Both the position numbers and the translations under genes were made by a program. A DNA stretch of 64,000 bases, from positions 638,501 through 702,500 of the forward strand of contig CAMXCT020006745.1 in the NCBI GenBank assembly GCA_947184155.2, in the 5' to 3' direction. Shown piece after piece: positions 1 to 64,000 of this stretch; positions within the stretch are counted from its first letter, which is position 1, and each line of letters starts with the position of its first letter. Under the pieces are notes generated by a model. It saw only the letters and a program-made list of their open reading frames with translations. It made no database searches and was not told where the DNA came from. Origin of the DNA: Cladocopium goreaui (Eukaryota > Sar > Dinophyceae > Suessiales > Symbiodiniaceae).

Positions 1-548
1 TTTTTTTTATTTGCTTTTTCTTTTTAGCCCTCATATGTTTGCCTTCGTGTAATAAAAAAAGGCGCAGACACTTGGAAAAGGCACAGGGAGATTCCAGCTG
101 CGCTATAGTTTTCTCCTGGCTGTTGACCCTGCTCAATAGATGTAATCATGTCACTTGATGCAAATTTATTTTTGGCACATGTGCGTTGAAAAGAAGAGTC
201 CAGGGAGCTATAGCAGCTATCACCACCTTTCGAGTCCATCTGAAATGGTTAGGGGGCCCCACTCTTCTAAGGACCCTCAACATCCGAAAATAGCTGAAAA
301 GGTTTGAAAAAGGATGGGCTTCATGAGGGGCGCAGCATCAGAAAGTGCCTGGACGCGTTTGGACGCGACAAAGACCTTTTTTGGACGCGTGGACGCTTCC
401 CTTCAATGCCCGTGTTTCAGAAAAAGTGCAGCGGCTGCATTTTGAAAGATTTGACAGGCTGTTGGCACAAGATTTCAAAAGATTTCAGGTTTCAATCGAC
501 GCACCCCGTGCAAAATCAAGTTGAAACTTTTGGATCTCCTGGAATTGA

Positions 549-654
549 TACCCTCTGGTAAACTAACATAACTATGGAAAATCACCATTTTTAATGGGTA
601 AATCCACTATAAATGGTCATTTCTAATAGCAAACTGTTGGTTTACCAGAGGCTA
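549..654. mobile_element. Family A inverted-repeat element
   Basis: Begins TACCCTCTGGTAAACTAACA and ends with the inverted form GTTTACCAGAGG, the last bases having decayed. The inside carries the family's usual 'atggaaaatcaccattttta' block. It is non-coding and about 105 bp long. Confidence 0.8.
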
Positions 655-949
655 AATTCTCTCTGGCTCACCAGTCACCGTGGACAGGCCATCCACTTTT
701 GGGTTAACTCCAGATCCTTCAAGGAGATCCTCAGCATTGAAAATCCGAAAAAGGGTCATTGGAGAGTCCTTTTTTTATCCTATCACGCCCATAAAGATAG
801 AAAGCACATTCCTGCTAAAATAGTGGTAAATGCATGTTTTCTATCTTTTTTGGGGGTTGCACATGTATACTTGTTTATTGTATCTCACGCGCAAAGCAAT
901 GACCAAAAGTAGTTTGATTGGGACCATTGGGCGATATAGTAATATGATA

Positions 950-1053
950 TACCCTCTGGTAATTTAACATAGCTATTGAAAATGGCCATTAATAGTTGAT
1001 TTTCCCATAAAAAATTGTGATTTTCCATAGCTACGTTAAATTACCAGAGGGTA
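950..1053. mobile_element. Family A inverted-repeat element
   Basis: Intact copy with ends TACCCTCTGGTAATTTAACA and TTAAATTACCAGAGGGTA. The terminal TA on each side looks like a TA target duplication, as in Tc1/mariner-type insertions (inference). Confidence 0.85.
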
Positions 1054-1334
1054 GCTACCAACCACAAAGATCGTCGATTGTCCCAGTAGATCGCACATTT
1101 GACAAATCAAATGTGGGGAATCTCCACAAGTCCCATGGATAAAAAGATCATGTTCCAATTAGAAACAATGGGGACTCTCCCAGTTTGGAACATCCCTATC
1201 TATTGGGATATAGAACCTAATAAACCCATTTACTATCCACATTCTATCCACCATCCAAATCGTGCCAATAGATCGCATATGATCGCATCCATGTTTTTAC
1301 CGGAGCTCGGTTGTCTGGATCTCAGCAGCCCAGG

Positions 1335-1369
1335 TTATAACTGCATCTACTTCGCGGCCATCAGGAATG
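1335..1369 (+). CDS. Candidate exon island, unrecognised
   Basis: A GC-rich island in AT-rich surroundings. After acceptor AG at 1333-1334 one frame reads YNCIYFAAIRND and reaches a possible GT donor. The minus strand has an equally open reading (FDIIPDGREVDAVITWAAEI) but its acceptor is followed by C, unlike the accepted exons here. Strand and exon status are therefore uncertain. Confidence 0.2.
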
Positions 1370-1511
1370 ATGTCGAAGCTGAGGGAGAATCAAATCCAGT
1401 GTTCGAATGAAAAAAGCGCCGAAAAAAGATGCATGCAGCGATGTTCGAGCGTGACAAGTTCAATCCATGTCATCCCATTTCCCGAAGTAAAATAACCATA
1501 AACAAGCCATA

Positions 1512-1602
1512 TCCTATAGGATCCATGTATGGTATATATACTAACATAGGGGGTATATTGATGGTAAATGTTACCATATATAGCATACATGGATCCTATG
1601 GG
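1512..1602. mobile_element. Family C palindromic element
   Basis: About 91 bp with ends (C)CTATAGGATCCATGTATG and CATACATGGATCCTATGGG in inverted orientation. The inside has the family's TAACAT/ATGGTAAATGTTACCAT core. Other copies are at 30693 and 52835. Confidence 0.8.
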
Positions 1603-1717
1603 TATTTTGCATGCTTGAGCCCCATATTTTGAATGTGTCTTCGACTGAAGCTCTTCAGCAAGGGATGGCCAAGGTGCCCGACCATGTTTCTGCCGAAAAA
1701 GTCCTGGAATGGTTGAT

Positions 1718-1858
1718 CTGCTTGGTGCTTTGGAACATGGCTTTTATGGCTTTCCATATATATATATATATATAATATTTTTTTGGGGGAATTTCATCAT
1801 CCCAACTGACTTTAAGTCCATCATTTTTCAGAGGGGTTGGGTTGAAACCACCAACCAG
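1718..1858. mobile_element. Family B element, diverged and enlarged
   Basis: The left end CTGCTTGGTGCTTTGGAACATGG is a mutated CTGGTTGGTGGTTTGGAACATG; the right end is AAACCACCAACCAG. A (TA)n run has expanded inside. The right half keeps CCCAACTGAC followed by TTTTTCAG. Confidence 0.7.
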
Positions 1859-1904
1859 TGATTCAACCTCAAGTCCTGTTAAGAGTGGAGGATCTGACGG
1901 CCAG

Positions 1905-1952
1905 GTGCCGGTGCTGCGGCAGTGGATGCATCAATCAGCCCAACCTCCAAAG
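1905..1952 (+). CDS. Candidate exon 1 of an unrecognised split gene
   Basis: Sixteen codons (VPVLRQWMHQSAQPPK) between acceptor CCAG|G and donor AAAG|GTGGGG, phase 0 at both ends. It joins in frame to candidate exons 2590-2634, 3155-3195, 4014-4047, 4883-4939 and 5915-5974. Five junctions agree in phase and none creates a stop. I recognise no family, so this model rests on splice signals and GC content only. Confidence 0.3.
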
Positions 1953-2589
1953 GTGGGGTTCGACATGGAGGATGGATGCTATGGGTCAAACTTGGGTATG
2001 ATTTTATAGAATGATATTGACTGATTTTTTGTGCGATTTACACAGTTCAGGTACATGTAAGATACACAGGAAATTCATGAAACGTTTCTTTTAAAGGGTG
2101 TTCTTGTTTGTTTTTACCTCATGATTCCTGTCCAATCAAAACAGGGTTTCTATGACTTCAATTATCGGGCACATAAAATGTACCCTAATCTTTCGCAACC
2201 TGATTTTTTTCAAGCATTTGTAAACACATGTCTTAGTTCCACCTAGCCATACCATCATAAGCCTCAATTAACATATGATTATATAACTCATATTATTTCA
2301 GGTGGTCGGAAGACATCAACAAGAATCGGTTTCCGGGAGAACTGGATCTATTCTGATCTATTAGTCAACATACTTGGATTTTAACCCAAAAAAAGCGGAT
2401 TTGACATGATTTGACCAACAAAAAAGGCGATGTGTACCTTCCGGTAATATCACAGCTATGAAAAAATCGCCAATTGAGTTACTGAGTCTGATCATTTGGC
2501 AGTTGTCCATGTCACAAACTGTTAAATTTCCAGAGGGTGGCCCTTCCAACCATAGAACGCTGCATGGCGGGTTGGAATGCCAGCTGCAG

Positions 2590-2634
2590 GTGATGGAGAA
2601 ACTTCTCCTCCGCCCGTGCGCGGGACTGGGGCGG
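2590..2634 (+). CDS. Candidate exon 2 of the left split gene
   Basis: Phase 0-0 reading VMEKLLLRPCAGLGR between GCAG|G and CGG|GTTGGT. The opposite strand also has an attractive helical reading (EEKFLHHLQLAFQPAMQRSM). I chose + because of the AG|G rule and because the neighbours are +. Confidence 0.3.
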
Positions 2635-2700
2635 GTTGGTCGGGTTGGTGGTCAGGAACGGTGGGTTGCTCGGGAAAAACATATTATATAAATAATATTG

Positions 2701-2780
2701 TAAAACATATTAAGTCATATTAAAACATATTAAGTCATATTAAAACATATTAAGTCATATTAAAACATATTAAATCATAT
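2701..2780. repeat. 20-bp tandem repeat, four units
   Basis: Unit taaaacatattaagtcatat; the first three units are identical and the fourth has one change, followed by a decayed fifth. Confidence 0.9.
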
Positions 2781-3154
2781 TAAATCGCATTGACATATAG
2801 GGTTTCAGCAATTTGACGCAGCAAACAATTGGATTCAAGATGATTTCAGCAACCAAAACATGGGAGGATAAAGTAAAATTTCAACGATAGGGAAAAGGAT
2901 GAAACGCGTGACGCACAATTTGATGTAGAAAATGTGGTACATATATTACTGTCACAATCAGATTTGTGGCTTCAGCTTGGCTTTTGACGCCTTCTGGCGT
3001 CAAAAGCATGGAAGGACAAGGCTGAGCAAACCTTGGCTTGGAAGGTTTACGGTTGATTTCTGACTTAAGATCTTAAGAACGGAGAAATATGTTGTGTATG
3101 TTATTTTTTAGTTATAATCCCCCTGGGGTATGGGACGGCCTCCCTAGCCTGCAG

Positions 3155-3195
3155 GACATTTCTGGATTTGACGCTGGAGGACTGAACGATTGCTG
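3155..3195 (+). CDS. Candidate exon 3 of the left split gene
   Basis: Reads DISGFDAGGLNDC plus TG, which is completed to TGG by the first base of the next candidate exon. Acceptor CTGCAG|G, donor CTG|GTGGGG. Confidence 0.3.
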
Positions 3196-3512
3196 GTGGG
3201 GCGGGGCGATTATGGGTTTTAAAAAAGAGACATAAATGCATAAGTGGAGCGCACAAAGAGTCTTTTTTTTAGTATGATATAAACCAGATTAAAACCTCTT
3301 GATCCCTATTAACCCACATTAAACCAGATTAAACCAGATTAAAATCCACGTTAGAGAACAATTACATGTTTAGTCTTTAAACCCCCAATGTTGAGGCGAA
3401 TGGTTTGCCACCATAGCTGTATGACTGGTTTTTAGCCTTGAATCTGGCCGGTTTCATATGTTTCATGGGGAATCAACCAACTATTTTATAGGGGATATTT
3501 CACAAGACATAC

Positions 3513-3603
3513 ACTGGAACATGTTTTTCCCCATATATTGGGAAGAATCATCCCAACTGACTACTGTAATATTTTTCAGAGGGATAGGTCAACCACCAAC
3601 CAG
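3513..3603. mobile_element. Family B element, left end lost
   Basis: Keeps GGAACATG, CATATATTGGGA, CATCCCAACTGACT, ATTTTTCAG and CAACCACCAACCAG, but has no CTGGTTGGTGG start. Confidence 0.65.
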
Positions 3604-4013
3604 TACAGTACTGGGGATTTACCAACCATGTTCTGGAGGAATTATAACTCACTGATTTCATTGGTTGAAGTCAGGGCAGGCCCAGAGTATGTTTTGGTGC
3701 CGCTTCAGCTACGGCATGCATTTCCTAGGTTTCATGGAACAGACAGCACTGAATTTGTAGGACTTGTCCTGCATTCTCAGAAAAGTCGGAAGGCAAAGGG
3801 CATATTCTTTTGTTTGTTCTCTGGATTTCTGAGATGATGTTAGACTTTACATATTTTTTTAAACAAATATAATATTTGAAACATTTTGAAACATCAGTTT
3901 TTCAACATGTTGACACAAAAACACCCTTCACTTGGCGGTAATGCCATCGGCGAAAAATGACCTCAAGTGACCAATCGTGTGAACTCTGATGCACCTGCCA
4001 TCAACTTCTTCAG

Positions 4014-4047
4014 GAAGCTCCGGCAGAGAAGACTGAGACTTCCACAG
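4014..4047 (+). CDS. Candidate exon 4 of the left split gene
   Basis: Good acceptor CTTCTTCAG|G and donor CACAG|GTTCG. In the phase set by the previous exon it reads KLRQRRLRLPQ and ends in phase 0. A different frame (EAPAEKTETST) is also open. Confidence 0.3.
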
Positions 4048-4139
4048 GTTCGATGTGAAGCGAAAGAACAAGGGGAGATGTGACCGGGGCACTGGGGCAG
4101 TAGGTACCTAGGATAAACATTGACATTTGGGGATGGTTA

Positions 4140-4560
4140 TATCATGATATATCATGTTATTTTGATATATATAATTACACTGTGTAAGGATACACTATAC
4201 ATGTGTGTACATAGATACAATTCAATACAATTAATGTATATATATAAGTATACACATATGTACCAATGCAATTAATATACTGTAAGCCTTGGCCTTAAAA
4301 TCACTCAGGATCGATCAACTGGGATCCAACCTCCATAGCACCATTTGTCCAGCTGTTCGTGTTCAACACCAAAGCATTTGGTATCAAGATAGCTCAACAT
4401 CAGACATCATTGTGATGTCATAATCGTTTATATTGATAATGAGTATACATATACACATCTATTATTATATTCCACAGTATATTGATACATATGTATATAA
4501 TACATGTATATATATATTAGTGTATTAACATACATTTTCCTACATATATAGTTCTTATAC
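4140..4560. other. AT-rich intron or spacer
   Basis: Mostly TATA-type low complexity with no coding signal. A short GC-richer stretch near 4320-4380 has no convincing splice signals. Confidence 0.5.
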
Positions 4561-4882
4561 AATCGTGAATTGTCTTATATTATATTGTATGTTTTTGTTT
4601 TTTATTATTATGCCCGTTTCGGGCACTTCTCATTGCGCTTGTTGGTTTGATACTTCAGGGTCCGAATTGCTAATATACATAGTTATCACAATGATAATAT
4701 ACATATGTATACAAATGTAGACAAAAGTAGTTATATAGTATCAACATCTTACAATATGAATGCCAGGTACAGAGAGAAGTTTCTACATCTTTCTACATCT
4801 AATAGGGACATCTTATATCAAATAGCTACGTCTACTTTCAATGTTTACTAAGTTTAGATGTAGCGTGTCCGCAGGCGCGCAG

Positions 4883-4939
4883 GCGCCTGAAGGGCCCGAA
4901 GCCACGTTGATCGAGGCTGCAGGTCCTGTGGCCTTGCAG
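4883..4939 (+). CDS. Candidate exon 5 of the left split gene
   Basis: Nineteen codons, phase 0-0 (APEGPEATLIEAAGPVALQ), from acceptor GCGCAG|G to a GC donor, TTGCAG|GCGTGA. Very GC-rich compared with its flanks. Confidence 0.35.
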
Positions 4940-5245
4940 GCGTGAGGGACAGATGAAGAAGCGAAAAGGGAAAATCAAAATTTCTATATGATACACATGT
5001 ATCATTCATGATAATTCATAAGATTCTAGTGACATTTACAACACATGTTTTTTGTTTTTTTACTGGACTTTGGTTGTCATTATATATATGGTTCTTGATG
5101 TGTTTATTTTATGGTGGGAGCAAGAAACATGGCTTTCCCCAGGTTAAGGAATGATGTGATCTAAATGCTCTGGACAAAAAACCAGAATGGGGGATCTATG
5201 GGCTGGAGATGTTCCCTGGCATTGTTTGGTTTTACCTACAGCTCC

Positions 5246-5430
5246 ATATATATATATTATATATACATACTATATATATACTATATATATACTATATATG
5301 TATATACATATATATATGTGTATATATGTATATATGTATATATGTATATATGTATATATGTATATATGTATATATGTATATATGTATATATATAATAGAT
5401 ACTTTGTATATGTATATATATATATATATC
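5246..5430. repeat. (TA)n/(TATG)n microsatellite
   Basis: Runs of tatatatgta units. The Tyr/Ile-rich open frames across it are an artefact of the repeat. Confidence 0.9.
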
Positions 5431-5688
5431 GCAGTTGGATGGGTTGTTCAATCAACCAACTTGTTTTTCCTTTGGTGGGTACTCGTTGTATTTAGGATGA
5501 TCCAAAAGAACTATGGTACCATCGAGCTTGTTGATATGTTCTTCAAGATCCTTTGATGGAAATATCATATGTGGGGTTGGCACGAGACCTGTAGCACGCC
5601 AGAGTTTTGACTTTTTGGACCATCTATACATGGACAATCCGACAATCCCGATTTGTGGTTAAAGACATGTGGAAAAGTGAGGGAAAAA

Positions 5689-5793
5689 TACTCTCTGGTG
5701 GTTTAACATAGACCCTGAAAATGACCATGTTTTAGAGGCAACTAATCTTCCAACCCCTATCTGGCAGGGTCTATGTTAATTTACTGGAGGGTA
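5689..5793. mobile_element. Family A element, subfamily A'
   Basis: The A' subfamily has a second inner inverted pair (CATAGACCCTG / CAGGGTCTATG) and the block TCTTCCAACCCCTATCTGGC. Ends TACTCTCTGGTGGTTTAACA and TTAATTTACTGGAGGGTA. Other A' copies are at 49053 and 59975. Confidence 0.8.
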
Positions 5794-5914
5794 AATCATA
5801 TTGCACAATTACATAATTCGATACATATACCATACTGCGCAGGATTTTGAGCTTGATAGGCAAAACAATAGGAGTTCTTATTGCTTACCAAATTAGTAAC
5901 GCTTGGTGGACAAG

Positions 5915-5974
5915 GCAACTCTCAGTTCCCATGTCAATCTCGCAGAAGCCATCCAGTTCATAGTGCTTTTCGAG
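5915..5974 (+). CDS. Candidate exon 6 of the left split gene
   Basis: Twenty codons, phase 0-0 (ATLSSHVNLAEAIQFIVLFE), acceptor ACAAG|G and donor CGAG|GTATTT. Antisense is also open (KYLEKHYELDGFCEIDMG), so the strand rests on splice consensus and chain phase. Confidence 0.35.
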
Positions 5975-6232
5975 GTATTTTCGGTGGTTATTTTCCAGTT
6001 GGTGTGGTTATACCATGATCTAGTTCGAGAGATCTAGTGAAAAACATGTTTATCTTTCTTAACTTAGTTATAGCCACTTTAACAAACTTGTTTCTGGGCC
6101 CTCACCTTGTACAGCGAACATATTAGTTATGTCAATTTTTGGGCTCAAAAACATGTGGGTTTTTGATCACCTGAAACGGTGGTCAAATCGGAGGTCTATA
6201 GATGTAGAATGATGTAGATAGAGAAGTTACAG

Positions 6233-6292
6233 GGCTTGCCATGGATTTGGAATTTTGGAAGAACAAGAAGCAGTTACTGTAGGGAATTGTCG
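6233..6292 (+). CDS. Candidate exon, weak
   Basis: A phase 0-0 open stretch (GLPWIWNFGRTRSSYCRELS) between ACAG|G and TCG|GTGACA that could follow the previous exon. There is no similarity to support it. Confidence 0.15.
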
Positions 6293-7198
6293 GTGACATG
6301 GCAGTTCCCCTTTGCAGTCATCTTTTTGTTGTCGTGGTTGCTGTTCCGTTCCCGTTGCTGATGACACCAATTTCGAATTTAAAATCTGGAGATGGGATTG
6401 AAAGATCTTGAAACCACAAAATGTGGCATGACACCGAGAATCCCAACCAGCCCTGTGTTCTTTCTTGGAGACTTCTCTCGTGGTTGGAAACCCTGGAGTC
6501 ATCCAGGCTTCTGACTTTGGATTTGCTGAAGATGAGGCCTGGGATAGAAACAGCTCTAAAACGTTCCGAACTCAACAAATCACCGATGATCACCAATCTG
6601 ATTGATCATCAAGCACCAATCAGATATGTTAGAACATGTTTGACCAATCAGAGTGACAAGATATTCTTGGCAACAACTGTCATCGACAGCAGACAAACCA
6701 AAATGGGACACTTCCGCTGGAACATGGGCGATTTCCCTGTAGTACGATGTCAAATTCATGGGGAATATGATGATTTGGGGGTGCCATATTTTCAAGATCT
6801 GTTTTTTCGTTCTTTTTTCTTTTAGTACAAGGTATTGTAACAGCGACACCTACTAAAGAACACCACCCACTTAGGGGAACGATCTCTCCCATTTTCAGAC
6901 AAAGCCATAATGTATAGTTCTATTAAACCCTATTGAACCACATGAATTATAGCCCAAATCCCAAGTGACCGTGCAGGATGGTAGCATCTCATCTGCCTCC
7001 GAAGCGCCAAAAGGCGATGCTGGCGAGAACTGTGGGACGTTGTGTTGTTTATAGAAACTTCAGTAAATAGTCTGATGCAGAATACAGGGGGTGAGAATCG
7101 GTGAGAAGTTGATATCAGCCATAGATGGGCACCTTAGATAGAGACTCCTAATTCACCCTTCATAAGGGGTGTCTGCTGCCCAATAAGTGAGAATTCAC

Positions 7199-7311
7199 TA
7201 CCCTCTGGTAAACATTCGAAAAACTATGGAAAATCACCATTTTGAATAGGTAAATCAACTATTTCTATGGGCCATGTTCAATAGCAAACTGTTAGTCATT
7301 ACCAGAGGGTA
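7199..7311. mobile_element. Family A inverted-repeat element
   Basis: Ends TACCCTCTGGTAAACATTCG and AGTCATTACCAGAGGGTA. The right arm carries the alternative 'caatagcaaactgtta' sequence seen in several copies. Confidence 0.8.
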
Positions 7312-7621
7312 ATGACTATAGACTATAGCCACGATTTTTTGATAGCACCCCTCAAATCAAAGCCATGGTTTTTCAAGGAAAACACCGATGGGAAAACACG
7401 AAAACGCGTCGCCAGGACATAGCCAGGGCTATGGCGGCGGCAGTGCTCCAGCGGCCACTGGGATGCAACAAGGATTTGTGGTGTTAATAATATATATATA
7501 TATACGAAGAAAAAGATACATGACATACATTACATATATATATATATATATATCAAACAATATATACATGTATATGTTTGGGCCTGCCACTTTATGCCAT
7601 TTTTTTTGACCCCCCCTATAT

Positions 7622-8735
7622 ATATATACATAGATAAATACATACCATAACATAACATACCATACCGTACCATACCATAGTGTTACCATACCATTACCAT
7701 ACATTTCCATACCATACCATACCATTACCATACCATAACCATACCATAACCATACCACACCATTACCACACATTACCATACATTACCATACATTACCATA
7801 CATTACCATACATTACCATCCATTACCATCCATTACCATACCATACCATACATTACCATTACCATACCATACATTACCATACCATACATTACCATACCAT
7901 ACCATACTATAACATACCATACATTACCATACCATACCATAACATACCATACCATACCATACCATACTATTACCATACCAAACCATACCCATACCATTAC
8001 CATACATTACCATACATTACCATACATTACCATACCATACCATACATTACCATACCATACCATACATTACCGTACCATACAATACTATACCATACCATTA
8101 CCATACCATACCACACCATACCATACCATTACCACACATTTCCATATCATACCATACCATTACCATACATTACCATACCATACCATACTATACCATACCA
8201 TACATTACCATACCATACCATACCATTACCATTACCATACCATAACCATACCATAACCATACCACACCATTACCACACATTACCATACATTACCATACAT
8301 TACCATACATTACCATACATTACCATACCATACCATACATTACCATTACCATACCATACATTACCATACCATACAATACTATACCATACCATTACCATTA
8401 CCATACCATTACCATACCATACCATACAACACCATAACCACACATTACCATACATTACCATACCATACCATACCATTACATTACCATGCCATTACCATAC
8501 CATACCATACCATTACCATACATTACCATACCATACCATACATTACCATACCATACCATAACATACCATACCATACCGTACTATTACCATACCATACCAT
8601 AGCATACCATACCATACCATTACCATACATTTCCATATCATACCATACCATTACCATACATTACCATACCATACCAGTACCATACCAGTACCATACCAGT
8701 ACCATTACTATACCATACATACTATATATATATAT
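7622..8735. repeat. 1.1-kb ATACC-type pentamer array
   Basis: Irregular mix of CCATA and TTACCATACA units over 1.1 kb, with blocks repeated at a larger scale. A 293-codon Tyr/His/Ile/Pro frame spans it, but the composition comes from the repeat and I do not call it a gene. Confidence 0.9.
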
Positions 8736-10011
8736 ATTATACATGTATGCATATGTAATTTGTATAATATAGGTTGTCCATATGCTCCATTGTGCTGGCA
8801 TTCTCACCAATATTTAGCACCAACAATGGCCCAAATGTAGTAAGATATAGCATGGAGCATCTGGGTTGGTAAAGGGTTGGTAAATGGGTCAATGTTCAAA
8901 AAGAAACACGAACACATGATTCACATCCCGCTAAAAATAGATTGCTTAGGAGCGGTATCTCGGTGCACTACAATTTTTTGCATGAACTGCGGGCCCCCCA
9001 ATGGAATGGGAGTGATGACTAGTAGAATGGGGTGAGTTTCACCGACCATAGTTTGGTACAGCAAATAATTAAGGCTGTCACCACCAGGAATAGAGATGAT
9101 CATGATATATGGGTGTTTCCTAAAACATCCATTTTAGTAGGATTTTCCCTTATAAACGATCTATTTGGAGGTACCCCCCCCCATTTGTGGAACCCCCCAT
9201 ATCATGATGAACGATCTTGTTTTGAAGAGAAAGGTCAAAGCATCTTTCGTTCCATTCTTCCACTTGGATCCAATTGAGCCACTAAAAATACCCTGGTTGG
9301 TTGGTTGGTTATGAAATAGGGAGTTATACTGCTTGATACTACTTGGTTTAGGGATTATTAACTAAGCCATAAATTCAGGTAGGAATAACCCCCAATCACC
9401 AGCTATAGTATAATTCCCTATAGCCAGTGGTTTTTTCAACGAAGCCATGGGCGAAACGAGCCATCTCCGAGGCTCCCGCGGTCACGGCGGTCACGTATTC
9501 CGATCGTCACGAAGGGATGTCCATGAAGGACGGCGGGGATGGCGAAAAATCGTGCAAGCGGCAAGCGGCCACAGATCGAACAGTAACATGAGGATAGCGA
9601 AAACCACTATTGTTTATAGGTAAATTGGTAAATCAGGTTCAAAACCATGGTTTTTTAACGTGCTTTGCCTTTTTTGGGGGCTTCTACAAAGTGATATATG
9701 ATATGCCACGGCTTTCACAACCATTATCAACCGTTTTGGAAGAGATAGTGGTGGATGTTTCTTGATGAACATGACCAACATGGTGAGCCTGAATTTAGCA
9801 GAGCAAACACAAGCACATTAAGCACATAGTGGCAAATGGTAGCTGCCAAACCGGCAAAGCCATTTCTGGTTGGAGTATTGCTGGGCTTTTTTGCAGAACC
9901 TCACGTGGCCGCCCTGTCACCATAAATAGGGTGCCCAGAGAGGAAATTCTCCTGCCGAAAGTGAAAACCCTCACCATATTGGATCCATTGGATCTTTCGG
10001 GTGTGGATGGG

Positions 10012-10117
10012 TACCCTCTGGTGAACTAACATAGCAATGGAAAATGGCTATAGAAATAGTGGATTTTCCCATTAAAAATGGTGATTTTCCATTGCTATGT
10101 TAGTTCACCAGAGGGTA
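10012..10117. mobile_element. Family A element, near-perfect hairpin
   Basis: The arms TACCCTCTGGTGAACTAACA and TGTTAGTTCACCAGAGGGTA are exact complements including a shared change (GAAC/GTTC). This suggests a young copy or arm conversion. Confidence 0.85.
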
Positions 10118-10258
10118 TTTTGTCAAACTGATTGAGCTGAATCTCATGGTGGAACAATCCCATACAATCCCGGCCCTGCTATGAAAAACACCTCCGAAAA
10201 AGGGACCCAATTTTTTTGTGAATCCCCTACGTTCAGCATGGTTTCTGGGTGTTTCTAT

Positions 10259-10377
10259 TACCATTTGGTTATGACTAACATAGCCATGGAAAATCCCTTA
10301 TAAATGGAGGTATCTAGCTGGGAAAATAATCTATAAATGGGCCATTTTCCATGGCTATGTTAAATAAACAGAGGGTA
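10259..10377. mobile_element. Family A element, decayed ends
   Basis: Left end TACCATTTGGTTATGACTAA, right end TTAAATAAACAGAGGGTA. The inner block 'gtatctagctgggaaaataa' is shared with the copy at 39943. Confidence 0.75.
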
Positions 10378-10554
10378 AGGGATGAATGGCAAGATGAGAA
10401 ACCTGTCCTGTGACCACCCAAAACGGTGCCGCAGTTGCCGCTGAGGAGAGGTTGCAAAGCCTGGAATTTTCAGATGCAGAGGTTGGGAGAAAACACAGGA
10501 AATTGCGAGCAGGACATGATGACCCTTTATGTTTTGGAGGATGCAAAAAAAACA

Positions 10555-10696
10555 AGTTGCCAAGATTTTCTTACTGGTGCTAAACGCAGGGAATGAGGGA
10601 ACGATCCATAATCACTAGTAATAATCATCCCAGCAACCCCCAGTCCCATCCATTCCCTGCGTTTAGCACCAGTAAGAAATAGTTGCCAAGATTTTC
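10555..10696. mobile_element. Family F element with 16-bp flanking direct repeats
   Basis: Perfect 25-bp inverted ends (ttactggtgctaaacgcagg, then gaatg) at 10571-10595 and 10651-10675. The 16-mer agttgccaagattttc occurs directly before the left end (10555-10570) and again at 10681-10696. A diverged relative is at 51962. Confidence 0.8.
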
Positions 10697-11938
10697 CCAA
10701 ACCTGGAAACCACCACCGGTGCAAGGGTCTGCCTTGGACACCAAGCCGGGTAGAACGGTGGATCACCTGCTAGCTGTTTGATAACACGAACTTTTGGAGT
10801 TGTCCCCCATTGTCCCCTCAATTTTCAGATAAACCCAATATATATATATATATTTGGCAAATGAACTTTCAGCTGTGTGTGTAGATGGTCTTAAAAGTTG
10901 CTTTCAAGCTTTCCCAGGTTTCATGTTAGAATGCCGGATGGTATGATCATGTATGATTGAAATTTGACCAGATAGTGCCGGATGGTATGATTATGTATGA
11001 TTGAAATTTGACCAGATAGATGATGATACTCCGTTTGTATGCAACGTTTCTACGCAATTTGGTGCTCAAATATCTTCTCCTTTACCCACTAAAGAGTCCC
11101 TGCATGTTCCTGCCCAAAAATCGATAGAAACGTAAGTAGCAACCCCTGGGCAGGACGATGACGATGATCCTTTGGGCCTGAAATGAAGCTGGTGCCAGGC
11201 TGTTGGCTTTGAAAAATGAGCGTTGGATATGAAGGTATAGCTGTTTTTAAAACCTTTACCAGCTATCTCATGGTTATAAATGGGCTCATTCCGTAAATAG
11301 GCTTATAACTGGCTTATTTTCGGAAATGTTCGGGCCATAACTGTCTAAGAGCCGAATCAATGCCAGCACTGCCCATTTCATCCCACGTGGACTCGAAGCA
11401 CGTTTCACCTCACTGCCGAAGCGGCCGTTTCACCCCGGGGATGGTCAGATTTCGATCTCATCCACTGAATGGCAAGTGAAACAAAGCCCGTTCGGCCATC
11501 GCCTGGGTTTTGCACGTGTCAGACTCATGTACAGTGCGAGGAAAGGAATGGAAAGGATGACATTTCAAAAACTGCGCGTTCATGATTTCAGACAGAGGTA
11601 CAAGACGTTCAGGATTTGAGTCAACAGCCAGTAGAATATATTCATGTCTTCCCGCCTGTAATTTGAGAATATGGAATCCTGCAGAGGTACTTAAGAATCA
11701 TAACATGGCATGTTTTTTTTTCTAGAAATGTTTTAAAGTGATGTCCTGCAGGACAACCCAAACATAGGCCCAAGCTTTCTTAAACAGAAAAAAAAAGGTA
11801 TCCAGTCATCAAAGGTGGCAATTGAATTGTGGCAATTGAACATCCTCTTATATCCTCTTTAAATGGAGTTGTTCAGAGGAAAAGCAACAAATTAGATATC
11901 TATAAATGGAGGATTTTTCATTGCCATGACTACCCCAG

Positions 11939-12033
11939 GGTCCAGTTGTCCCTGATTTGCCGATGAGCCAGATCGAAGACATGGTGGTGGTCGACAACGT
12001 CTCTGAGCATATGCTTGGCAATGTCTACTGCAA
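11939..12033 (+). CDS. U2AF1: U2AF35-like splicing factor, first exon identified
   Basis: The gene as found has exons 11939-12033, 14418-14445, 14676-14728, 15632-15740 and 15911-15965, and possibly 18532-18623. The product resembles the small subunit of U2 auxiliary factor, which binds the AG at 3' splice sites in the nucleus. This exon encodes the start of the central RRM-like (UHM) domain, ending IEDMVVVDN, SEHMLGNVYC plus AA, completed to Lys by the next exon; compare GDHLVGNVYVK in animal U2AF1. The donor is GT at 12034. The start follows acceptor CCCCAG|G; 11972 is an alternative because the family match begins at IEDM. The first CCCH finger and preceding residues are not found, so the 5' part is missing from this model or is too divergent for me to see. 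Confidence 0.7.
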
Positions 12034-13239
12034 GTGACCAAGGGAAACCAACATTTACAGTATCTATAATATACAGAAATATAAACTGTATCATTAATAT
12101 GTGTTGTATAAAAATACATGCGTATGCTGGAACAACCAAAATGGTTTGAAATCAACATATCTACGATAAGACAAACCTGTGAAAGGTTCATCCCAAGGAC
12201 TGTGACCAGCTTCACCTTCTGGATTTTTTTTGGGGGGCTCGAAACACCTCAGATGGCACTTGGAGCACAAAAAACAATCCTGTGTTTTTCGATGATTTAT
12301 GATGATTTAATCATACTTAGATATTCAATCCTAGTCGTTGGCACTTGGATTTATGATGATTTAGTAACATTTATAGATGATTTATAGATGATTTAGATGA
12401 TTTATAATCACACCTTATGATGATAGTTATGATGATTTGCCTTTTTTTGAAAGTTGCTTGTCTACAATGTTGGATCTTGATTAGTGCTGTGGGTCGGTAC
12501 TGCATTGTGTTTTTTGTTTTTTGAACATGATTCCAGCCCTCTGAATTGGTTGGGTCGGTATTATGTCAGGTTTGTTTCCCAGACCATGTTTTTTTCATGG
12601 CTGTCCTTTTATCCCTGGTTGGTTGATAAATAGAGGGTGTATCCCAAATAAACCAACAAAAGGTGAATGATGGTAAATGGCACCGTCTATTTATACAAAA
12701 AGGACACCTATGATTTTTGTTTGTTCCAGGATGTGTGTTGTGTTTTCTTTTCAGGAGGATTTGTTTTTTCAGATTATTTTTTGTTGAAGAAAACAAGTTC
12801 CACCAATATCAAATTCCTTATGAAACTCCAATTAATAAACAGCACCAAAAAAACAACGGGGAAGCCCATGAGCAACTCAGATCTTTAATGATATGTTTCT
12901 TGGTGGGGTCTTCTATTGTGCCCTGCTTTTTTTGATGTTTTTTGTTTTTTCAGAAATCCCTTTATCCGTTTCTTTAGTCTGGCTATTGCAACTTACTTAG
13001 CTTTCATCTTGCATCCTCAGAATGCCAAATTCCTGAAAATATAAATTTCCTTATTAAATATACAATTTTCTCAGGGGGTAGCCCATGAGCAACTCATATC
13101 TTCAATAGTTTGTGTGTTTTGGGGGGTCGGTATTATGTCCAGCTTTTTCCTGGGTGATTTTTTTCAAAATCCTGTTATCCTGTCCTTTACTGTAGCTTTT
13201 CTCTCTTACTTAGTTCCATTCTCCTTTCATCCTCTCCTA

Positions 13240-13530
13240 GTGTTTCTATGGAGTTCCTATGGAATTTCTATGGGATTTCTATGATGTTTCTATGGAATTT
13301 CCCTGAACTTCTATTGAATGTTTATCATTTGTTTCTGGGATTTCTATGGATTTCCGTGGGATTTTCTATGGGATTCCATGGAGTTTCGTTGGGAATCCTA
13401 TGATATTTCTATGGGATTTCCATGGAAATTCTATGGGCTTTCTATGGGATTTCTATCGGGTTCTATTGGATTTCTATGGGAATTCTATGGTATGTCTATG
13501 GGAACTCTATGATATGTCTAAAGGATTTGT
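13240..13530. repeat. Degenerate TTTCTATGGGA repeat
   Basis: A roughly 12-mer 'tttctatgggat' repeated with many variants. Two Met/Gly/Phe-rich open frames are by-products. Confidence 0.8.
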
Positions 13531-13544
13531 AAATAGATTAACAT

Positions 13545-14130
13545 GAACTTAAAATCTTACTTACCCTTAGAATTCTTTTGGTTTCAAAAAATGAATTGAA
13601 AGTAAATTGATATGTGAATTGAAATCCATTCTTATCAATAGATTTCCGTTTGGGTTTAATTTTTAAAAGAATATCAATTGAAAGTAAATGGATGAATCTA
13701 TTGAAGTCCTTACTTATCATTTGATTTAGGTTTAAAAGGAACATGGATTGAAAATAGATGGATATCTATTGAAGTCCTTACCTATCCTTAGATTTCTTTA
13801 GGAGTAAAAAGAAAATGAATTGAAAGTAGATGGACATCTATCGAAGTCCTTGCTTCTCCTTAGATTTAGGTTGAAAGGAAAATGTATTGAATGTGAAAGT
13901 AGATTGATATCGATTGAAATCCTTAGAATTTATTTGAGGTTTAAAAAGACAATCAATTGAAAGTAGAGTGATATTGATTGTCATCCTTTCCTATCCATAA
14001 TTTTCTTGATGGTTTAGACGGAAAATCAATTGAAAGTAGATTGATATCAATTGAACTCCTTTCTTATCCTTAGATTTCTTTAGAGTTTAAACGGAAAATC
14101 AATTGAAAGTACGTTGGTATCAATTGAAAA
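13545..14130. repeat. Imperfect tandem repeat, units of roughly 75-110 bp
   Basis: Units share 'aattgaaagtagattgatat', 'ccttacttatccttagattt' and 'aggtttaaa'. They are clearly diverged from one another, so the array is older than the 18-27 kb arrays. Confidence 0.75.
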
Positions 14131-14245
14131 ATCCTTACTTAAGATCATGAGCCTCACTATTTCAGACCTGGTCGATCAAAGTTTACCGGCCCTAAAGCAA
14201 CCCCCTGAATTGTTTGGGGGGGGCACACCAATCAAGACCCAACAT

Positions 14246-14271
14246 TAGCTATGTTACTTTGCCAGAGGGTA
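14246..14271. mobile_element. Family A fragment (right arm only)
   Basis: TTAGCTATGTTACTTTGCCAGAGGGTA with no matching left arm. Confidence 0.55.
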
Positions 14272-14417
14272 CAGGTCACGGATATTCACAAAGTTTCATG
14301 ATATTGGGTTGGGTCAAAACCTATGATGTTACATTTAATGTCAGATGAACATCCATGTACGTGATTTTTCCAGGTAAACCAGGAGAGGAACTTGTTAAAC
14401 TCGCCCTGAAAGTGCAG

Positions 14418-14445
14418 GTACTTCAACGAGAGTGATGCTGATAAG
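14418..14445 (+). CDS. U2AF1: U2AF35-like, 28-nt exon
   Basis: Reads (K)YFNESDADK, the helix-2 region of the U2AF35 RRM (FRREEDAEK in animals). The first G completes the lysine codon begun in the previous exon. Acceptor GTGCAG|G; the donor is GC (AAG|GCAGGA). Confidence 0.75.
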
Positions 14446-14675
14446 GCAGGAAGCCGAAGACAATCAAGACTCAAGTGTTATGTCAGTTTTTTTCTTTCTA
14501 GAGTAAGGCTGAGTATGGATCATCAAAATTTGGAACATTGTAAGGCAAGGAAACGATACTTAGCCTTGATGTTGAAATCGAAAACAGAACTGGAATCCAA
14601 ACGATACATGAATTTAAACAAATACAATCCTGCACTTTTTGTGACGTGTCAGATCCTGTTGGCTTAAGTCTGCAG

Positions 14676-14728
14676 GCTGCGCAGCAAATGACGAATCGCT
14701 TCTACGGTAGCCGCTTGATCAATGTGGA
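14676..14728 (+). CDS. U2AF1: U2AF35-like, end of RRM
   Basis: Reads AAQQMTNRFYGSRLINV plus GA, completed to Glu by the next exon. It corresponds to the 'NRWFNGQPIHAE' strand of animal U2AF1. Acceptor CTGCAG|G, donor GA|GTGCCC. Confidence 0.75.
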
Positions 14729-14989
14729 GTGCCCCACGGGCGCTGCGACGGCGCATGCAGTTTACCGATTTTCTAAGAAATCCACCAGGTGCATATGATG
14801 ATCCCCATATGGCCACTATTTTTGGAGATGGGTCGAAGCCACCAACGTAGATCTGTTGGTCAATTGGTTTTGTCACCAACATAGTACATAATTTGCTCCG
14901 TTTGGTACTGGCCGGGTGGATGACATAATTTTGCTGTTTGGTGATTCCAATGTCCATCTTCCACCCTAATACAATCCCTTTACATACGT

Positions 14990-15465
14990 ATATATATAAT
15001 AAATCATTATATAATATATAATATAATATAATATAATATATAATATAATATAATATAATATATTATAATATAATATAATATATTATAATATAATATAATA
15101 TATTATATATAATATAATATATATATATATACTATAATATATATAATATAATATCATATATATATACTATAATATATATATATATAATATTATATATATA
15201 ATATATATAATATATATAATATATATAATATATATAATATATATAATATATAATATATATAATATGATATATATAATATAATATATAACCATATATAATG
15301 TGATATATAATATTATATTTAATAATATATAGAAATATATAATAATATATAAGAATATATAATAATAATATATAAGAATATATTATATTATGATATATTA
15401 TAATATATAATATATATTATAATATATCATAATATATTATAATATATTATATATAAGTATATACA
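14990..15465. repeat. (TA)n-rich palindromic tract inside a U2AF35-like intron
   Basis: About 470 bp of almost pure ATATAATAT variants within the 903-bp intron 14729-15631. It would fold on itself extensively. Confidence 0.9.
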
Positions 15466-15631
15466 TAGAATGCACGGTGTGAGTCACAGATGTTTGCTTG
15501 CCGCTCCCGATGTTTGGATTATGTTCCATCCCCATACATATATATATAATTCACAATTCACAGATCATTCACCATTTTTTTCATTATCGGCTGATTTGGC
15601 TCACCCCACAAGTCGTCCCTGAGCAACACAG

Positions 15632-15740
15632 GTACAGCCCCGTGACGGATTTCCGGGAAGCTCGCTGTCGAGCCTTTCATGAGACCCGCTGCTCTCGCGG
15701 GGGTGCGTGCAATTTCATGCACATCAAACACATCCCCAAG
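15632..15740 (+). CDS. U2AF1: U2AF35-like, second CCCH zinc finger
   Basis: Continues the previous exon as [14 protein letters not shown] and contains the zinc finger [19 protein letters not shown], spaced C-x7-C-x5-C-x3-H exactly as in U2AF35 finger 2. SPVTDFREA is the diagnostic family motif. It ends HIKHIPK at a GC donor, AAG|GCTGGC. This is the strongest evidence for the gene's identity. Confidence 0.9.
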
Positions 15741-15910
15741 GCTGGCTGTCCAGGAGTTGCCGTTTGCAAGTCCCCTGGATGGAGGGGGAACAGAGGAAAA
15801 CCCATGGAAAACCCTTCAAGACGAAAGGCTGGTAATTACATGCAGCTATGGATAGATACTGAAGTATTGCTATGCCATGATTCGCTGCATCAGCCTGGCT
15901 TTCCCTGAAG

Positions 15911-15965
15911 GCGGTAAAAAGAAACATCGTCCGGCAGATGTACGAAGCACATCCAGACTATGCAG
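15911..15965 (+). CDS. U2AF1: U2AF35-like, post-finger exon
   Basis: Phase-0 start after TGAAG|G; reads AVKRNIVRQMYEAHPDYA plus G. It matches the basic helix after finger 2 in the family (ISRELRRELYG in animals). Donor GCAG|GTTGGG. If not spliced here, the frame would run 11 more codons to a TGA at about 15996. Confidence 0.75.
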
Positions 15966-16099
15966 GTTGGGATGTTTTTGTTCATGTTTTTTTCTGACCG
16001 ACGTGTGTTTGTTCCATGTTTTTTTTTTGTGAGTCTGAAAGCAACATCTGCGGCCTGTGGTCTTGTGGGTCTGAGTCCGTATGAGTCAGTATGGATCAA

Positions 16100-16113
16100 A
16101 TTTTGGCTCAAAG
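16100..16113 (+). other. Relic dinoflagellate spliced-leader sequence
   Basis: ATTTTGGCTCAA matches 12 of 12 bases of the 3' part of the dinoflagellate spliced leader (which ends CCATTTTGGCTCAAG) and is followed by AG. It lies 43 bp upstream of the chosen start of the intronless transporter gene. Such relics are known upstream of genes reinserted from trans-spliced mRNA. Confidence 0.6.
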
Positions 16114-16156
16114 AGTGGCCAGTTGGCCATTCAAAACCCATCGTATCTTTCATATC

Positions 16157-18019
16157 ATGCGAGCTAGGGGCATCCTGCCTCTGGTGGCTCTAACCGCCTT
16201 GCTTTTGGGATGCATTGCTTCAGCAGCTGACCACAATGAGAGTTGTGAGGATCCGTCGTTTCTTCAAACTCCCCGGAAGATCGGTGAGTTCGCGCAGCCG
16301 AAACGCGTGGACCTCACACTGCTAGATGACCTGGTAGATGCCAGTCCGAAACCGGTAGATGCCAGTCAGAAACCGGTAGATGCCAGTCAGAACCCCCGCA
16401 TTACGACTGAGACTTTCTTGGGCGTGGCCAGCGCTGCTTTGCTCTTCCTCACCTGGGAATTTACCAAGAACTCCAGGAAATACCACGAGGAAGTCTGTGC
16501 TCCAGGAGGCGTCTCTGATCGATGGTGGTTTGTCATCATGAGCGCTATGATACAGGTGGTAAGTGGCTCGGTCTATGCCATGGGTGCTTGGCAAAACGAT
16601 CTCAGGGACACCTTGCAGATTTCCATGACCTCTGCCACCATCATAGGGGCCATGGCCTTCACGGGGAACCTCGCCGGCTTCCTTGGGGGAATGCTATTCG
16701 ATCGCTCCGGACCCAGGGCTGCGGTGTGCCTGGGCTGCTGTTGCCTCTCCGTTGGCTACTGTCTCATCGGCATTGCCCTGGTCAGTAGTCTTGCGAAGAA
16801 CCTCAAGGTCATGCTCGCTTGTGTGGGTTCCCTCGTGGCCGGCTACGCCAGCGTCAGCCTCCTAGACAACATCACTTGTATGGCCTGCTCCATTTCCTTT
16901 CCCCAAAATCAGGCTGCCGTGGTTGGATATCTCAAGGCAGTACTGGCCACTGCAGGGGGTGTGTGGGCCCTTCTGTGGGTTCAGCTCTTCCGGAATCGAT
17001 TCAGCCTGGTGTCCTTCATGGCACTCTCAGCCATTGCACCCTTCGTGGTGGGGGTCATGAGCCTTTCGAGCATCAAGGTCTTGCCTCCCCAGTGCAAGGA
17101 GTCATTGAAAGAACGAGGCGAAATCGCTCGCGCTGTGAGCCTGATTTTCCTCCTCTTGGCCCTGACCTGCTTTGATGTTTGGGCAGGCTATGACTATGCC
17201 AACGGCATGGGAGCTTCCAGCTGGATCACTGGCAGCGTCGCTCTTGCTTTGCAGATAAGTCCTTTGCTCCTCCTGGTGACCGTGAAAGAAAGTGGTCAGG
17301 GTTCTGCCGGTTCTGCACATGAAATCGTCAGGCCCAAGAACAGGATCGGCATATCCTTTCAGACGGCCTTCAAGGGGATGGATTTTTGGCTCCTCTGGGT
17401 GTGCCAATTTGCCGTCTTTGGAGCCGGGGTGGCCACCAATCAGAACTTGGCCTTGATCTTGGAGACCACAGGGCATGACTCAGCGAGCAGCTTAGGAGTG
17501 GCTCTATTCGCCTTGACTTCGGCCCTTTCGCGGGTTGTTGTTGGCATCCTCAGCGAGAAATACGATGCACACTTCACGAAATTCCATTGGCTGACAGCTG
17601 CATCATTTTTTGCTATGATGGGACAGTTCTTGGTGTGCCTTATGGACCTGACCGGCATCATGGCCGGCACCTGTCTGATGGGCTTGTCCTTTGGCTCTTT
17701 CTATACCGTCCAAGTGCCCTTAATGAATGAGATGTACGGCAACTTGGAGTTTGGCAAGATGTTGGGTGCACAGATGAGCTGCCAGGCACCAGCCGCCCTG
17801 GTCATTGTGTGTCACTTGATGCCCGTGGTCTATCGCAACGCTGCGGGCGGCAAGGATGTGTGCGAGGGGCGAGGGTGTTTCCAGACATCCTTCTTGCTTC
17901 TGACCGTGCTCAATGCTGTGGGGCTCGCTGCGGCTGTTGCACTGCAGGTGCGAAATGCAGACTCCTTGCCTGTGACACGGTTGAATCAAGCCAAGAGTAG
18001 CAAGGGCCTTTCCTCCTAG
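16157..18019 (+). CDS. Nodulin-like/NFD4-type MFS transporter, intronless
   Basis: A 620-codon open frame from ATG 16157. An upstream in-frame ATG at 16091 would add 22 residues, but that start precedes the spliced-leader relic, so I prefer 16157. The N-terminus MRARGILPLVALTALLLG looks like a signal peptide or anchor, followed by a polar stretch with three 7-residue repeats (VDASPKP, VDASQKP, VDASQNP; 21-bp DNA units at about 16336-16398). The conserved part starts at RWWFVIMSAMIQVVSGSVYA, typical of the Nodulin-like MFS group. MFS motif A is present as GGMLFDRSGPR, with about twelve hydrophobic segments in all. It is probably a membrane transporter for a small organic solute; the substrate cannot be read from sequence. 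No frameshift or stop interrupts it, so it is probably functional. Confidence 0.9.
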   Translation: MRARGILPLVALTALLLGCIASAADHNESCEDPSFLQTPRKIGEFAQPKRVDLTLLDDLVDASPKPVDASQKPVDASQNPRITTETFLGVASAALLFLTWEFTKNSRKYHEEVCAPGGVSDRWWFVIMSAMIQVVSGSVYAMGAWQNDLRDTLQISMTSATIIGAMAFTGNLAGFLGGMLFDRSGPRAAVCLGCCCLSVGYCLIGIALVSSLAKNLKVMLACVGSLVAGYASVSLLDNITCMACSISFPQNQAAVVGYLKAVLATAGGVWALLWVQLFRNRFSLVSFMALSAIAPFVVGVMSLSSIKVLPPQCKESLKERGEIARAVSLIFLLLALTCFDVWAGYDYANGMGASSWITGSVALALQISPLLLLVTVKESGQGSAGSAHEIVRPKNRIGISFQTAFKGMDFWLLWVCQFAVFGAGVATNQNLALILETTGHDSASSLGVALFALTSALSRVVVGILSEKYDAHFTKFHWLTAASFFAMMGQFLVCLMDLTGIMAGTCLMGLSFGSFYTVQVPLMNEMYGNLEFGKMLGAQMSCQAPAALVIVCHLMPVVYRNAAGGKDVCEGRGCFQTSFLLLTVLNAVGLAAAVALQVRNADSLPVTRLNQAKSSKGLSS

Positions 18020-18531
18020 TTCGATCTTTCCAGTGTAGAAACATTAGAAATCCTAGATGATTGTATAAATCGCTTGAAGCATACCCTGGTCTTCAAAGCG
18101 AGATGACTGTGACGGACTGGACGAAAAAAAATCACAACATCCATGGAGTTTCTGGGCAAGTCTAGCATGCTCTGGATGGATTTTCATGTGCAACTTAGTC
18201 ATTTAAGAGGGATGGAAGATTATATATATATAACTCCTCTATTCTAAGTCTCCCACCCTGTGGACAGGATTGGTATACGAGGTGATTTGAATTTTGGATC
18301 AAAAAATCTGCGGTTCCCGCTTGGTGCGAACAGTTGGGAGACACCACAGGGGTGCCTTCAAAATTATCTCTAAGCATTTCTATATACATACACAATCATA
18401 CACAATCATACACATATGGACATTATAAATATAATTATATATGGATACTATAAAGAGTATATGCCACTTTCATCCACTTCCAGCCATTCTCAGTTGGACC
18501 TTCTTTTTGGGACCACCGGCTGCAGCGGCAG
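18020..18531. other. 3' region of the transporter gene
   Basis: No coding signal. An A8 run at 18125-18132 could be a decayed poly(A) of a retro-inserted mRNA, but this is weak. Confidence 0.3.
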
Positions 18532-18623
18532 GTGCCAAGGCGGCACTTGCGGGACAGACTGGCAAGAAACGAAAGGCCTTCGGCGTTCGGATGGTGTTTG
18601 GGGGACCCAAAAACAAGGAATAA
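18532..18623 (+). CDS. Possible terminal exon of the U2AF35-like gene
   Basis: After acceptor GGCAG|GT the frame set by the donor at 15966 reads (G)AKAALAGQTGKKRKAFGV and ends VFGGPKNKE-stop. The phase fits and the basic KKRK patch suits a nuclear protein. It has no RS repeats and I cannot align it to known U2AF35 tails. If correct, the transporter gene lies entirely within intron 15966-18531. It could instead belong to another gene. Confidence 0.4.
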
Positions 18624-18644
18624 ATTACGATTCAGAAACTTTAC

Positions 18645-19005
18645 CCGATTCAGCAACTCCGATTCAGCAACTCCGATTCAGAAACTCCAAGGATTCAGAA
18701 ACTCCGGGTTGTCCCGATTCAGCAACTCCACCCTGTCCCGATTCAGCAACTCCACCCTGTCCCGATTCCGCAACTCCACCCTGTCCCGATTCAGCAACTC
18801 CACACTGTCCCGATTCAGCAACTCCACCCTGTCCCGATTCAGCAACTCCACCCTGTCCCGATTCAGCAACTCCACCCTGTCCCGATTCAGCAACTCCACC
18901 CTGTCCCGATTCAGCAACTCCACCCTGTCCCGATTCAGCAACTCCACCCTGTCCCGATTCAGCAACTCCACCCTGTCCCGATTCAGCAACTCCACCCTGT
19001 CCCGC
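18645..19005. repeat. 24-bp minisatellite, array 1
   Basis: Unit GATTCAGCAACTCCACCCTG+TCCC, about a dozen nearly identical copies after a few variant ones (GATTCAGAAACTCCAAG). As 24 is a multiple of 3 and the unit has no stop, several frames on both strands stay open (SATPPCPD, NRDRVELL); I do not call these genes. Confidence 0.95.
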
Positions 19006-20228
19006 ATCCTTCCCTTGCATAGAGTTCTTATCAAGATTCCAAGTCATTTTCTAAACTTCCCCCCCGAAAAGCTCTGCATGCAATGGTATTTCTGAATGCG
19101 CATCCTTCCCTTGCATAGAGTTCTTGTCACCATTGCAAGTCATTTTCTAAACTTCCCACCCTAAAGCTCTGCATGCAATGGTATTTCTGAATGCGCATCC
19201 TTCCCTTGCATAGAGTTCTTGTCACCATTGCAAGTCATTTTCTAAACTTCCCCCCCCAAGCTCTGCATACAATGGTATTCCTCAATACACATCCTTCCCT
19301 TTCATCGAGTTCTTGTCACCTTTGCAAGTCATTTTCTAAACTTCCCCCCCCAAAGCTCTGCATGCAATGGTAGTCCTCAATGCACATCCTTCCCTTGCAT
19401 AGAGTTCTTGTCACGGTTGCAAGTCATTTTTATAAACTTCCCCCCCCCAAAGCTCTGCATACAATGGTATTCCTCAATGCACATCCTTCCCTTTCATAGA
19501 GTTCTTGTCACCATTGCAAGTCATTTTCTAAACTTCCCCCCCCCAAAGCTCTGCATACAATGGTATTCCTCAATGCACATCCTTCCTTTTCACAGAGTTC
19601 TTGTCACGATTGCAAGTCATTTTCTAAACTTCCCCCCCTAAAAGCTCTGCATGCAATGGTATTTCTGAATGCACATCCTTCCCTTGCATAGAGTTCTTGT
19701 CACCATTGCAAGTCATTTTCTAAACTTCCCCCCCCCAAAGCTCTGCATGCAAGGGTAGTCCTCAATGCACATCCTTCCCTTTCATAGAGTTCTTGTCACC
19801 ATTGCAAGTCATTTTCTAAACTTCCCCCCCCAAAGCTCTGCATACAATGGCAGTCCTCAATGCGCATCCTTCCCTTTCATAGAGTTCTTGTCACCATTGC
19901 AAGTCATTTTCTAAACTTCCCCCCCCCAAAGCTCTGCATACAATGGTATTCCTCAATGCACATCCTTCCTTTCATAGAGTTTCTGTCCACGGTTGCAAAG
20001 TCATTTTTATAAACTTCCGCCCCCCAAGCTCTTCATTTACCTGGTATTCCTCATGCCATCCTTCCCTTTCAATAGAGTTTCTTGTCACCAGGGTTGCAAG
20101 TCCATTTCTAAACTTCCTTTCCCCCCCCCCACCTCTGCATACAATGGTATTCCCTCAATTCAATCCTATCCCTTAGCATGAGTTTCTTCTCACGTTTGCA
20201 AGTCTGTTTTTAATAAAACTTTCCCCCC

Positions 20229-20262
<34 letters not shown>

Positions 20263-20530
20263 GAGGGGGGAAAAGCCCTTCATGCCAATTTTATTCCTCA
20301 ATGCAAATCCTTCCCTTGCATAGAGTTCTTGTCACCATTGCAAGTCATTTTCTAACCTTCCCCCCCCAAAGCCCTACATGCAATAGTAGTCATCAATGCA
20401 TACCTTCCCTTTCACAGAGTTCTTGTCACGATTGCAAGTCATTTTCTAAACTTCCCCCCCCAAAGCTCTGCATACAATGGTATTCCTCAATGCACATCCT
20501 TCCCTTTCACAGAGTTCTTGTCGCCCATTC
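19005..20530. repeat. Roughly 95-bp C-rich tandem repeat, array 1
   Basis: Units contain CATCCTTCCCTT(G/T)CATAGAG, TTCTTGTCACCATTGCAAGT and a C7-9 run before AAAGCTCTGCATACAATGG. Units differ by G/T swaps and C-run length. The same unit fills 21940-23390 and 24656-26030. Confidence 0.9.
19975..20300. other. Low-fidelity patch with C/G homopolymer switch
   Basis: Here repeat units suddenly carry many indels, and at 20222-20275 a C8 run passes into about 33 consecutive G and then a G/A mix. All other units are clean, so a sequencing or assembly error is likely. Confidence 0.7.
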
Positions 20531-21790
20531 TACATGCATATCATGCATATAGACCATATACACTCCAGATATAAAGGAATTGTTCACCTGTCCGCATTCT
20601 CACTGTTTGCGTCAAGTGATCATTGGTATAAATCCTGCTGCTGTAAGTTTGACAAGGCATCAGCTGCACTTGCATGTAAGTGATTCCCAATGATGGGAAA
20701 CACCAGTCAATATTGGGATACATTGGATTCGTGTATGATCAACCATTCGGATTGCATCAGTGAGTCTATACATATAGGAGATCAGTTTGCATTTTCAGAT
20801 CAATCCGACGAACTGCATCCGGAATGTTCTTTTTTCCACAATGCAGTTTTTTTTTTTTGAGATCTCGGCACTGGGAGTTTCCACACCAATGCTATTTCTA
20901 AATCCCAAATTCAAGTTTCCGAATCCGGGGGGAGCCGCAACTTTCCGTATCCGAAGGCCTTGAAGTTTCCGAACCCGAGGGCCTGGAAGTTTCCGAATCC
21001 GTGTCTCATGGTATCTCCCAAAAAAAATCCTAAAATTATGTTATTGCCTTATATAATAAATATATCCCCTTACCAGTTTCCGCCAGAAAGTCTAGGGGGT
21101 CAACCCCCCTGTAAGCCTTCATTTCCTAGTCATCCCAGGTTTGTATTCTGGGCACAACAAGCTTTCAGAGGGGCCTGAATTTTCTAGCGTGGCTATTTTA
21201 AGCAACTCAAAGGTGACAGAGCCTAACTTTCTGCAGGAAAAGATGCGGATTTTACGGACCCAATTTTGGGGAGTCAGCCTATGAATTTCTAGTGGGCTCT
21301 GTCTTTCTAGTTTAGTTGAGTTAGACTTATGTTCCTGAATACTGGTTCCCTTTTCCTTAGGAAATCCGGCTCGTTCACTGCCTAACTTTCTGGCGCGGAA
21401 GATGCGGATTTTACGGACCCAATTTTGGAGGAATAAATTACGATTCAGAAACTTTACCCGATTCAGCAACTCCGATTCAGCAACTCCGATTCAGAAACTC
21501 CAAGGATTCAGAAACTCCGGGTTGTCCCGATTCAGCAACTCCACCCTGTCCCGATTCCGCAACTCCACCCTGTCCCGATTCAGCAACTCCACACTGTCCC
21601 GATTCAGCAACTCCACCCTGTCCCGATTCAGCAACTCCACCCTGTCCCGATTCAGCAACTCCACCCTGTCCCGATTCAGCAACTCCACCCTGTTCCGATT
21701 CAGCAACTCCACCCTGTCCCGATTCAGCAACTCCACCCTGTCCCGATTCAGCAACTCCACCCTGTCCCGATTCAGCAACTCCACCCTGTC
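20296..21790. repeat. Segmental duplication, copy 1
   Basis: Essentially identical to 23159-24650 (offset 2863 bp). It contains the end of the 95-bp array, a unique part and the 24-bp array. Confidence 0.9.
20900..21010. repeat. Vestige of the inverted 24-bp minisatellite in copy 1
   Basis: Four to five units of the AAGTTTCCGAATCCG type, then broken off at ATGGTATCTCCC. The full array of this type survives only at 26415-27225. Confidence 0.8.
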
Positions 21791-21937
21791 CCGATTCAGC
21801 AACTCCACCCCCTCCCGATTCAGCAACTCCACCCTCTCCCGATTCAACAACTCCCCCCTCTCCCGATTCAGCAACTCCACCCTGTCCCGATTCAGCAACT
21901 CCAACCTGTCCCGATTCAGCAACTCCACCCTGTCCCG
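21470..21937. repeat. 24-bp minisatellite, array 2
   Basis: Same unit as array 1, with about 17-18 copies including CCCTCTCCC and ACCCCCTCCC variants near the end that are absent from the other two arrays. Confidence 0.9.
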
Positions 21938-21939
21938 CA

Positions 21940-23390
21940 TCCTTCCCTTGCATAGAGTTCTTGTCAAGATTCCAAGTCATTGTCTAAACTTCCCCCCCCC
22001 AAAGCTCTGCATGCAATGGTATTCCTCAATTCACATCCTTCCCTTGCATAGAGTTCTTCTCACGGTTGCAAGTCTTTTTATAAACTTCCCCCCCCAAAGC
22101 CCTACATGCAATAGTAGTCATCAATGCATACCTTCCCTTTCACAGAGTTCTTGTCACGATTGCAAGTCATTTTCTAAACTTCCCCCCCCCAAAGCTCTGC
22201 ATACAATGGTATTCCTCAATACACATCCTTCCCTTTCACAGAGTTCTTGTCACGATTGCAAGTCATTTTCTAAACTTCCCCCCCCCCAAAGCTCTGCATG
22301 CAATGGTAGTCCTCAATGCACATCCTTCCCTTGCATAGAGTTCTTCTCACGGTTGCAAGTCATTTTTATAAACTTCCCCCCCCAAAGCTCTGCATACAAT
22401 GGTATTCCTCAATGCACATCCTTCCCTTTCATAGAGTTCTTGTCACCATTGCAAGTCATTTTCTAAATTCCCCCCCCCCAAAGCTCTGCATACAATGGTA
22501 TTCCTCAATGCACATTTTCTAAACTTCCCCCCCTAAAAGCTCTGCATTCTGAATGCACATCCTTCCCTTGCATAGAGTTCTTGTCACGGTTGCAAGTCAT
22601 TTTCTAAACTTCCCCCCCCAAAGCTCTGCATCAATGGTATTTCTGAATGCACATCCTTCCCTTGCATAGAGTTCTTGTAGTCCTCAATGCACATCCTTCC
22701 CTTTCATAGAGTTCTTGTCACCATTGCAAGTCATTTTCTAAACTTCCCCCCCCAAAGCTCTGCATACAATGGCAGTCCTCAATGCGCATCCTTCCCTTGC
22801 ATAGAGTTCTTGTCACGGTTGCAAGTCATGTTTATAAACTTCCCCCCCCAAAGCTCTGCATACAATGGTATTCCTCAATGCACATCCTTCCCTTTCATAG
22901 AGTTCTTGTCACGGTTGCAAGTCATTTTTATAAACTTCCCCCCCCAAAGCTCTGCATACAATGGTATTCCTCAATGCACATCCTTCCCTTTCATAGAGTT
23001 CTTGTCACCATTGCAAGTCATTTTCTAAACTTCCCCCCCCCAAAGCTCTGCATACAATGGTATTCCTCAATGCACATCCTTCCCTTGCATAGAGTTCTTC
23101 TCACGGTTGCAAGTCTTTTTATAAACTTCCCCCCCAAAGCCCTGCATGCAATGGTATTCCTCAATGCAAATCCTTCCCTTGCATAGAGTTCTTGTCACCA
23201 TTGCAAGTCATTTTCTAACCTTCCCCCCCCAAAGCCCTACATGCAATAGTAGTCATCAATGCATACCTTCCCTTTCACAGAGTTCTTGTCACGATTGCAA
23301 GTCATTTTCTAAACTTCCCCCCCCAAAGCTCTGCATACAATGGTATTCCTCAATGCACATCCTTCCCTTTCACAGAGTTCTTGTCGCCCA
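21940..23390. repeat. Roughly 95-bp C-rich tandem repeat, array 2
   Basis: Same unit as array 1. Some units are cut short, for example at 22515-22550 and 22675. Confidence 0.9.
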
Positions 23391-24650
23391 TTCTACATGC
23401 ATATCATGCATATAGACCATATACACTCCAGATATAAAGGAATTGTTCACCTGTCCGCATTCTCACTGTTTGCGTCAAGTGATCATTGGTATAAATCCTG
23501 CTGCTGTAAGTTTGACAAGGCATCAGCTGCACTTGCATGTAAGTGATTCCCAATGATGGGAAACACCAGTCAATATTGGGATACATTGGATTCGTGTATG
23601 ATCAACCATTCGGATTGCATCAGTGAGTCTATACATATAGGAGATCAGTTTGCATTTTCAGATCAATCCGACGAACTGCATCCGGAATGTTCTTTTTTCC
23701 ACAATGCAGTTTTTTTTTTTTGAGATCTCGGCACTGGGAGTTTCCACACCAATGCTATTTCTAAATCCCAAATTCAAGTTTCCGAATCCGGGGGGAGCCG
23801 CAACTTTCCGTATCCGAAGGCCTTGAAGTTTCCGAACCCGAGGGCCTGGAAGTTTCCGAATCCGTGTCTCATGGTATCTCCCAAAAAAAATCCTAAAATT
23901 ATGTTATTGCCTTATATAATAAATATATCCCCTTACCAGTTTCCGCCAGAAAGTCTAGGGGGTCAACCCCCCTGTAAGCCTTCATTTCCTAGTCATCCCA
24001 GGTTTGTATTCTGGGCACAACAAGCTTTCAGAGGGGCCTGAATTTTCTAGCGTGGCTATTTTAAGCAACTCAAAGGTGACAGAGCCTAACTTTCTGCAGG
24101 AAAAGATGCGGATTTTACGGACCCAATTTTGGGGAGTCAGCCTATGAATTTCTAGTGGGCTCTGTCTTTCTAGTTTAGTTGAGTTAGACTTATGTTCCTG
24201 AATACTGGTTCCCTTTTCCTTAGGAAATCCGGCTCGTTCACTGCCTAACTTTCTGGCGCGGAAGATGCGGATTTTACGGACCCAATTTTGGAGGAATAAA
24301 TTACGATTCAGAAACTTTACCCGATTCAGCAACTCCGATTCAGCAACTCCGATTCAGAAACTCCAAGGATTCAGAAACTCCGGGTTGTCCCGATTCAGCA
24401 ACTCCACCCTGTCCCGATTCCGCAACTCCACCCTGTCCCGATTCAGCAACTCCACACTGTCCCGATTCAGCAACTCCACCCTGTCCCGATTCAGCAACTC
24501 CACCCTGTCCCGATTCAGCAACTCCACCCTGTCCCGATTCAGCAACTCCACCCTGTTCCGATTCAGCAACTCCACCCTGTCCCGATTCAGCAACTCCACC
24601 CTGTCCCGATTCAGCAACTCCACCCTGTCCCGATTCAGCAACTCCACCCT
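23159..24650. repeat. Segmental duplication, copy 2
   Basis: Offset 2863 bp from copy 1. It even shares the single CCCTGTTCC variant unit of the minisatellite, so the duplication is recent. Confidence 0.9.
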
Positions 24651-24655
24651 GTCCC
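24333..24655. repeat. 24-bp minisatellite, array 3
   Basis: Shorter version of array 2, ending CCCTGTCCCCCGCATTCC at the 95-bp array. Confidence 0.9.
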
Positions 24656-26030
24656 CCGCATTCCTTCCCTTTCATAGAGTTCTTGTCAAGATTGCAAGTC
24701 ATTTTCTAAACTTCCCCCCCGAAAAGCTCTGCATGCCATGGTATTTCTGAATGCGCATCCTTCCCTTGCATAGAGTTCTTGTCACCATTGCAAGTCATTT
24801 TCTAAACTTCCCACCCTAAAGCTCTGCATGCAATGGTATTTCTGAATGCGCATCCTTCCCTTGCATAGAGTTCTTGTCACCATTGCAAGTCATTTTCTAA
24901 ACTTCCCCCCCCCCAAGCTCTGCATACAATGGTATTCCTCAATGCACATCCTTCCCTTTCATCGAGTTCTTGTCACCTTTGCAAGTCATTTTCTAAACTT
25001 CCCCCCCAAAGCTCTGCATGCAATGGTAGTCCTCAATGCACATCCTTCCCTTGCATAGAGTTCTTGTCACGGTTGCAAGTCATTTTTATAAACTTCCCCC
25101 CCCCAAAGCTCTGCATACAATGGTATTCCTCAATGCACATCCTTCCCTTTCATAGAGTTCTTGTCACCATTGCAAGTCATTTTCTAAATTCCCCCCCCCC
25201 AAAGCTCTGCATACAATGGTATTCCTCAATGCACATCCTTCCTTTTCACAGAGTTCTTGTCACGGTTGCAAGTCATTTTCTAAACTTCCCCCCCTAAAAG
25301 CTCTGCATGCAATGGTATTTCTGAATGCACATCCTTCCCTTGCATAGAGTTCTTGTCACCATTGCAAGTCATTTTCTAAACTTCCCCCCCCCCAAAGCTC
25401 TGAATGCAAGGGTAGTCCTCAATGCACATCCTTCCCTTTCATAGAGTTCTTATCACCATTGCAAGTCATTTTCTAAACTTCCCCCCCCAAAGCTCTGCAT
25501 GCAATGGTAGTCCTCAATGCACATCCTTCCCTTTCACAGAGTTCTTGTCACGATTGCAAGTCATTTTTATAAACTTCCCCCCCCAAAGCTCTGCATACAA
25601 TGGTATTCCTCAATGCATACCTTCCCTTTCATAGAGTTCTTGTCACCATTGCAAGTCATTTTCTAAACTTCCCCCCCCCAAAGCTCTGCATACAATGGTA
25701 TTCCTCAATGCACATCCTTCCCTTGCATAGAGTTCTTCTCACGGTTGCAAGTCTTTTTATAAACTTCCCCCCCAAAGCCCTGCATGAAATGGTATTCCTC
25801 AATGCAAATCCTTCCCTTGCATAGAGTTCTTGTCACCATTGCAAGTCATTTTCTAACCTTCCCCCCCCAAAGCCCTACATGCAATAGTAGTCATCAATGC
25901 ATACCTTCCCTTTCACAGAGTTCTTGTCACGATTGCAAGTCATTTTCTAAACTTCCCCCCCCAAAGCTCTGCATACAATGGTATTCCTCAATGCACATCC
26001 TTCCCTTTCACAGAGTTCTTGTCGCCCATT
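24656..26030. repeat. Roughly 95-bp C-rich tandem repeat, array 3
   Basis: Same unit as arrays 1 and 2. Confidence 0.9.
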
Positions 26031-26480
26031 CTACATGCATATCATGCATATAGACCATATACACTCCAGATATAAAGGAATTGTTCACTTGTCCGCATTC
26101 TCACTGTTTGCGTCAAGTGATCATTGGTATAAATCCTGCTGCTGTAAGTTTGACAAGGCATCAGCTGCACTTGCATGTAAGTGATTCCCAATGATGGGAA
26201 ACACCAGTCAATATTGGGATACATTGGATTCGTGTATGATCAACCATTCGGATTGCATCAGTGAGTCTATACATATAGGAGATCAGTTTGCATTTTCAGA
26301 TCAATCCGACGAACTACATCCGGAATGTTCTTTTTTCCACAATGCAGTTTGTTTTTTTTTGAGATCTCGGCACTGGGAGTTTCCACACCAATGCTATTTC
26401 TAAATCCCAAATTCAAGTTTCCGAATCCGGGGGGAGCCGCAACTTTCCGTATCCGAAGGCCTTGAAGTTTCCGAATCCGA
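25797..26480. repeat. Segmental duplication, copy 3 (partial)
   Basis: Matches 23159-23840 (offset 2638 bp) with a few substitutions, for example CACTTGTCC for CACCTGTCC. It then runs into the full inverted 24-bp array instead of the truncated one. Confidence 0.85.
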
Positions 26481-27225
26481 GGGCCTGGAAGTTTCCGAAT
26501 CCGTGTCTTCGAAGTTTCCGAATCCGGGGGACAGCGAGTTTCCGAATCCGACGCCCTGGCAGTTTCCGAATCCGCGGGCTTCGAAGTTTCCGAATCCGGG
26601 GGGCAGGGAGTTTCCGAATCCGAGGGCCACGGAGTTTCCGAATCCGTGGGCCTTGAAGTTTCCGAATCCGAGGGCCTGGAAGTTTCCGAATCCGAGGGCC
26701 TGGAAGTTTCCGAATCCGTGGGCTTCGAAGTTTCCGAATCCGGGGGGCAGCGAGTTTCCGAATCCGACGCCCTGGGAGTTTCCGAATCCGTGGGCCTTGA
26801 AGTTTCCGAATCCGAGGGGCTGCAAGTTTCCGAATCCGAGGGCCAGGAAGTTTCCAAATCCGTGGGCTTCGAAGTTTCCGAATCCGGGGGGCAGCAAGTT
26901 TCCGAATCCGCGGGCCACGGAGTTTCCGAATCCGTGGGCCTTGAAGTTTCCGAATCCGAGGGCCTGGAAGTTTCCGAATCCGAGGGCCTGGAAGTTTCCG
27001 AATCCGTGGGCTTCGAAGTTTCTGAATCCGGGGGGCAGGAAGTTTCCGAATCCGAGGGCCAGGGAGTTTCCGAATCCGTGGGCTTCGAAGTTTCCGAATC
27101 CGAGGGCCTGGAAGTTTCCGAATCCGACGCTAAAGTTTCCGAATCCGGGGGGGAGGGAGTTTCCGAATCCGAGGGCCTGGGAGTTTCCGAATCCGACGCT
27201 GAAGTTTCCGAATCCGACGTTGGCC
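26415..27225. repeat. 24-bp minisatellite in reverse orientation
   Basis: More than 30 units of AAGTTTCCGAATCCGAGGGC+CTGG. The reverse complement contains GGATTCGGAAACTTC, clearly related to the GATTCAGCAACTCC unit of arrays 1-3. Open frames of 241 codons on + (FPNPRAWK repeats) and 362 codons on - (DSETSRPS repeats) span it. All long frames are explained by the repeat. Confidence 0.9.
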
Positions 27226-28644
27226 TAATATCACTCTGCCATAAACTGAAATAGAGATGGGTTTGTTGAAAAAATATTCCAATTTTGGAGAGGGACAGGG
27301 ATGATAATGATCCACTCCGATCAAGCATAAGATTTTGCATAGCAGGCAAACCCATGTGGAAAATTCATTGTTTTCCTTGTAAATGATTTGCAAGTGCTGG
27401 ATTGTGTCCCTACAGCCATTTTCTATGTTTGTTTACAAAAGGGTACCATCTTCTGGTTATTCAACTTGGCCCCAGCGGCCCCAGGCAATCCCCAGGCTTC
27501 AGCAGGTCCTGTTCAATCCTCTGGGCATCTCCCAAAAACATCCAACGATGTTTTTTAAATGGGCGGAATGTTTGTAGCAGATTGTAGCACCACATTTGTT
27601 GGATAATATTGGATAATCATATGGGTTTGTCTGAAAATAGGGTATATTCCCAATTATAGCCATTTAATAGGGATAATGATCATTAACCTTTGGGTTTAGG
27701 GGTACACTATTTTCAGACACACTCATATCCAGTAGTTGCTTCATGTTGCTTCTATCCCCATTATATAAAGTCCCCCATTGCTGTTTGCCATATTTTCAGA
27801 CAAAGCCAAGTAAATTTGAAACACATGGTTAAACAACATGTATTTATATTTGTATATCATATTCCCATTGTTGTTGGTGACATCTTAAATCACCCCCTCA
27901 GCCCATGGCCTGTCGGACCTGTCCCTGCTGCCATTTTTTTTGGAGGCAGAAGAAGCTGGACAATCGCTTGGAGTATCAGATCGGTTGGGAGCCTTCCTCC
28001 GTGCCTTTGCAGTTGATGTATTGGATGTGATATGATCGATGTTTTTCAAGCCTATTTGGGACACCACTACTTAAGGTTGTGTTTTTTTGGGTAAGAACTT
28101 TGAAACATATAACATCATATAACCATGATAACTAATGATAATCGTAGTTCCAGGGCTTATATCCCAACTGGAAGAGGTGAACTCAGCATGGTGATGGACC
28201 CAACTGTAACCCCAAGTACAAACTGGTATCCACCAGTTATGTTTGTTGGTTTATGTTCACTTTGCTACCATAAATCCATATAATTTCAACAGTTCAGCCT
28301 CGTTATTCATAAGCCTATTCATAAGCCAACGGATCGCTAATGAGTGGGGCACCACCTTCTATGTTTCTGGATCAGGTATCCCAAACGGCACTTTTGGCCA
28401 TATCGCTTTCTCATCCCCCCATGTTGAAAGTTGATTGCAGTGATGTCCAAGTAAAGAGTCCTTACATGTTTAGGTGATTGTAGGTGAGGAAAGCACAGAA
28501 AAAATAGTCGTTGTGGTTAGGTATGTTACCATGTTGATTTAGTCCATGTGCTTGGTCACACGTGTCAATTGCATTTGCTTGTTGATGATACCCTCATGTT
28601 TGATGATTATTATCCTTAGAAACTAACCCGACCCTGAGAATCAT

Positions 28645-28764
28645 ACAATGTGCCCCCCCCAGTTAGAAGTTGGTTTCTAAACCCCATTATCTATCACCGT
28701 CACAAACCATAGTTATTGGAGTTATGTTCACCAACTTAGCTATCGTTTGGGGGCCCCACATTGT
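28645..28764. mobile_element. Family D inverted-repeat element
   Basis: Ends ACAATGTGCCCCCCCC and GGGGGCCCCACATTGT. The inside has the family's 'aaaccatagttattggagtt' and 'caccaacttagctatc' blocks. Confidence 0.8.
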
Positions 28765-29010
28765 AACATGTCATTACCCTTCATTATTTTTCAGACCATG
28801 AATCTGGAAACTCCGGAAATACAACATCCCAGATTCTCAGGTGACGCATATATATATAATTATATATATATATACATATGTATGCTGGGTTGAATCATGA
28901 TCGCATGTGTGTTGGTTGCAAAACAAACATATAAACATGATGAAGCATAAAACAAACACCACCTAATATCTCATATCTCTCATTAAAAAAAAACAAACGT
29001 TTGCGTGAAT

Positions 29011-29197
29011 CTAGTCACGGCATGTTTTCAGTTGATGTTCGTATCTCGTTGCATTCCCCATAACGGCACTCGTTTTTCGTCGTTTGTCCAACTCGAGTCG
29101 GCACGGCACCAGGTGCCCAAGAATAGCATCATCGCCAGCAAGTTGGGCTGTGACCCTGTGCCACAAGGACTTTGCAGCATCTTGGACGGTGATCTCA
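29011..29197 (-). CDS. Candidate terminal exon, unrecognised
   Basis: Minus-strand open stretch of about 61 codons (begins EITVQDAAKSLWHRVTAQLA, ends HQLKTCRD-stop) after a possible acceptor AG. It looks protein-like but the plus strand is open too, and the acceptor lacks the following G. Confidence 0.25.
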
Positions 29198-29229
29198 CTG
29201 GACATCAATGTCGTAGATGATGTAGACAT

Positions 29230-29306
29230 AGTGTGTATGTATATATATACACACAAATATGTATATATATACAGGATATACATACATACATACATACATA
29301 CATACA

Positions 29307-29342
<36 letters not shown>

Positions 29343-29400
29343 TACAGAGTTGGATGGATGGATGGATGGATGGATGGACGGACAGATACATATGTATTTA
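29230..29400. repeat. (ACAT)n and (GGAT)n microsatellites
   Basis: About 14 ACAT units, then about 6 GGAT units, bordered by TA runs. Confidence 0.95.
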
Positions 29401-29563
29401 TATATATAATACAATATATAACTCTAGATGTCTATGTAGATAGTGTAAAGAAACAACCTCAAGGCCTCAAGGAAGATAGAACACTGATCTCTCACTGTTT
29501 CGGTGAGATTTGTTGTGCTGACCTTTTTGGAGGTTGCTGTATGAGTATGGGTCAGAATCAAGG

Positions 29564-29672
29564 TACCCTCTGGTAAACAAACAGTTTGCTATTGAAAATT
29601 GCCCATTTAGTTCGTTGATTTACCTACAAAAAATGATGATTTTCCATGGTTATGTTAGTTTACCAGAGGGCA
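29564..29672. mobile_element. Family A inverted-repeat element
   Basis: Ends TACCCTCTGGTAAACAAACA and TTAGTTTACCAGAGGGCA; the last T of the right end is changed. Confidence 0.8.
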
Positions 29673-29869
29673 ATTCCTACGGTATCCTTTTCTTTCTGGT
29701 TCAAAGATGTTCAACTCCGCACTTGTGCTGAGGTTTAGTGCTGGATGAGGCGTCTCGCACTGCACCTTGGCTTCAGGAGGAACACGTCTTTGGAGGGGCT
29801 CGAGAATGTGAGATTGATGTGGAAAAGCTATGGGGAAAGCCGTTCGATTTATGATCTACACATGGTTTT

Positions 29870-29900
29870 CCACATAGACGTGTTAGTTTACAGGAGGGTA
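29870..29900. mobile_element. Family A fragment (right arm)
   Basis: CGTGTTAGTTTACAGGAGGGTA without a recognisable left arm. Confidence 0.5.
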
Positions 29901-30400
29901 TATGGGGATATATGGTATGTGGTAGTTGCCCTCCAGCGTCATCAACCATGGCCAGCTGGGGAATCCCCGAACTAAACGGAGGTTTTATGGGGAAACAAAA
30001 ACTATAAATTGTAAATGGTTGAATTTCCAGCAAGCCATGTAACGACCAAAGCTGTCACGTATATAATTGCTGTTTCGATTTCTTTTCAACACTTGAATCT
30101 GTGAACAGAGCCCCCAAACCTTTTACTGGGAGTTCCCACAGTGTAGACTTCGAAGCATTTTAGGATCAGATGACTAACCAGCATACAAGATATATGGCGC
30201 TGGAATTGGTTCACTTGTAAGGGGAAAATGAATCAACAATCCTGCTGATATTTGATGGTTGCCTGGTTGCTGAATTTTGACCTTTGCCCCAAGATATGAC
30301 TAACTAATGGTCTAAAAAGTCTGCCAGAGTTTATGAGATATTGACCCTGAATGTTAACTTCATATCTGGGCAGCCCTCATAGTGACCGACCCCTGTGCCT

Positions 30401-30526
30401 CAATGTGAGGCCCCCAAGATATCTAAGTTGGTTCAAAAAACTCCAATACTATGGTTTATGGTACTTGTAACGAACTAGTTACTGGGGCTTTTGTTAACCA
30501 ACGTTCACATCACAACGGGGGGCCCC
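30401..30526. mobile_element. Family D element, right end decayed
   Basis: Left end CAATGTGAGGCCCCC is intact; the right end stops at GGGGGGCCCC without CACATTG. Confidence 0.7.
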
Positions 30527-30692
30527 ATATGGCTGGGATTCGGGGATTCATCGGCCGTGCCAGATCAATGGAGATCTCGGGGGCTAAGCGGCTACGCATC
30601 AGCCATACTTTTCCCAGAAGCTAATGCCCCCAGTTCTGGTTGTTGCTTTATGATCTAAAAATGTCCAGCCATCTCACTAGTTGATAACCATT

Positions 30693-30781
30693 CCCATAGG
30701 ATCCATGTATATGGTAACATTTACCATTAATATACCCCCAATGTTAGCATATATATATATACCATACATGGATCCTATGGG
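30693..30781. mobile_element. Family C palindromic element
   Basis: Ends CCCATAGGATCCATGTAT and ATACATGGATCCTATGGG, with core TTAATATACCCCCAATGTTA. Confidence 0.85.
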
Positions 30782-30854
30782 ATATAAATCCCATGAGATA
30801 ATCACCGTGATTAGCCGTGAAGTTCGTTCAACCATGTTCAACCAGCAATTCGCT

Positions 30855-30897
30855 AAGCACGCCGGATTCGGATTGGTGAAGTTCCCAACGGATTCTG
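30855..30897 (+). CDS. Candidate exon, unrecognised
   Basis: Reads about QFAKHAGFGLVKFPTDS up to a strong donor CTG|GTGAGT. The acceptor is ACCAG|C, not the usual AG|G. It may belong to the large gene downstream, but I cannot link it in phase. Confidence 0.3.
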
Positions 30898-31223
30898 GTG
30901 AGTTTTGGTGTCATAAATTATATCATGTTATCATGTTATATCCCATTATATCATATTATATCCCCATGATTTTCCAAGTTGTCTTGGTTAAATCTCGTTG
31001 AGAATTATAATTTCCACAGGTATCACTAATAGTTAGATTATGTTAGGATAAATAAATTCTAATAAATTCCATTTAGTTAGATTATGTTAGGATAATAAAT
31101 TCTAATCACAATACCTCCATTGAGAATCAAAGAACCCACAAGTCCAACAAGAAAAAAGAGCTGAGATCATCCCCATTGTATCGCCATGTTTTCCTAGTGT
31201 TACATCCTCATGACATGGCGCCA

Positions 31224-31342
31224 TACCCTCCGATAAAAAAAAGCAACAGTTTGCTATTGAACATGGCCTATGTGTAATTGATTGGAGTTTAAGAAAATGC
31301 TGATGTTCCTGTTTGTTTTTGGTGTGTATTCACCAGAGGGTA
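31224..31342. mobile_element. Family A element, diverged
   Basis: Ends TACCCTCCGATAAAAAA and ATTCACCAGAGGGTA; the inside has AACAGTTTGCTATTGAACAT. Confidence 0.7.
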
Positions 31343-31453
31343 TCTCCATGATATCCCGTCAAATCCCATGAAATTCCATTCAAATCCATGATTTTGTCCA
31401 CCAATTATGGATGATTTATCCAATTTATCCCATGACATATCCTATAAAACCAT

Positions 31454-31597
31454 ACGATGTGAGGCCCCCCAGTGATGTGAACGTTGGTTTAGATTCGCCC
31501 CAGTAACTAGTTCGTTATTTGTGTACCATTAACCATAGTGAAATTGGAGTTTTATGTTCACCAACTTATCTATCGTGGCCGGGGGCCTCACATTGTA
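31454..31597. mobile_element. Family D inverted-repeat element
   Basis: Ends ACGATGTGAGGCCCCCC and GGGGGCCTCACATTGT. Confidence 0.8.
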
Positions 31598-31839
31598 GGG
31601 TTTATGGTGTTTATGGGGGTTCTATCTATAGTTCATGGGGATTTTTTCCAGCAACTCTGGTTGGTGGTCTGAACCCCTCTGAAAAGAAAAAATCCTCTGA
31701 TCACTATTGATCACTATTAATCATTACCATATAACCATATCATACCATATCACTATTGATTACCCATATAGAAATCATTACCACATCAAAATTCCCATGA
31801 CATCTGGCTACGACATGGGCGTCGGCGTCGCGGGCCGAG

Positions 31840-31908
31840 GTGCGTATTGCCTCCACCTTGGAACCCTCTGCATCGGTGAACTTGGAGTATCTCATGCTGG
31901 CGCTCAAG
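31840..31908 (+). CDS. Candidate upstream exon of the large split gene
   Basis: Twenty-three codons, phase 0-0, reading VRIASTLEPSASVNLEYLML then ALK. Acceptor CCGAG|G and a GC donor, AAG|GCGGCG, match the style of the supported exons. The opposite strand is also open (SKFTDAEGSKVEAIRTSARD). Its link to the downstream gene is inferred from strand and splice style only. Confidence 0.4.
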
Positions 31909-32015
31909 GCGGCGATATCCCATGGGATCCCCAAGGGAGTCACCATAGGCCGAAGATTCTGAGGATTTTTAGTCTGGCAGAAGTTATAGAACTACTGTTT
32001 TTATGATGTTTCAAT

Positions 32016-32141
32016 CTGGTTGGTGGTGACTGGAACATGGCTGGATTCTGACTTTCCGTTCAGTTGGGAATGGAATGTCATCATCCCAACTGACTTTCAG
32101 TCCATCATTTTTCAGAGGGGTGGCGAAAAACCACCAACCAG
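32016..32141. mobile_element. Family B element
   Basis: Ends CTGGTTGGTGGTGACTGGAA and AAAACCACCAACCAG; inner CAGTTGGGAATG...CATCCCAACTG stem, then TTTTTCAG. Confidence 0.85.
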
Positions 32142-32605
32142 AAATGGTTCCACAAACCAGGTAAATGATGTCAAAGCGTTGGAATGGGAATTGGCGAATT
32201 GGATTGGACTGCACAATTCTTGTATAAAATGGGGATACTGGGGGGTTCCATAGGAGTACCCCCAATAGCTGGATGGTAAAAAAATCGTGGAAATCCGAAA
32301 ATAAAACATCTATATAGGTGAACTGGAAGTATCCCCATTTTAGGAAACCTCCATATATCTACTAAGAGCTGCAAAGCCCCGAAAAAAAGTATGTACAGCC
32401 CAAAAAACACTAGTATTCTTGAGACAAACCATTTTTTAAAAGCTAGTTTGTGTTTTTCGTTGGATTTTCGCAAGCTTGTCCAACGCAGTAGACAGACCTC
32501 TATCAAATGTCAGCATGGCTGCATGTAGAATCTTCAAACTGACAGCTACTATCTACTGTATATGAGTATATACTACATACAAATACTACATATTGGCATA
32601 TATAT

Positions 32606-32703
32606 CTGGTTGGTGGTTTGGAACATTTTTTATTTTTCCATATATTGAGAATAATCATCCCAACTGACTAATTTTTTTCAGAGGAGTTGAAACCACCAAC
32701 CAG
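32606..32703. mobile_element. Family B element
   Basis: 98-bp copy with ends CTGGTTGGTGGTTTGGAACA and TTGAAACCACCAACCAG, bordered by ATAT on both sides. Confidence 0.85.
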
Positions 32704-33164
32704 ATATAGTATTATATAGCTATAGACATATACATACATATGATCATGTGTATATATGATTTATACATGCACAGACACATGCGTTTAATATACATATAAT
32801 AATACAAATATGTTTAGGACAATCAACGAAGTGTAGTTCAGTTTGCACAACATTGCATACTTAGGACTTTTGTTTTGAAGTACATTATATGGTTTTAAAG
32901 TCCTTTGAAGAAGTAGCTGACCAAATATGATGTGTCGCCGTTGGACCGGGGAATGCTGGGATTAATTAGATCGGTCAACACAAAAAACCACAGAATCCCC
33001 GTGGTTTCAAACGAATCATGCCCGGGAGCAAAGTCGATCCCTGGTGGGTTAACATAAACATTGGGCACCTTTTTTTTATGCGAAAACCCATCTCATTTGT
33101 TCAAGGCTTATGCAAATACCAAATGACCGAAGCTCATCGCAGGTTCAACAGCTTCATACCTTAT

Positions 33165-33273
33165 TTGGTTGGTGGTTTGGAACATTTTTTATTTTTCCAT
33201 ATATTGAGAATGTCATCATCCCAACTGACGAAGTCCATCATTTTTCAGAGGGGTTGGCTCAACCACCAACCAG
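33165..33273. mobile_element. Family B element
   Basis: Ends TTGGTTGGTGGTTTGGAACA and CTCAACCACCAACCAG. The TTAT on the left and TTAT on the right are a possible 4-bp duplication. Confidence 0.8.
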
Positions 33274-34020
33274 TTATGTTATTCAGCCAAGAGTTTATTC
33301 ATCCAAATCTATCCTCAATTGGCTTTTGGCAAACAATCCAGGAACCCCCATGGTTTCTTCGTTGTATTTGATCTCACTTCCATTGAACCAATTAAACAAA
33401 CCATAGTTTTTGCTGGCTAAAGCATGTTAAAACCTAAAACCCTTATAAAGTTCACTGGGTCCCCAGCAGATTCCCGCAGTTCCCGTTGGAAGTTCAGGTG
33501 CGACGTACGGCGTGCCGTGAGCCTTTGTTCTCCTTAGATCCTGTGACTGGGACGATTTTGCTTGGGAAACTCCTTAGATTTATGGCCGACTTTAACCGAC
33601 TTAACTGGATTAAATATGGTGGATTTGGGTTGAGCCACTGGATGATAACTGGATTTATGGTGGATTGATCGAACTCGTTAGATTGGGTGAGAAACTTTTC
33701 AAAGCAACAAATCAGAACTGAGGAGGCACTTCCTGTGCTTCATTCTACAGTTTAGTTTAATTAGATAATATGTTTAGATACTGCGTATATGCCAGTTACA
33801 GCATGTTATCGGAAAACCAGGAGCTGGGTTTTGTCCCTAATCTGAGAACGCACTTGAAGAGTACAATGGATGGTTCTTGTGATTCAGTAGGTCAACGGCC
33901 CAGCATGAGTCTGGTGGGATGTTGATCCTCAAGGGTGTTGTTGCCTCATGGTGTCTGAAAACCTGATGTTGGGATTAGAGAGTCAACCCCCATTGTTTTT
34001 TTGACTTTGAGGACTGATTG

Positions 34021-34128
34021 TGCCCTCTGGTTATTTAACATAGCCATGGTATAGATGGCCCATTTATAGTGAGTTTTCCCATTAAAATGGTGATTTTCCA
34101 TGGCTATGTTAGTCATAACCAGAGGGTA
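34021..34128. mobile_element. Family A inverted-repeat element
   Basis: Ends TGCCCTCTGGTTATTTAACA and TAGTCATAACCAGAGGGTA. The two arms use different inner sequences (TTATTTAACA versus TTATGACTAACA). Confidence 0.8.
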
Positions 34129-34239
34129 TAGCTGTGTTTATAGAACTGGGGTATAGTATCACCCCACCATGACCATTTAGATCAGATTTGGAGGGACAAT
34201 ATGAAGCCCAGCTATGAGTTGATTTATAAACCAGGCCAA

Positions 34240-34540
34240 CTAACTATAATATATACATATATAATATAAGATATAATATATATATATGTATATAATTATA
34301 TAATTATATATATAATTGTAATTATATATAATTATATAATTATATATACATGTATTATAATCTATAATTAGATCATTAGATATATATTTTTTTTAACCAT
34401 ACGTAACTATATAGAATTAAATCAGATTAAATATAATTATAAATAATTATATGTATATATTTTAGAATTATATATAGAGATATTTATATATAGAATTATA
34501 TATATATAGATAATCTCTATATATACATATATAGCGTTGA
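34240..34540. repeat. (TA)n-rich tract
   Basis: Variants of ATATATAATTATATA over 300 bp, with no coding content. Confidence 0.85.
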
Positions 34541-34597
34541 TTGGGTGCACCAGCAAGCGGGCTGCCCTGACGGCTGCCCTGCCGCCCGGCCTTTCAG

Positions 34598-34631
34598 GTT
34601 GACCCCCAGAACTTGGAGTCTGGGCAGCAAC
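34598..34631 (+). CDS. Candidate exon of the large split gene
   Basis: Acceptor CCTTTCAG|G and donor CAAC|GTTCAG. In the frame that ends in phase 0 (needed to join exon 35529) it reads LTPRTWSLGSN. Another frame (VDPQNLESGQQ) is open but ends in the wrong phase. Confidence 0.35.
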
Positions 34632-34882
34632 GTTCAGCAGCTAACTTGAACTTTTGAACTATGGAGGAAAACAATTATCATATTAATGGAAATTATTAAC
34701 CTCCAATTATCATGGTTATTCATGGAAATCGTTTATCCATTGAGTTAAAACATTGAGGAAAACATGCTTCATGATACTGTTTTCATTATTTGACCATGGG
34801 TATTAATATTAATCATAAAATTTAAGCATGGGTATTAACCATGATACTGTTTTATTAATAATACCCATGGTTAATAATATAA

Positions 34883-34938
34883 TTACCCTCTGGTTATGAC
34901 TAACATAGCCATGGAAAATCACCAAAATAAATGGAGGT
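34883..34938. mobile_element. Family A fragment (left arm)
   Basis: TACCCTCTGGTTATGACTAA and on to ATAAATGGAGGTA, then replaced by AT-rich repeats. Confidence 0.6.
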
Positions 34939-35528
34939 AATAGTAATAGCAGTACATTAATAGTAATAGTAATGGTTATACTAATCATATTAATAATAAT
35001 TATCCATTAACTATTATAATGCTATAATAATGGCACTATTTAGTAATAATGGTTATACTAGTACTACATAGTATTATAATATATAATAGTTAGTAATGGT
35101 TATACTACTATTACAGTATTACAGTGATATATATATAGGGGAATAAACATACTTGAGCCATCATGCAGCATTTTTTAGCCATTTGGGTCATGTGGGTAAA
35201 TCAATAATTAACTTAAAACGTCATAAATAGGTGGTATGTGTGCCATTCCCACATGATAAATGGTTGGTAAATTTGTTATATATATATATACATACTGTAT
35301 ATACAATAGGTACAAAGATGCATTAAATGTAACATGTTTTACATATATAATTTAAACAGAATGCTTTGCAGCACTTACTAAATGGGATGCACATCCAAGT
35401 ATAGCCAAAATAATGTGTTTGTGGATACAACCAATGATTCTGGTTTCTTCTTTTCCATGGTTCTTCAAGTTACCTGAAATTCTCCGTGGGGTTGAAGCAG
35501 CCAATGTGAACTCATTTCAGAGGGACAG

Positions 35529-35558
35529 GTTCTGGCTCAACTTCGCCGCAAAACTCAG
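35529..35558 (+). CDS. Large gene exon a
   Basis: Ten codons, VLAQLRRKTQ, phase 0-0. Acceptor GACAG|G, donor CAG|GCTGAT (GC). Confidence 0.7.
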
Positions 35559-37738
35559 GCTGATCCTGCACCCCGGTCCCTCTTATTACTTGATATTACT
35601 TGCAGTTGGTCGGCCGATGGTGCTTAGATTTTAACCCAAAAAGGCATTCCAAGTCCTTTCAAGCCCGAAAACCGTTAAAGGCAAATCTCGGCCAAAACGC
35701 AGCCCCAAGCCGCAAGTCCCAAAAACTCCAAGCAAGTTCCAAGCGAGTCCTATGCCTTGTCCTTTCTGAGGAATCGACCCCACAGATGAAACGCTATGAG
35801 CCAGCTTGGTTGGCTGGTACCAGCGTGGGCGATATCATGTTCCAGGTGCTACCTGGAAGCCAGCAACGGACTGGGTGAACAGCCTGGGGTTTGTTCATAT
35901 CAAAAGATGTGGAAAAATCCATGAAAATCCATGGTGAATAGATGTGTGATTTGCTTATGATGAGTTTGGTCCCATGGTTTCAGCCCCAAACATGTCACAG
36001 TGATGGCCATGTTTGGCATCCCAAAGCGGCAAAGACGCCAGGCTGACTACTTTTTGAAAGAGTTGGCACTTGGGGAGTACACCATGCCCGTTCCTTGGAG
36101 AAAATGAGAAGAGATGTACCCGATTTGGTCATCCGTTTACGGGGCATTCATAGATGTTTTTTCCAATGAAGTTTGTATGTCTCCTGGTTGGTGGTTTGGA
36201 ATATTATTATTTTTTTCATATATTAGGAATAATCATCCCAACTGACTATAACAAACTAATATTTTTCAAGATGGTTAAAACCACCAACCAGTCTCTATAT
36301 GTAGCAGAGGTTTGTAGGTGGGGATGTGCATTTGCCCCAAGCCCCCAAGGACTGATAGGTTGGTATGTTGCGCATGTCGATAGCGAAGATGACAAGACAT
36401 TATCGCTACCCTCTGGTAATTTACAATAGCTATTGAACATGGCAATTTATAGTGGATTGACCCATTGAAAATGGTGATTTTCCATAGCTATGTTAGTTTA
36501 CCAGAGGGTACGTCTCATGGACATGTAAATGATATTGTATTCAGTGGGCCTCACACGCACACATGGTGTCCTTTGCTAATCCTGCTGCTACATTTAAATC
36601 CAGCCACAATTTCATTGAAGCCAGAATCATGTAATGTAATGTACGCAGTAGAAAATATATATGGCTCAAAGTTCAAATACTTGCTCTTCCTCTCTCTACA
36701 GAGACTGTAAGTTCTTTGCCGGCTGTCACGCTGTATTATTTATGAATCCTTTACCCTCACATCACACATCAAATCGGGGTCAAATATATAGCTATGTCAA
36801 AGATTTGTATATGTGCGTAGGTGATATACATATATACACGTAATATGGACATACGGTCTGGCTATTTAAGCTGGCAATGTAACATCATCCATGTAGCAGT
36901 TTGACGATGATCCCATGTTTACAGTGGTGATTTTCTAGCTAGCCATGTGAAATTCCAACAGGGTATGATTTATTTGTTGGTTCACCCACTCATGGTGTTC
37001 CAATTACAAAAGTGTTTTTGATCCCATGTGTATGTGTTTTTTGTTTTAATACCTTGAAGCTTCCATCTTCCTCTAAACAATGGTAAGTCACACATGTTTT
37101 TTAGGGATAAGTCCAGCCATTCTCTTGTGAATTTTTGGGTCATCCAGTCATCCAAGGTGGTTGGCATGATGACCCTTGGCTGCCATGGCTCATGGCAACG
37201 GCGGTAACGGCGGTAATGGATGCAACGGATGTCATGATGTCATCGGGAGGTCCCAAGTTCAATATGTACTGGTTGGTGGTTTGGAACATTTGGTTTATTT
37301 TTCCATTCAGTTGGCAATATTGGGAATAATACTCCCAACTGACGAACTCATATTTTTCAGATGGGTTGAAACATGTTGAAACCACCAACCAGTGTAGATT
37401 TAGATGGATTTAGCCATCAAACATGGTGAAAACTGCTATTTTTTTTTGCCAATTTCAGCTACCATCATGTGGATTTACCATTGGTTTATGGTACGTAAGT
37501 GGGGTTTACAATGATTCCTGGTGGATTTGTGGCAGGTGTGTCATGGGATGTGGTTTCCAGAGAAATTTGAAGCATGTGTTGACAGTGATGAAGTCTCAAG
37601 TACTGAAGACAAGTTGTTGTTTTTGGATGAAGATTTGGTGAGTTTGAGTCATCCCTTCCTGATTAATACACGTATATCATATGTATATCTATAGTTAGTA
37701 TAGGCCTTGAGGAGGTTAAGGACCTTCTCCGACAAGCT

Positions 37739-37773
<35 letters not shown>

Positions 37774-40700
37774 AAATATAATGTACGTGTTATTTGGTCA
37801 AAATCGCAGGCTATAAATAGTTTTTTTTCGTTCACCATCATTCCATATCATATTCCCATGTTCCAGATCTATATCAACATATATCAGCCAATATCCCCAA
37901 CATATATCAGCCCTATTCATCTAGCATATATCAACCATATCCCCAAGCACCCCAAGCACGTCTCGCACGTGAAATGGTCACATCTGAACGGTGAAACACC
38001 CTACAAAAACACGTCAATTCTATAGCGAACTGCATCAGAATCGTTGGTTTCACAAAAAAAAAAAAATCTTGGTGACCCCAGTTCTACAGCCCCTAAAAAA
38101 TCCATTCAATCATTATTCATGCCTTGCCATGGACATCTGATTTTCACGGACAGAATCCACCCAGTCACCCCGTCCTACGCGTTCCGCGCAACGCCGCCGG
38201 CCGCGAGGAGCGTCTTCGATTGGTCGGAACTCATGGACTCCACCAGCGCCTGGGCGGGCCGCGAGTGGTTCGTGGTGCGCAAGGCCGAAGTGCGCCTTGC
38301 GGAGGCCGAGTCGTTGACGGGGGGATGTCATATCATTTTATCAGATGCTGTATATATATATACATATATATATATAGATTGTATGTATAAGTTAATGTAT
38401 ATAATATGTACGTATATATATATTATATGTATATTGATAATAATGATGATAATAATAATAGTAATAATAAAAATAGTAATAATAATTAATAATGATAATA
38501 ATAATTATATATAATATATATATATAGATTGTATGTATAAGTTAATGTATATAATATGTACGTATATATATATTATGTATATTGATAATAATGATGATAA
38601 TAATAATAGTAATAATAATAATAGTAATAATAATTAATAATGATAATAATAATAAATATATTTATATATATATATTATAATATATATATATATATATAAT
38701 ATAGTATAGTTAATGGTATGACGATGTGTACGTAGATATGATATGATATGATATGATATGATATGATGTGTATATATATATATACATGTATTATATACAC
38801 ATGTGAAATATAGTTAAACGATGAATGATGTTCTGTCATGTTCCATTAAATCTAGATAAATGTGGAACACGTGGTGCAGTTGTGGTTTATGAGTGGACAT
38901 AGCCATGGCTATAATCGCCATAAATTGGGATATTAGACCATTTTAGTCGTGAACTCCATGGTAAAAATGGGTTCCATTTTAGGACACCACCCATTTTCGC
39001 AACGAAATAGCCATGCGATATGTCGAATCCCATGTTCCCATTATGGTTGGTGACTGTCCCACCGTGGTGAGTGAGTGTTTTACAGACCACACTCTAGCTC
39101 ATCCCCTTAACTGCAGGGGTGGGGTAATGGCCCACCTATCGAACTAATATTGCATCCGGGTATTGAACCCGTGTCTGACGCATGAGGGATGCGTCTTATC
39201 CACTAAACCATACCGGCCCTCCCACTGTGGTTGGTGACATATCAAAAAAATGGTTGATCTCACGCTTTCTTCACATTGAGATAAGCATTTGGGGGCCATG
39301 TTCAGGCACGTTGCTTTGTTTACACACCATTGTGATCTTATTTGCACGATACTTTGAATTTCATATACACCCTTGGTTTTTACAATTGACCATTATATAT
39401 ATATCATATTATTCCCATTGCCCCATTTCGTCGATTGCTACTACCAATTTTGTTTGTTAAACCCCAAGTGACAAGTTATTGAATTTCCTCCCTTGCCATT
39501 CTTTCGCCATTATGGTTGGTTGGTTTTACATCTCCATAAACATCACGCCCTTTCTCGCAGTGATGGCGCCATCACCAGGACAAGACTTTGATTCCCTTCG
39601 TGAAGATGGGAGTTGAGGCACGTGAACAGACCGTCCCTTGGTGGATTTTGGGGATTTGGTGGTTCCATCGGAAGTCAACGAGAAGATTCGCAGACAATGG
39701 GGGGATGCCAACAAACATAGCTCCATAGTGGACCCCCTAGTTTTATGTCTGAAAAAAAAACATCTATCTATAGATATCCTCCAAAAAAAACCAGTTATTG
39801 TAGTTATAAACGATCATATTAGTAGCTATCTTGGGTGCCCCACATTTTTTGAAGGTGGTGCCCCCAATCCCAAAGCCCAAGAGTAGGCTAACTTGCAGAG
39901 GGATTGATGGTAGATATGTCGAACTAGTTATATTATACAATATACCCTCTGGTTATTTAACATAGCCATGGAAAATCCCCAAAATAAATGGATGTTTCTA
40001 GCTGGGAATATAATCTATAAATGGGCCATCTATACCATGGCTATGTTAAATAACCAGAGGGTATACATTACATCGTATGTATGTAAATGGGTGAACATCA
40101 ACCAACCCAACATAACTTGCAAGGCGGGGCCCCCGTGGGGCCCCCGTTTACGATAGCTCGCTAAGTTGGTTGAACTAATTTGGTTAACTGCTGGTTATAT
40201 TGCAGCACATATTAAAGTATACTAGTTAGATGGGATTATAAATCAACAAGCATAGTGGGGGGGGCACATTGGGCTATCACCTTGAAGATGATGGTTTTAT
40301 AATGTATGTATATATATATATCTTATATATATATACCATAGGAAATGTCCGTTATCACAAAGTTGGCAATAATCCCTTCCTCCTAATACTAAACCCCCCC
40401 CCCTTAATACAAAACACGGCAGGTAGTTTTTAGTATTAGGGTGGTATTTATTATTAGGGAACCAAATCCAAGTCATGTTAATTAATTAATTAATTAATTA
40501 AATTTCCTTATACAACGCAATTAAAATATTGCCAAACATGGCAGTTCGAAGCTTACCCCTAATACTAAATTAAAACCCTTAATACTAAAAACTATTTTTT
40601 CCGATCTCAAAATCAATTAAATTTCCTTATATAACGCAATTAAAATATTGCCAAAAATGGCAGTTCGAAGCTTACCCCTAATACTAAATTAAAACCCTTA

Positions 40701-43700
40701 ATACTAAAAACTATTTTTTCCGATCTCAAAATCAATTAAATTTCTTTATATCACGCAATTAAAATATTGCCAAAAATGGCAGTTCGAAGCTTACCCCTAA
40801 TACTAAATTAAAACCCTTAATACTAAAAACTATTTTTTCCGATCTCAAAATCAATTAAATTTCTTTATATAACGCAATTAAAATATTGCCAAAAATGGCA
40901 GTTCGAAGCTTACCCCTAATACTAAATTAAAACCCTTAATACTAAAAACTATTTTTTCCGATCTCAAAATCAATTAAATTTCCTTATATAACGCAATTAA
41001 AATATTGCCAAAAATGGCAGTTCGAAGCTTACCCCTAATACTAAATTAAAACCCTTAATGCTAAAAACTATTTTTTCCGATTTCAAAATCAATTAAATTT
41101 CCTTATATAACGCAATTAAAATATTGCCAAAAATGGCAGTTCGAAGCTTACCCCTAATACTAAATTAAAACCCTTAATACTAAAAACTATTTTTTCCGAT
41201 CTCAAAATCAATTAAATTTCCTTATATAACGCAATTAAAATATTGCCAAAAATGGCAGTTCGAAGCTTACCCCTAATACTAAATTAAAACCCTTAATACT
41301 AAAAACTATTTTTTCCGATCTCAAAATCAATTAAATTTCTTTATATAACGCAATTAAAATATTGCCAAAAATGGCAGTTCGAAGCTTACCCCTAATACTA
41401 AATTAAAACCCTTAATACTAAAAACTATTTTTTCCGATCTCAAAATCAATTAAATTTCCTTATATAACGCAATTAAAATATTGCCAAAAATGGCAGTTAG
41501 AAGCTTACCCCTAATTGCTAGAGTAGCTAGGCAGCTTGGAGTGAGGGATTGGGACTAGGCCCCCCTAATACTAAACACCCCGGGGTGAACTAGTTTTTAG
41601 TATTAGGGGGGAGAACCCACAAATGGTAGGTTGATTTTTAAATTGTTTTTGAAAGGGGATCAATTAAAAGTCAAATTGGCCAAATGAAATTTTCGGAAAT
41701 TGGAGATGGATGCCTGTTTTTAGTATTAGGGGGACGTTTAGTATTAGGAGGAAGGGATTATGCCATAAACCAATGTAATTTTGTGGGTTAATTCCAACCA
41801 ACGTTTAAAGACACACCCAGATGATTCTCACAATCGTCGTGTTATCTTACCCTCTGGTAATTTAACATAGCTATTGAACATAGCCGTTTAGTTCCTTCAT
41901 TTACCCATCAAAAATAGTGATTTTCCATAGTTTGTTGTATGTTTACCAGAGGGTAAATCCCATTAAAACCTCATTGAGACCACACCTCGTTGAACATACA
42001 TCCTATCAGATGATTAAATTCCATACCTTGAGACCATCATTCTTATTGCTGGCCCAAGTTTTTTCTTGTTTTTCGGTTGGTGAAACTGCTATGTTTGTAC
42101 ATTTGATTTGATTTCTATATTCATAGCCATATTTCCATATTTTGGTTAAAATTCCATATTGTCTAAAATATTGTATTTGTACATTGCTACTGTTTATACA
42201 TTTGATTTCTATATCCATATGTTGTTTTGGTTAAATATAGGGTAATATCCATGTAAATAACCATATTATTTGTCATTGCCGGGCCACCCTTAAAAAAAAC
42301 CACCGAGGTCACGAGCAAGGGCTTGGAGGACAAGGCCATCACTAGCAAGAACCATCCACTCACCAGGCGCTGTGGCGCTGTGAACGGTTGGGATCAAAAT
42401 GAAAGACTTGCAAAACCACGAACATGGAAAACCACGAACATATAGTGGATTTAATAGGGTTTAATGGGATTTGATTGGGATATTACCCTCTGGTAAACTA
42501 ACATAACTATGGAAAATCACCATTTTTAATGGGTAAATCAACGAACTAATTGGCAATGTCCAATAGCTATGTTAGTTTACCAGAGGGTAACCAGGTTAAT
42601 TAGCCATCCAATTACTGGGTGGTGGTTTGGAACATGAATTTTATGACCTTCCATTCAGTTGGGAATAATCATCCCAACTGACTGATAGTTTTCAGAGGGG
42701 TTGAAACCACCAACCAGATTAGTTTTTAGTACTAGTATTAACCATTCAATAAACCTTTTTCATTCGATTTTTTGATGTATCAACAATCCAACAATAGTTT
42801 TTGTTGGTACTCAATTTTGACCCGCAACCAGATTACCCCTAGGGTAAGATTTTCTTAGGTCTATCTTAGTGTTAATCTAACATAGACAGATAATTAACAT
42901 AGGAGCATAGGTGTTTAGTATTTTTTTTCAATGGTCATTTCAGATTTAGCAATCTATTGGAGGTACCAGGTAACTACCATACAAGGGCCAAATTCAAGGG
43001 AATATCCCAAATAGCTCCACATATTTTTGCCTTACATAGTACAGCAGCTCCATTTTGCCGGCCTGAAATTCCCACTGCCTTCTGGTTGTGTTTTTGTCCC
43101 ATTTGATTGGTTCTATACCCGGTTTCGCGGCCCATTACCAAGTTGTTTCAAGCAGCAGAGTCAACAGGTTCAATCCGTCCGATTCCTCCCTGATGTTGCT
43201 GATAAAGCCATCCTGCTGAAGGAACTTTGAATATTGGTATTTGATGACCCCTAACTTAACGGAATTAATCCAGGTGGACCGTTGGTTATCCAATTAATTA
43301 ACTCTTGGTATTTGAGTGAACTCAGATTGAGCCATGGATGGACGAATCTCTCATATCTCTCTAATTTTGTGTACTTTATCCATAGAAATCGATATATATA
43401 TATATACAGATGTTCCCCAAAGCACCTCGAGAGGCATCCCTAGATTTTCATGATTTTTCATGATGTTAGCAATATATATATATAGGTCAAGTCTTGTATT
43501 TGTCGAGTTTGCAGTCCAAACGCTTTGAAGAACCAATGAGTCAATGAGTCACTGCTTGGGCCAGGACACACATAAGTAGGTCCAAAATACAATTTGGTAG
43601 ATTGTGAAATAGGGATGATATTACCTGCATGGTCCATGGTTGTATAGTTAGTATAGTTTTTATCTATGACCCATGCACTGGAAAACCATAAAAACCATGA

Positions 43701-46700
43701 ATTCAGCAATTGCTGTTTTTTTCCTGATTGGTGACACATTTTTTTCATGAGTAGGACGTGGCTGATGCAGCTATCAGTTTCAAGGTGTACCCCAAAACCT
43801 GGATGGTTTATTTCATGGAACATCCATATGTGAAATGGATGATAACTACAATGTGAGGCCCCCCCCAGTGATGTTAGTTGGTTTTTAAGCCCCAGTAACT
43901 ATAGTTATAAGTATCATAAACCATAGTTATTGGAGTTATAAACCAACTTAGCTATCTTGGGGGCCTCACATTGTAGAGGTAGCCCCATTAAAATGGAAAC
44001 CTCCATATATCTGGGTAAATTATGTTGCGACCGAACCCTGTTCTCCCGAACCCTGGGAATCATGGTTTAGATGTAGGGGAATCATCCCCAAATGGCCCAA
44101 CAATTCAGGATAGTGAAATATTATGGCTTTTACCCAGACATATGTGAAAGGTATGCCATAAATCCAAGAATTGGCATCAATCGTGAGTTTCTAATTATGG
44201 GTAATTCAACGAACTTTCTATGGCAATGTTCAATAGCTATGTTAGTTTACCAGAGGGTAACCAGGTTAATTAGCCATCCAATTACTGGGTGGTGGTGACC
44301 GGAACCATGGAATTTTATGACTTTCCATTCAGTTGGGAATGTCATCATCCCAACTGACTTTCATTTTTTTTTCAGAGGGGTAGGTATACCACCAACCAGT
44401 ATGAATGGGGTTATTAGTCCATAAGTGGGTGACTTGCTGACTTGCTGACTTTGTATTTCGGGCCATAACTGTAGGTCCAACTTCTGGGGCAAGATGCTTC
44501 CCACTTCCTATGGAGGGGAGATTAAGAGGTCATGTTGAGAATGGTTAAAATGTGGTTAACTATATTGTATTTTTTGGCTATAGTCATATGATGTCAACTA
44601 TATCGTAATGTTTTGGCTATAGTCATATGATGTCATATGGGTATCATATGGGTTGACAGACTAACTGAAACATTGGGGTGAACAAATTGTAGTTTATAGG
44701 CGTTCTATTCATATCAATATCTATAGATAGATAGATAGATAGATAGCTAGATAGATAGATAGATAGGTAAATAGATATATATATGTACGTAATCATTTTA
44801 GTATTTACCTTATCATATTGTTGGTTAGATGATTAGTTCTTAGCATATCCCATGATTTCTTCACTTTTGCATACAATGATATCATACATATACATCATCC
44901 ATTATATATATATATTCAATCAACCATATGATATATATATATATATCTATCTCCCTATGGATCCATGTACCTTCTTAGGAAGTGTTTGGCTTATGATTTG
45001 GGGGTATGATTTGGGGGTATGATTTGGGGGGTTAAGTGTCAGGAAATGTTTAGATCCATGTTCTCACTGGATTGGTTGAAGGGAAAATCTACAGGAAACC
45101 ATTTATTTTCCCATGAAATATTATAGGGTTTCCGGTTTCAATTTTCCCTTAAACAAATCCAGTGATGTTATATAACCCTACTCATATCAAAAAACATATA
45201 CCGTATATACCATACAATACCATGTTCACCTAGTCATACAATATATATGTATATATCTGGTTGGTGGTTTGGAACATGTTTATTTTTCCGTATATTGGGA
45301 ATAATCATCCCAACTGACTAATATTTTTCAAGATGGTTAAAACCACCATAAATATCAAGTACATAGATGATAATAAGATATATTCTACATGTTATTTAAC
45401 CTACTCAAACATCGGCCCACGTGGCAACCACCACTCCTCTCGTTGCGCCAGCGGTCCAGGTTTGCGGATGCCTTCAGCCGCCACTTCGACCTCATTGCCG
45501 AGCGAAAGAGCGTTGCTTGGCGGCAAAAACCATGGGAAACCATATGAAAACCATGGGAAACAATAGGAAAACCATAGGAAAACCATATGATAACCAGAAA
45601 CCATAGGAAAACCATGTGATAACCAGAAACCATATGAAAACCATGGGAAACCATAGGAAAACCATGGGAAACAATAGGAAAACCATAGGAAATCCTGGTG
45701 TTTCAATGGAAGTTTTAATGGGATACATGGATGATTCCACTATGATTAAGGTCAGTTGGTTGGTTGGTTGGTGGAAATCGATGGTGGAAATCGAAGGAGT
45801 TGCATTCCCAGTCAGGTGATCGGTTCCCATGAGAACCAGGGATCCCTCACAGTGGATGAGGCACTCAAGTTACTGGGTAAGAACCAGAAGCCATTGATAT
45901 TGGAATAGTAGCCCCACTTGACTCTATTTGCCATTTTTAGGCTTTCAAGCCATATCCGAATCAGGAAGAAATGGGAACATCCACCCATCCATCCAAGAAT
46001 GGACAGACTCCAATGGTGAGTATCTGGTTGGTGGTGACTGGAACCATGGAATGGATTATGACTTTCCAGAAACAGTTGGGAATGTCATCTTTATTAAGTG
46101 ACGAAGTCCATCATTTTTCAAAGGGGTTGGCTCAATCACCAAGCAGAAAATGGTATGATGTTGTAGTTCCATGCTGAATCCTCTACCTATTGTTGTTGTT
46201 TTTGTTGTATCATCTACTTATCATATCTTATCATATCCATCATGCACCATGATTGTCGTTTTTTTTGTAGATTGCATGTATTTTACATGTTACTGTTGTT
46301 CAATTAGATAACAACAACAGTATATCGATTATATTCCCCAATATTATATCCAATGAAGTTCCCATGATATCTAATTAGATAACAACAACATTGTATGAAT
46401 TACATTGTTTTTCAAAGTAGAAGCCCAACAAATAGAAATTTGAAATGTTCAATATAAATAATTGTTGGGTTCATTTCCCATTGTATATAATTATATCCCA
46501 TTATATTTTTAACTCCCAATATATTCTAATTAGATTAATTATATACATTCTAATTCTTCCAAGGAAGATTAAGTTTCGATGTAGACGCCTAATTAGATAT
46601 ACATTCTATTTCTTCCAAGATTATACCCTCTGGTGATTTAACATAGCTATTAAAAAAACACCATTTTTAATGGGTAAATCAACGAACTAAATGGGCCATG

Positions 46701-49700
46701 GCTTCAATAGCAAACTGTTAGTTTACCAGAGGGTATCCCAATCAAATCCCATTAAATCACCATTAAAATCGCCATTCAAATCCATTAAAATCACCATTAT
46801 AAAAGTTTGCCAGAGGGTTCCCAAACATTATACCCTCTGGTAATTTAAATCAGAGGGTAATATCCCAATCAAATCCCATCAAATCCCATTAAACCCGATT
46901 AAACATTGTATTTCTTATCCCAACAACTGTATATTTCTCATGATAAGAATTGGAAGTTCTACGTATCTCCGGCTCGGCTTGAACTAGGTGATCTTTCATC
47001 TCCGGGAATTGGCCAAGGCAAAGCATGGGAAAACCATGGGAAAACATAGGATAACCATGGTAAAACATAGGAAAACTATGGGAAAACATAGGAAAACCAT
47101 GGGAAATCCCTGGGATTTCGGTGGATTTCTGTGGATTTCTGTGGGTATGATGTGGGGATTTATGGAGATGAGTCATCATCAATGGTGATATTTGGCCAAC
47201 AAGTCACGTTTGATTGCCAAAGGGTATGCCCTCTGGTAAACATACCAAAAAGCTACAGAACCCCCCACATTGAATGGCAAAAAGCTACATGGTTTCCGGT
47301 GATTTTTGTTCCCTCAAAAAATCCAATGATAGACCTAGAAATATCAATATGTGGAGGGCAGGCCAGACCGCGAGGCCCCGGAGGTAGTATGAAATACCAG
47401 TTCCTATATTCAAAAGTCCGTATATTTAAATGTAGTTACCGTACCAAAAAAACTACAGGATGGGACCCAGAACATAGCGTCTAGTTGCCTAAAAAAAGTG
47501 GCCGAATTCTATGGTTTATGGTAGATATAACTATAGTTAATGGGAATATAATGTTTTTTAAACCAGCTTATAACTGGGGGTCCCAATCCTGTTTATATGG
47601 TGACTTTCCATAGTTCGTTTATTTACCGATTATGAATGGTGATGTTCCATGGTTATGTAAACGTTTACCAGAGGGTATCAATATGTTTTTGTTTTCCTTA
47701 TCCGTATCTATATTATGTTATGTATGTACATGCACATTATTTATATTATAGTAATTTGTATTTTCTTATCCGTATATCTCTATATATATATACATACAAC
47801 TATGATTGATTATGTGTATATATACAATATACGTATGTACATACATATTAGTTGGTAACATATACTTACAGACAATTGATTTTTTCTTAATTGTCAATAA
47901 AGGGCTACACATATTTAGCAAAACTTTGAAACAGAAATGGTACGGCGCAGAGATAAGAACAGAATCATGGAGGATCAACAAGTGTCAAATTTCTGTGCCG
48001 GCTGCCATTGTATCACAAAATGAACGTTCCTGGAACATGCATTTACAAATATATTTCATATTGATATATAGTATATTCAATATTATAGATATATCATATC
48101 ATATTGTATCTTTCCGTTCAAATAGGTTGTCCAAATGATCTGGAGAGCAACATAGCAACGGAGTTGCGGTAGAGTTCCCCCCTACCTTGGTTTGGCCATA
48201 CCTGAGGATCCGAGTGTGGATATGCATCGCAGATCGCGACTAATTTAAGAAGTTGTATGCTGGTATATACCCCTTTCACTATTGAAATTTGGGTCATTCC
48301 TGTATAAGCATTGTTATTACCATCGCTATTGTAACCCTGGTTATTTATATAGGAACAAAATTTGAGACCGGAACGCAGATGGGGTGGTCTTTTTTTTTTG
48401 GATTTGAGCCATTCAATTTTTAGGCTTTCAAGCCATATCCGAATCAGGAAGAAATGGGAACATCCATCCAAAAATGCAAAGACTCCAATGGTGAGTATCT
48501 GGTTGGTGGTTTGGAACATGAATTTTACGACTTTCCATATATTGAGAATGTCATGATCCCAACTGACGAACTCCATCATTTTTCAGAGGGGTTGGTAAAC
48601 CACCAACCAGGTATTTGTTTTTATGATTAAATATGAGTTTCTGCAGAGATGGTGGAGATTTTGACACAAATGGTCAGAAATTTAAGGCCCCAAAAAATGC
48701 AGATTCTGTTCATTTTTTTTATTTTGACCCATACCAGATGGTGGATATATTTTCTTGACACCTATATATATATGTATAACTATACATATACATGTATAAC
48801 TATATATATTATATACCATATATATATATATGTACACTATATGTGTATAACTATATATATATATACTGTATATATATATATAGTAAATACTATATCTCAT
48901 ATTGCTAGTTCGATTAATCGCATGGCATCTCCGTCCAAAACGCCAGGCCTCCGTGATGGCCAAGTACTTGGTGGATGCCAAGATCTCGGTGGATCCCAGA
49001 TGGCCCGCGACTTACGCGACTTACCCTCTGGTTTTTCATATGGTTTATCTATTACCCTCTGGTAAATTAACATAGACCCTGAAAATAACCAATTTATAGA
49101 CCAATTTATAGTGGAAACTAGTCTTCCAACCCCTATCTACCAGGGTCTATGTTAATTTACTGGAGGGTATCTATAATATTAGATATATCATGCAAGTTAC
49201 ATGTATATCATACAATGTGAGGCCCCCCTTCGATAGCTAAGTTGTTTCAAAAAACTCCAATAACTATGGTTTATGGTACTTATAACGAACTAATTACTGG
49301 GGCTTATAAACCAACTAACATCACTGGGGGGCCTCACATTGTATATAACATTAGATATATCATGACAATTCATGAACTATATATATGTAGTGTATGTATG
49401 AAAATACCCTCTGGTAATTTAACAGTTTGCTATAGAAAATCACCATTTTAATAGGTAAACAATCTATTTCTATGGGCCATGGCTTCCATAGCTATGTTAG
49501 TTTACCAGAGGGTATCTATAATATTAGATATATCATGAAATATATGTAGTGTATATATATATATGTATATCTATTGATTATATTTATGTATATATATATA
49601 TATATTGAGATATAGATATCACTAGTATATGACTATGATTGATATGATGCATGGTATATGTATACATAATTATAGTTATATATTGGCATTATTGTTTGTC

Positions 49701-52700
49701 AGAATATAAAGATAATTAAATGTCGAAAAGCATCTCAATATGCATGTCAGAGTATGTGTCCGGAATCATAATAGCCAGGAGATCTATATGTCACAATATG
49801 CATCAGACTACATGTCAGAGTATATGGCAGAGTAAATGTCAAAATTAGCTGAATTAACATCCGAATACGTGGCAAAACATATGCCATAGTTCATGTCAGG
49901 ATTAATGTCAGTATGTATTGGGTCATCATTTATATCAGGAGGTTCTTGTTACGGTGGGAGTGAATTTATCCTTATGAATTTTTGTTTTATTTGGGTTGAA
50001 ATCCCAATGTTTTCAGGTAAACATTCAACCTACTGCTATGTGCTGCTTAAATCACTATGTTCTGCTGCACCATCCCACCATATCCCACCATTTTTTGGGA
50101 AGGTACGACTTGGCAGATGAGTTGGTGAGCAACACCACTCCTGAGGCGGCCATGGCACAATGATAGAACCATGAAAAAAACCAGGGCTAGACCCTCTGGT
50201 AAACTAACAGTTCGCTATTGAAAATGGCAATTTATATCAATTTATAGTGAATTTACCCATTGATTGCATGGTGATTTTAACCATAGTTTTTTGTTAACGT
50301 TTACCAGGCCGGGTAACAGGGCTATGATTTGAGGATGACTTCTCGAGCCCAATCTGAAACAAAATCATGTTTTCAGAATTGAATTGCTGATACAAAAAGG
50401 CTCTACCATAAACCCAGCATTTGGGTATGGGTCAAGTCATTAGCAAAAGGTACCCCAGTTAAATTGGATGGTGAAAAAACTAAACTAGACATTTCCATTT
50501 ATGGTTAATTTCCATTTGTGGTCCCCCACATCGGTCTTCCATTTTGACCCACATCGGCCAGGCGCATCCGGAAATCCCACAGCTGTGGAATATGCGTGGC
50601 AACTCGCGGATACAGTTGCAAGGCACGGAACAAAACGTTTTGCCACGCGCGGTTAAGGTGTGGTGAAACTGATTTTTGTTGCGAAAAGTGAGCGGATCAC
50701 CAAAGATGTGGGAACTTCTTTAGATACCCAGAAGGCCACGAAAACTGATCACCAACATGCACCAAAAATGTGGGAATGATCAATGTCAAATGAACAATAA
50801 TGAACTGAATGTACCCTCTGGTTATTTAACATAGCCATGGGAAATGGCCCATAGAAATATATGGTTTACCTATTAAAAATTGTGATTTTCAATGGCTATG
50901 TTAAATAACCGGATGGTAATCAACAAACATGAGGATATCATGGGAATATCACCAACAATATCCGATAAGGTGCTGCTCCCTGCTTAGCAAAGTTGTTTTG
51001 TGAGGCTAACACAGATTTGATGGTAGATATCTCATTCATATAAACAAAAACTTATATAACCAAGGTTTATGGAAGAGATATCTCTATATGATGATTATGA
51101 TGTTCAATTGTAAACCAACCAGCATATTTGCGGGGGGTCCATCACCACCACTTAGGATATTTGGAAAAATGTGGAAAAGACATTGGGTGATACTGTGGAT
51201 GGAAGTAATCCCGCACCAGTTGGCAACCGTTAGGTAACTATGAAAGATTGTAAATCATGAGATTATGAGGCGATAAACCAAATACCAACTGGTGCAGGAT
51301 TTCGCAACCATCCACCGTATGATGAAGTTCTCAAATGACACCCACATGAAAAGTCATTGAAAACACACACCATGGTACAGTAAATGGATGTAAATGTCAT
51401 AGTGTTCCAACTTCTCGGTGAATGGTCCCAGGACTATATAAAGTGATAACTGGTTGTCCTTCCAGGAACCAGGATATTTTGGGATACCAAGTTGGTACGT
51501 TTTACAGGGCTGAGAATGTTTTTTTTTAGGGCTAGATATGTCGAACTAGTCAGATGGGTGATGGGTGAACATAAACCAAAATACCTTTTGGCAAACTCAC
51601 ATAGCTATGGAAAATCACGAATTGAGATAGGAACATCACCCATCAACGGAGCATTTTCCATGGCTATAGTTTGTTGACCGGAGGGTTTTGTTGCGATGTC
51701 AAGCCATTCATTGCCTAAGGGGGATGGCAAGATGGAAAGAAACAACGCTAAGTTTTATGATTTGGAAGATGATGTTCCAGGTTTCTGATTTGGACATATG
51801 ATGGCAGAAACCACTGGTTTATGTTCAGGATCGAAACTGCGAAGCCTTTGTGTAGAACAAAAAGGCTTTCACAGAACCCAAAAAATAAGCACGGCTCATA
51901 TGGGAGATGAGGTGAGCTTAATTCAAGTACACCCTCCATTTTTTGGGCGCATGTTTTGCTTACTTGTGCTTAGTAATGAGGGAATGATCCATAATCCTTA
52001 CAATAATAATCCCATTCCCATCCATTCCCATCCATTCCCTACGTTTAGCACGCACCAGTTTTTGTTGACCCATGGATACCCATGGGAGGTGGAAAGCTGC
52101 GCGATGTACAGACCGGGCTGAACAACAACCTGCATGCCATCTATGGCGGTGTGCAGTTCGGCCGGGGCCCCGGGGCGCCAGAGTCGGACAGTGAGGATCT
52201 GTGGGGTTTATGATGGATGAATGGATGGATCAATAGATCAATCAGGAATAGAGTTGGGTAAGGAAAGATAACATAGATACATAAATATGTCATATATATA
52301 TATATGTAATATACATACATATATATATATATATATATACATACATATATATATATATGCGTAAATTATAGCGACCTCACTGCGACCTCACTGGAATCAT
52401 GGTTAGTAAGGGACATCATCCCCAAATGGCCTTAATTCAGATGAGTGAAATATTATAATTTACCCCAATATATATATACATATATATATATGTATATATA
52501 TATATATGTATATATATATTTTTTGCTTGTACATATGTGTGTAGATTTTCAGAATTTGTTGGCTACATGTTGTTTGCCCAGCTCATCCATTTGATTCTAG
52601 ATATTTCCAGGATAGTGCCACTGAAGTGAGTCTCCATGATCTCCGTTTCGGGCTGTTGATGATTACAGCTCATCCATGTTGATCAACAGCATACTTGGAT

Positions 52701-55700
52701 GACACCGGGACACCAGCTATTTTGATTTCAACTATTGTACAATGGTACTAGTGGCTTGACACATTGCCACATGAAGTGTTGTTCTGGTTGGTGGTTTGGA
52801 ACATTATATATTTTTCATATATTGGGAATAATAACCCATAGGATCCATGTATGCCATATATGGTAACATTTACCATTAATATACCCCCAATGTTAGCATA
52901 TATATCATACATGGATCCTATGGGTAATACCAACTGACCTTCATATTTTTCAGAGGGGTTGGCTCAACCACCAACCAGTGGTTTTTGTTCAACCCTTTGT
53001 TTTGGATTGGGTTCACACGCAACCCAACCATGGACGATACGGGTCCTGGGTCCGAAACGCAGATTTCGCAGCCCAAAAGGTGGCCTGGTTGATTGATGAT
53101 GAACACATGATTGATAATTTTGGTTGGGTAAAGATATATCAACATCAGCCTAACACTTCATATGAGGATTTGTCATTGTTTGATTGAACTCGTCATCACC
53201 ATCAAGCGACAATTGAACTCGTCTTTCCCCATGTTTGTTGTTCAATTCCATCATATTACCATTAACTCCCCCTATATGTTCCCCAGATTTCCCAGAAACC
53301 AAGTTGGATCATATTTTTGATCATAAACCATCCATTTTTTGATGCCGTCCAGCCCACTTGACGACTATAATAATAATAAAAATAAAACTAATAATAATAG
53401 TAGTAACAATAATCACAATATATATAATATATATATAGAGAGAGAGGCCAACAGACACTTATACAAAACCATATAGCACACAAACACATATTTCAAAACA
53501 AACCAACACCATATTCAAATATACATATACATATATATATATAGCATCTTAAAAACACAACACAATTCAAACCAATACAAGATAAACACAATAGAAATAA
53601 TACCATATCAGCACCAAATAAACACCAAACATCATACAAGGTGTGGCCCCCAAACGATAGCCGTGTTGGTTTATAACTTGGTTAACTCGGTTTTATAGCA
53701 TTAAGAACTCTGGTTTGGGGGTTTTTCTAAATCAACAAACATAACTTGGGGGCCCCACAGCAGCAGGAAACACCATTCTCCCCGGAATGATCGGAATTGG
53801 ATTGGGGGAATTACCATGAATCATTCCAATAGTTGGCTCAACATTTCAGGTTGCCCTCTGGTAAATTAACAGTTTGCGAACTGGAAAAATCACCATCTTG
53901 AATAGGTAAAAAATCTGAACTCAATGGGCCATGGCTTCAATGGCAAACTGTTAGTCATTACCAGAGACATATAATTTAATTTAAAATTAGAAATCCCAAT
54001 TAACAGTTGTTTATGGATAAATTACCAATGAACATTAGTGGAATAGGTAAATACACTAACTCAATGGGCCATGTTCAATGGCAAACTGTTAGTCATTACC
54101 AGAGACATATAATTTAATTTAAATTAAAATTAGAAATCCCAATTAGCAGTTGTTTATGGATAAATTACCAATTAACATTAGTGGAATAGGTAAATACACT
54201 AACTCAATGGGCCATTTTCAATGGCAAACTGTTAGTCATTACCAGAGGGTATCCCAATCAAATCCCATTAAATCACCATTAAAACCCCATGAAAAATCAC
54301 CATTATAAAAGTTTACCAGAGGGTTCCCAAACATTAAATCACCATTAAAATCCCATGAAAAATCACCATTATAAAAGTTTACCAGAGGGTTCCCAAACAT
54401 TAAATCACCATTAAAATCCCATGAAAAATCACCATTATAAAAGTATACCAGAGGGTTCCCAAACATTAAATCACCATTAAAATCCATTAAAAAAATCCCC
54501 GGAGACCTTGACAAAATCCTCGTCCGGCCAAGGCCTAGACCGTTTCCAGCTGGCACAACGTCCATCGCTGCCCACTGCTGGAATGGTGCCCAGTGGCATG
54601 CCTGGAGCCTTGCCAGGAGCACAACGCCTTGGACGGTATTCTCCAAGGTTTTTTTCTGATGAAAATGGTGTTTTTTACCAGATGTTCCAATGAAAACTTG
54701 GGAATTTACCAGTTTTTTGCTATGAACATTGTCATTTTTCTTGACTGTTTCCGATGAGCATGTGTGATTTTATCAGATTTTCCCATGCGGGATGTTGATA
54801 AATGTTCTAAGTGAAGATTGCCAAACAATAAGGATGTTACCATATTTTCCCGTTTTCAGATTTTCCCCATGTTTTTTTTTGCGCTTCCCAGATGTGTCCA
54901 TGCAGTAAGTAAATCATGAGATTTGCCTATGCGGATGAACATGGTCAAATTGGGAATTTCCCAGATCCTAGCTCTTCCCAAATCTGAAAGCGGAAAGTTT
55001 AACGTGTTTTCCCTGTGAAACGCCGTCCTGTCGTGGGTCTGGTAATTTAACGCTTTGCGAACTTGAAACTGGTCATTTAGTTCGTTGATTTATCCATTAA
55101 ACATGATGATTTTCCATAGCAAAATGTTAGTTTAACAGAGGGTCCTGGTTCACATCTTCAGACCAAACAAGAAGATCCCCTCAGGATCCAGTCGAGTAGA
55201 AATCGTGGGCTTGAGTAGTAATAGTGATTAGTGGGGCAATCAGTACTGAATATAAACTTCATCCATTTGTGGAATTTAAGGGTCTTCAATTGATACCCAA
55301 ACGTCCCAAACGTTGTTTGACGATTAAGCACTTAAGCACAGTGACAGGTACACTACCGTGTGTCGTTTCAGTGGTTGCAACGTGTGAAAATACCCCCAGA
55401 TGTTGATGTTCAAATCATGTGAGTTGAAATTCGGTCGTCACCAAAAGCTTGGAAAGTCAAACACACATTGAAACGTCATAACTGGCTTTGGCTGAAAATC
55501 TGAAATACTGAAATTTGCTGAAAATCTGAAATACCCCTGAATTTTCCGGGATTTTCCCCATTTTTTAATCATGGATCATCACTCTTCAAATGGCCAACTT
55601 AAATAGACCCATGAAATCCCGACCCAGTTCTCGGCCCATGAAATCCATGGATTCAGTTGCCTATATATCCCATGAGACATTAATAATCCATATATGGTTC

Positions 55701-58700
55701 CTATGGTTCCTATGGTTCCTATGGTTATGTTATGTATTGTTATGTTATGTTCCTTTTTTTTCCTATGGTTTCGTTGTTTTTTGAGTCAACTTGTTTGAAA
55801 CATGTTTTTGACACTTCGATCTCGAAAATCAATGAACATCAGCTATAGATGATCATAAGGTTTCCCTATGGCTTTTCCGCATGGCTTTTCCGCCACGTGG
55901 CTCGACAGGAGCCGCCTTGACGCAACCAGCTCGCTTTGACATCCAAGGCGGGCAGCAGGGGTTATGGGGTTTCCCCATTTGATCCATAACTGGCAGTCAT
56001 TTTAGCCTGATACCCGGATGGTACCCTAAAACACTAGAGTTGGGTTATGAATGATTATTCGATGTTATTCGGTTATTCCATGTTATTCCCCACAAATATG
56101 GTGCTAATAGGTTTTGACCCATCCCCACATGTTGTGGAATATATACCCACTTAAGGAACTTACCAAATGGATCCAAATGGGTAATTAGTGAAATTGCCAG
56201 ATTGGTAGTGGAATATATAATAGAATCATATATAGAACTATCCATGTTATCGGGTAATGGGATGTACAACCAGTACCATCTGGTAATTTAACATAGCTAT
56301 GGAAGCCACGGACCATTTATAGATGTTTTACCTTTTAAATTGGTGATTTTCAATAGCTATGTTAGTTTACCAGAGGGTATATCCCAATCAAATCCCATTA
56401 AACCCTATTTATTCCTATTATATAAGTTCAACCTTAAATCTGTAAATGAGGATTTAGCTAAACCATCTTTAAATAATTTAAATCCCATTACATCCCATTA
56501 AATCACCATTAAAATCCATTAACATCACCATGAAAATCCCATGAAAAATCACCATTAAAAGTTAACCAGGCCGGGTAGTGAATATGATGAGTTTACAAAG
56601 GTAACAGTACGCTATCCCCCTGGATCCCCCAGTCACACTTCCTAAAAAGGAAGCTACGGCTGGATCCAGTTTGTGAACCATAATATGAAGTACAATGTGA
56701 GGCCCCCCAGTTATAAGTTGGTTTATAAGCCCTACCATAATCCATAGTTATTGGAGTTATAAACCAACTTAGCTATCTTGGGGGCCTCACATTGTATGAT
56801 AATGGGATAAATCATGATAATTAAATGGGATAATCTTAGATGTAAAAAAAACAAAACACATCATTTCTCGCGACCATTTATAAATTAATTGAATGACTGG
56901 GATAACGATAATTAATAAACAACCATCAAAGCTATTTTTCATAGCCTTATTAGAGTTTTTCTGACCAATTGATACTTGGGATATTTCACATAGAGGACAT
57001 ACTACCCTCTGGTAAGTTAACACAAGTATGGATAATCACTATTTTTAATGGGTAAACCGGTAAACCATCTATAAATGGGCTATTTTCCACAGCTATGTTA
57101 GTTTACTAGAGGGTAACCAGAATTATTGAGGACTTATCTCCACATGACATGGTATGGCCATTTATTAGCTATAACCGGTTATTTCTATGGGATTATATTA
57201 ATACATTCTATAAATGGGGTTATGTTTGTACTTATCACTGGTATTTGGGACGGCTGAAAAAAAGAATCGATTCTCCAATTCAACGGGAGTGGTGTTTTTT
57301 TCCACCAGAATTATGGTAGTTGCAAGGTGGCCAGTTATGTTTGTTGGTTGTAAATTCATCCGATCGAACTGTATACTGTAGTCCGATATACCCTCTGGTA
57401 AACCCACAAAAAGCTATTGAAAATGGCCGTTTATAGTGGATTTACCCATTGATAGCATGGTGATTTTCAATAGCTATGTTAAATTACCAGAGGGTATCCA
57501 TAAATTCAACAGCGTAGTTATAGGCCAAGTTGGCTAATTGGAGGGCACCACCTTGCAACCAAACTGGATGGTTTTAACATGGTTTTAACAATTGTCAAAC
57601 ATTATCAACTTAACCTGAATTTGTGCCACCCAACGGCGGTATTGCCATGTTGTCCATGTGATGTTTTCTGTTGCCCTTTTGCATGGTTGGACCTTATCTC
57701 TGCAGTAATTTAGAGCAGTGGAAAAATACACAATATATTTATATATATACTTAATACTTACTGTATATTTTCATCATGTAGATAAATATAGGCACATAGA
57801 GATACACCTATCTATACAATTGTCATTTCTTTCACATCCAACCGTGCCTTGGTTCCTCCGTAAAAGTTCAACACTGGTCACCGACGATTCTCGTTGCCAG
57901 GTATGCAGTTGGGCCCCACTGGCCGGCCAATGTGATTTGGCAGATATGCACTGGTTCTGGCTGTGGCCCTGGTAGAATAATTCTTCCAAAATCTCCTAAG
58001 TGTTCAAAGCGGCCACCATTACCCTAGTTATATTTAATTATATAGGTATATTTATACTTACTGTATATTTTCCACAATACCCTAATGTTAAATTACCCTG
58101 GGGGGCTTTTAACAGAACCACTTGAAACATCGACCAAACAACAATAAGATCCCCTTGAAATCCAGTTGATTTACTAACAGCACAGAACTGTTATACGGAG
58201 TGACTCTCACAGTGACCATATCAGCAACGAACTCATAGACATCCAATGATTGAGCGTGGCCAAGGGTCGTTTTATGATCAACTAGGTTGATTCAACCAGC
58301 TTCATACTGATAGTTTTCAGCCAACCATATCGAATACTAAAGATATTAAGCAAAATACTGTGGATGGTAGAAATCCTGCACCAGTTGATAGGTGGTTTAT
58401 CCCATGATTTATAGGGTTTCAACCATCCTTTTGGTGGTGCAGGATTTCTTCCACCCTCAGTAAGTTCAAAACTAAACATCTTCGGCGTGACTTGACTGAC
58501 CACCTAAAAAGCAGGGGTTGTAAACGATTGAAGTCTCAAATTGTCCAACCAGAGTTCACGCTGTATTAATTGCTGGAAGTATACAATAGTTATGTAATGC
58601 TATGTATGTATGTATGTATATATATATATATACATACATACATACATGATATATTGTTCAAGTATATGATTATATAGCACTTATATGATCTTATATCGAC

Positions 58701-59288
58701 TTGTATATATTTATGTTTAGTTACACAATTGCTAGATGTTTACTATATATATATATATTCCACATCCATTTACATACATCGGTTTGTTTAGACATATTCT
58801 ATGTTTTTTTGCTGACAATTGTGATCCTGAAACATTCCCAGAATATAGTTCCCCACCCAGTTATGTTTGTTGTTTTATGCTCATCATTCCATTTTTGGCG
58901 ATATCTACCATAAATCCAAGATTCAGACAGTGTTATAAATCCATGTATATAAATGTTCTGGGCCATTTTTTTTTGCTTTCTCCATGTTTGTTGTTTTTGC
59001 TATTTTTTGCTATACTAGTTATGTCTACCAACAGAACTTTGGCCTAGTTCTGCCATCATGAAATCCTCGTGTTTGATGCTTCAATCCCCATATTTTTCAG
59101 CCTGGAAATCCAGCGAGGTTCATGCCGCAGCGGTTTCAGCTCACCCAGAAGGACCAGCCGCAAGGCTGATGCTTGCGCAAGAAAACCAGTTGAGAACGGT
59201 GGTAAACATAAGAAAACCGTAGGAAAAACCATAGGTTCATGGTGATTGAATGGATTTTAATGGTGATTTTCATGGGATTTGATTGTGC

Positions 59289-59320
<32 letters not shown>

Positions 59321-61077
59321 AGCCATGGCCCATAGAGATGGGTTTACCTATTAAAAATGCTGATTTTCTATAGCAATGTTAAATTACCAGAGGGTATAGA
59401 CTTTCTACCATCCTTTTGGTGCAGGATTTTGATATGGGGATGAGATGGATGAGATGGAGATAATGATATAAGTTTAGGATATACCTGAGATGAGATGGAG
59501 ATGATTATGTATGATTGATATTATATACATACTAGCATTTTTCGATGTCCAAAGACATATCTCTGAAAATGTCATGGGAAAACCCTTTGGAACAGATGGG
59601 GAACATCTCTGAAGTCCGCTCCGGGGCGATGGGGTGGATATTCCAGCCAGCTATAACAATGATTTATGACGTTTTTTTTTCTTTCTTTTGAGGTTGCTAC
59701 CAGTATCTACATAGACATGTAGAATGCTATACATATGTATATAATTGTATACAATATATAGTTTTATTTATTTTTATATTTGTATGTATTGGTGTATATT
59801 TACAATAGTCCTGAAGTACAGAAGCTAGAAATTTAAGATGTTCAAACATATTCCCATTTTAGTGAGGGTTGTTGGAAATTGTCATATTCTATCTACTCCA
59901 GGATGACTAACTAGGAAGCATCTCAATTCAACCTTCTTTTGAGCGTGTGAATTATATTGATTTAGCCAGTGAAATACCCCCTGGTACATTAACATAGACC
60001 CTGAACATGACCAATTTATAGTGGAAACTAGTCTTCCAACCCCTATCTGGCAGGGTATATATATGTTAATTTGTTGGAGGGTACCACCCATACATGGGAG
60101 ACTCAAAGAAAAATGTGGATATTACTAGCCCCGGGGAGATGGGATTGTATGAACCAACAAACATGAGAATGTCAACCAGGAAGAGTAAAGAAAAAGGCCA
60201 ACAATCATGTTTTTTCACCAACAATTTGGCCATGTTGCAACCAGCACTTGACTGTAAATGAGAAGTATCACCCAACAAATACAGTATATTTGGATACTAA
60301 GCAAGACATCAAAAGTCATCAATACTGTTGATTCAACCGACACTTGAACTAGCAAACATATTGTGACCAACGCAAGCCAAAGCCCATAGATGATAGGTTT
60401 GATCTTGGCAAGTTTTTCACGAGTTGGCTGGTGGTTTCCCAATTTTCAAACCCCAAGGGGGATAAACCATCAGGCATATAGAGGACATGGAAAACCATAG
60501 GCTTCAAACTCCTAACCTAAGACAAAAACAATACTCAAGATCAATCAATGCTAATAGTAAGTTCGAGTAGGACTAATTTCATCTAATAGTAAATATTATA
60601 TATATATATATCTAATTATCTAATCTAATCTAAATCTAATCTAAATCTAATCTAATCTAATCTAATCTATCTAATCCAGTCCAATCAAATCTACTCTACT
60701 CTAATCCAATCTGATCTAATCTATTTATCTATTCATCACTACAATAAATATATGAATGTCCCTAGTAAATTTAAGCAGGACTGATTTCATCTAATAGCAA
60801 ATCTTAAGATGTATATATATATATATACACATGTTTTCATATATATATATATCTATTATACATATTATAATATGTATATATATATATACATATTATATAT
60901 TATGTATATGTATATATATATTATACATATTATACGTATATATATATATATATATGTCTCCATCCGTCAGGTGTGGACCTCGCGTTGGACAAGTTTGACC
61001 TCAGCAGCTGTGAACGCTTCTCCAATATGCCAGCCTGCAGCTGCTTGGCGTCCAGGAAACGGCGCTTGGAACACGCG
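35529..61077 (+). CDS. Large split gene, conserved hypothetical family (overall model)
   Basis: Exons: 35529-35558, 35771-35845, 36042-36097, 38208-38304, 39579-39632, 42308-42366, 45460-45511, 46988-47017, 48947-49002, 50103-50145, 50562-50622, 52089-52160, 54533-54647, then 59101-59164 and 60971-61077. The first thirteen join in frame without a stop and total 800 nt over 19.1 kb. Motifs in order: LAGTSVGDIMFQADYFLKEL, GREWFVVRKAEV, IPFVKMGVEAREQ, FDLIAERKSVIFHLRELAKA, EIPQLWN, IYGGVQFGLDRFQLAQ, then a Pro/Gly/Gln-rich part, then GVDLALDKFDLSSCERF. I associate these motifs with a family of hypothetical proteins in dinoflagellates, from memory and unverified. No signal peptide, membrane segment or catalytic motif is visible. 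Nine donors are GC, five GT and one probably GA; every acceptor but one is AG|G. Start codon and true ends are not identified. Confidence 0.8.
35771..35845 (+). CDS. Large gene exon b
   Basis: Twenty-five codons including MKRYEPAWLAGTSVGDIMFQ. Acceptor with pyrimidine tract CTTTCTGAG|G, donor CAG|GTGCTA. The intron before it is 212 bp. Confidence 0.85.
36042..36097 (+). CDS. Large gene exon c
   Basis: Reads ADYFLKELALGEYTMPVP plus TG. The join to the next exon (TG+G, Trp) requires a GA donor (TG|GAGAAA). A GT at 36090 is the alternative but then a missing micro-exon must be assumed. Confidence 0.8.
36184..36291. mobile_element. Family B element
   Basis: Ends CTGGTTGGTGGTTTGGAATA and TTAAAACCACCAACCAG, with TCTC directly on both sides (4-bp duplication). 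Confidence 0.85.
36407..36510. mobile_element. Family A inverted-repeat element
   Basis: Ends TACCCTCTGGTAATTTACAA and TTAGTTTACCAGAGGGTA. Confidence 0.85.
37269..37392. mobile_element. Family B element
   Basis: Ends CTGGTTGGTGGTTTGGAACA and TTGAAACCACCAACCAG; TGTA on both sides. Contains a small internal duplication (GGGTTGAAACATGTTGAAACC). Confidence 0.85.
37738..37771. repeat. (ATC)n microsatellite
   Basis: About eleven ATC units. Confidence 0.95.
38208..38304 (+). CDS. Large gene exon d
   Basis: Reads (W)SVFDWSELMDSTSAWA, GREWFVVRKAEVRLAE. Very GC-rich. Acceptor GCGAG|G, donor GAG|GCCGAG (GC). A longer open frame surrounds it, but the family match starts at SVFDWSEL. Confidence 0.85.
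38345..38800. repeat. TA/ATA microsatellites with a roughly 145-bp tandem duplication
   Basis: The block from 'tatatatagattgtatgtat' to 'taataatgataataataat' occurs at about 38370-38507 and again at 38516-38653. It begins 40 bp after exon d. A TGATA run follows at 38736-38765. Confidence 0.9.
39150..39222 (-). tRNA. tRNA-like pseudogene or SINE head
   Basis: On the minus strand: GGGCCGG, an A-box-like TGGTTTAGTGGATAA, a stem-loop ACGCA-TCCCTCA-TGCGT and a B-box-like GGTTCAATACC in a T arm CGGG...CCCG. The 3' acceptor strand does not pair with the 5' end and loop position 33 is C instead of T. It is probably not a working tRNA, but both internal pol III promoter boxes are recognisable. Confidence 0.4.
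39579..39632 (+). CDS. Large gene exon e
   Basis: Eighteen codons, DKTLIPFVKMGVEAREQT, phase 0-0. Acceptor ACCAG|G, donor ACC|GTCCCT. Confidence 0.9.
39943..40063. mobile_element. Family A inverted-repeat element
   Basis: Ends TACCCTCTGGTTATTTAACA and TTAAATAACCAGAGGGTA. The arms match exactly through CATAGCCATGG. Confidence 0.85.
40100..40200. mobile_element. Possible family D remnant
   Basis: GGGGCCCCC, CGATAGCTCGCTAAGTTGG and GAACTAATT resemble inner parts of family D in shuffled, decayed form. Confidence 0.3.
40365..41764. mobile_element. 1.4-kb inverted-repeat element filled with satellite
   Basis: Ends ggcaataatcccttcctcct(aatactaaac) at 40365-40394 and the inverse at 41736-41764, with one extra base on the left. 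Just inside are further inverted blocks (GTTTTTAGTATTAGG). The centre is the 119-bp tandem array 40500-41513. No protein is encoded, so it would be non-autonomous. Confidence 0.75.
40500..41513. repeat. 119-bp tandem repeat, about 8.5 units
   Basis: Unit starts at 40500, 40619, 40738 and so on, each exactly 119 bp. Units are nearly identical (CCTTATATAACG/CTTTATATAACG variants). Each contains TGCCAAAAATGGCA, TTCGAAGCTT and two CCTAATACTAAA-like motifs, the motif also found in the element's ends. Confidence 0.95.
41848..41955. mobile_element. Family A inverted-repeat element
   Basis: Ends TACCCTCTGGTAATTTAACA and TATGTTTACCAGAGGGTA. Confidence 0.85.
42308..42366 (+). CDS. Large gene exon f
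   Basis: Reads VTSKGLEDKAITSKNHPLT plus AG, completed to Arg by the next exon. Acceptor CCGAG|G, donor CCAG|GCGCTG (GC). Confidence 0.85.
42484..42589. mobile_element. Family A inverted-repeat element
   Basis: Ends TACCCTCTGGTAAACTAACA and TTAGTTTACCAGAGGGTA. Followed after 25 bp by a B element in an arrangement repeated at 44199-44399. Confidence 0.85.
42615..42717. mobile_element. Family B element
   Basis: Ends CTGGGTGGTGGTTTGGAACA and TTGAAACCACCAACCAG; ATTA on both sides. Confidence 0.85.
43848..43974. mobile_element. Family D inverted-repeat element
   Basis: Ends ACAATGTGAGGCCCCCCC and GGGGGCCTCACATTGT. Confidence 0.85.
44199..44259. mobile_element. Family A right half, part of a duplicated A+B block
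   Basis: From GGGTAATTCAACGAACT to TTAGTTTACCAGAGGGTA. The 25-bp spacer and B element that follow match those after 42589. Confidence 0.75.
44285..44399. mobile_element. Family B element
   Basis: Ends CTGGGTGGTGGTGACCGGAA and ATACCACCAACCAG. The left flank equals that of the copy at 42615, while the right flank differs. Confidence 0.85.
44720..44770. repeat. (GATA)n microsatellite
   Basis: About ten GATA units with one GCTA interruption. Confidence 0.95.
45257..45350. mobile_element. Family B element, right end cut
   Basis: Starts CTGGTTGGTGGTTTGGAACA and keeps CATCCCAACTGACTAAT and TTTTTCA, but stops at AACCACC. Confidence 0.75.
45460..45511 (+). CDS. Large gene exon g
   Basis: Reads (R)FADAFSRHFDLIAERKS. 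Acceptor GTCCAG|G, donor AGC|GTTGCT. Joins directly to VIFHLRELAK in the next exon. Confidence 0.9.
45525..45700. repeat. ACCATGGGAAA / ACCATAGGAAA short repeat
   Basis: About 14 degenerate 10-12-bp units beginning 13 bp after exon g. The same motif follows exon h at 47020-47110. Confidence 0.85.
46024..46146. mobile_element. Family B element, diverged
   Basis: Starts CTGGTTGGTGGTGACTGGAA, ends CTCAATCACCAAGCAG; the inner stem is damaged. The 85 bp before it are shared with those before 48499. Confidence 0.75.
46624..46735. mobile_element. Family A inverted-repeat element
   Basis: Ends TACCCTCTGGTGATTTAACA and TTAGTTTACCAGAGGGTA. Confidence 0.85.
46830..46859. mobile_element. Family A element reduced to its two ends
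   Basis: TACCCTCTGGTAATTTAAAT followed at once by CAGAGGGTA: an internal deletion leaving only the arms, 30 bp in all. Confidence 0.7.
46988..47017 (+). CDS. Large gene exon h (30 nt)
   Basis: Ten codons, VIFHLRELAK, phase 0-0. Acceptor ACTAG|G, donor AAG|GCAAAG (GC). Confidence 0.9.
47020..47110. repeat. ACCATGGGAAA-type short repeat
   Basis: About eight units, like the tract after exon g, starting 3 bp after the donor of exon h. Confidence 0.85.
47224..47678. mobile_element. Possible family A element split by an insertion
   Basis: A left arm TGCCCTCTGGTAAACATACC (47225) has no nearby partner, and a right arm GTTTACCAGAGGGTA (about 47664-47678) has no left partner. The roughly 300 bp between contain a family D remnant (47515-47590). 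Confidence 0.45.
48499..48610. mobile_element. Family B element
   Basis: Ends CTGGTTGGTGGTTTGGAACA and TAAACCACCAACCAG; GTAT on both sides. Confidence 0.85.
48947..49002 (+). CDS. Large gene exon i
   Basis: Reads ASVMAKYLVDAKISVDPR plus TG, completed to Trp by the next exon. Acceptor CGCCAG|G, donor TG|GCCCGC (GC). Confidence 0.85.
49053..49169. mobile_element. Family A element, subfamily A'
   Basis: Ends TACCCTCTGGTAAATTAACA and TTAATTTACTGGAGGGTA, with the CATAGACCCTG/CAGGGTCTATG inner pair. A stray TTACCCTCTGGT lies just before it at 49021. Confidence 0.85.
49212..49343. mobile_element. Family D inverted-repeat element
   Basis: Ends ACAATGTGAGGCCCCCC and GGGGGGCCTCACATTGT. The central sequence is in the opposite orientation to the copy at 43848. 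Confidence 0.85.
49405..49514. mobile_element. Family A inverted-repeat element
   Basis: Ends TACCCTCTGGTAATTTAACA and TTAGTTTACCAGAGGGTA. Confidence 0.85.
50103..50145 (+). CDS. Large gene exon j
   Basis: Reads (W)YDLADELVSNTTPE to a GC donor GAG|GCGGCC. A strong GT donor (TTG|GTGAGC) at 50125 would end it seven codons earlier, also in phase, so alternative donor use is possible. Confidence 0.75.
50189..50316. mobile_element. Family A element, diverged right end
   Basis: Left GACCCTCTGGTAAACTAACA; right GTTTACCAGGCCGGGTAAC. The same GTTAACCAGGCCGGGTA end occurs at 56566-56577. Confidence 0.7.
50562..50622 (+). CDS. Large gene exon k
   Basis: Reads AHPEIPQLWNMRGNSRIQLQ plus G. Acceptor GGCCAG|G, donor AAG|GCACGG (GC). 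Confidence 0.9.
50812..50918. mobile_element. Family A inverted-repeat element
   Basis: Ends TACCCTCTGGTTATTTAACA and TTAAATAACCGGATGGTA. Confidence 0.8.
51193..51316. mobile_element. Family E inverted-repeat element
   Basis: Arms CTGTGGATGG...CCCGCACCAGTTGG and CCAACTGGTGCAGG...CCATCCAC. A second copy is at 58358 and a half copy at about 59400-59431. Confidence 0.75.
51580..51690. mobile_element. Family A element, strongly diverged
   Basis: Left TACCTTTTGGCAAACTCACA, right GTTTGTTGACCGGAGGGTT. Confidence 0.6.
51962..52058. mobile_element. Family F element, diverged
   Basis: Shares GAGGGAATGATCCATAAT and CCATTCCCTACGTTTAGCA with the copy at 10571. The ends are imperfect (ACTTGTGCTTAG / GCACGCACCAG). 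Confidence 0.65.
52089..52160 (+). CDS. Large gene exon l
   Basis: Reads (G)GKLRDVQTGLNNNLHAIY, GGVQF plus G. Acceptor GGGAG|G, GC donor TTCG|GCCGGG. The open frame continues about 15 codons past this donor, but the family match jumps to the next exon. Confidence 0.85.
52280..52345. repeat. (TA)n/(TACA)n microsatellite
   Basis: Low-complexity TA with ACATAC inserts. Confidence 0.9.
52784..52978. mobile_element. Family B element interrupted by a family C element
   Basis: B ends CTGGTTGGTGGTTTGGAACA and CTCAACCACCAACCAG are intact, but the central stem is split at GGGAATAAT / CCAACTGAC by the C element 52835-52924. Confidence 0.85.
52835..52924. mobile_element. Family C element nested in family B
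   Basis: Ends CCCATAGGATCCATGTATG and CATACATGGATCCTATGGG. A TAAT-like direct repeat borders it. Confidence 0.85.
53636..53760. mobile_element. Family D element, diverged
   Basis: Ends ACAAGGTGTGGCCCCC and GGGGGCCCCAC. Confidence 0.7.
53855..54480. repeat. Tandem arrays grown from a family A element
   Basis: Starts as an A element (TGCCCTCTGGTAAATTAACA). Its right half then recurs about every 140 bp (around 53960 and 54100), and finally a roughly 65-bp unit with AAAGTTTACCAGAGGGTTCC and AAATCACCATTAAAA repeats three to four times. Confidence 0.8.
54533..54647 (+). CDS. Large gene exon m
   Basis: Reads (G)LDRFQLAQRPSLPTAGM, then VPSGMPGALPGAQRLGRYSP plus AG. Acceptor GCCAAG|G, donor CAAG|GTTTTT. 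Pro/Gly-rich second half. Confidence 0.85.
55036..55142. mobile_element. Family A element, left terminus decayed
   Basis: Left GTCTGGTAATTTAACGC, right TTAGTTTAACAGAGGGT. Confidence 0.7.
55909..55955 (+). CDS. Candidate exon of the large gene
   Basis: GC island after acceptor GACAG|G. In the phase left by exon m it reads SRLDATSS and then meets a stop unless spliced at a GC donor. In another phase it reads GAALTQPARFDIQGGQQ, which resembles the next exon's NPARFMPQ. I cannot decide the frame. Confidence 0.3.
56272..56377. mobile_element. Family A inverted-repeat element
   Basis: Ends GTACCATCTGGTAATTTAAC and TTAGTTTACCAGAGGGTA. Confidence 0.8.
56692..56795. mobile_element. Family D inverted-repeat element
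   Basis: Short copy with ends ACAATGTGAGGCCCCCC and GGGGGCCTCACATTGT. Confidence 0.85.
57003..57115. mobile_element. Family A inverted-repeat element
   Basis: Ends TACCCTCTGGTAAGTTAACA and TTAGTTTACTAGAGGGTA. Confidence 0.85.
57389..57495. mobile_element. Family A inverted-repeat element
   Basis: Ends TACCCTCTGGTAAACCCACA and TTAAATTACCAGAGGGTA. Confidence 0.85.
57900..57934 (+). CDS. Candidate exon of the large gene
   Basis: Between GCCAG|G and CAAT|GTGATT. One frame reads MQLGPTGRPM, in keeping with the Pro/Gly/Gln-rich region around it. Its phase relative to the neighbours is not settled. Confidence 0.3.
58358..58457. mobile_element. Family E inverted-repeat element
   Basis: Arms CTGTGGATGGTAGAAATCCT and GGTGCAGGATTTCTTCCACC. 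Confidence 0.75.
59101..59164 (+). CDS. Large gene exon n
   Basis: Reads PGNPARFMPQRFQLTQKDQP, Q plus G. Acceptor TATTTTTCAG|C, GC donor AAG|GCTGAT. It joins in phase to the following exon; its link back to exon m is not established. Confidence 0.65.
59289..59396. mobile_element. Family A inverted-repeat element
   Basis: Ends TACCCTCTGGTAAACTAACA and TTAAATTACCAGAGGGTA. Confidence 0.85.
59975..60083. mobile_element. Family A element, subfamily A'
   Basis: Ends TACCCCCTGGTACATTAACA and TTAATTTGTTGGAGGGTA; inner CATAGACCCTG and GGCAGGGTATATATATG. Confidence 0.8.
60600..60725. repeat. TCTAA-type microsatellite
   Basis: Runs of ATCTAATCTAA variants. Confidence 0.9.
60805..60955. repeat. (TA)n tract just before exon o
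   Basis: TA/TATG low complexity reaching to within about 15 bp of the acceptor at 60970. Confidence 0.85.
60971..61077 (+). CDS. Large gene exon o
   Basis: Reads (G)VDLALDKFDLSSCERFSN, then MPACSCLASRKRRLEHA. Acceptor CGTCAG|G, donor GCG|GTGATG. The first two bases complete the glycine begun in exon n. Confidence 0.75.
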
Positions 61078-61159
61078 GTGATGTTTGTGATTTTTCATGG
61101 TCATTCGATGGAGGTGTGACAGCAATGACTGATGGGTTATAATTCACCGGTGGTGACAA

Positions 61160-61263
61160 TTCACCGGTGGTGACTGGAACCATGGAATTTGATGACTTTC
61201 CATAGGTTGGGACCCAACTGACGAACTCCATCATTTTTCAGAAGGATTGAAACCACCAATCAG
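61160..61263. mobile_element. Family B element, decayed
   Basis: CACCGGTGGTGACTGGAACC at the left and AAACCACCAATCAG at the right; CCCAACTGAC and TTTTTCAG kept. Confidence 0.7.
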
Positions 61264-61632
61264 GTGATGTTTGTGATTTTTCATGGTGATTCAATGAGGA
61301 TTAAATGGTGATTTATTGATGTTTAATGTGTCTTTTTCATGGCGAAGGATTTTTTTTTGGACCAAACCACCTAGTAACTGGTGAATAATCATCAGGAATT
61401 TTTCAGATTGTGGAAATATGCATCAGCAGAAACTTGGGGTTTTGATGACAAAGATATGTAAACATGGTGATTTAACCAGGAAACATATGGAATTCATATA
61501 ACAGAAACAGCTGTTAAATATATAGCTGTTGGCACCACTCATATTTATTTTGGTGGATTTTTTTGCGGTGGTGAAACTGGTGGTAAACTTCGATGGGGTC
61601 CCCAGGATTTCGATTATCACCATATTTGAAAA

Positions 61633-61744
61633 TACCCTCTGGCTATGACTAACATAGCCATGGGAAATGGCCCATAGAAATAGAGGTTTACCTATTAATA
61701 GCATGGTGATTTTCCATGGCTATGTTAGTCATAACCAGATAGTA
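61633..61744. mobile_element. Family A inverted-repeat element
   Basis: Ends TACCCTCTGGCTATGACTAA and TTAGTCATAACCAGATAGTA. Confidence 0.8.
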
Positions 61745-61749
61745 GATGA

Positions 61750-62690
61750 AAAATCTTGAGCATCATAAATTAATCATGCCGCAACATTTGTAGTTTTTCT
61801 GCTAGCACACTTAGTAAAATTCTGGTTCTCAGGGACATGCCATTTAGATTGGGATGATCTTCCAAGTACAAATGGAACATACTGTCCTCATGTCGTCTTG
61901 CAGCAATATGTAGGATTAGTTATATATAATATATGATATATATATATATATATGATCTCATAGTATCACGTATTCATCGCGCTAGAGAGTCAGCTCCAAG
62001 CATCTCCAATTCGCACAAGGCATAGGCATCGCCAGATCTAAGACCAGCCCTGACATTCCGAAGATCGATCCCAACGGGAGAAAACCATTCTGAAACTCCA
62101 CGTTTAACACGTATAAAACACCAGTGGTTTAAAACTTCTTACTGTAGATATTTATGTTGGAATTCAGCTGGCTACTAAAAATAGATGGAATTTAAGTATC
62201 CTTTATCTCTTCGTTGCTGCTTGCGTGGAGTTGTTTTATAATAAGCGGATATGTAACCATAGTTATAGGGACTATATACGGGAGTTTATCACCAGAGTGC
62301 CATAGTTATATATATATATACCAATTTGATTTCACACCCACTGTACAGCGAAGCACTCAACAGAAATAGCATATATATATAATATACATACCAATTTGTT
62401 GAACCATGGACAGTAAGCTTAGTCATCCTTAGTGTTGAAATTGATCGTGTTCTTATTAAATCCACATGCTGACTGGTTGAAATCATATTGGATCCTGATA
62501 TTTCATTGAATTCCATATTTTAAAATATGCTGATGCATCATCAACAATTGGGTATTCATTGGATTTGGGATTAAAATTCTGATTTCAACTGCATTAAGTC
62601 TCCGTTTTCTCTAATTCTTCGTAGGATTCATAGGCAAATCACCATTTTCACAACAAACTTTTTGTGGCACCCGGCACGGCAGAGCACCTA
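61750..62690. other. Stretch without a supported gene
   Basis: Low-complexity TA runs and ordinary AT-rich sequence; a mildly GC-rich patch near 61980-62080 has no convincing exon. Confidence 0.4.
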
Positions 62691-62691
62691 G

Positions 62692-62735
62692 GTGCCTCCT
62701 TCGACTCGGTCGAGGGGCGTATCACCTTGGGCAAG
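62692..62735 (+). CDS. Candidate downstream exon of the large gene
   Basis: Between ACCTAG|G and the GC donor CAAG|GCGTGA. The natural-looking frame reads ASFDSVEGRITLGK but does not follow exon o in phase. The phase-matching frame reads VPPSTRSRGVSPWA. An exon may be missing between them. Confidence 0.35.
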
Positions 62736-62854
62736 GCGTGATTTTTTTGTGGTGGTGATATTTTTTGGGAGTTTTGATATGAAAAGCTACCACTGGCGAT
62801 ATCTCTTTTCCATGATAGTGAAAAACTGTAGTGATATTTGTTCATGTTTTTTCC

Positions 62855-62905
62855 ACTCTCTGGTTATTTAACAGTTTGCTATAGAAGCCATGGCCCATTG
62901 ATGAA
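62855..62905. mobile_element. Family A fragment (left half)
   Basis: CACTCTCTGGTTATTTAACAG to GCCATGGCCCATTG; no right arm. Confidence 0.55.
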
Positions 62906-63119
62906 AACCATAATGATATGATCCATGGGAGTTTAGATGGTGAGTTTAGATGGGGATTATTGTACAATTATTGTACAATATTCATTTAAGATGATTTAGA
63001 TGATTTAGATGATTTAGATGATTGGTATTGATCCATCAATCATCTTCAGTCTAGATGGGGATGATTGGGAGTTTTGTTTAATTAGTTGTTTATCAACTTT
63101 ATATATATATACATGTATG

Positions 63120-63142
63120 ACTCGGTTAAAACCACCAACCAT
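63120..63142. mobile_element. Family B fragment (right end)
   Basis: GACTCGGTTAAAACCACCAACCA only. Confidence 0.5.
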
Positions 63143-63144
63143 GA

Positions 63145-64000
63145 TATGTAGTGGGATATTGATATTCATTGTGTCTTGTTGGAGGTATCACCAGCAGATA
63201 AGGGGAGTGGAATCAATTGCGGAACCATTATAATAGGGATGTGATGGGGTTGAAACAGTAAGAGACATGGGTGTGACTGAAAGTGCGGAATTGACACCAA
63301 GTTGTGGCATTTCCATTATGGAAAGTGATTAACCAGATGATGGAATGTTTTTTTGTTTATTTCAGACAGATCCATATGGCCTTTGATTTATTTGTTAGTT
63401 GTGTGTATAATAATTCTGATTAGACAATTGTTGTTCGCTTGTAATCATACTATAACACGGCTGGCAACAGTTTTGTCGGGTGGCTTGTAATTGTGTATAA
63501 GTGGATCCTATTGGATATATTGGCTTTGTCCAAAAATGGAGGGTACACCATTAGTACACCCCAAGTTATAGCTGTTGAATGGGGAATATGTGATTGAACA
63601 GTTGAGTTGGTATAGCCTATCTCAAACAGAACCACATTGCGATGTACCACAATTACCTGGTGTTGATTCAGTATTTTCAGGGATAGTTGCTCCTCCTGAT
63701 AGATACCAGGGTCTAATAGGGGGACCAACTAGTAAAGGCATTTTTTTAAGATATTGCTGAAGGTGATAGGTGCCCAAGAAAAAAGGATGGTAATCCAGGT
63801 ATATGCGATACAGCAACCTGGCTAACAAACCACTTGACTGCCAGAGTTTGCTGCTGCCCTAATCTGCTGAAGCGTCTCCATCTCAATGACTTAAACCCCA
63901 GCTACTCTCGGCTTCAGATTCTTGACTGCCCGTTCTGTTATGGTCTTCTTGCCATAAAAAAAAAGTACCCCAACTGCACCGCTGGTTACGTCCCGTCGTG
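63145..64000. other. Stretch without a supported gene
   Basis: No recognisable element. The last 150 bp become GC-richer (for example YPNCTAGYVPS in one + frame) and may hold an exon that continues past the window. Confidence 0.3.

Follow-up and report, generated by a model that had tools for sequence, protein, structure and literature searches.

The window analysed here, a 64,000-nucleotide stretch of Cladocopium goreaui DNA (contig C6104, positions 638,501-702,500), contains the greater part of one copy of a multicopy gene that has no known domain. Its introns begin with GC, GT or GA and end in AG before a G, and it is very probable, as judged from the sequence, that they are removed by a normal spliceosome that can do without T at donor position +2 despite the canonical 5′ end of its U1 snRNA. 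Alignment shows a long chain of very short exons, the donor mix and AG|G acceptors along that chain, and the uninterrupted reading frame of a sister copy.

Identification of the Gene by Homology

The whole genome assembly (1.17 Gb in 6,202 contigs) was searched by tblastn with the hand-joined exon translations of the window gene as the query. Of the 24 matches obtained, 11 lay on the same contig as the window and the remaining 13 on C2450, C833 (five matches), C659, C2163, C3346, and C162. The paralogue on C2450, designated L010, is a single uninterrupted open frame of 726 amino acids. The original prediction had proposed that the exons encode one protein, and a homologous protein with the motifs in the same order was found as L010 by this search within the genome.

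The L010 frame, joined to a further frame located after a gap, served as the template for a splice-aware protein-to-genome aligner of our own, in which GT and GC donors score equally, a GA donor costs 1 point, a stop codon costs 25 points, the acceptor AG is obligatory, and 1 point is deducted if the first base of an exon is not G. The main alignment covered window positions 27,601-64,000 and 9.5 kb downstream of the window. On the plus strand, L010 aligned with a score of 1481 in 30 exons, with 342 of 504 residues identical. Against the same DNA, the reversed template scored 339 and three shuffled templates scored 311, 321, and 315; the reverse-complement DNA gave 311.

Homology was used instead of coding statistics or an ab initio exon chain because the two strands were nearly equal by those measures, which were not decisive: the GC-rich islands are scored as coding whichever strand is read, and the ab initio chain reached 236 on the plus strand and 197 on the minus strand. 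The same near-equality is what would favor an accidental exon chain, arising where splice rules that permit three donors and any AG are applied to GC-rich islands, but a score of 1481 against nulls of 311-339, the residue identity, and intron positions shared with the paralogues refute that reading, which retains a negligible probability. As far as homology can establish it, the window gene is real and is one large plus-strand gene.

Exon-Intron Structure of the Window Gene

The model places 23 exons totaling 1,185 nt on the plus strand of the window between 27,941 and 62,735. Exon lengths are 14-97 nt (median of 52 nt), and introns span 196-3,320 nt (median of 1,466 nt). Donors are GC in 13 cases, GT in 7, and GA in 3. 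The gene runs beyond the window, with the alignment reaching ∼72.0 kb in window coordinates and weak farther on. Exons for the first ∼230 template residues were searched for upstream in the window, where a score of 211 against a null of 170, at low identity, left them unsupported.

The first six exons (donor and residues identical to L010 in parentheses) are 27,941-28,000 (GT, 11/20), whose AG|G acceptor is probably at 27,946 and whose upstream boundary is uncertain; 29,113-29,176 (GC, 10/22); 29,733-29,761 (GC, 9/9); 31,840-31,908 (GC, 17/23), with GC also in C2163 at the same intron position; 33,498-33,542 (GT, 13/15); and an 18-nt exon at 34,598-34,615 (GA, 6/6), where the paralogue C833A also has GA at the same intron position.

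The next is 35,771-35,845 (GT, 20/25; GC in C2163 at the same position), the first supported exon of the interval 35,529-61,077. It is followed by 36,042-36,089 (GT, 15/16), whose intron position is common to all four C833 copies, and by a 14-nt exon at 37,157-37,170 (GA, 3/5), the least certain of the series, which was dropped when all dinucleotides were allowed. Downstream lie 38,208-38,304 (GC, 26/32), 39,579-39,632 (GT, 16/18), 42,308-42,366 (GC, 11/20), 45,460-45,511 (GT, 16/17), and a 30-nt exon at 46,988-47,017 (GC, 8/10), for which C659 and C2163 also have GC at the same position. These are succeeded by 48,947-49,002 (GC, 14/19), 50,103-50,145 (GC, 6/14), 50,562-50,622 (GC, 19/21), 52,089-52,160 (GC, 15/24), and 54,533-54,580 (10/16), whose donor is either GA at 54,581 or, by eye, GC at 54,596, which would add 5 residues and move the exon end to 54,595. 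The interval closes with 57,901-57,931 (GT, 8/10), 59,118-59,164 (GC, 12/16; at the same position GC in C659 and GT in C2163), and 60,971-61,039 (GC, 16/23). The last exon within the window is 62,692-62,735 (GC, 5/14), and the next, in L020, begins at window coordinate 64,003.

For the interval 35,529-61,077, the original prediction had listed thirteen exons of 30-115 nt (800 nt) with two more downstream. The chain of tiny exons was borne out, the interval containing 16 exons of 14-97 nt (35,771-61,039; 856 nt in total). The start at 35,529 is unsupported, no template residue being left between exons 34,598-34,615 and 35,771-35,845. The list missed the 14-nt GA exon at 37,157-37,170, and the window holds six further exons upstream (27,941-34,615) and one downstream (62,692-62,735). 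Its donor counts of nine GC and five GT were recovered exactly, and with them the excess of GC over GT, whereas two GA donors were found in place of one. Acceptors, described earlier as AG|G nearly throughout, are AG|G in 16 of 16 cases.

Upstream of the gene lie an uninterrupted 642-amino acid frame for a Nodulin-like/MFS transporter (16,091-18,019, plus strand) and large minisatellites with 24-, 72-, and 96-bp units (18,645-27,217), and a 119-bp satellite lies within an intron at 40,492-41,515. By eye, an inverted-repeat element that starts with CTGGTTGGTGGTTTGGAACAT and ends, variably, near TTCAGAGGGGTTGAAACCACCAACCAG is present at 32,011-32,142, 32,608-32,705, 33,170-33,275, 48,500-48,612, 61,150-61,262, and other places, with several copies in the introns of the gene. 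Many short MITE-like elements with ends like TACCCTCTGGTAA / TTACCAGAGGGTA or ATGTGAGGCCCCC / GGGGGCCTCACAT were also seen by eye between 27 and 64 kb. Scanning of the window with Rfam at the gathering threshold and for tRNA returned nothing.

Robustness of the Donor Assignments

The dependence of the donor mix on the aligner was assessed by varying its rules. The alignment score was 1137 with only GT permitted, 1300 with only GC, 1452 with both, 1482 with GA added, and 1495 with all sixteen dinucleotides. When all 16 were treated equally, GC (14 of 32) and GT (8 of 32) still led, and when the preference for G was removed from the aligner, a G followed the acceptor in 29 of 32 introns. When protein fit was the sole criterion, the chosen junction was the best or tied for best in 20 of 28 cases and 1-6 points short of the best in the other 8. 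A strict filter, which removes introns with a flanking exon of fewer than 5 aligned residues or below 50% identity, supported 19 of the 28 introns of the gene (10 GC, 6 GT, and 3 GA).

Donor Usage in the Lineage and in Other Genes of the Genome

An excess of GC over GT donors within one gene had been described as extreme even among dinoflagellates. This does not hold: of the seven dinoflagellates listed in Table 2 of PMC10666404, five have more GC than GT donors across the genome, an excess of GC being the norm in them. The GT/GC/GA percentages given there are 24.7/51.4/23.8 in Prorocentrum cordatum, 28.8/52.7/18.5 in Polarella glacialis, 23.6/58/18.4 in Symbiodinium natans, 30.3/52.3/17.4 in Durusdinium trenchii, and 36.6/43.6/19.8 in Cladocopium proliferum SCF055 (the last also in Table 1 of PMC9412976); Amphidinium gibbosum (74.9/25.0/0.1) and Amoebophrya ceratii (99.9/<0.1/0) depart from this pattern. 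Acceptors are AGG in 96.1% of SCF055 introns (PMC9412976, Table 1). GC and GA donors combined are put at 25-74% for Symbiodiniaceae in a review (PMC11453091), and GC donors are reported to be nearly as common as GT in Symbiodinium minutum (PMC4083563).

At Cladocopium rates, a gene of 15 introns would show more GC than GT donors with a probability of 0.57 and at least nine GC donors with a probability of 0.15. Chi-square comparison with the Cladocopium frequencies gave P values of 0.29 for the 28 aligned introns of the gene and 0.32 for the 15 of the original prediction. Similar mixtures were found elsewhere in this genome. In six paralogous copies, 66 introns passed the strict filter, with 27 GC, 25 GT, and 14 GA donors; C3346 was left out of these counts as near-identical to C2163. 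Prp8 is an essential splicing factor, and 47 of the 52 introns of its gene were supported, with 18 GT, 16 GC, and 13 GA donors and AG|G acceptors in 47 of 47. The Prp8 count refers to the fetched stretches, with Prp8 matches outside those and MCM matches left out. An RpoB-like gene on C2513 was dropped uncounted as a second baseline, having little sequence and a distant template.

Two further observations concern the assembly itself. An RNA polymerase beta-like match at C5395:12,773-13,898 contains several in-frame stops of all three kinds. Contig C1 (7.4 Mb) contains many long open kinase frames, has a G+C content of 0.58-0.62 in the four loci read, and looks like a bacterial companion genome.

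The donor mix of the window gene is thus normal for dinoflagellates. The 13 GC, 7 GT, and 3 GA donors of its 23 exons might by themselves have suggested a GC class special to this gene, regulatory or served by an unusual spliceosome; agreement with the Cladocopium frequencies, the sister genes, and Prp8 refutes this on the baseline, and almost no probability remains for it. The gene shares with the G[T/C/A]-AG|G introns of Symbiodiniaceae (PMC4083563, PMC9412976, PMC10666404) the mix of GT, GC, and GA donors and the AGG acceptors, and the many introns per gene (16.2), short exons, and intron lengths of the same order reported in PMC9412976. It differs in having a median exon of 52 nt, as compared with a published mean of 120 nt, and a median intron of 1,466 nt, as compared with a published mean of 839 nt.

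Canonical U1 snRNA

All eight U1 snRNA loci that were read, from 22 matches, begin with AAACTTACCTGG. A pattern search in which the base opposite donor position +2 was left free returned the canonical A in 17 of 17 matches, a set that overlaps the eight loci. U1 snRNA genes form arrays on C4692, C5084, and C4795 with a spacing of ∼2.7-4.8 kb. At +2, GC donors form a mismatch with canonical U1, and the consensus at +3 to +5 is not strong, so an altered U1 that pairs with GC would account for the laxity of the donors; it is highly improbable given the canonical sequence in all loci read and in all 17 matches to the pattern. It appears instead that position +2 is read loosely by an ordinary U1.

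Selection on the Window Gene

Over 481 codons compared with L010, dN was 0.28 and dS was 1.68 (NG86), a dN/dS ratio of ∼0.17, and zero stops were present; the stop penalty of the aligner and its preference for template-like exons somewhat flatter both the stop count and the ratio. The ratio suggests selection against protein change. The G+C content was 56.8% in the compared codons and 36.8% in the window's introns of the gene. Were the window copy a pseudogene or an unspliceable relic, its donors would be uninformative on splicing, and the large AT-rich introns and the failure to find the first ∼230 template residues in the window point in that direction. The lack of stops, the matching phases, and the low dN/dS, even allowing for the flattery noted above, argue against it, as does the same donor mix in Prp8, and we regard this reading as decidedly improbable. 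A copy whose introns are spliced in the normal way is the preferred reading.

Paralogous Copies

Several intron positions are common to the window gene and its paralogues. At the same intron position, donor +2 differs among sisters, being T in some and C in others at template positions 350, 444, 531, and 590. The window gene has GT against GC at position 350 and GC against GT at position 590; at position 444, the donor is GC in C659 but GT in C2163. At template position 563, the difference among sisters is between A and T, the window's own donor being ambiguous there.

At C833:98,001-138,000, the gene is present in tandem as four copies (L016-L019) whose intron numbers are graded. Together with the uninterrupted copy on C2450 (L015), they form a naturally occurring series in which the gain or loss of introns can be studied. 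A search of both strands of L015, allowing up to 6 mismatches, found no DinoSL relic near the uninterrupted copy, so a retrogene origin of that copy is not supported. Searches of the hand-joined exons and paralogue proteins against Pfam and NCBIfam gave no domain over the cut-off, and the best match of L010 in the PDB had an E value of 0.0078 over 109 residues.

Match between the Donor and the Following Exon

Among 132 pooled introns, 82 had the same base at donor +2 and at the second position of the following exon, against a permuted mean of 42.9; none of 5000 shuffles reached this number. GA donors preceded an exon beginning with GA in 27 of 30 cases. Beyond +2, the match was weak at +3 (48 of 132; permuted, 33.9) and absent at +4 (32; permuted, 33.0). 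The family introns (n = 85) gave 55 matches at +2 (permuted, 28) and 33 at the third base (permuted, 22), with no excess beyond, and counting one intron per position left 39 of 65 matching against 21.3 permuted. Prp8 behaved similarly at +2 (27 of 47; permuted, 15.2), with no excess at +3 (15; permuted, 12.2). For the window gene alone, the match was 9 of 19 (permuted, 5.9; p = 0.07), so weak that an insertion origin is not demonstrated for its particular introns, which may simply be old.

In a swap control, introns were exchanged among the junctions of four paralogues and re-aligned. The match was then 69 of 182, as compared with 42 of 61 observed, and for GA donors 23 of 51, as compared with 14 of 14. 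The bias of the aligner toward a match is small and is somewhat larger for GA.

By donor type, 66 of the 132 introns had an exonic AG|GN but lacked a CTTGG-like motif (GC in 36), 43 had a CTTGG-like motif at +5 to +9, and 23 had neither. Within the family, the CTTGG-like motif at +5 to +9 occurred in 28 of 85 introns (control offsets: mean of 1.8 and maximum of 5), and 12 of these 28 also had CCAAG-like ends. A clean 4-bp duplication was not seen, the visible direct repeat being 2-3 nt; the AG half of a putative 4-bp AG|GN site lay beyond the test, every intron having been made to end in AG.

The match could reflect a functional requirement of splicing rather than a target-site duplication. 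Its concentration at +2 (82 of 132), with little farther on, would fit such coupling, but at shared positions 350, 444, and 590 donors differ next to an unchanged exon base, as expected of drift after duplication. Functional coupling is accordingly rather unlikely, and target-site duplication is the preferred explanation of the match.

DISCUSSION

The structure of the window gene is itself of a known kind: introns of 0.2-3.3 kb cut it into very short exons under the G[T/C/A]...AG|G rule that is ordinary for the lineage, and these introns would be removed by a normal spliceosome for which T at donor +2 is probably dispensable in this lineage. What the analysis adds is a testable idea about the origin of the frequent GC and GA donors. 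Many introns of this genome may have arisen from introner-like insertions that duplicated their target site, in which case the donor dinucleotide would be a copy of exon sequence at the site of insertion, drifting later.

In Symbiodinium microadriaticum, the introners described by Gozashti (2022; PMC9860276) have terminal inverted repeats and carry the 3′ splice site, and their 4-bp target-site duplications are co-opted as the 5′ splice site. The introns examined here resemble them in the match of donor +2 to the next exon and in the CTTGG-like motif at +5 to +9 in 43 of 132; they differ in that only a 2-3-nt direct repeat is visible and in that the window introns are not assigned to a repeat family. 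The introner elements of Amoebophrya (Farhat, 2021; PMC7789003) are comparable in their direct and inverted repeats at non-canonical introns and in spliceosome proteins that are largely present. Their boundaries are described there as being without a fixed dinucleotide and U1 as undetected, whereas the introns examined here retain G...AG|G, and the genome encodes a canonical U1.

We put at about even the chance that a large share of all introns in this genome, beyond recognized introners, was born by target-site-duplicating insertions, GC and GA donors being fossils of the insertion site that persist because only the G is read by a spliceosome whose U1 is canonical. Were this so, approximately four introns in ten would still bear a trace of insertion, an estimate drawn from two gene families; published pattern searches have marked introner elements in ∼3-5% of Symbiodiniaceae genes (PMC11114475). 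In the portions of the literature consulted, a match between donor and next exon is stated nowhere beyond the introner families of PMC9860276, though Roy et al. (2023, Curr Biol) may contain it. At one end of this gene family stands a copy with 726 uninterrupted codons and at the other an intron every ∼50 coding nt, and donors differ at the same position; such a range allows direct tests of how introns are born and of how tolerant the 5′ splice site is.
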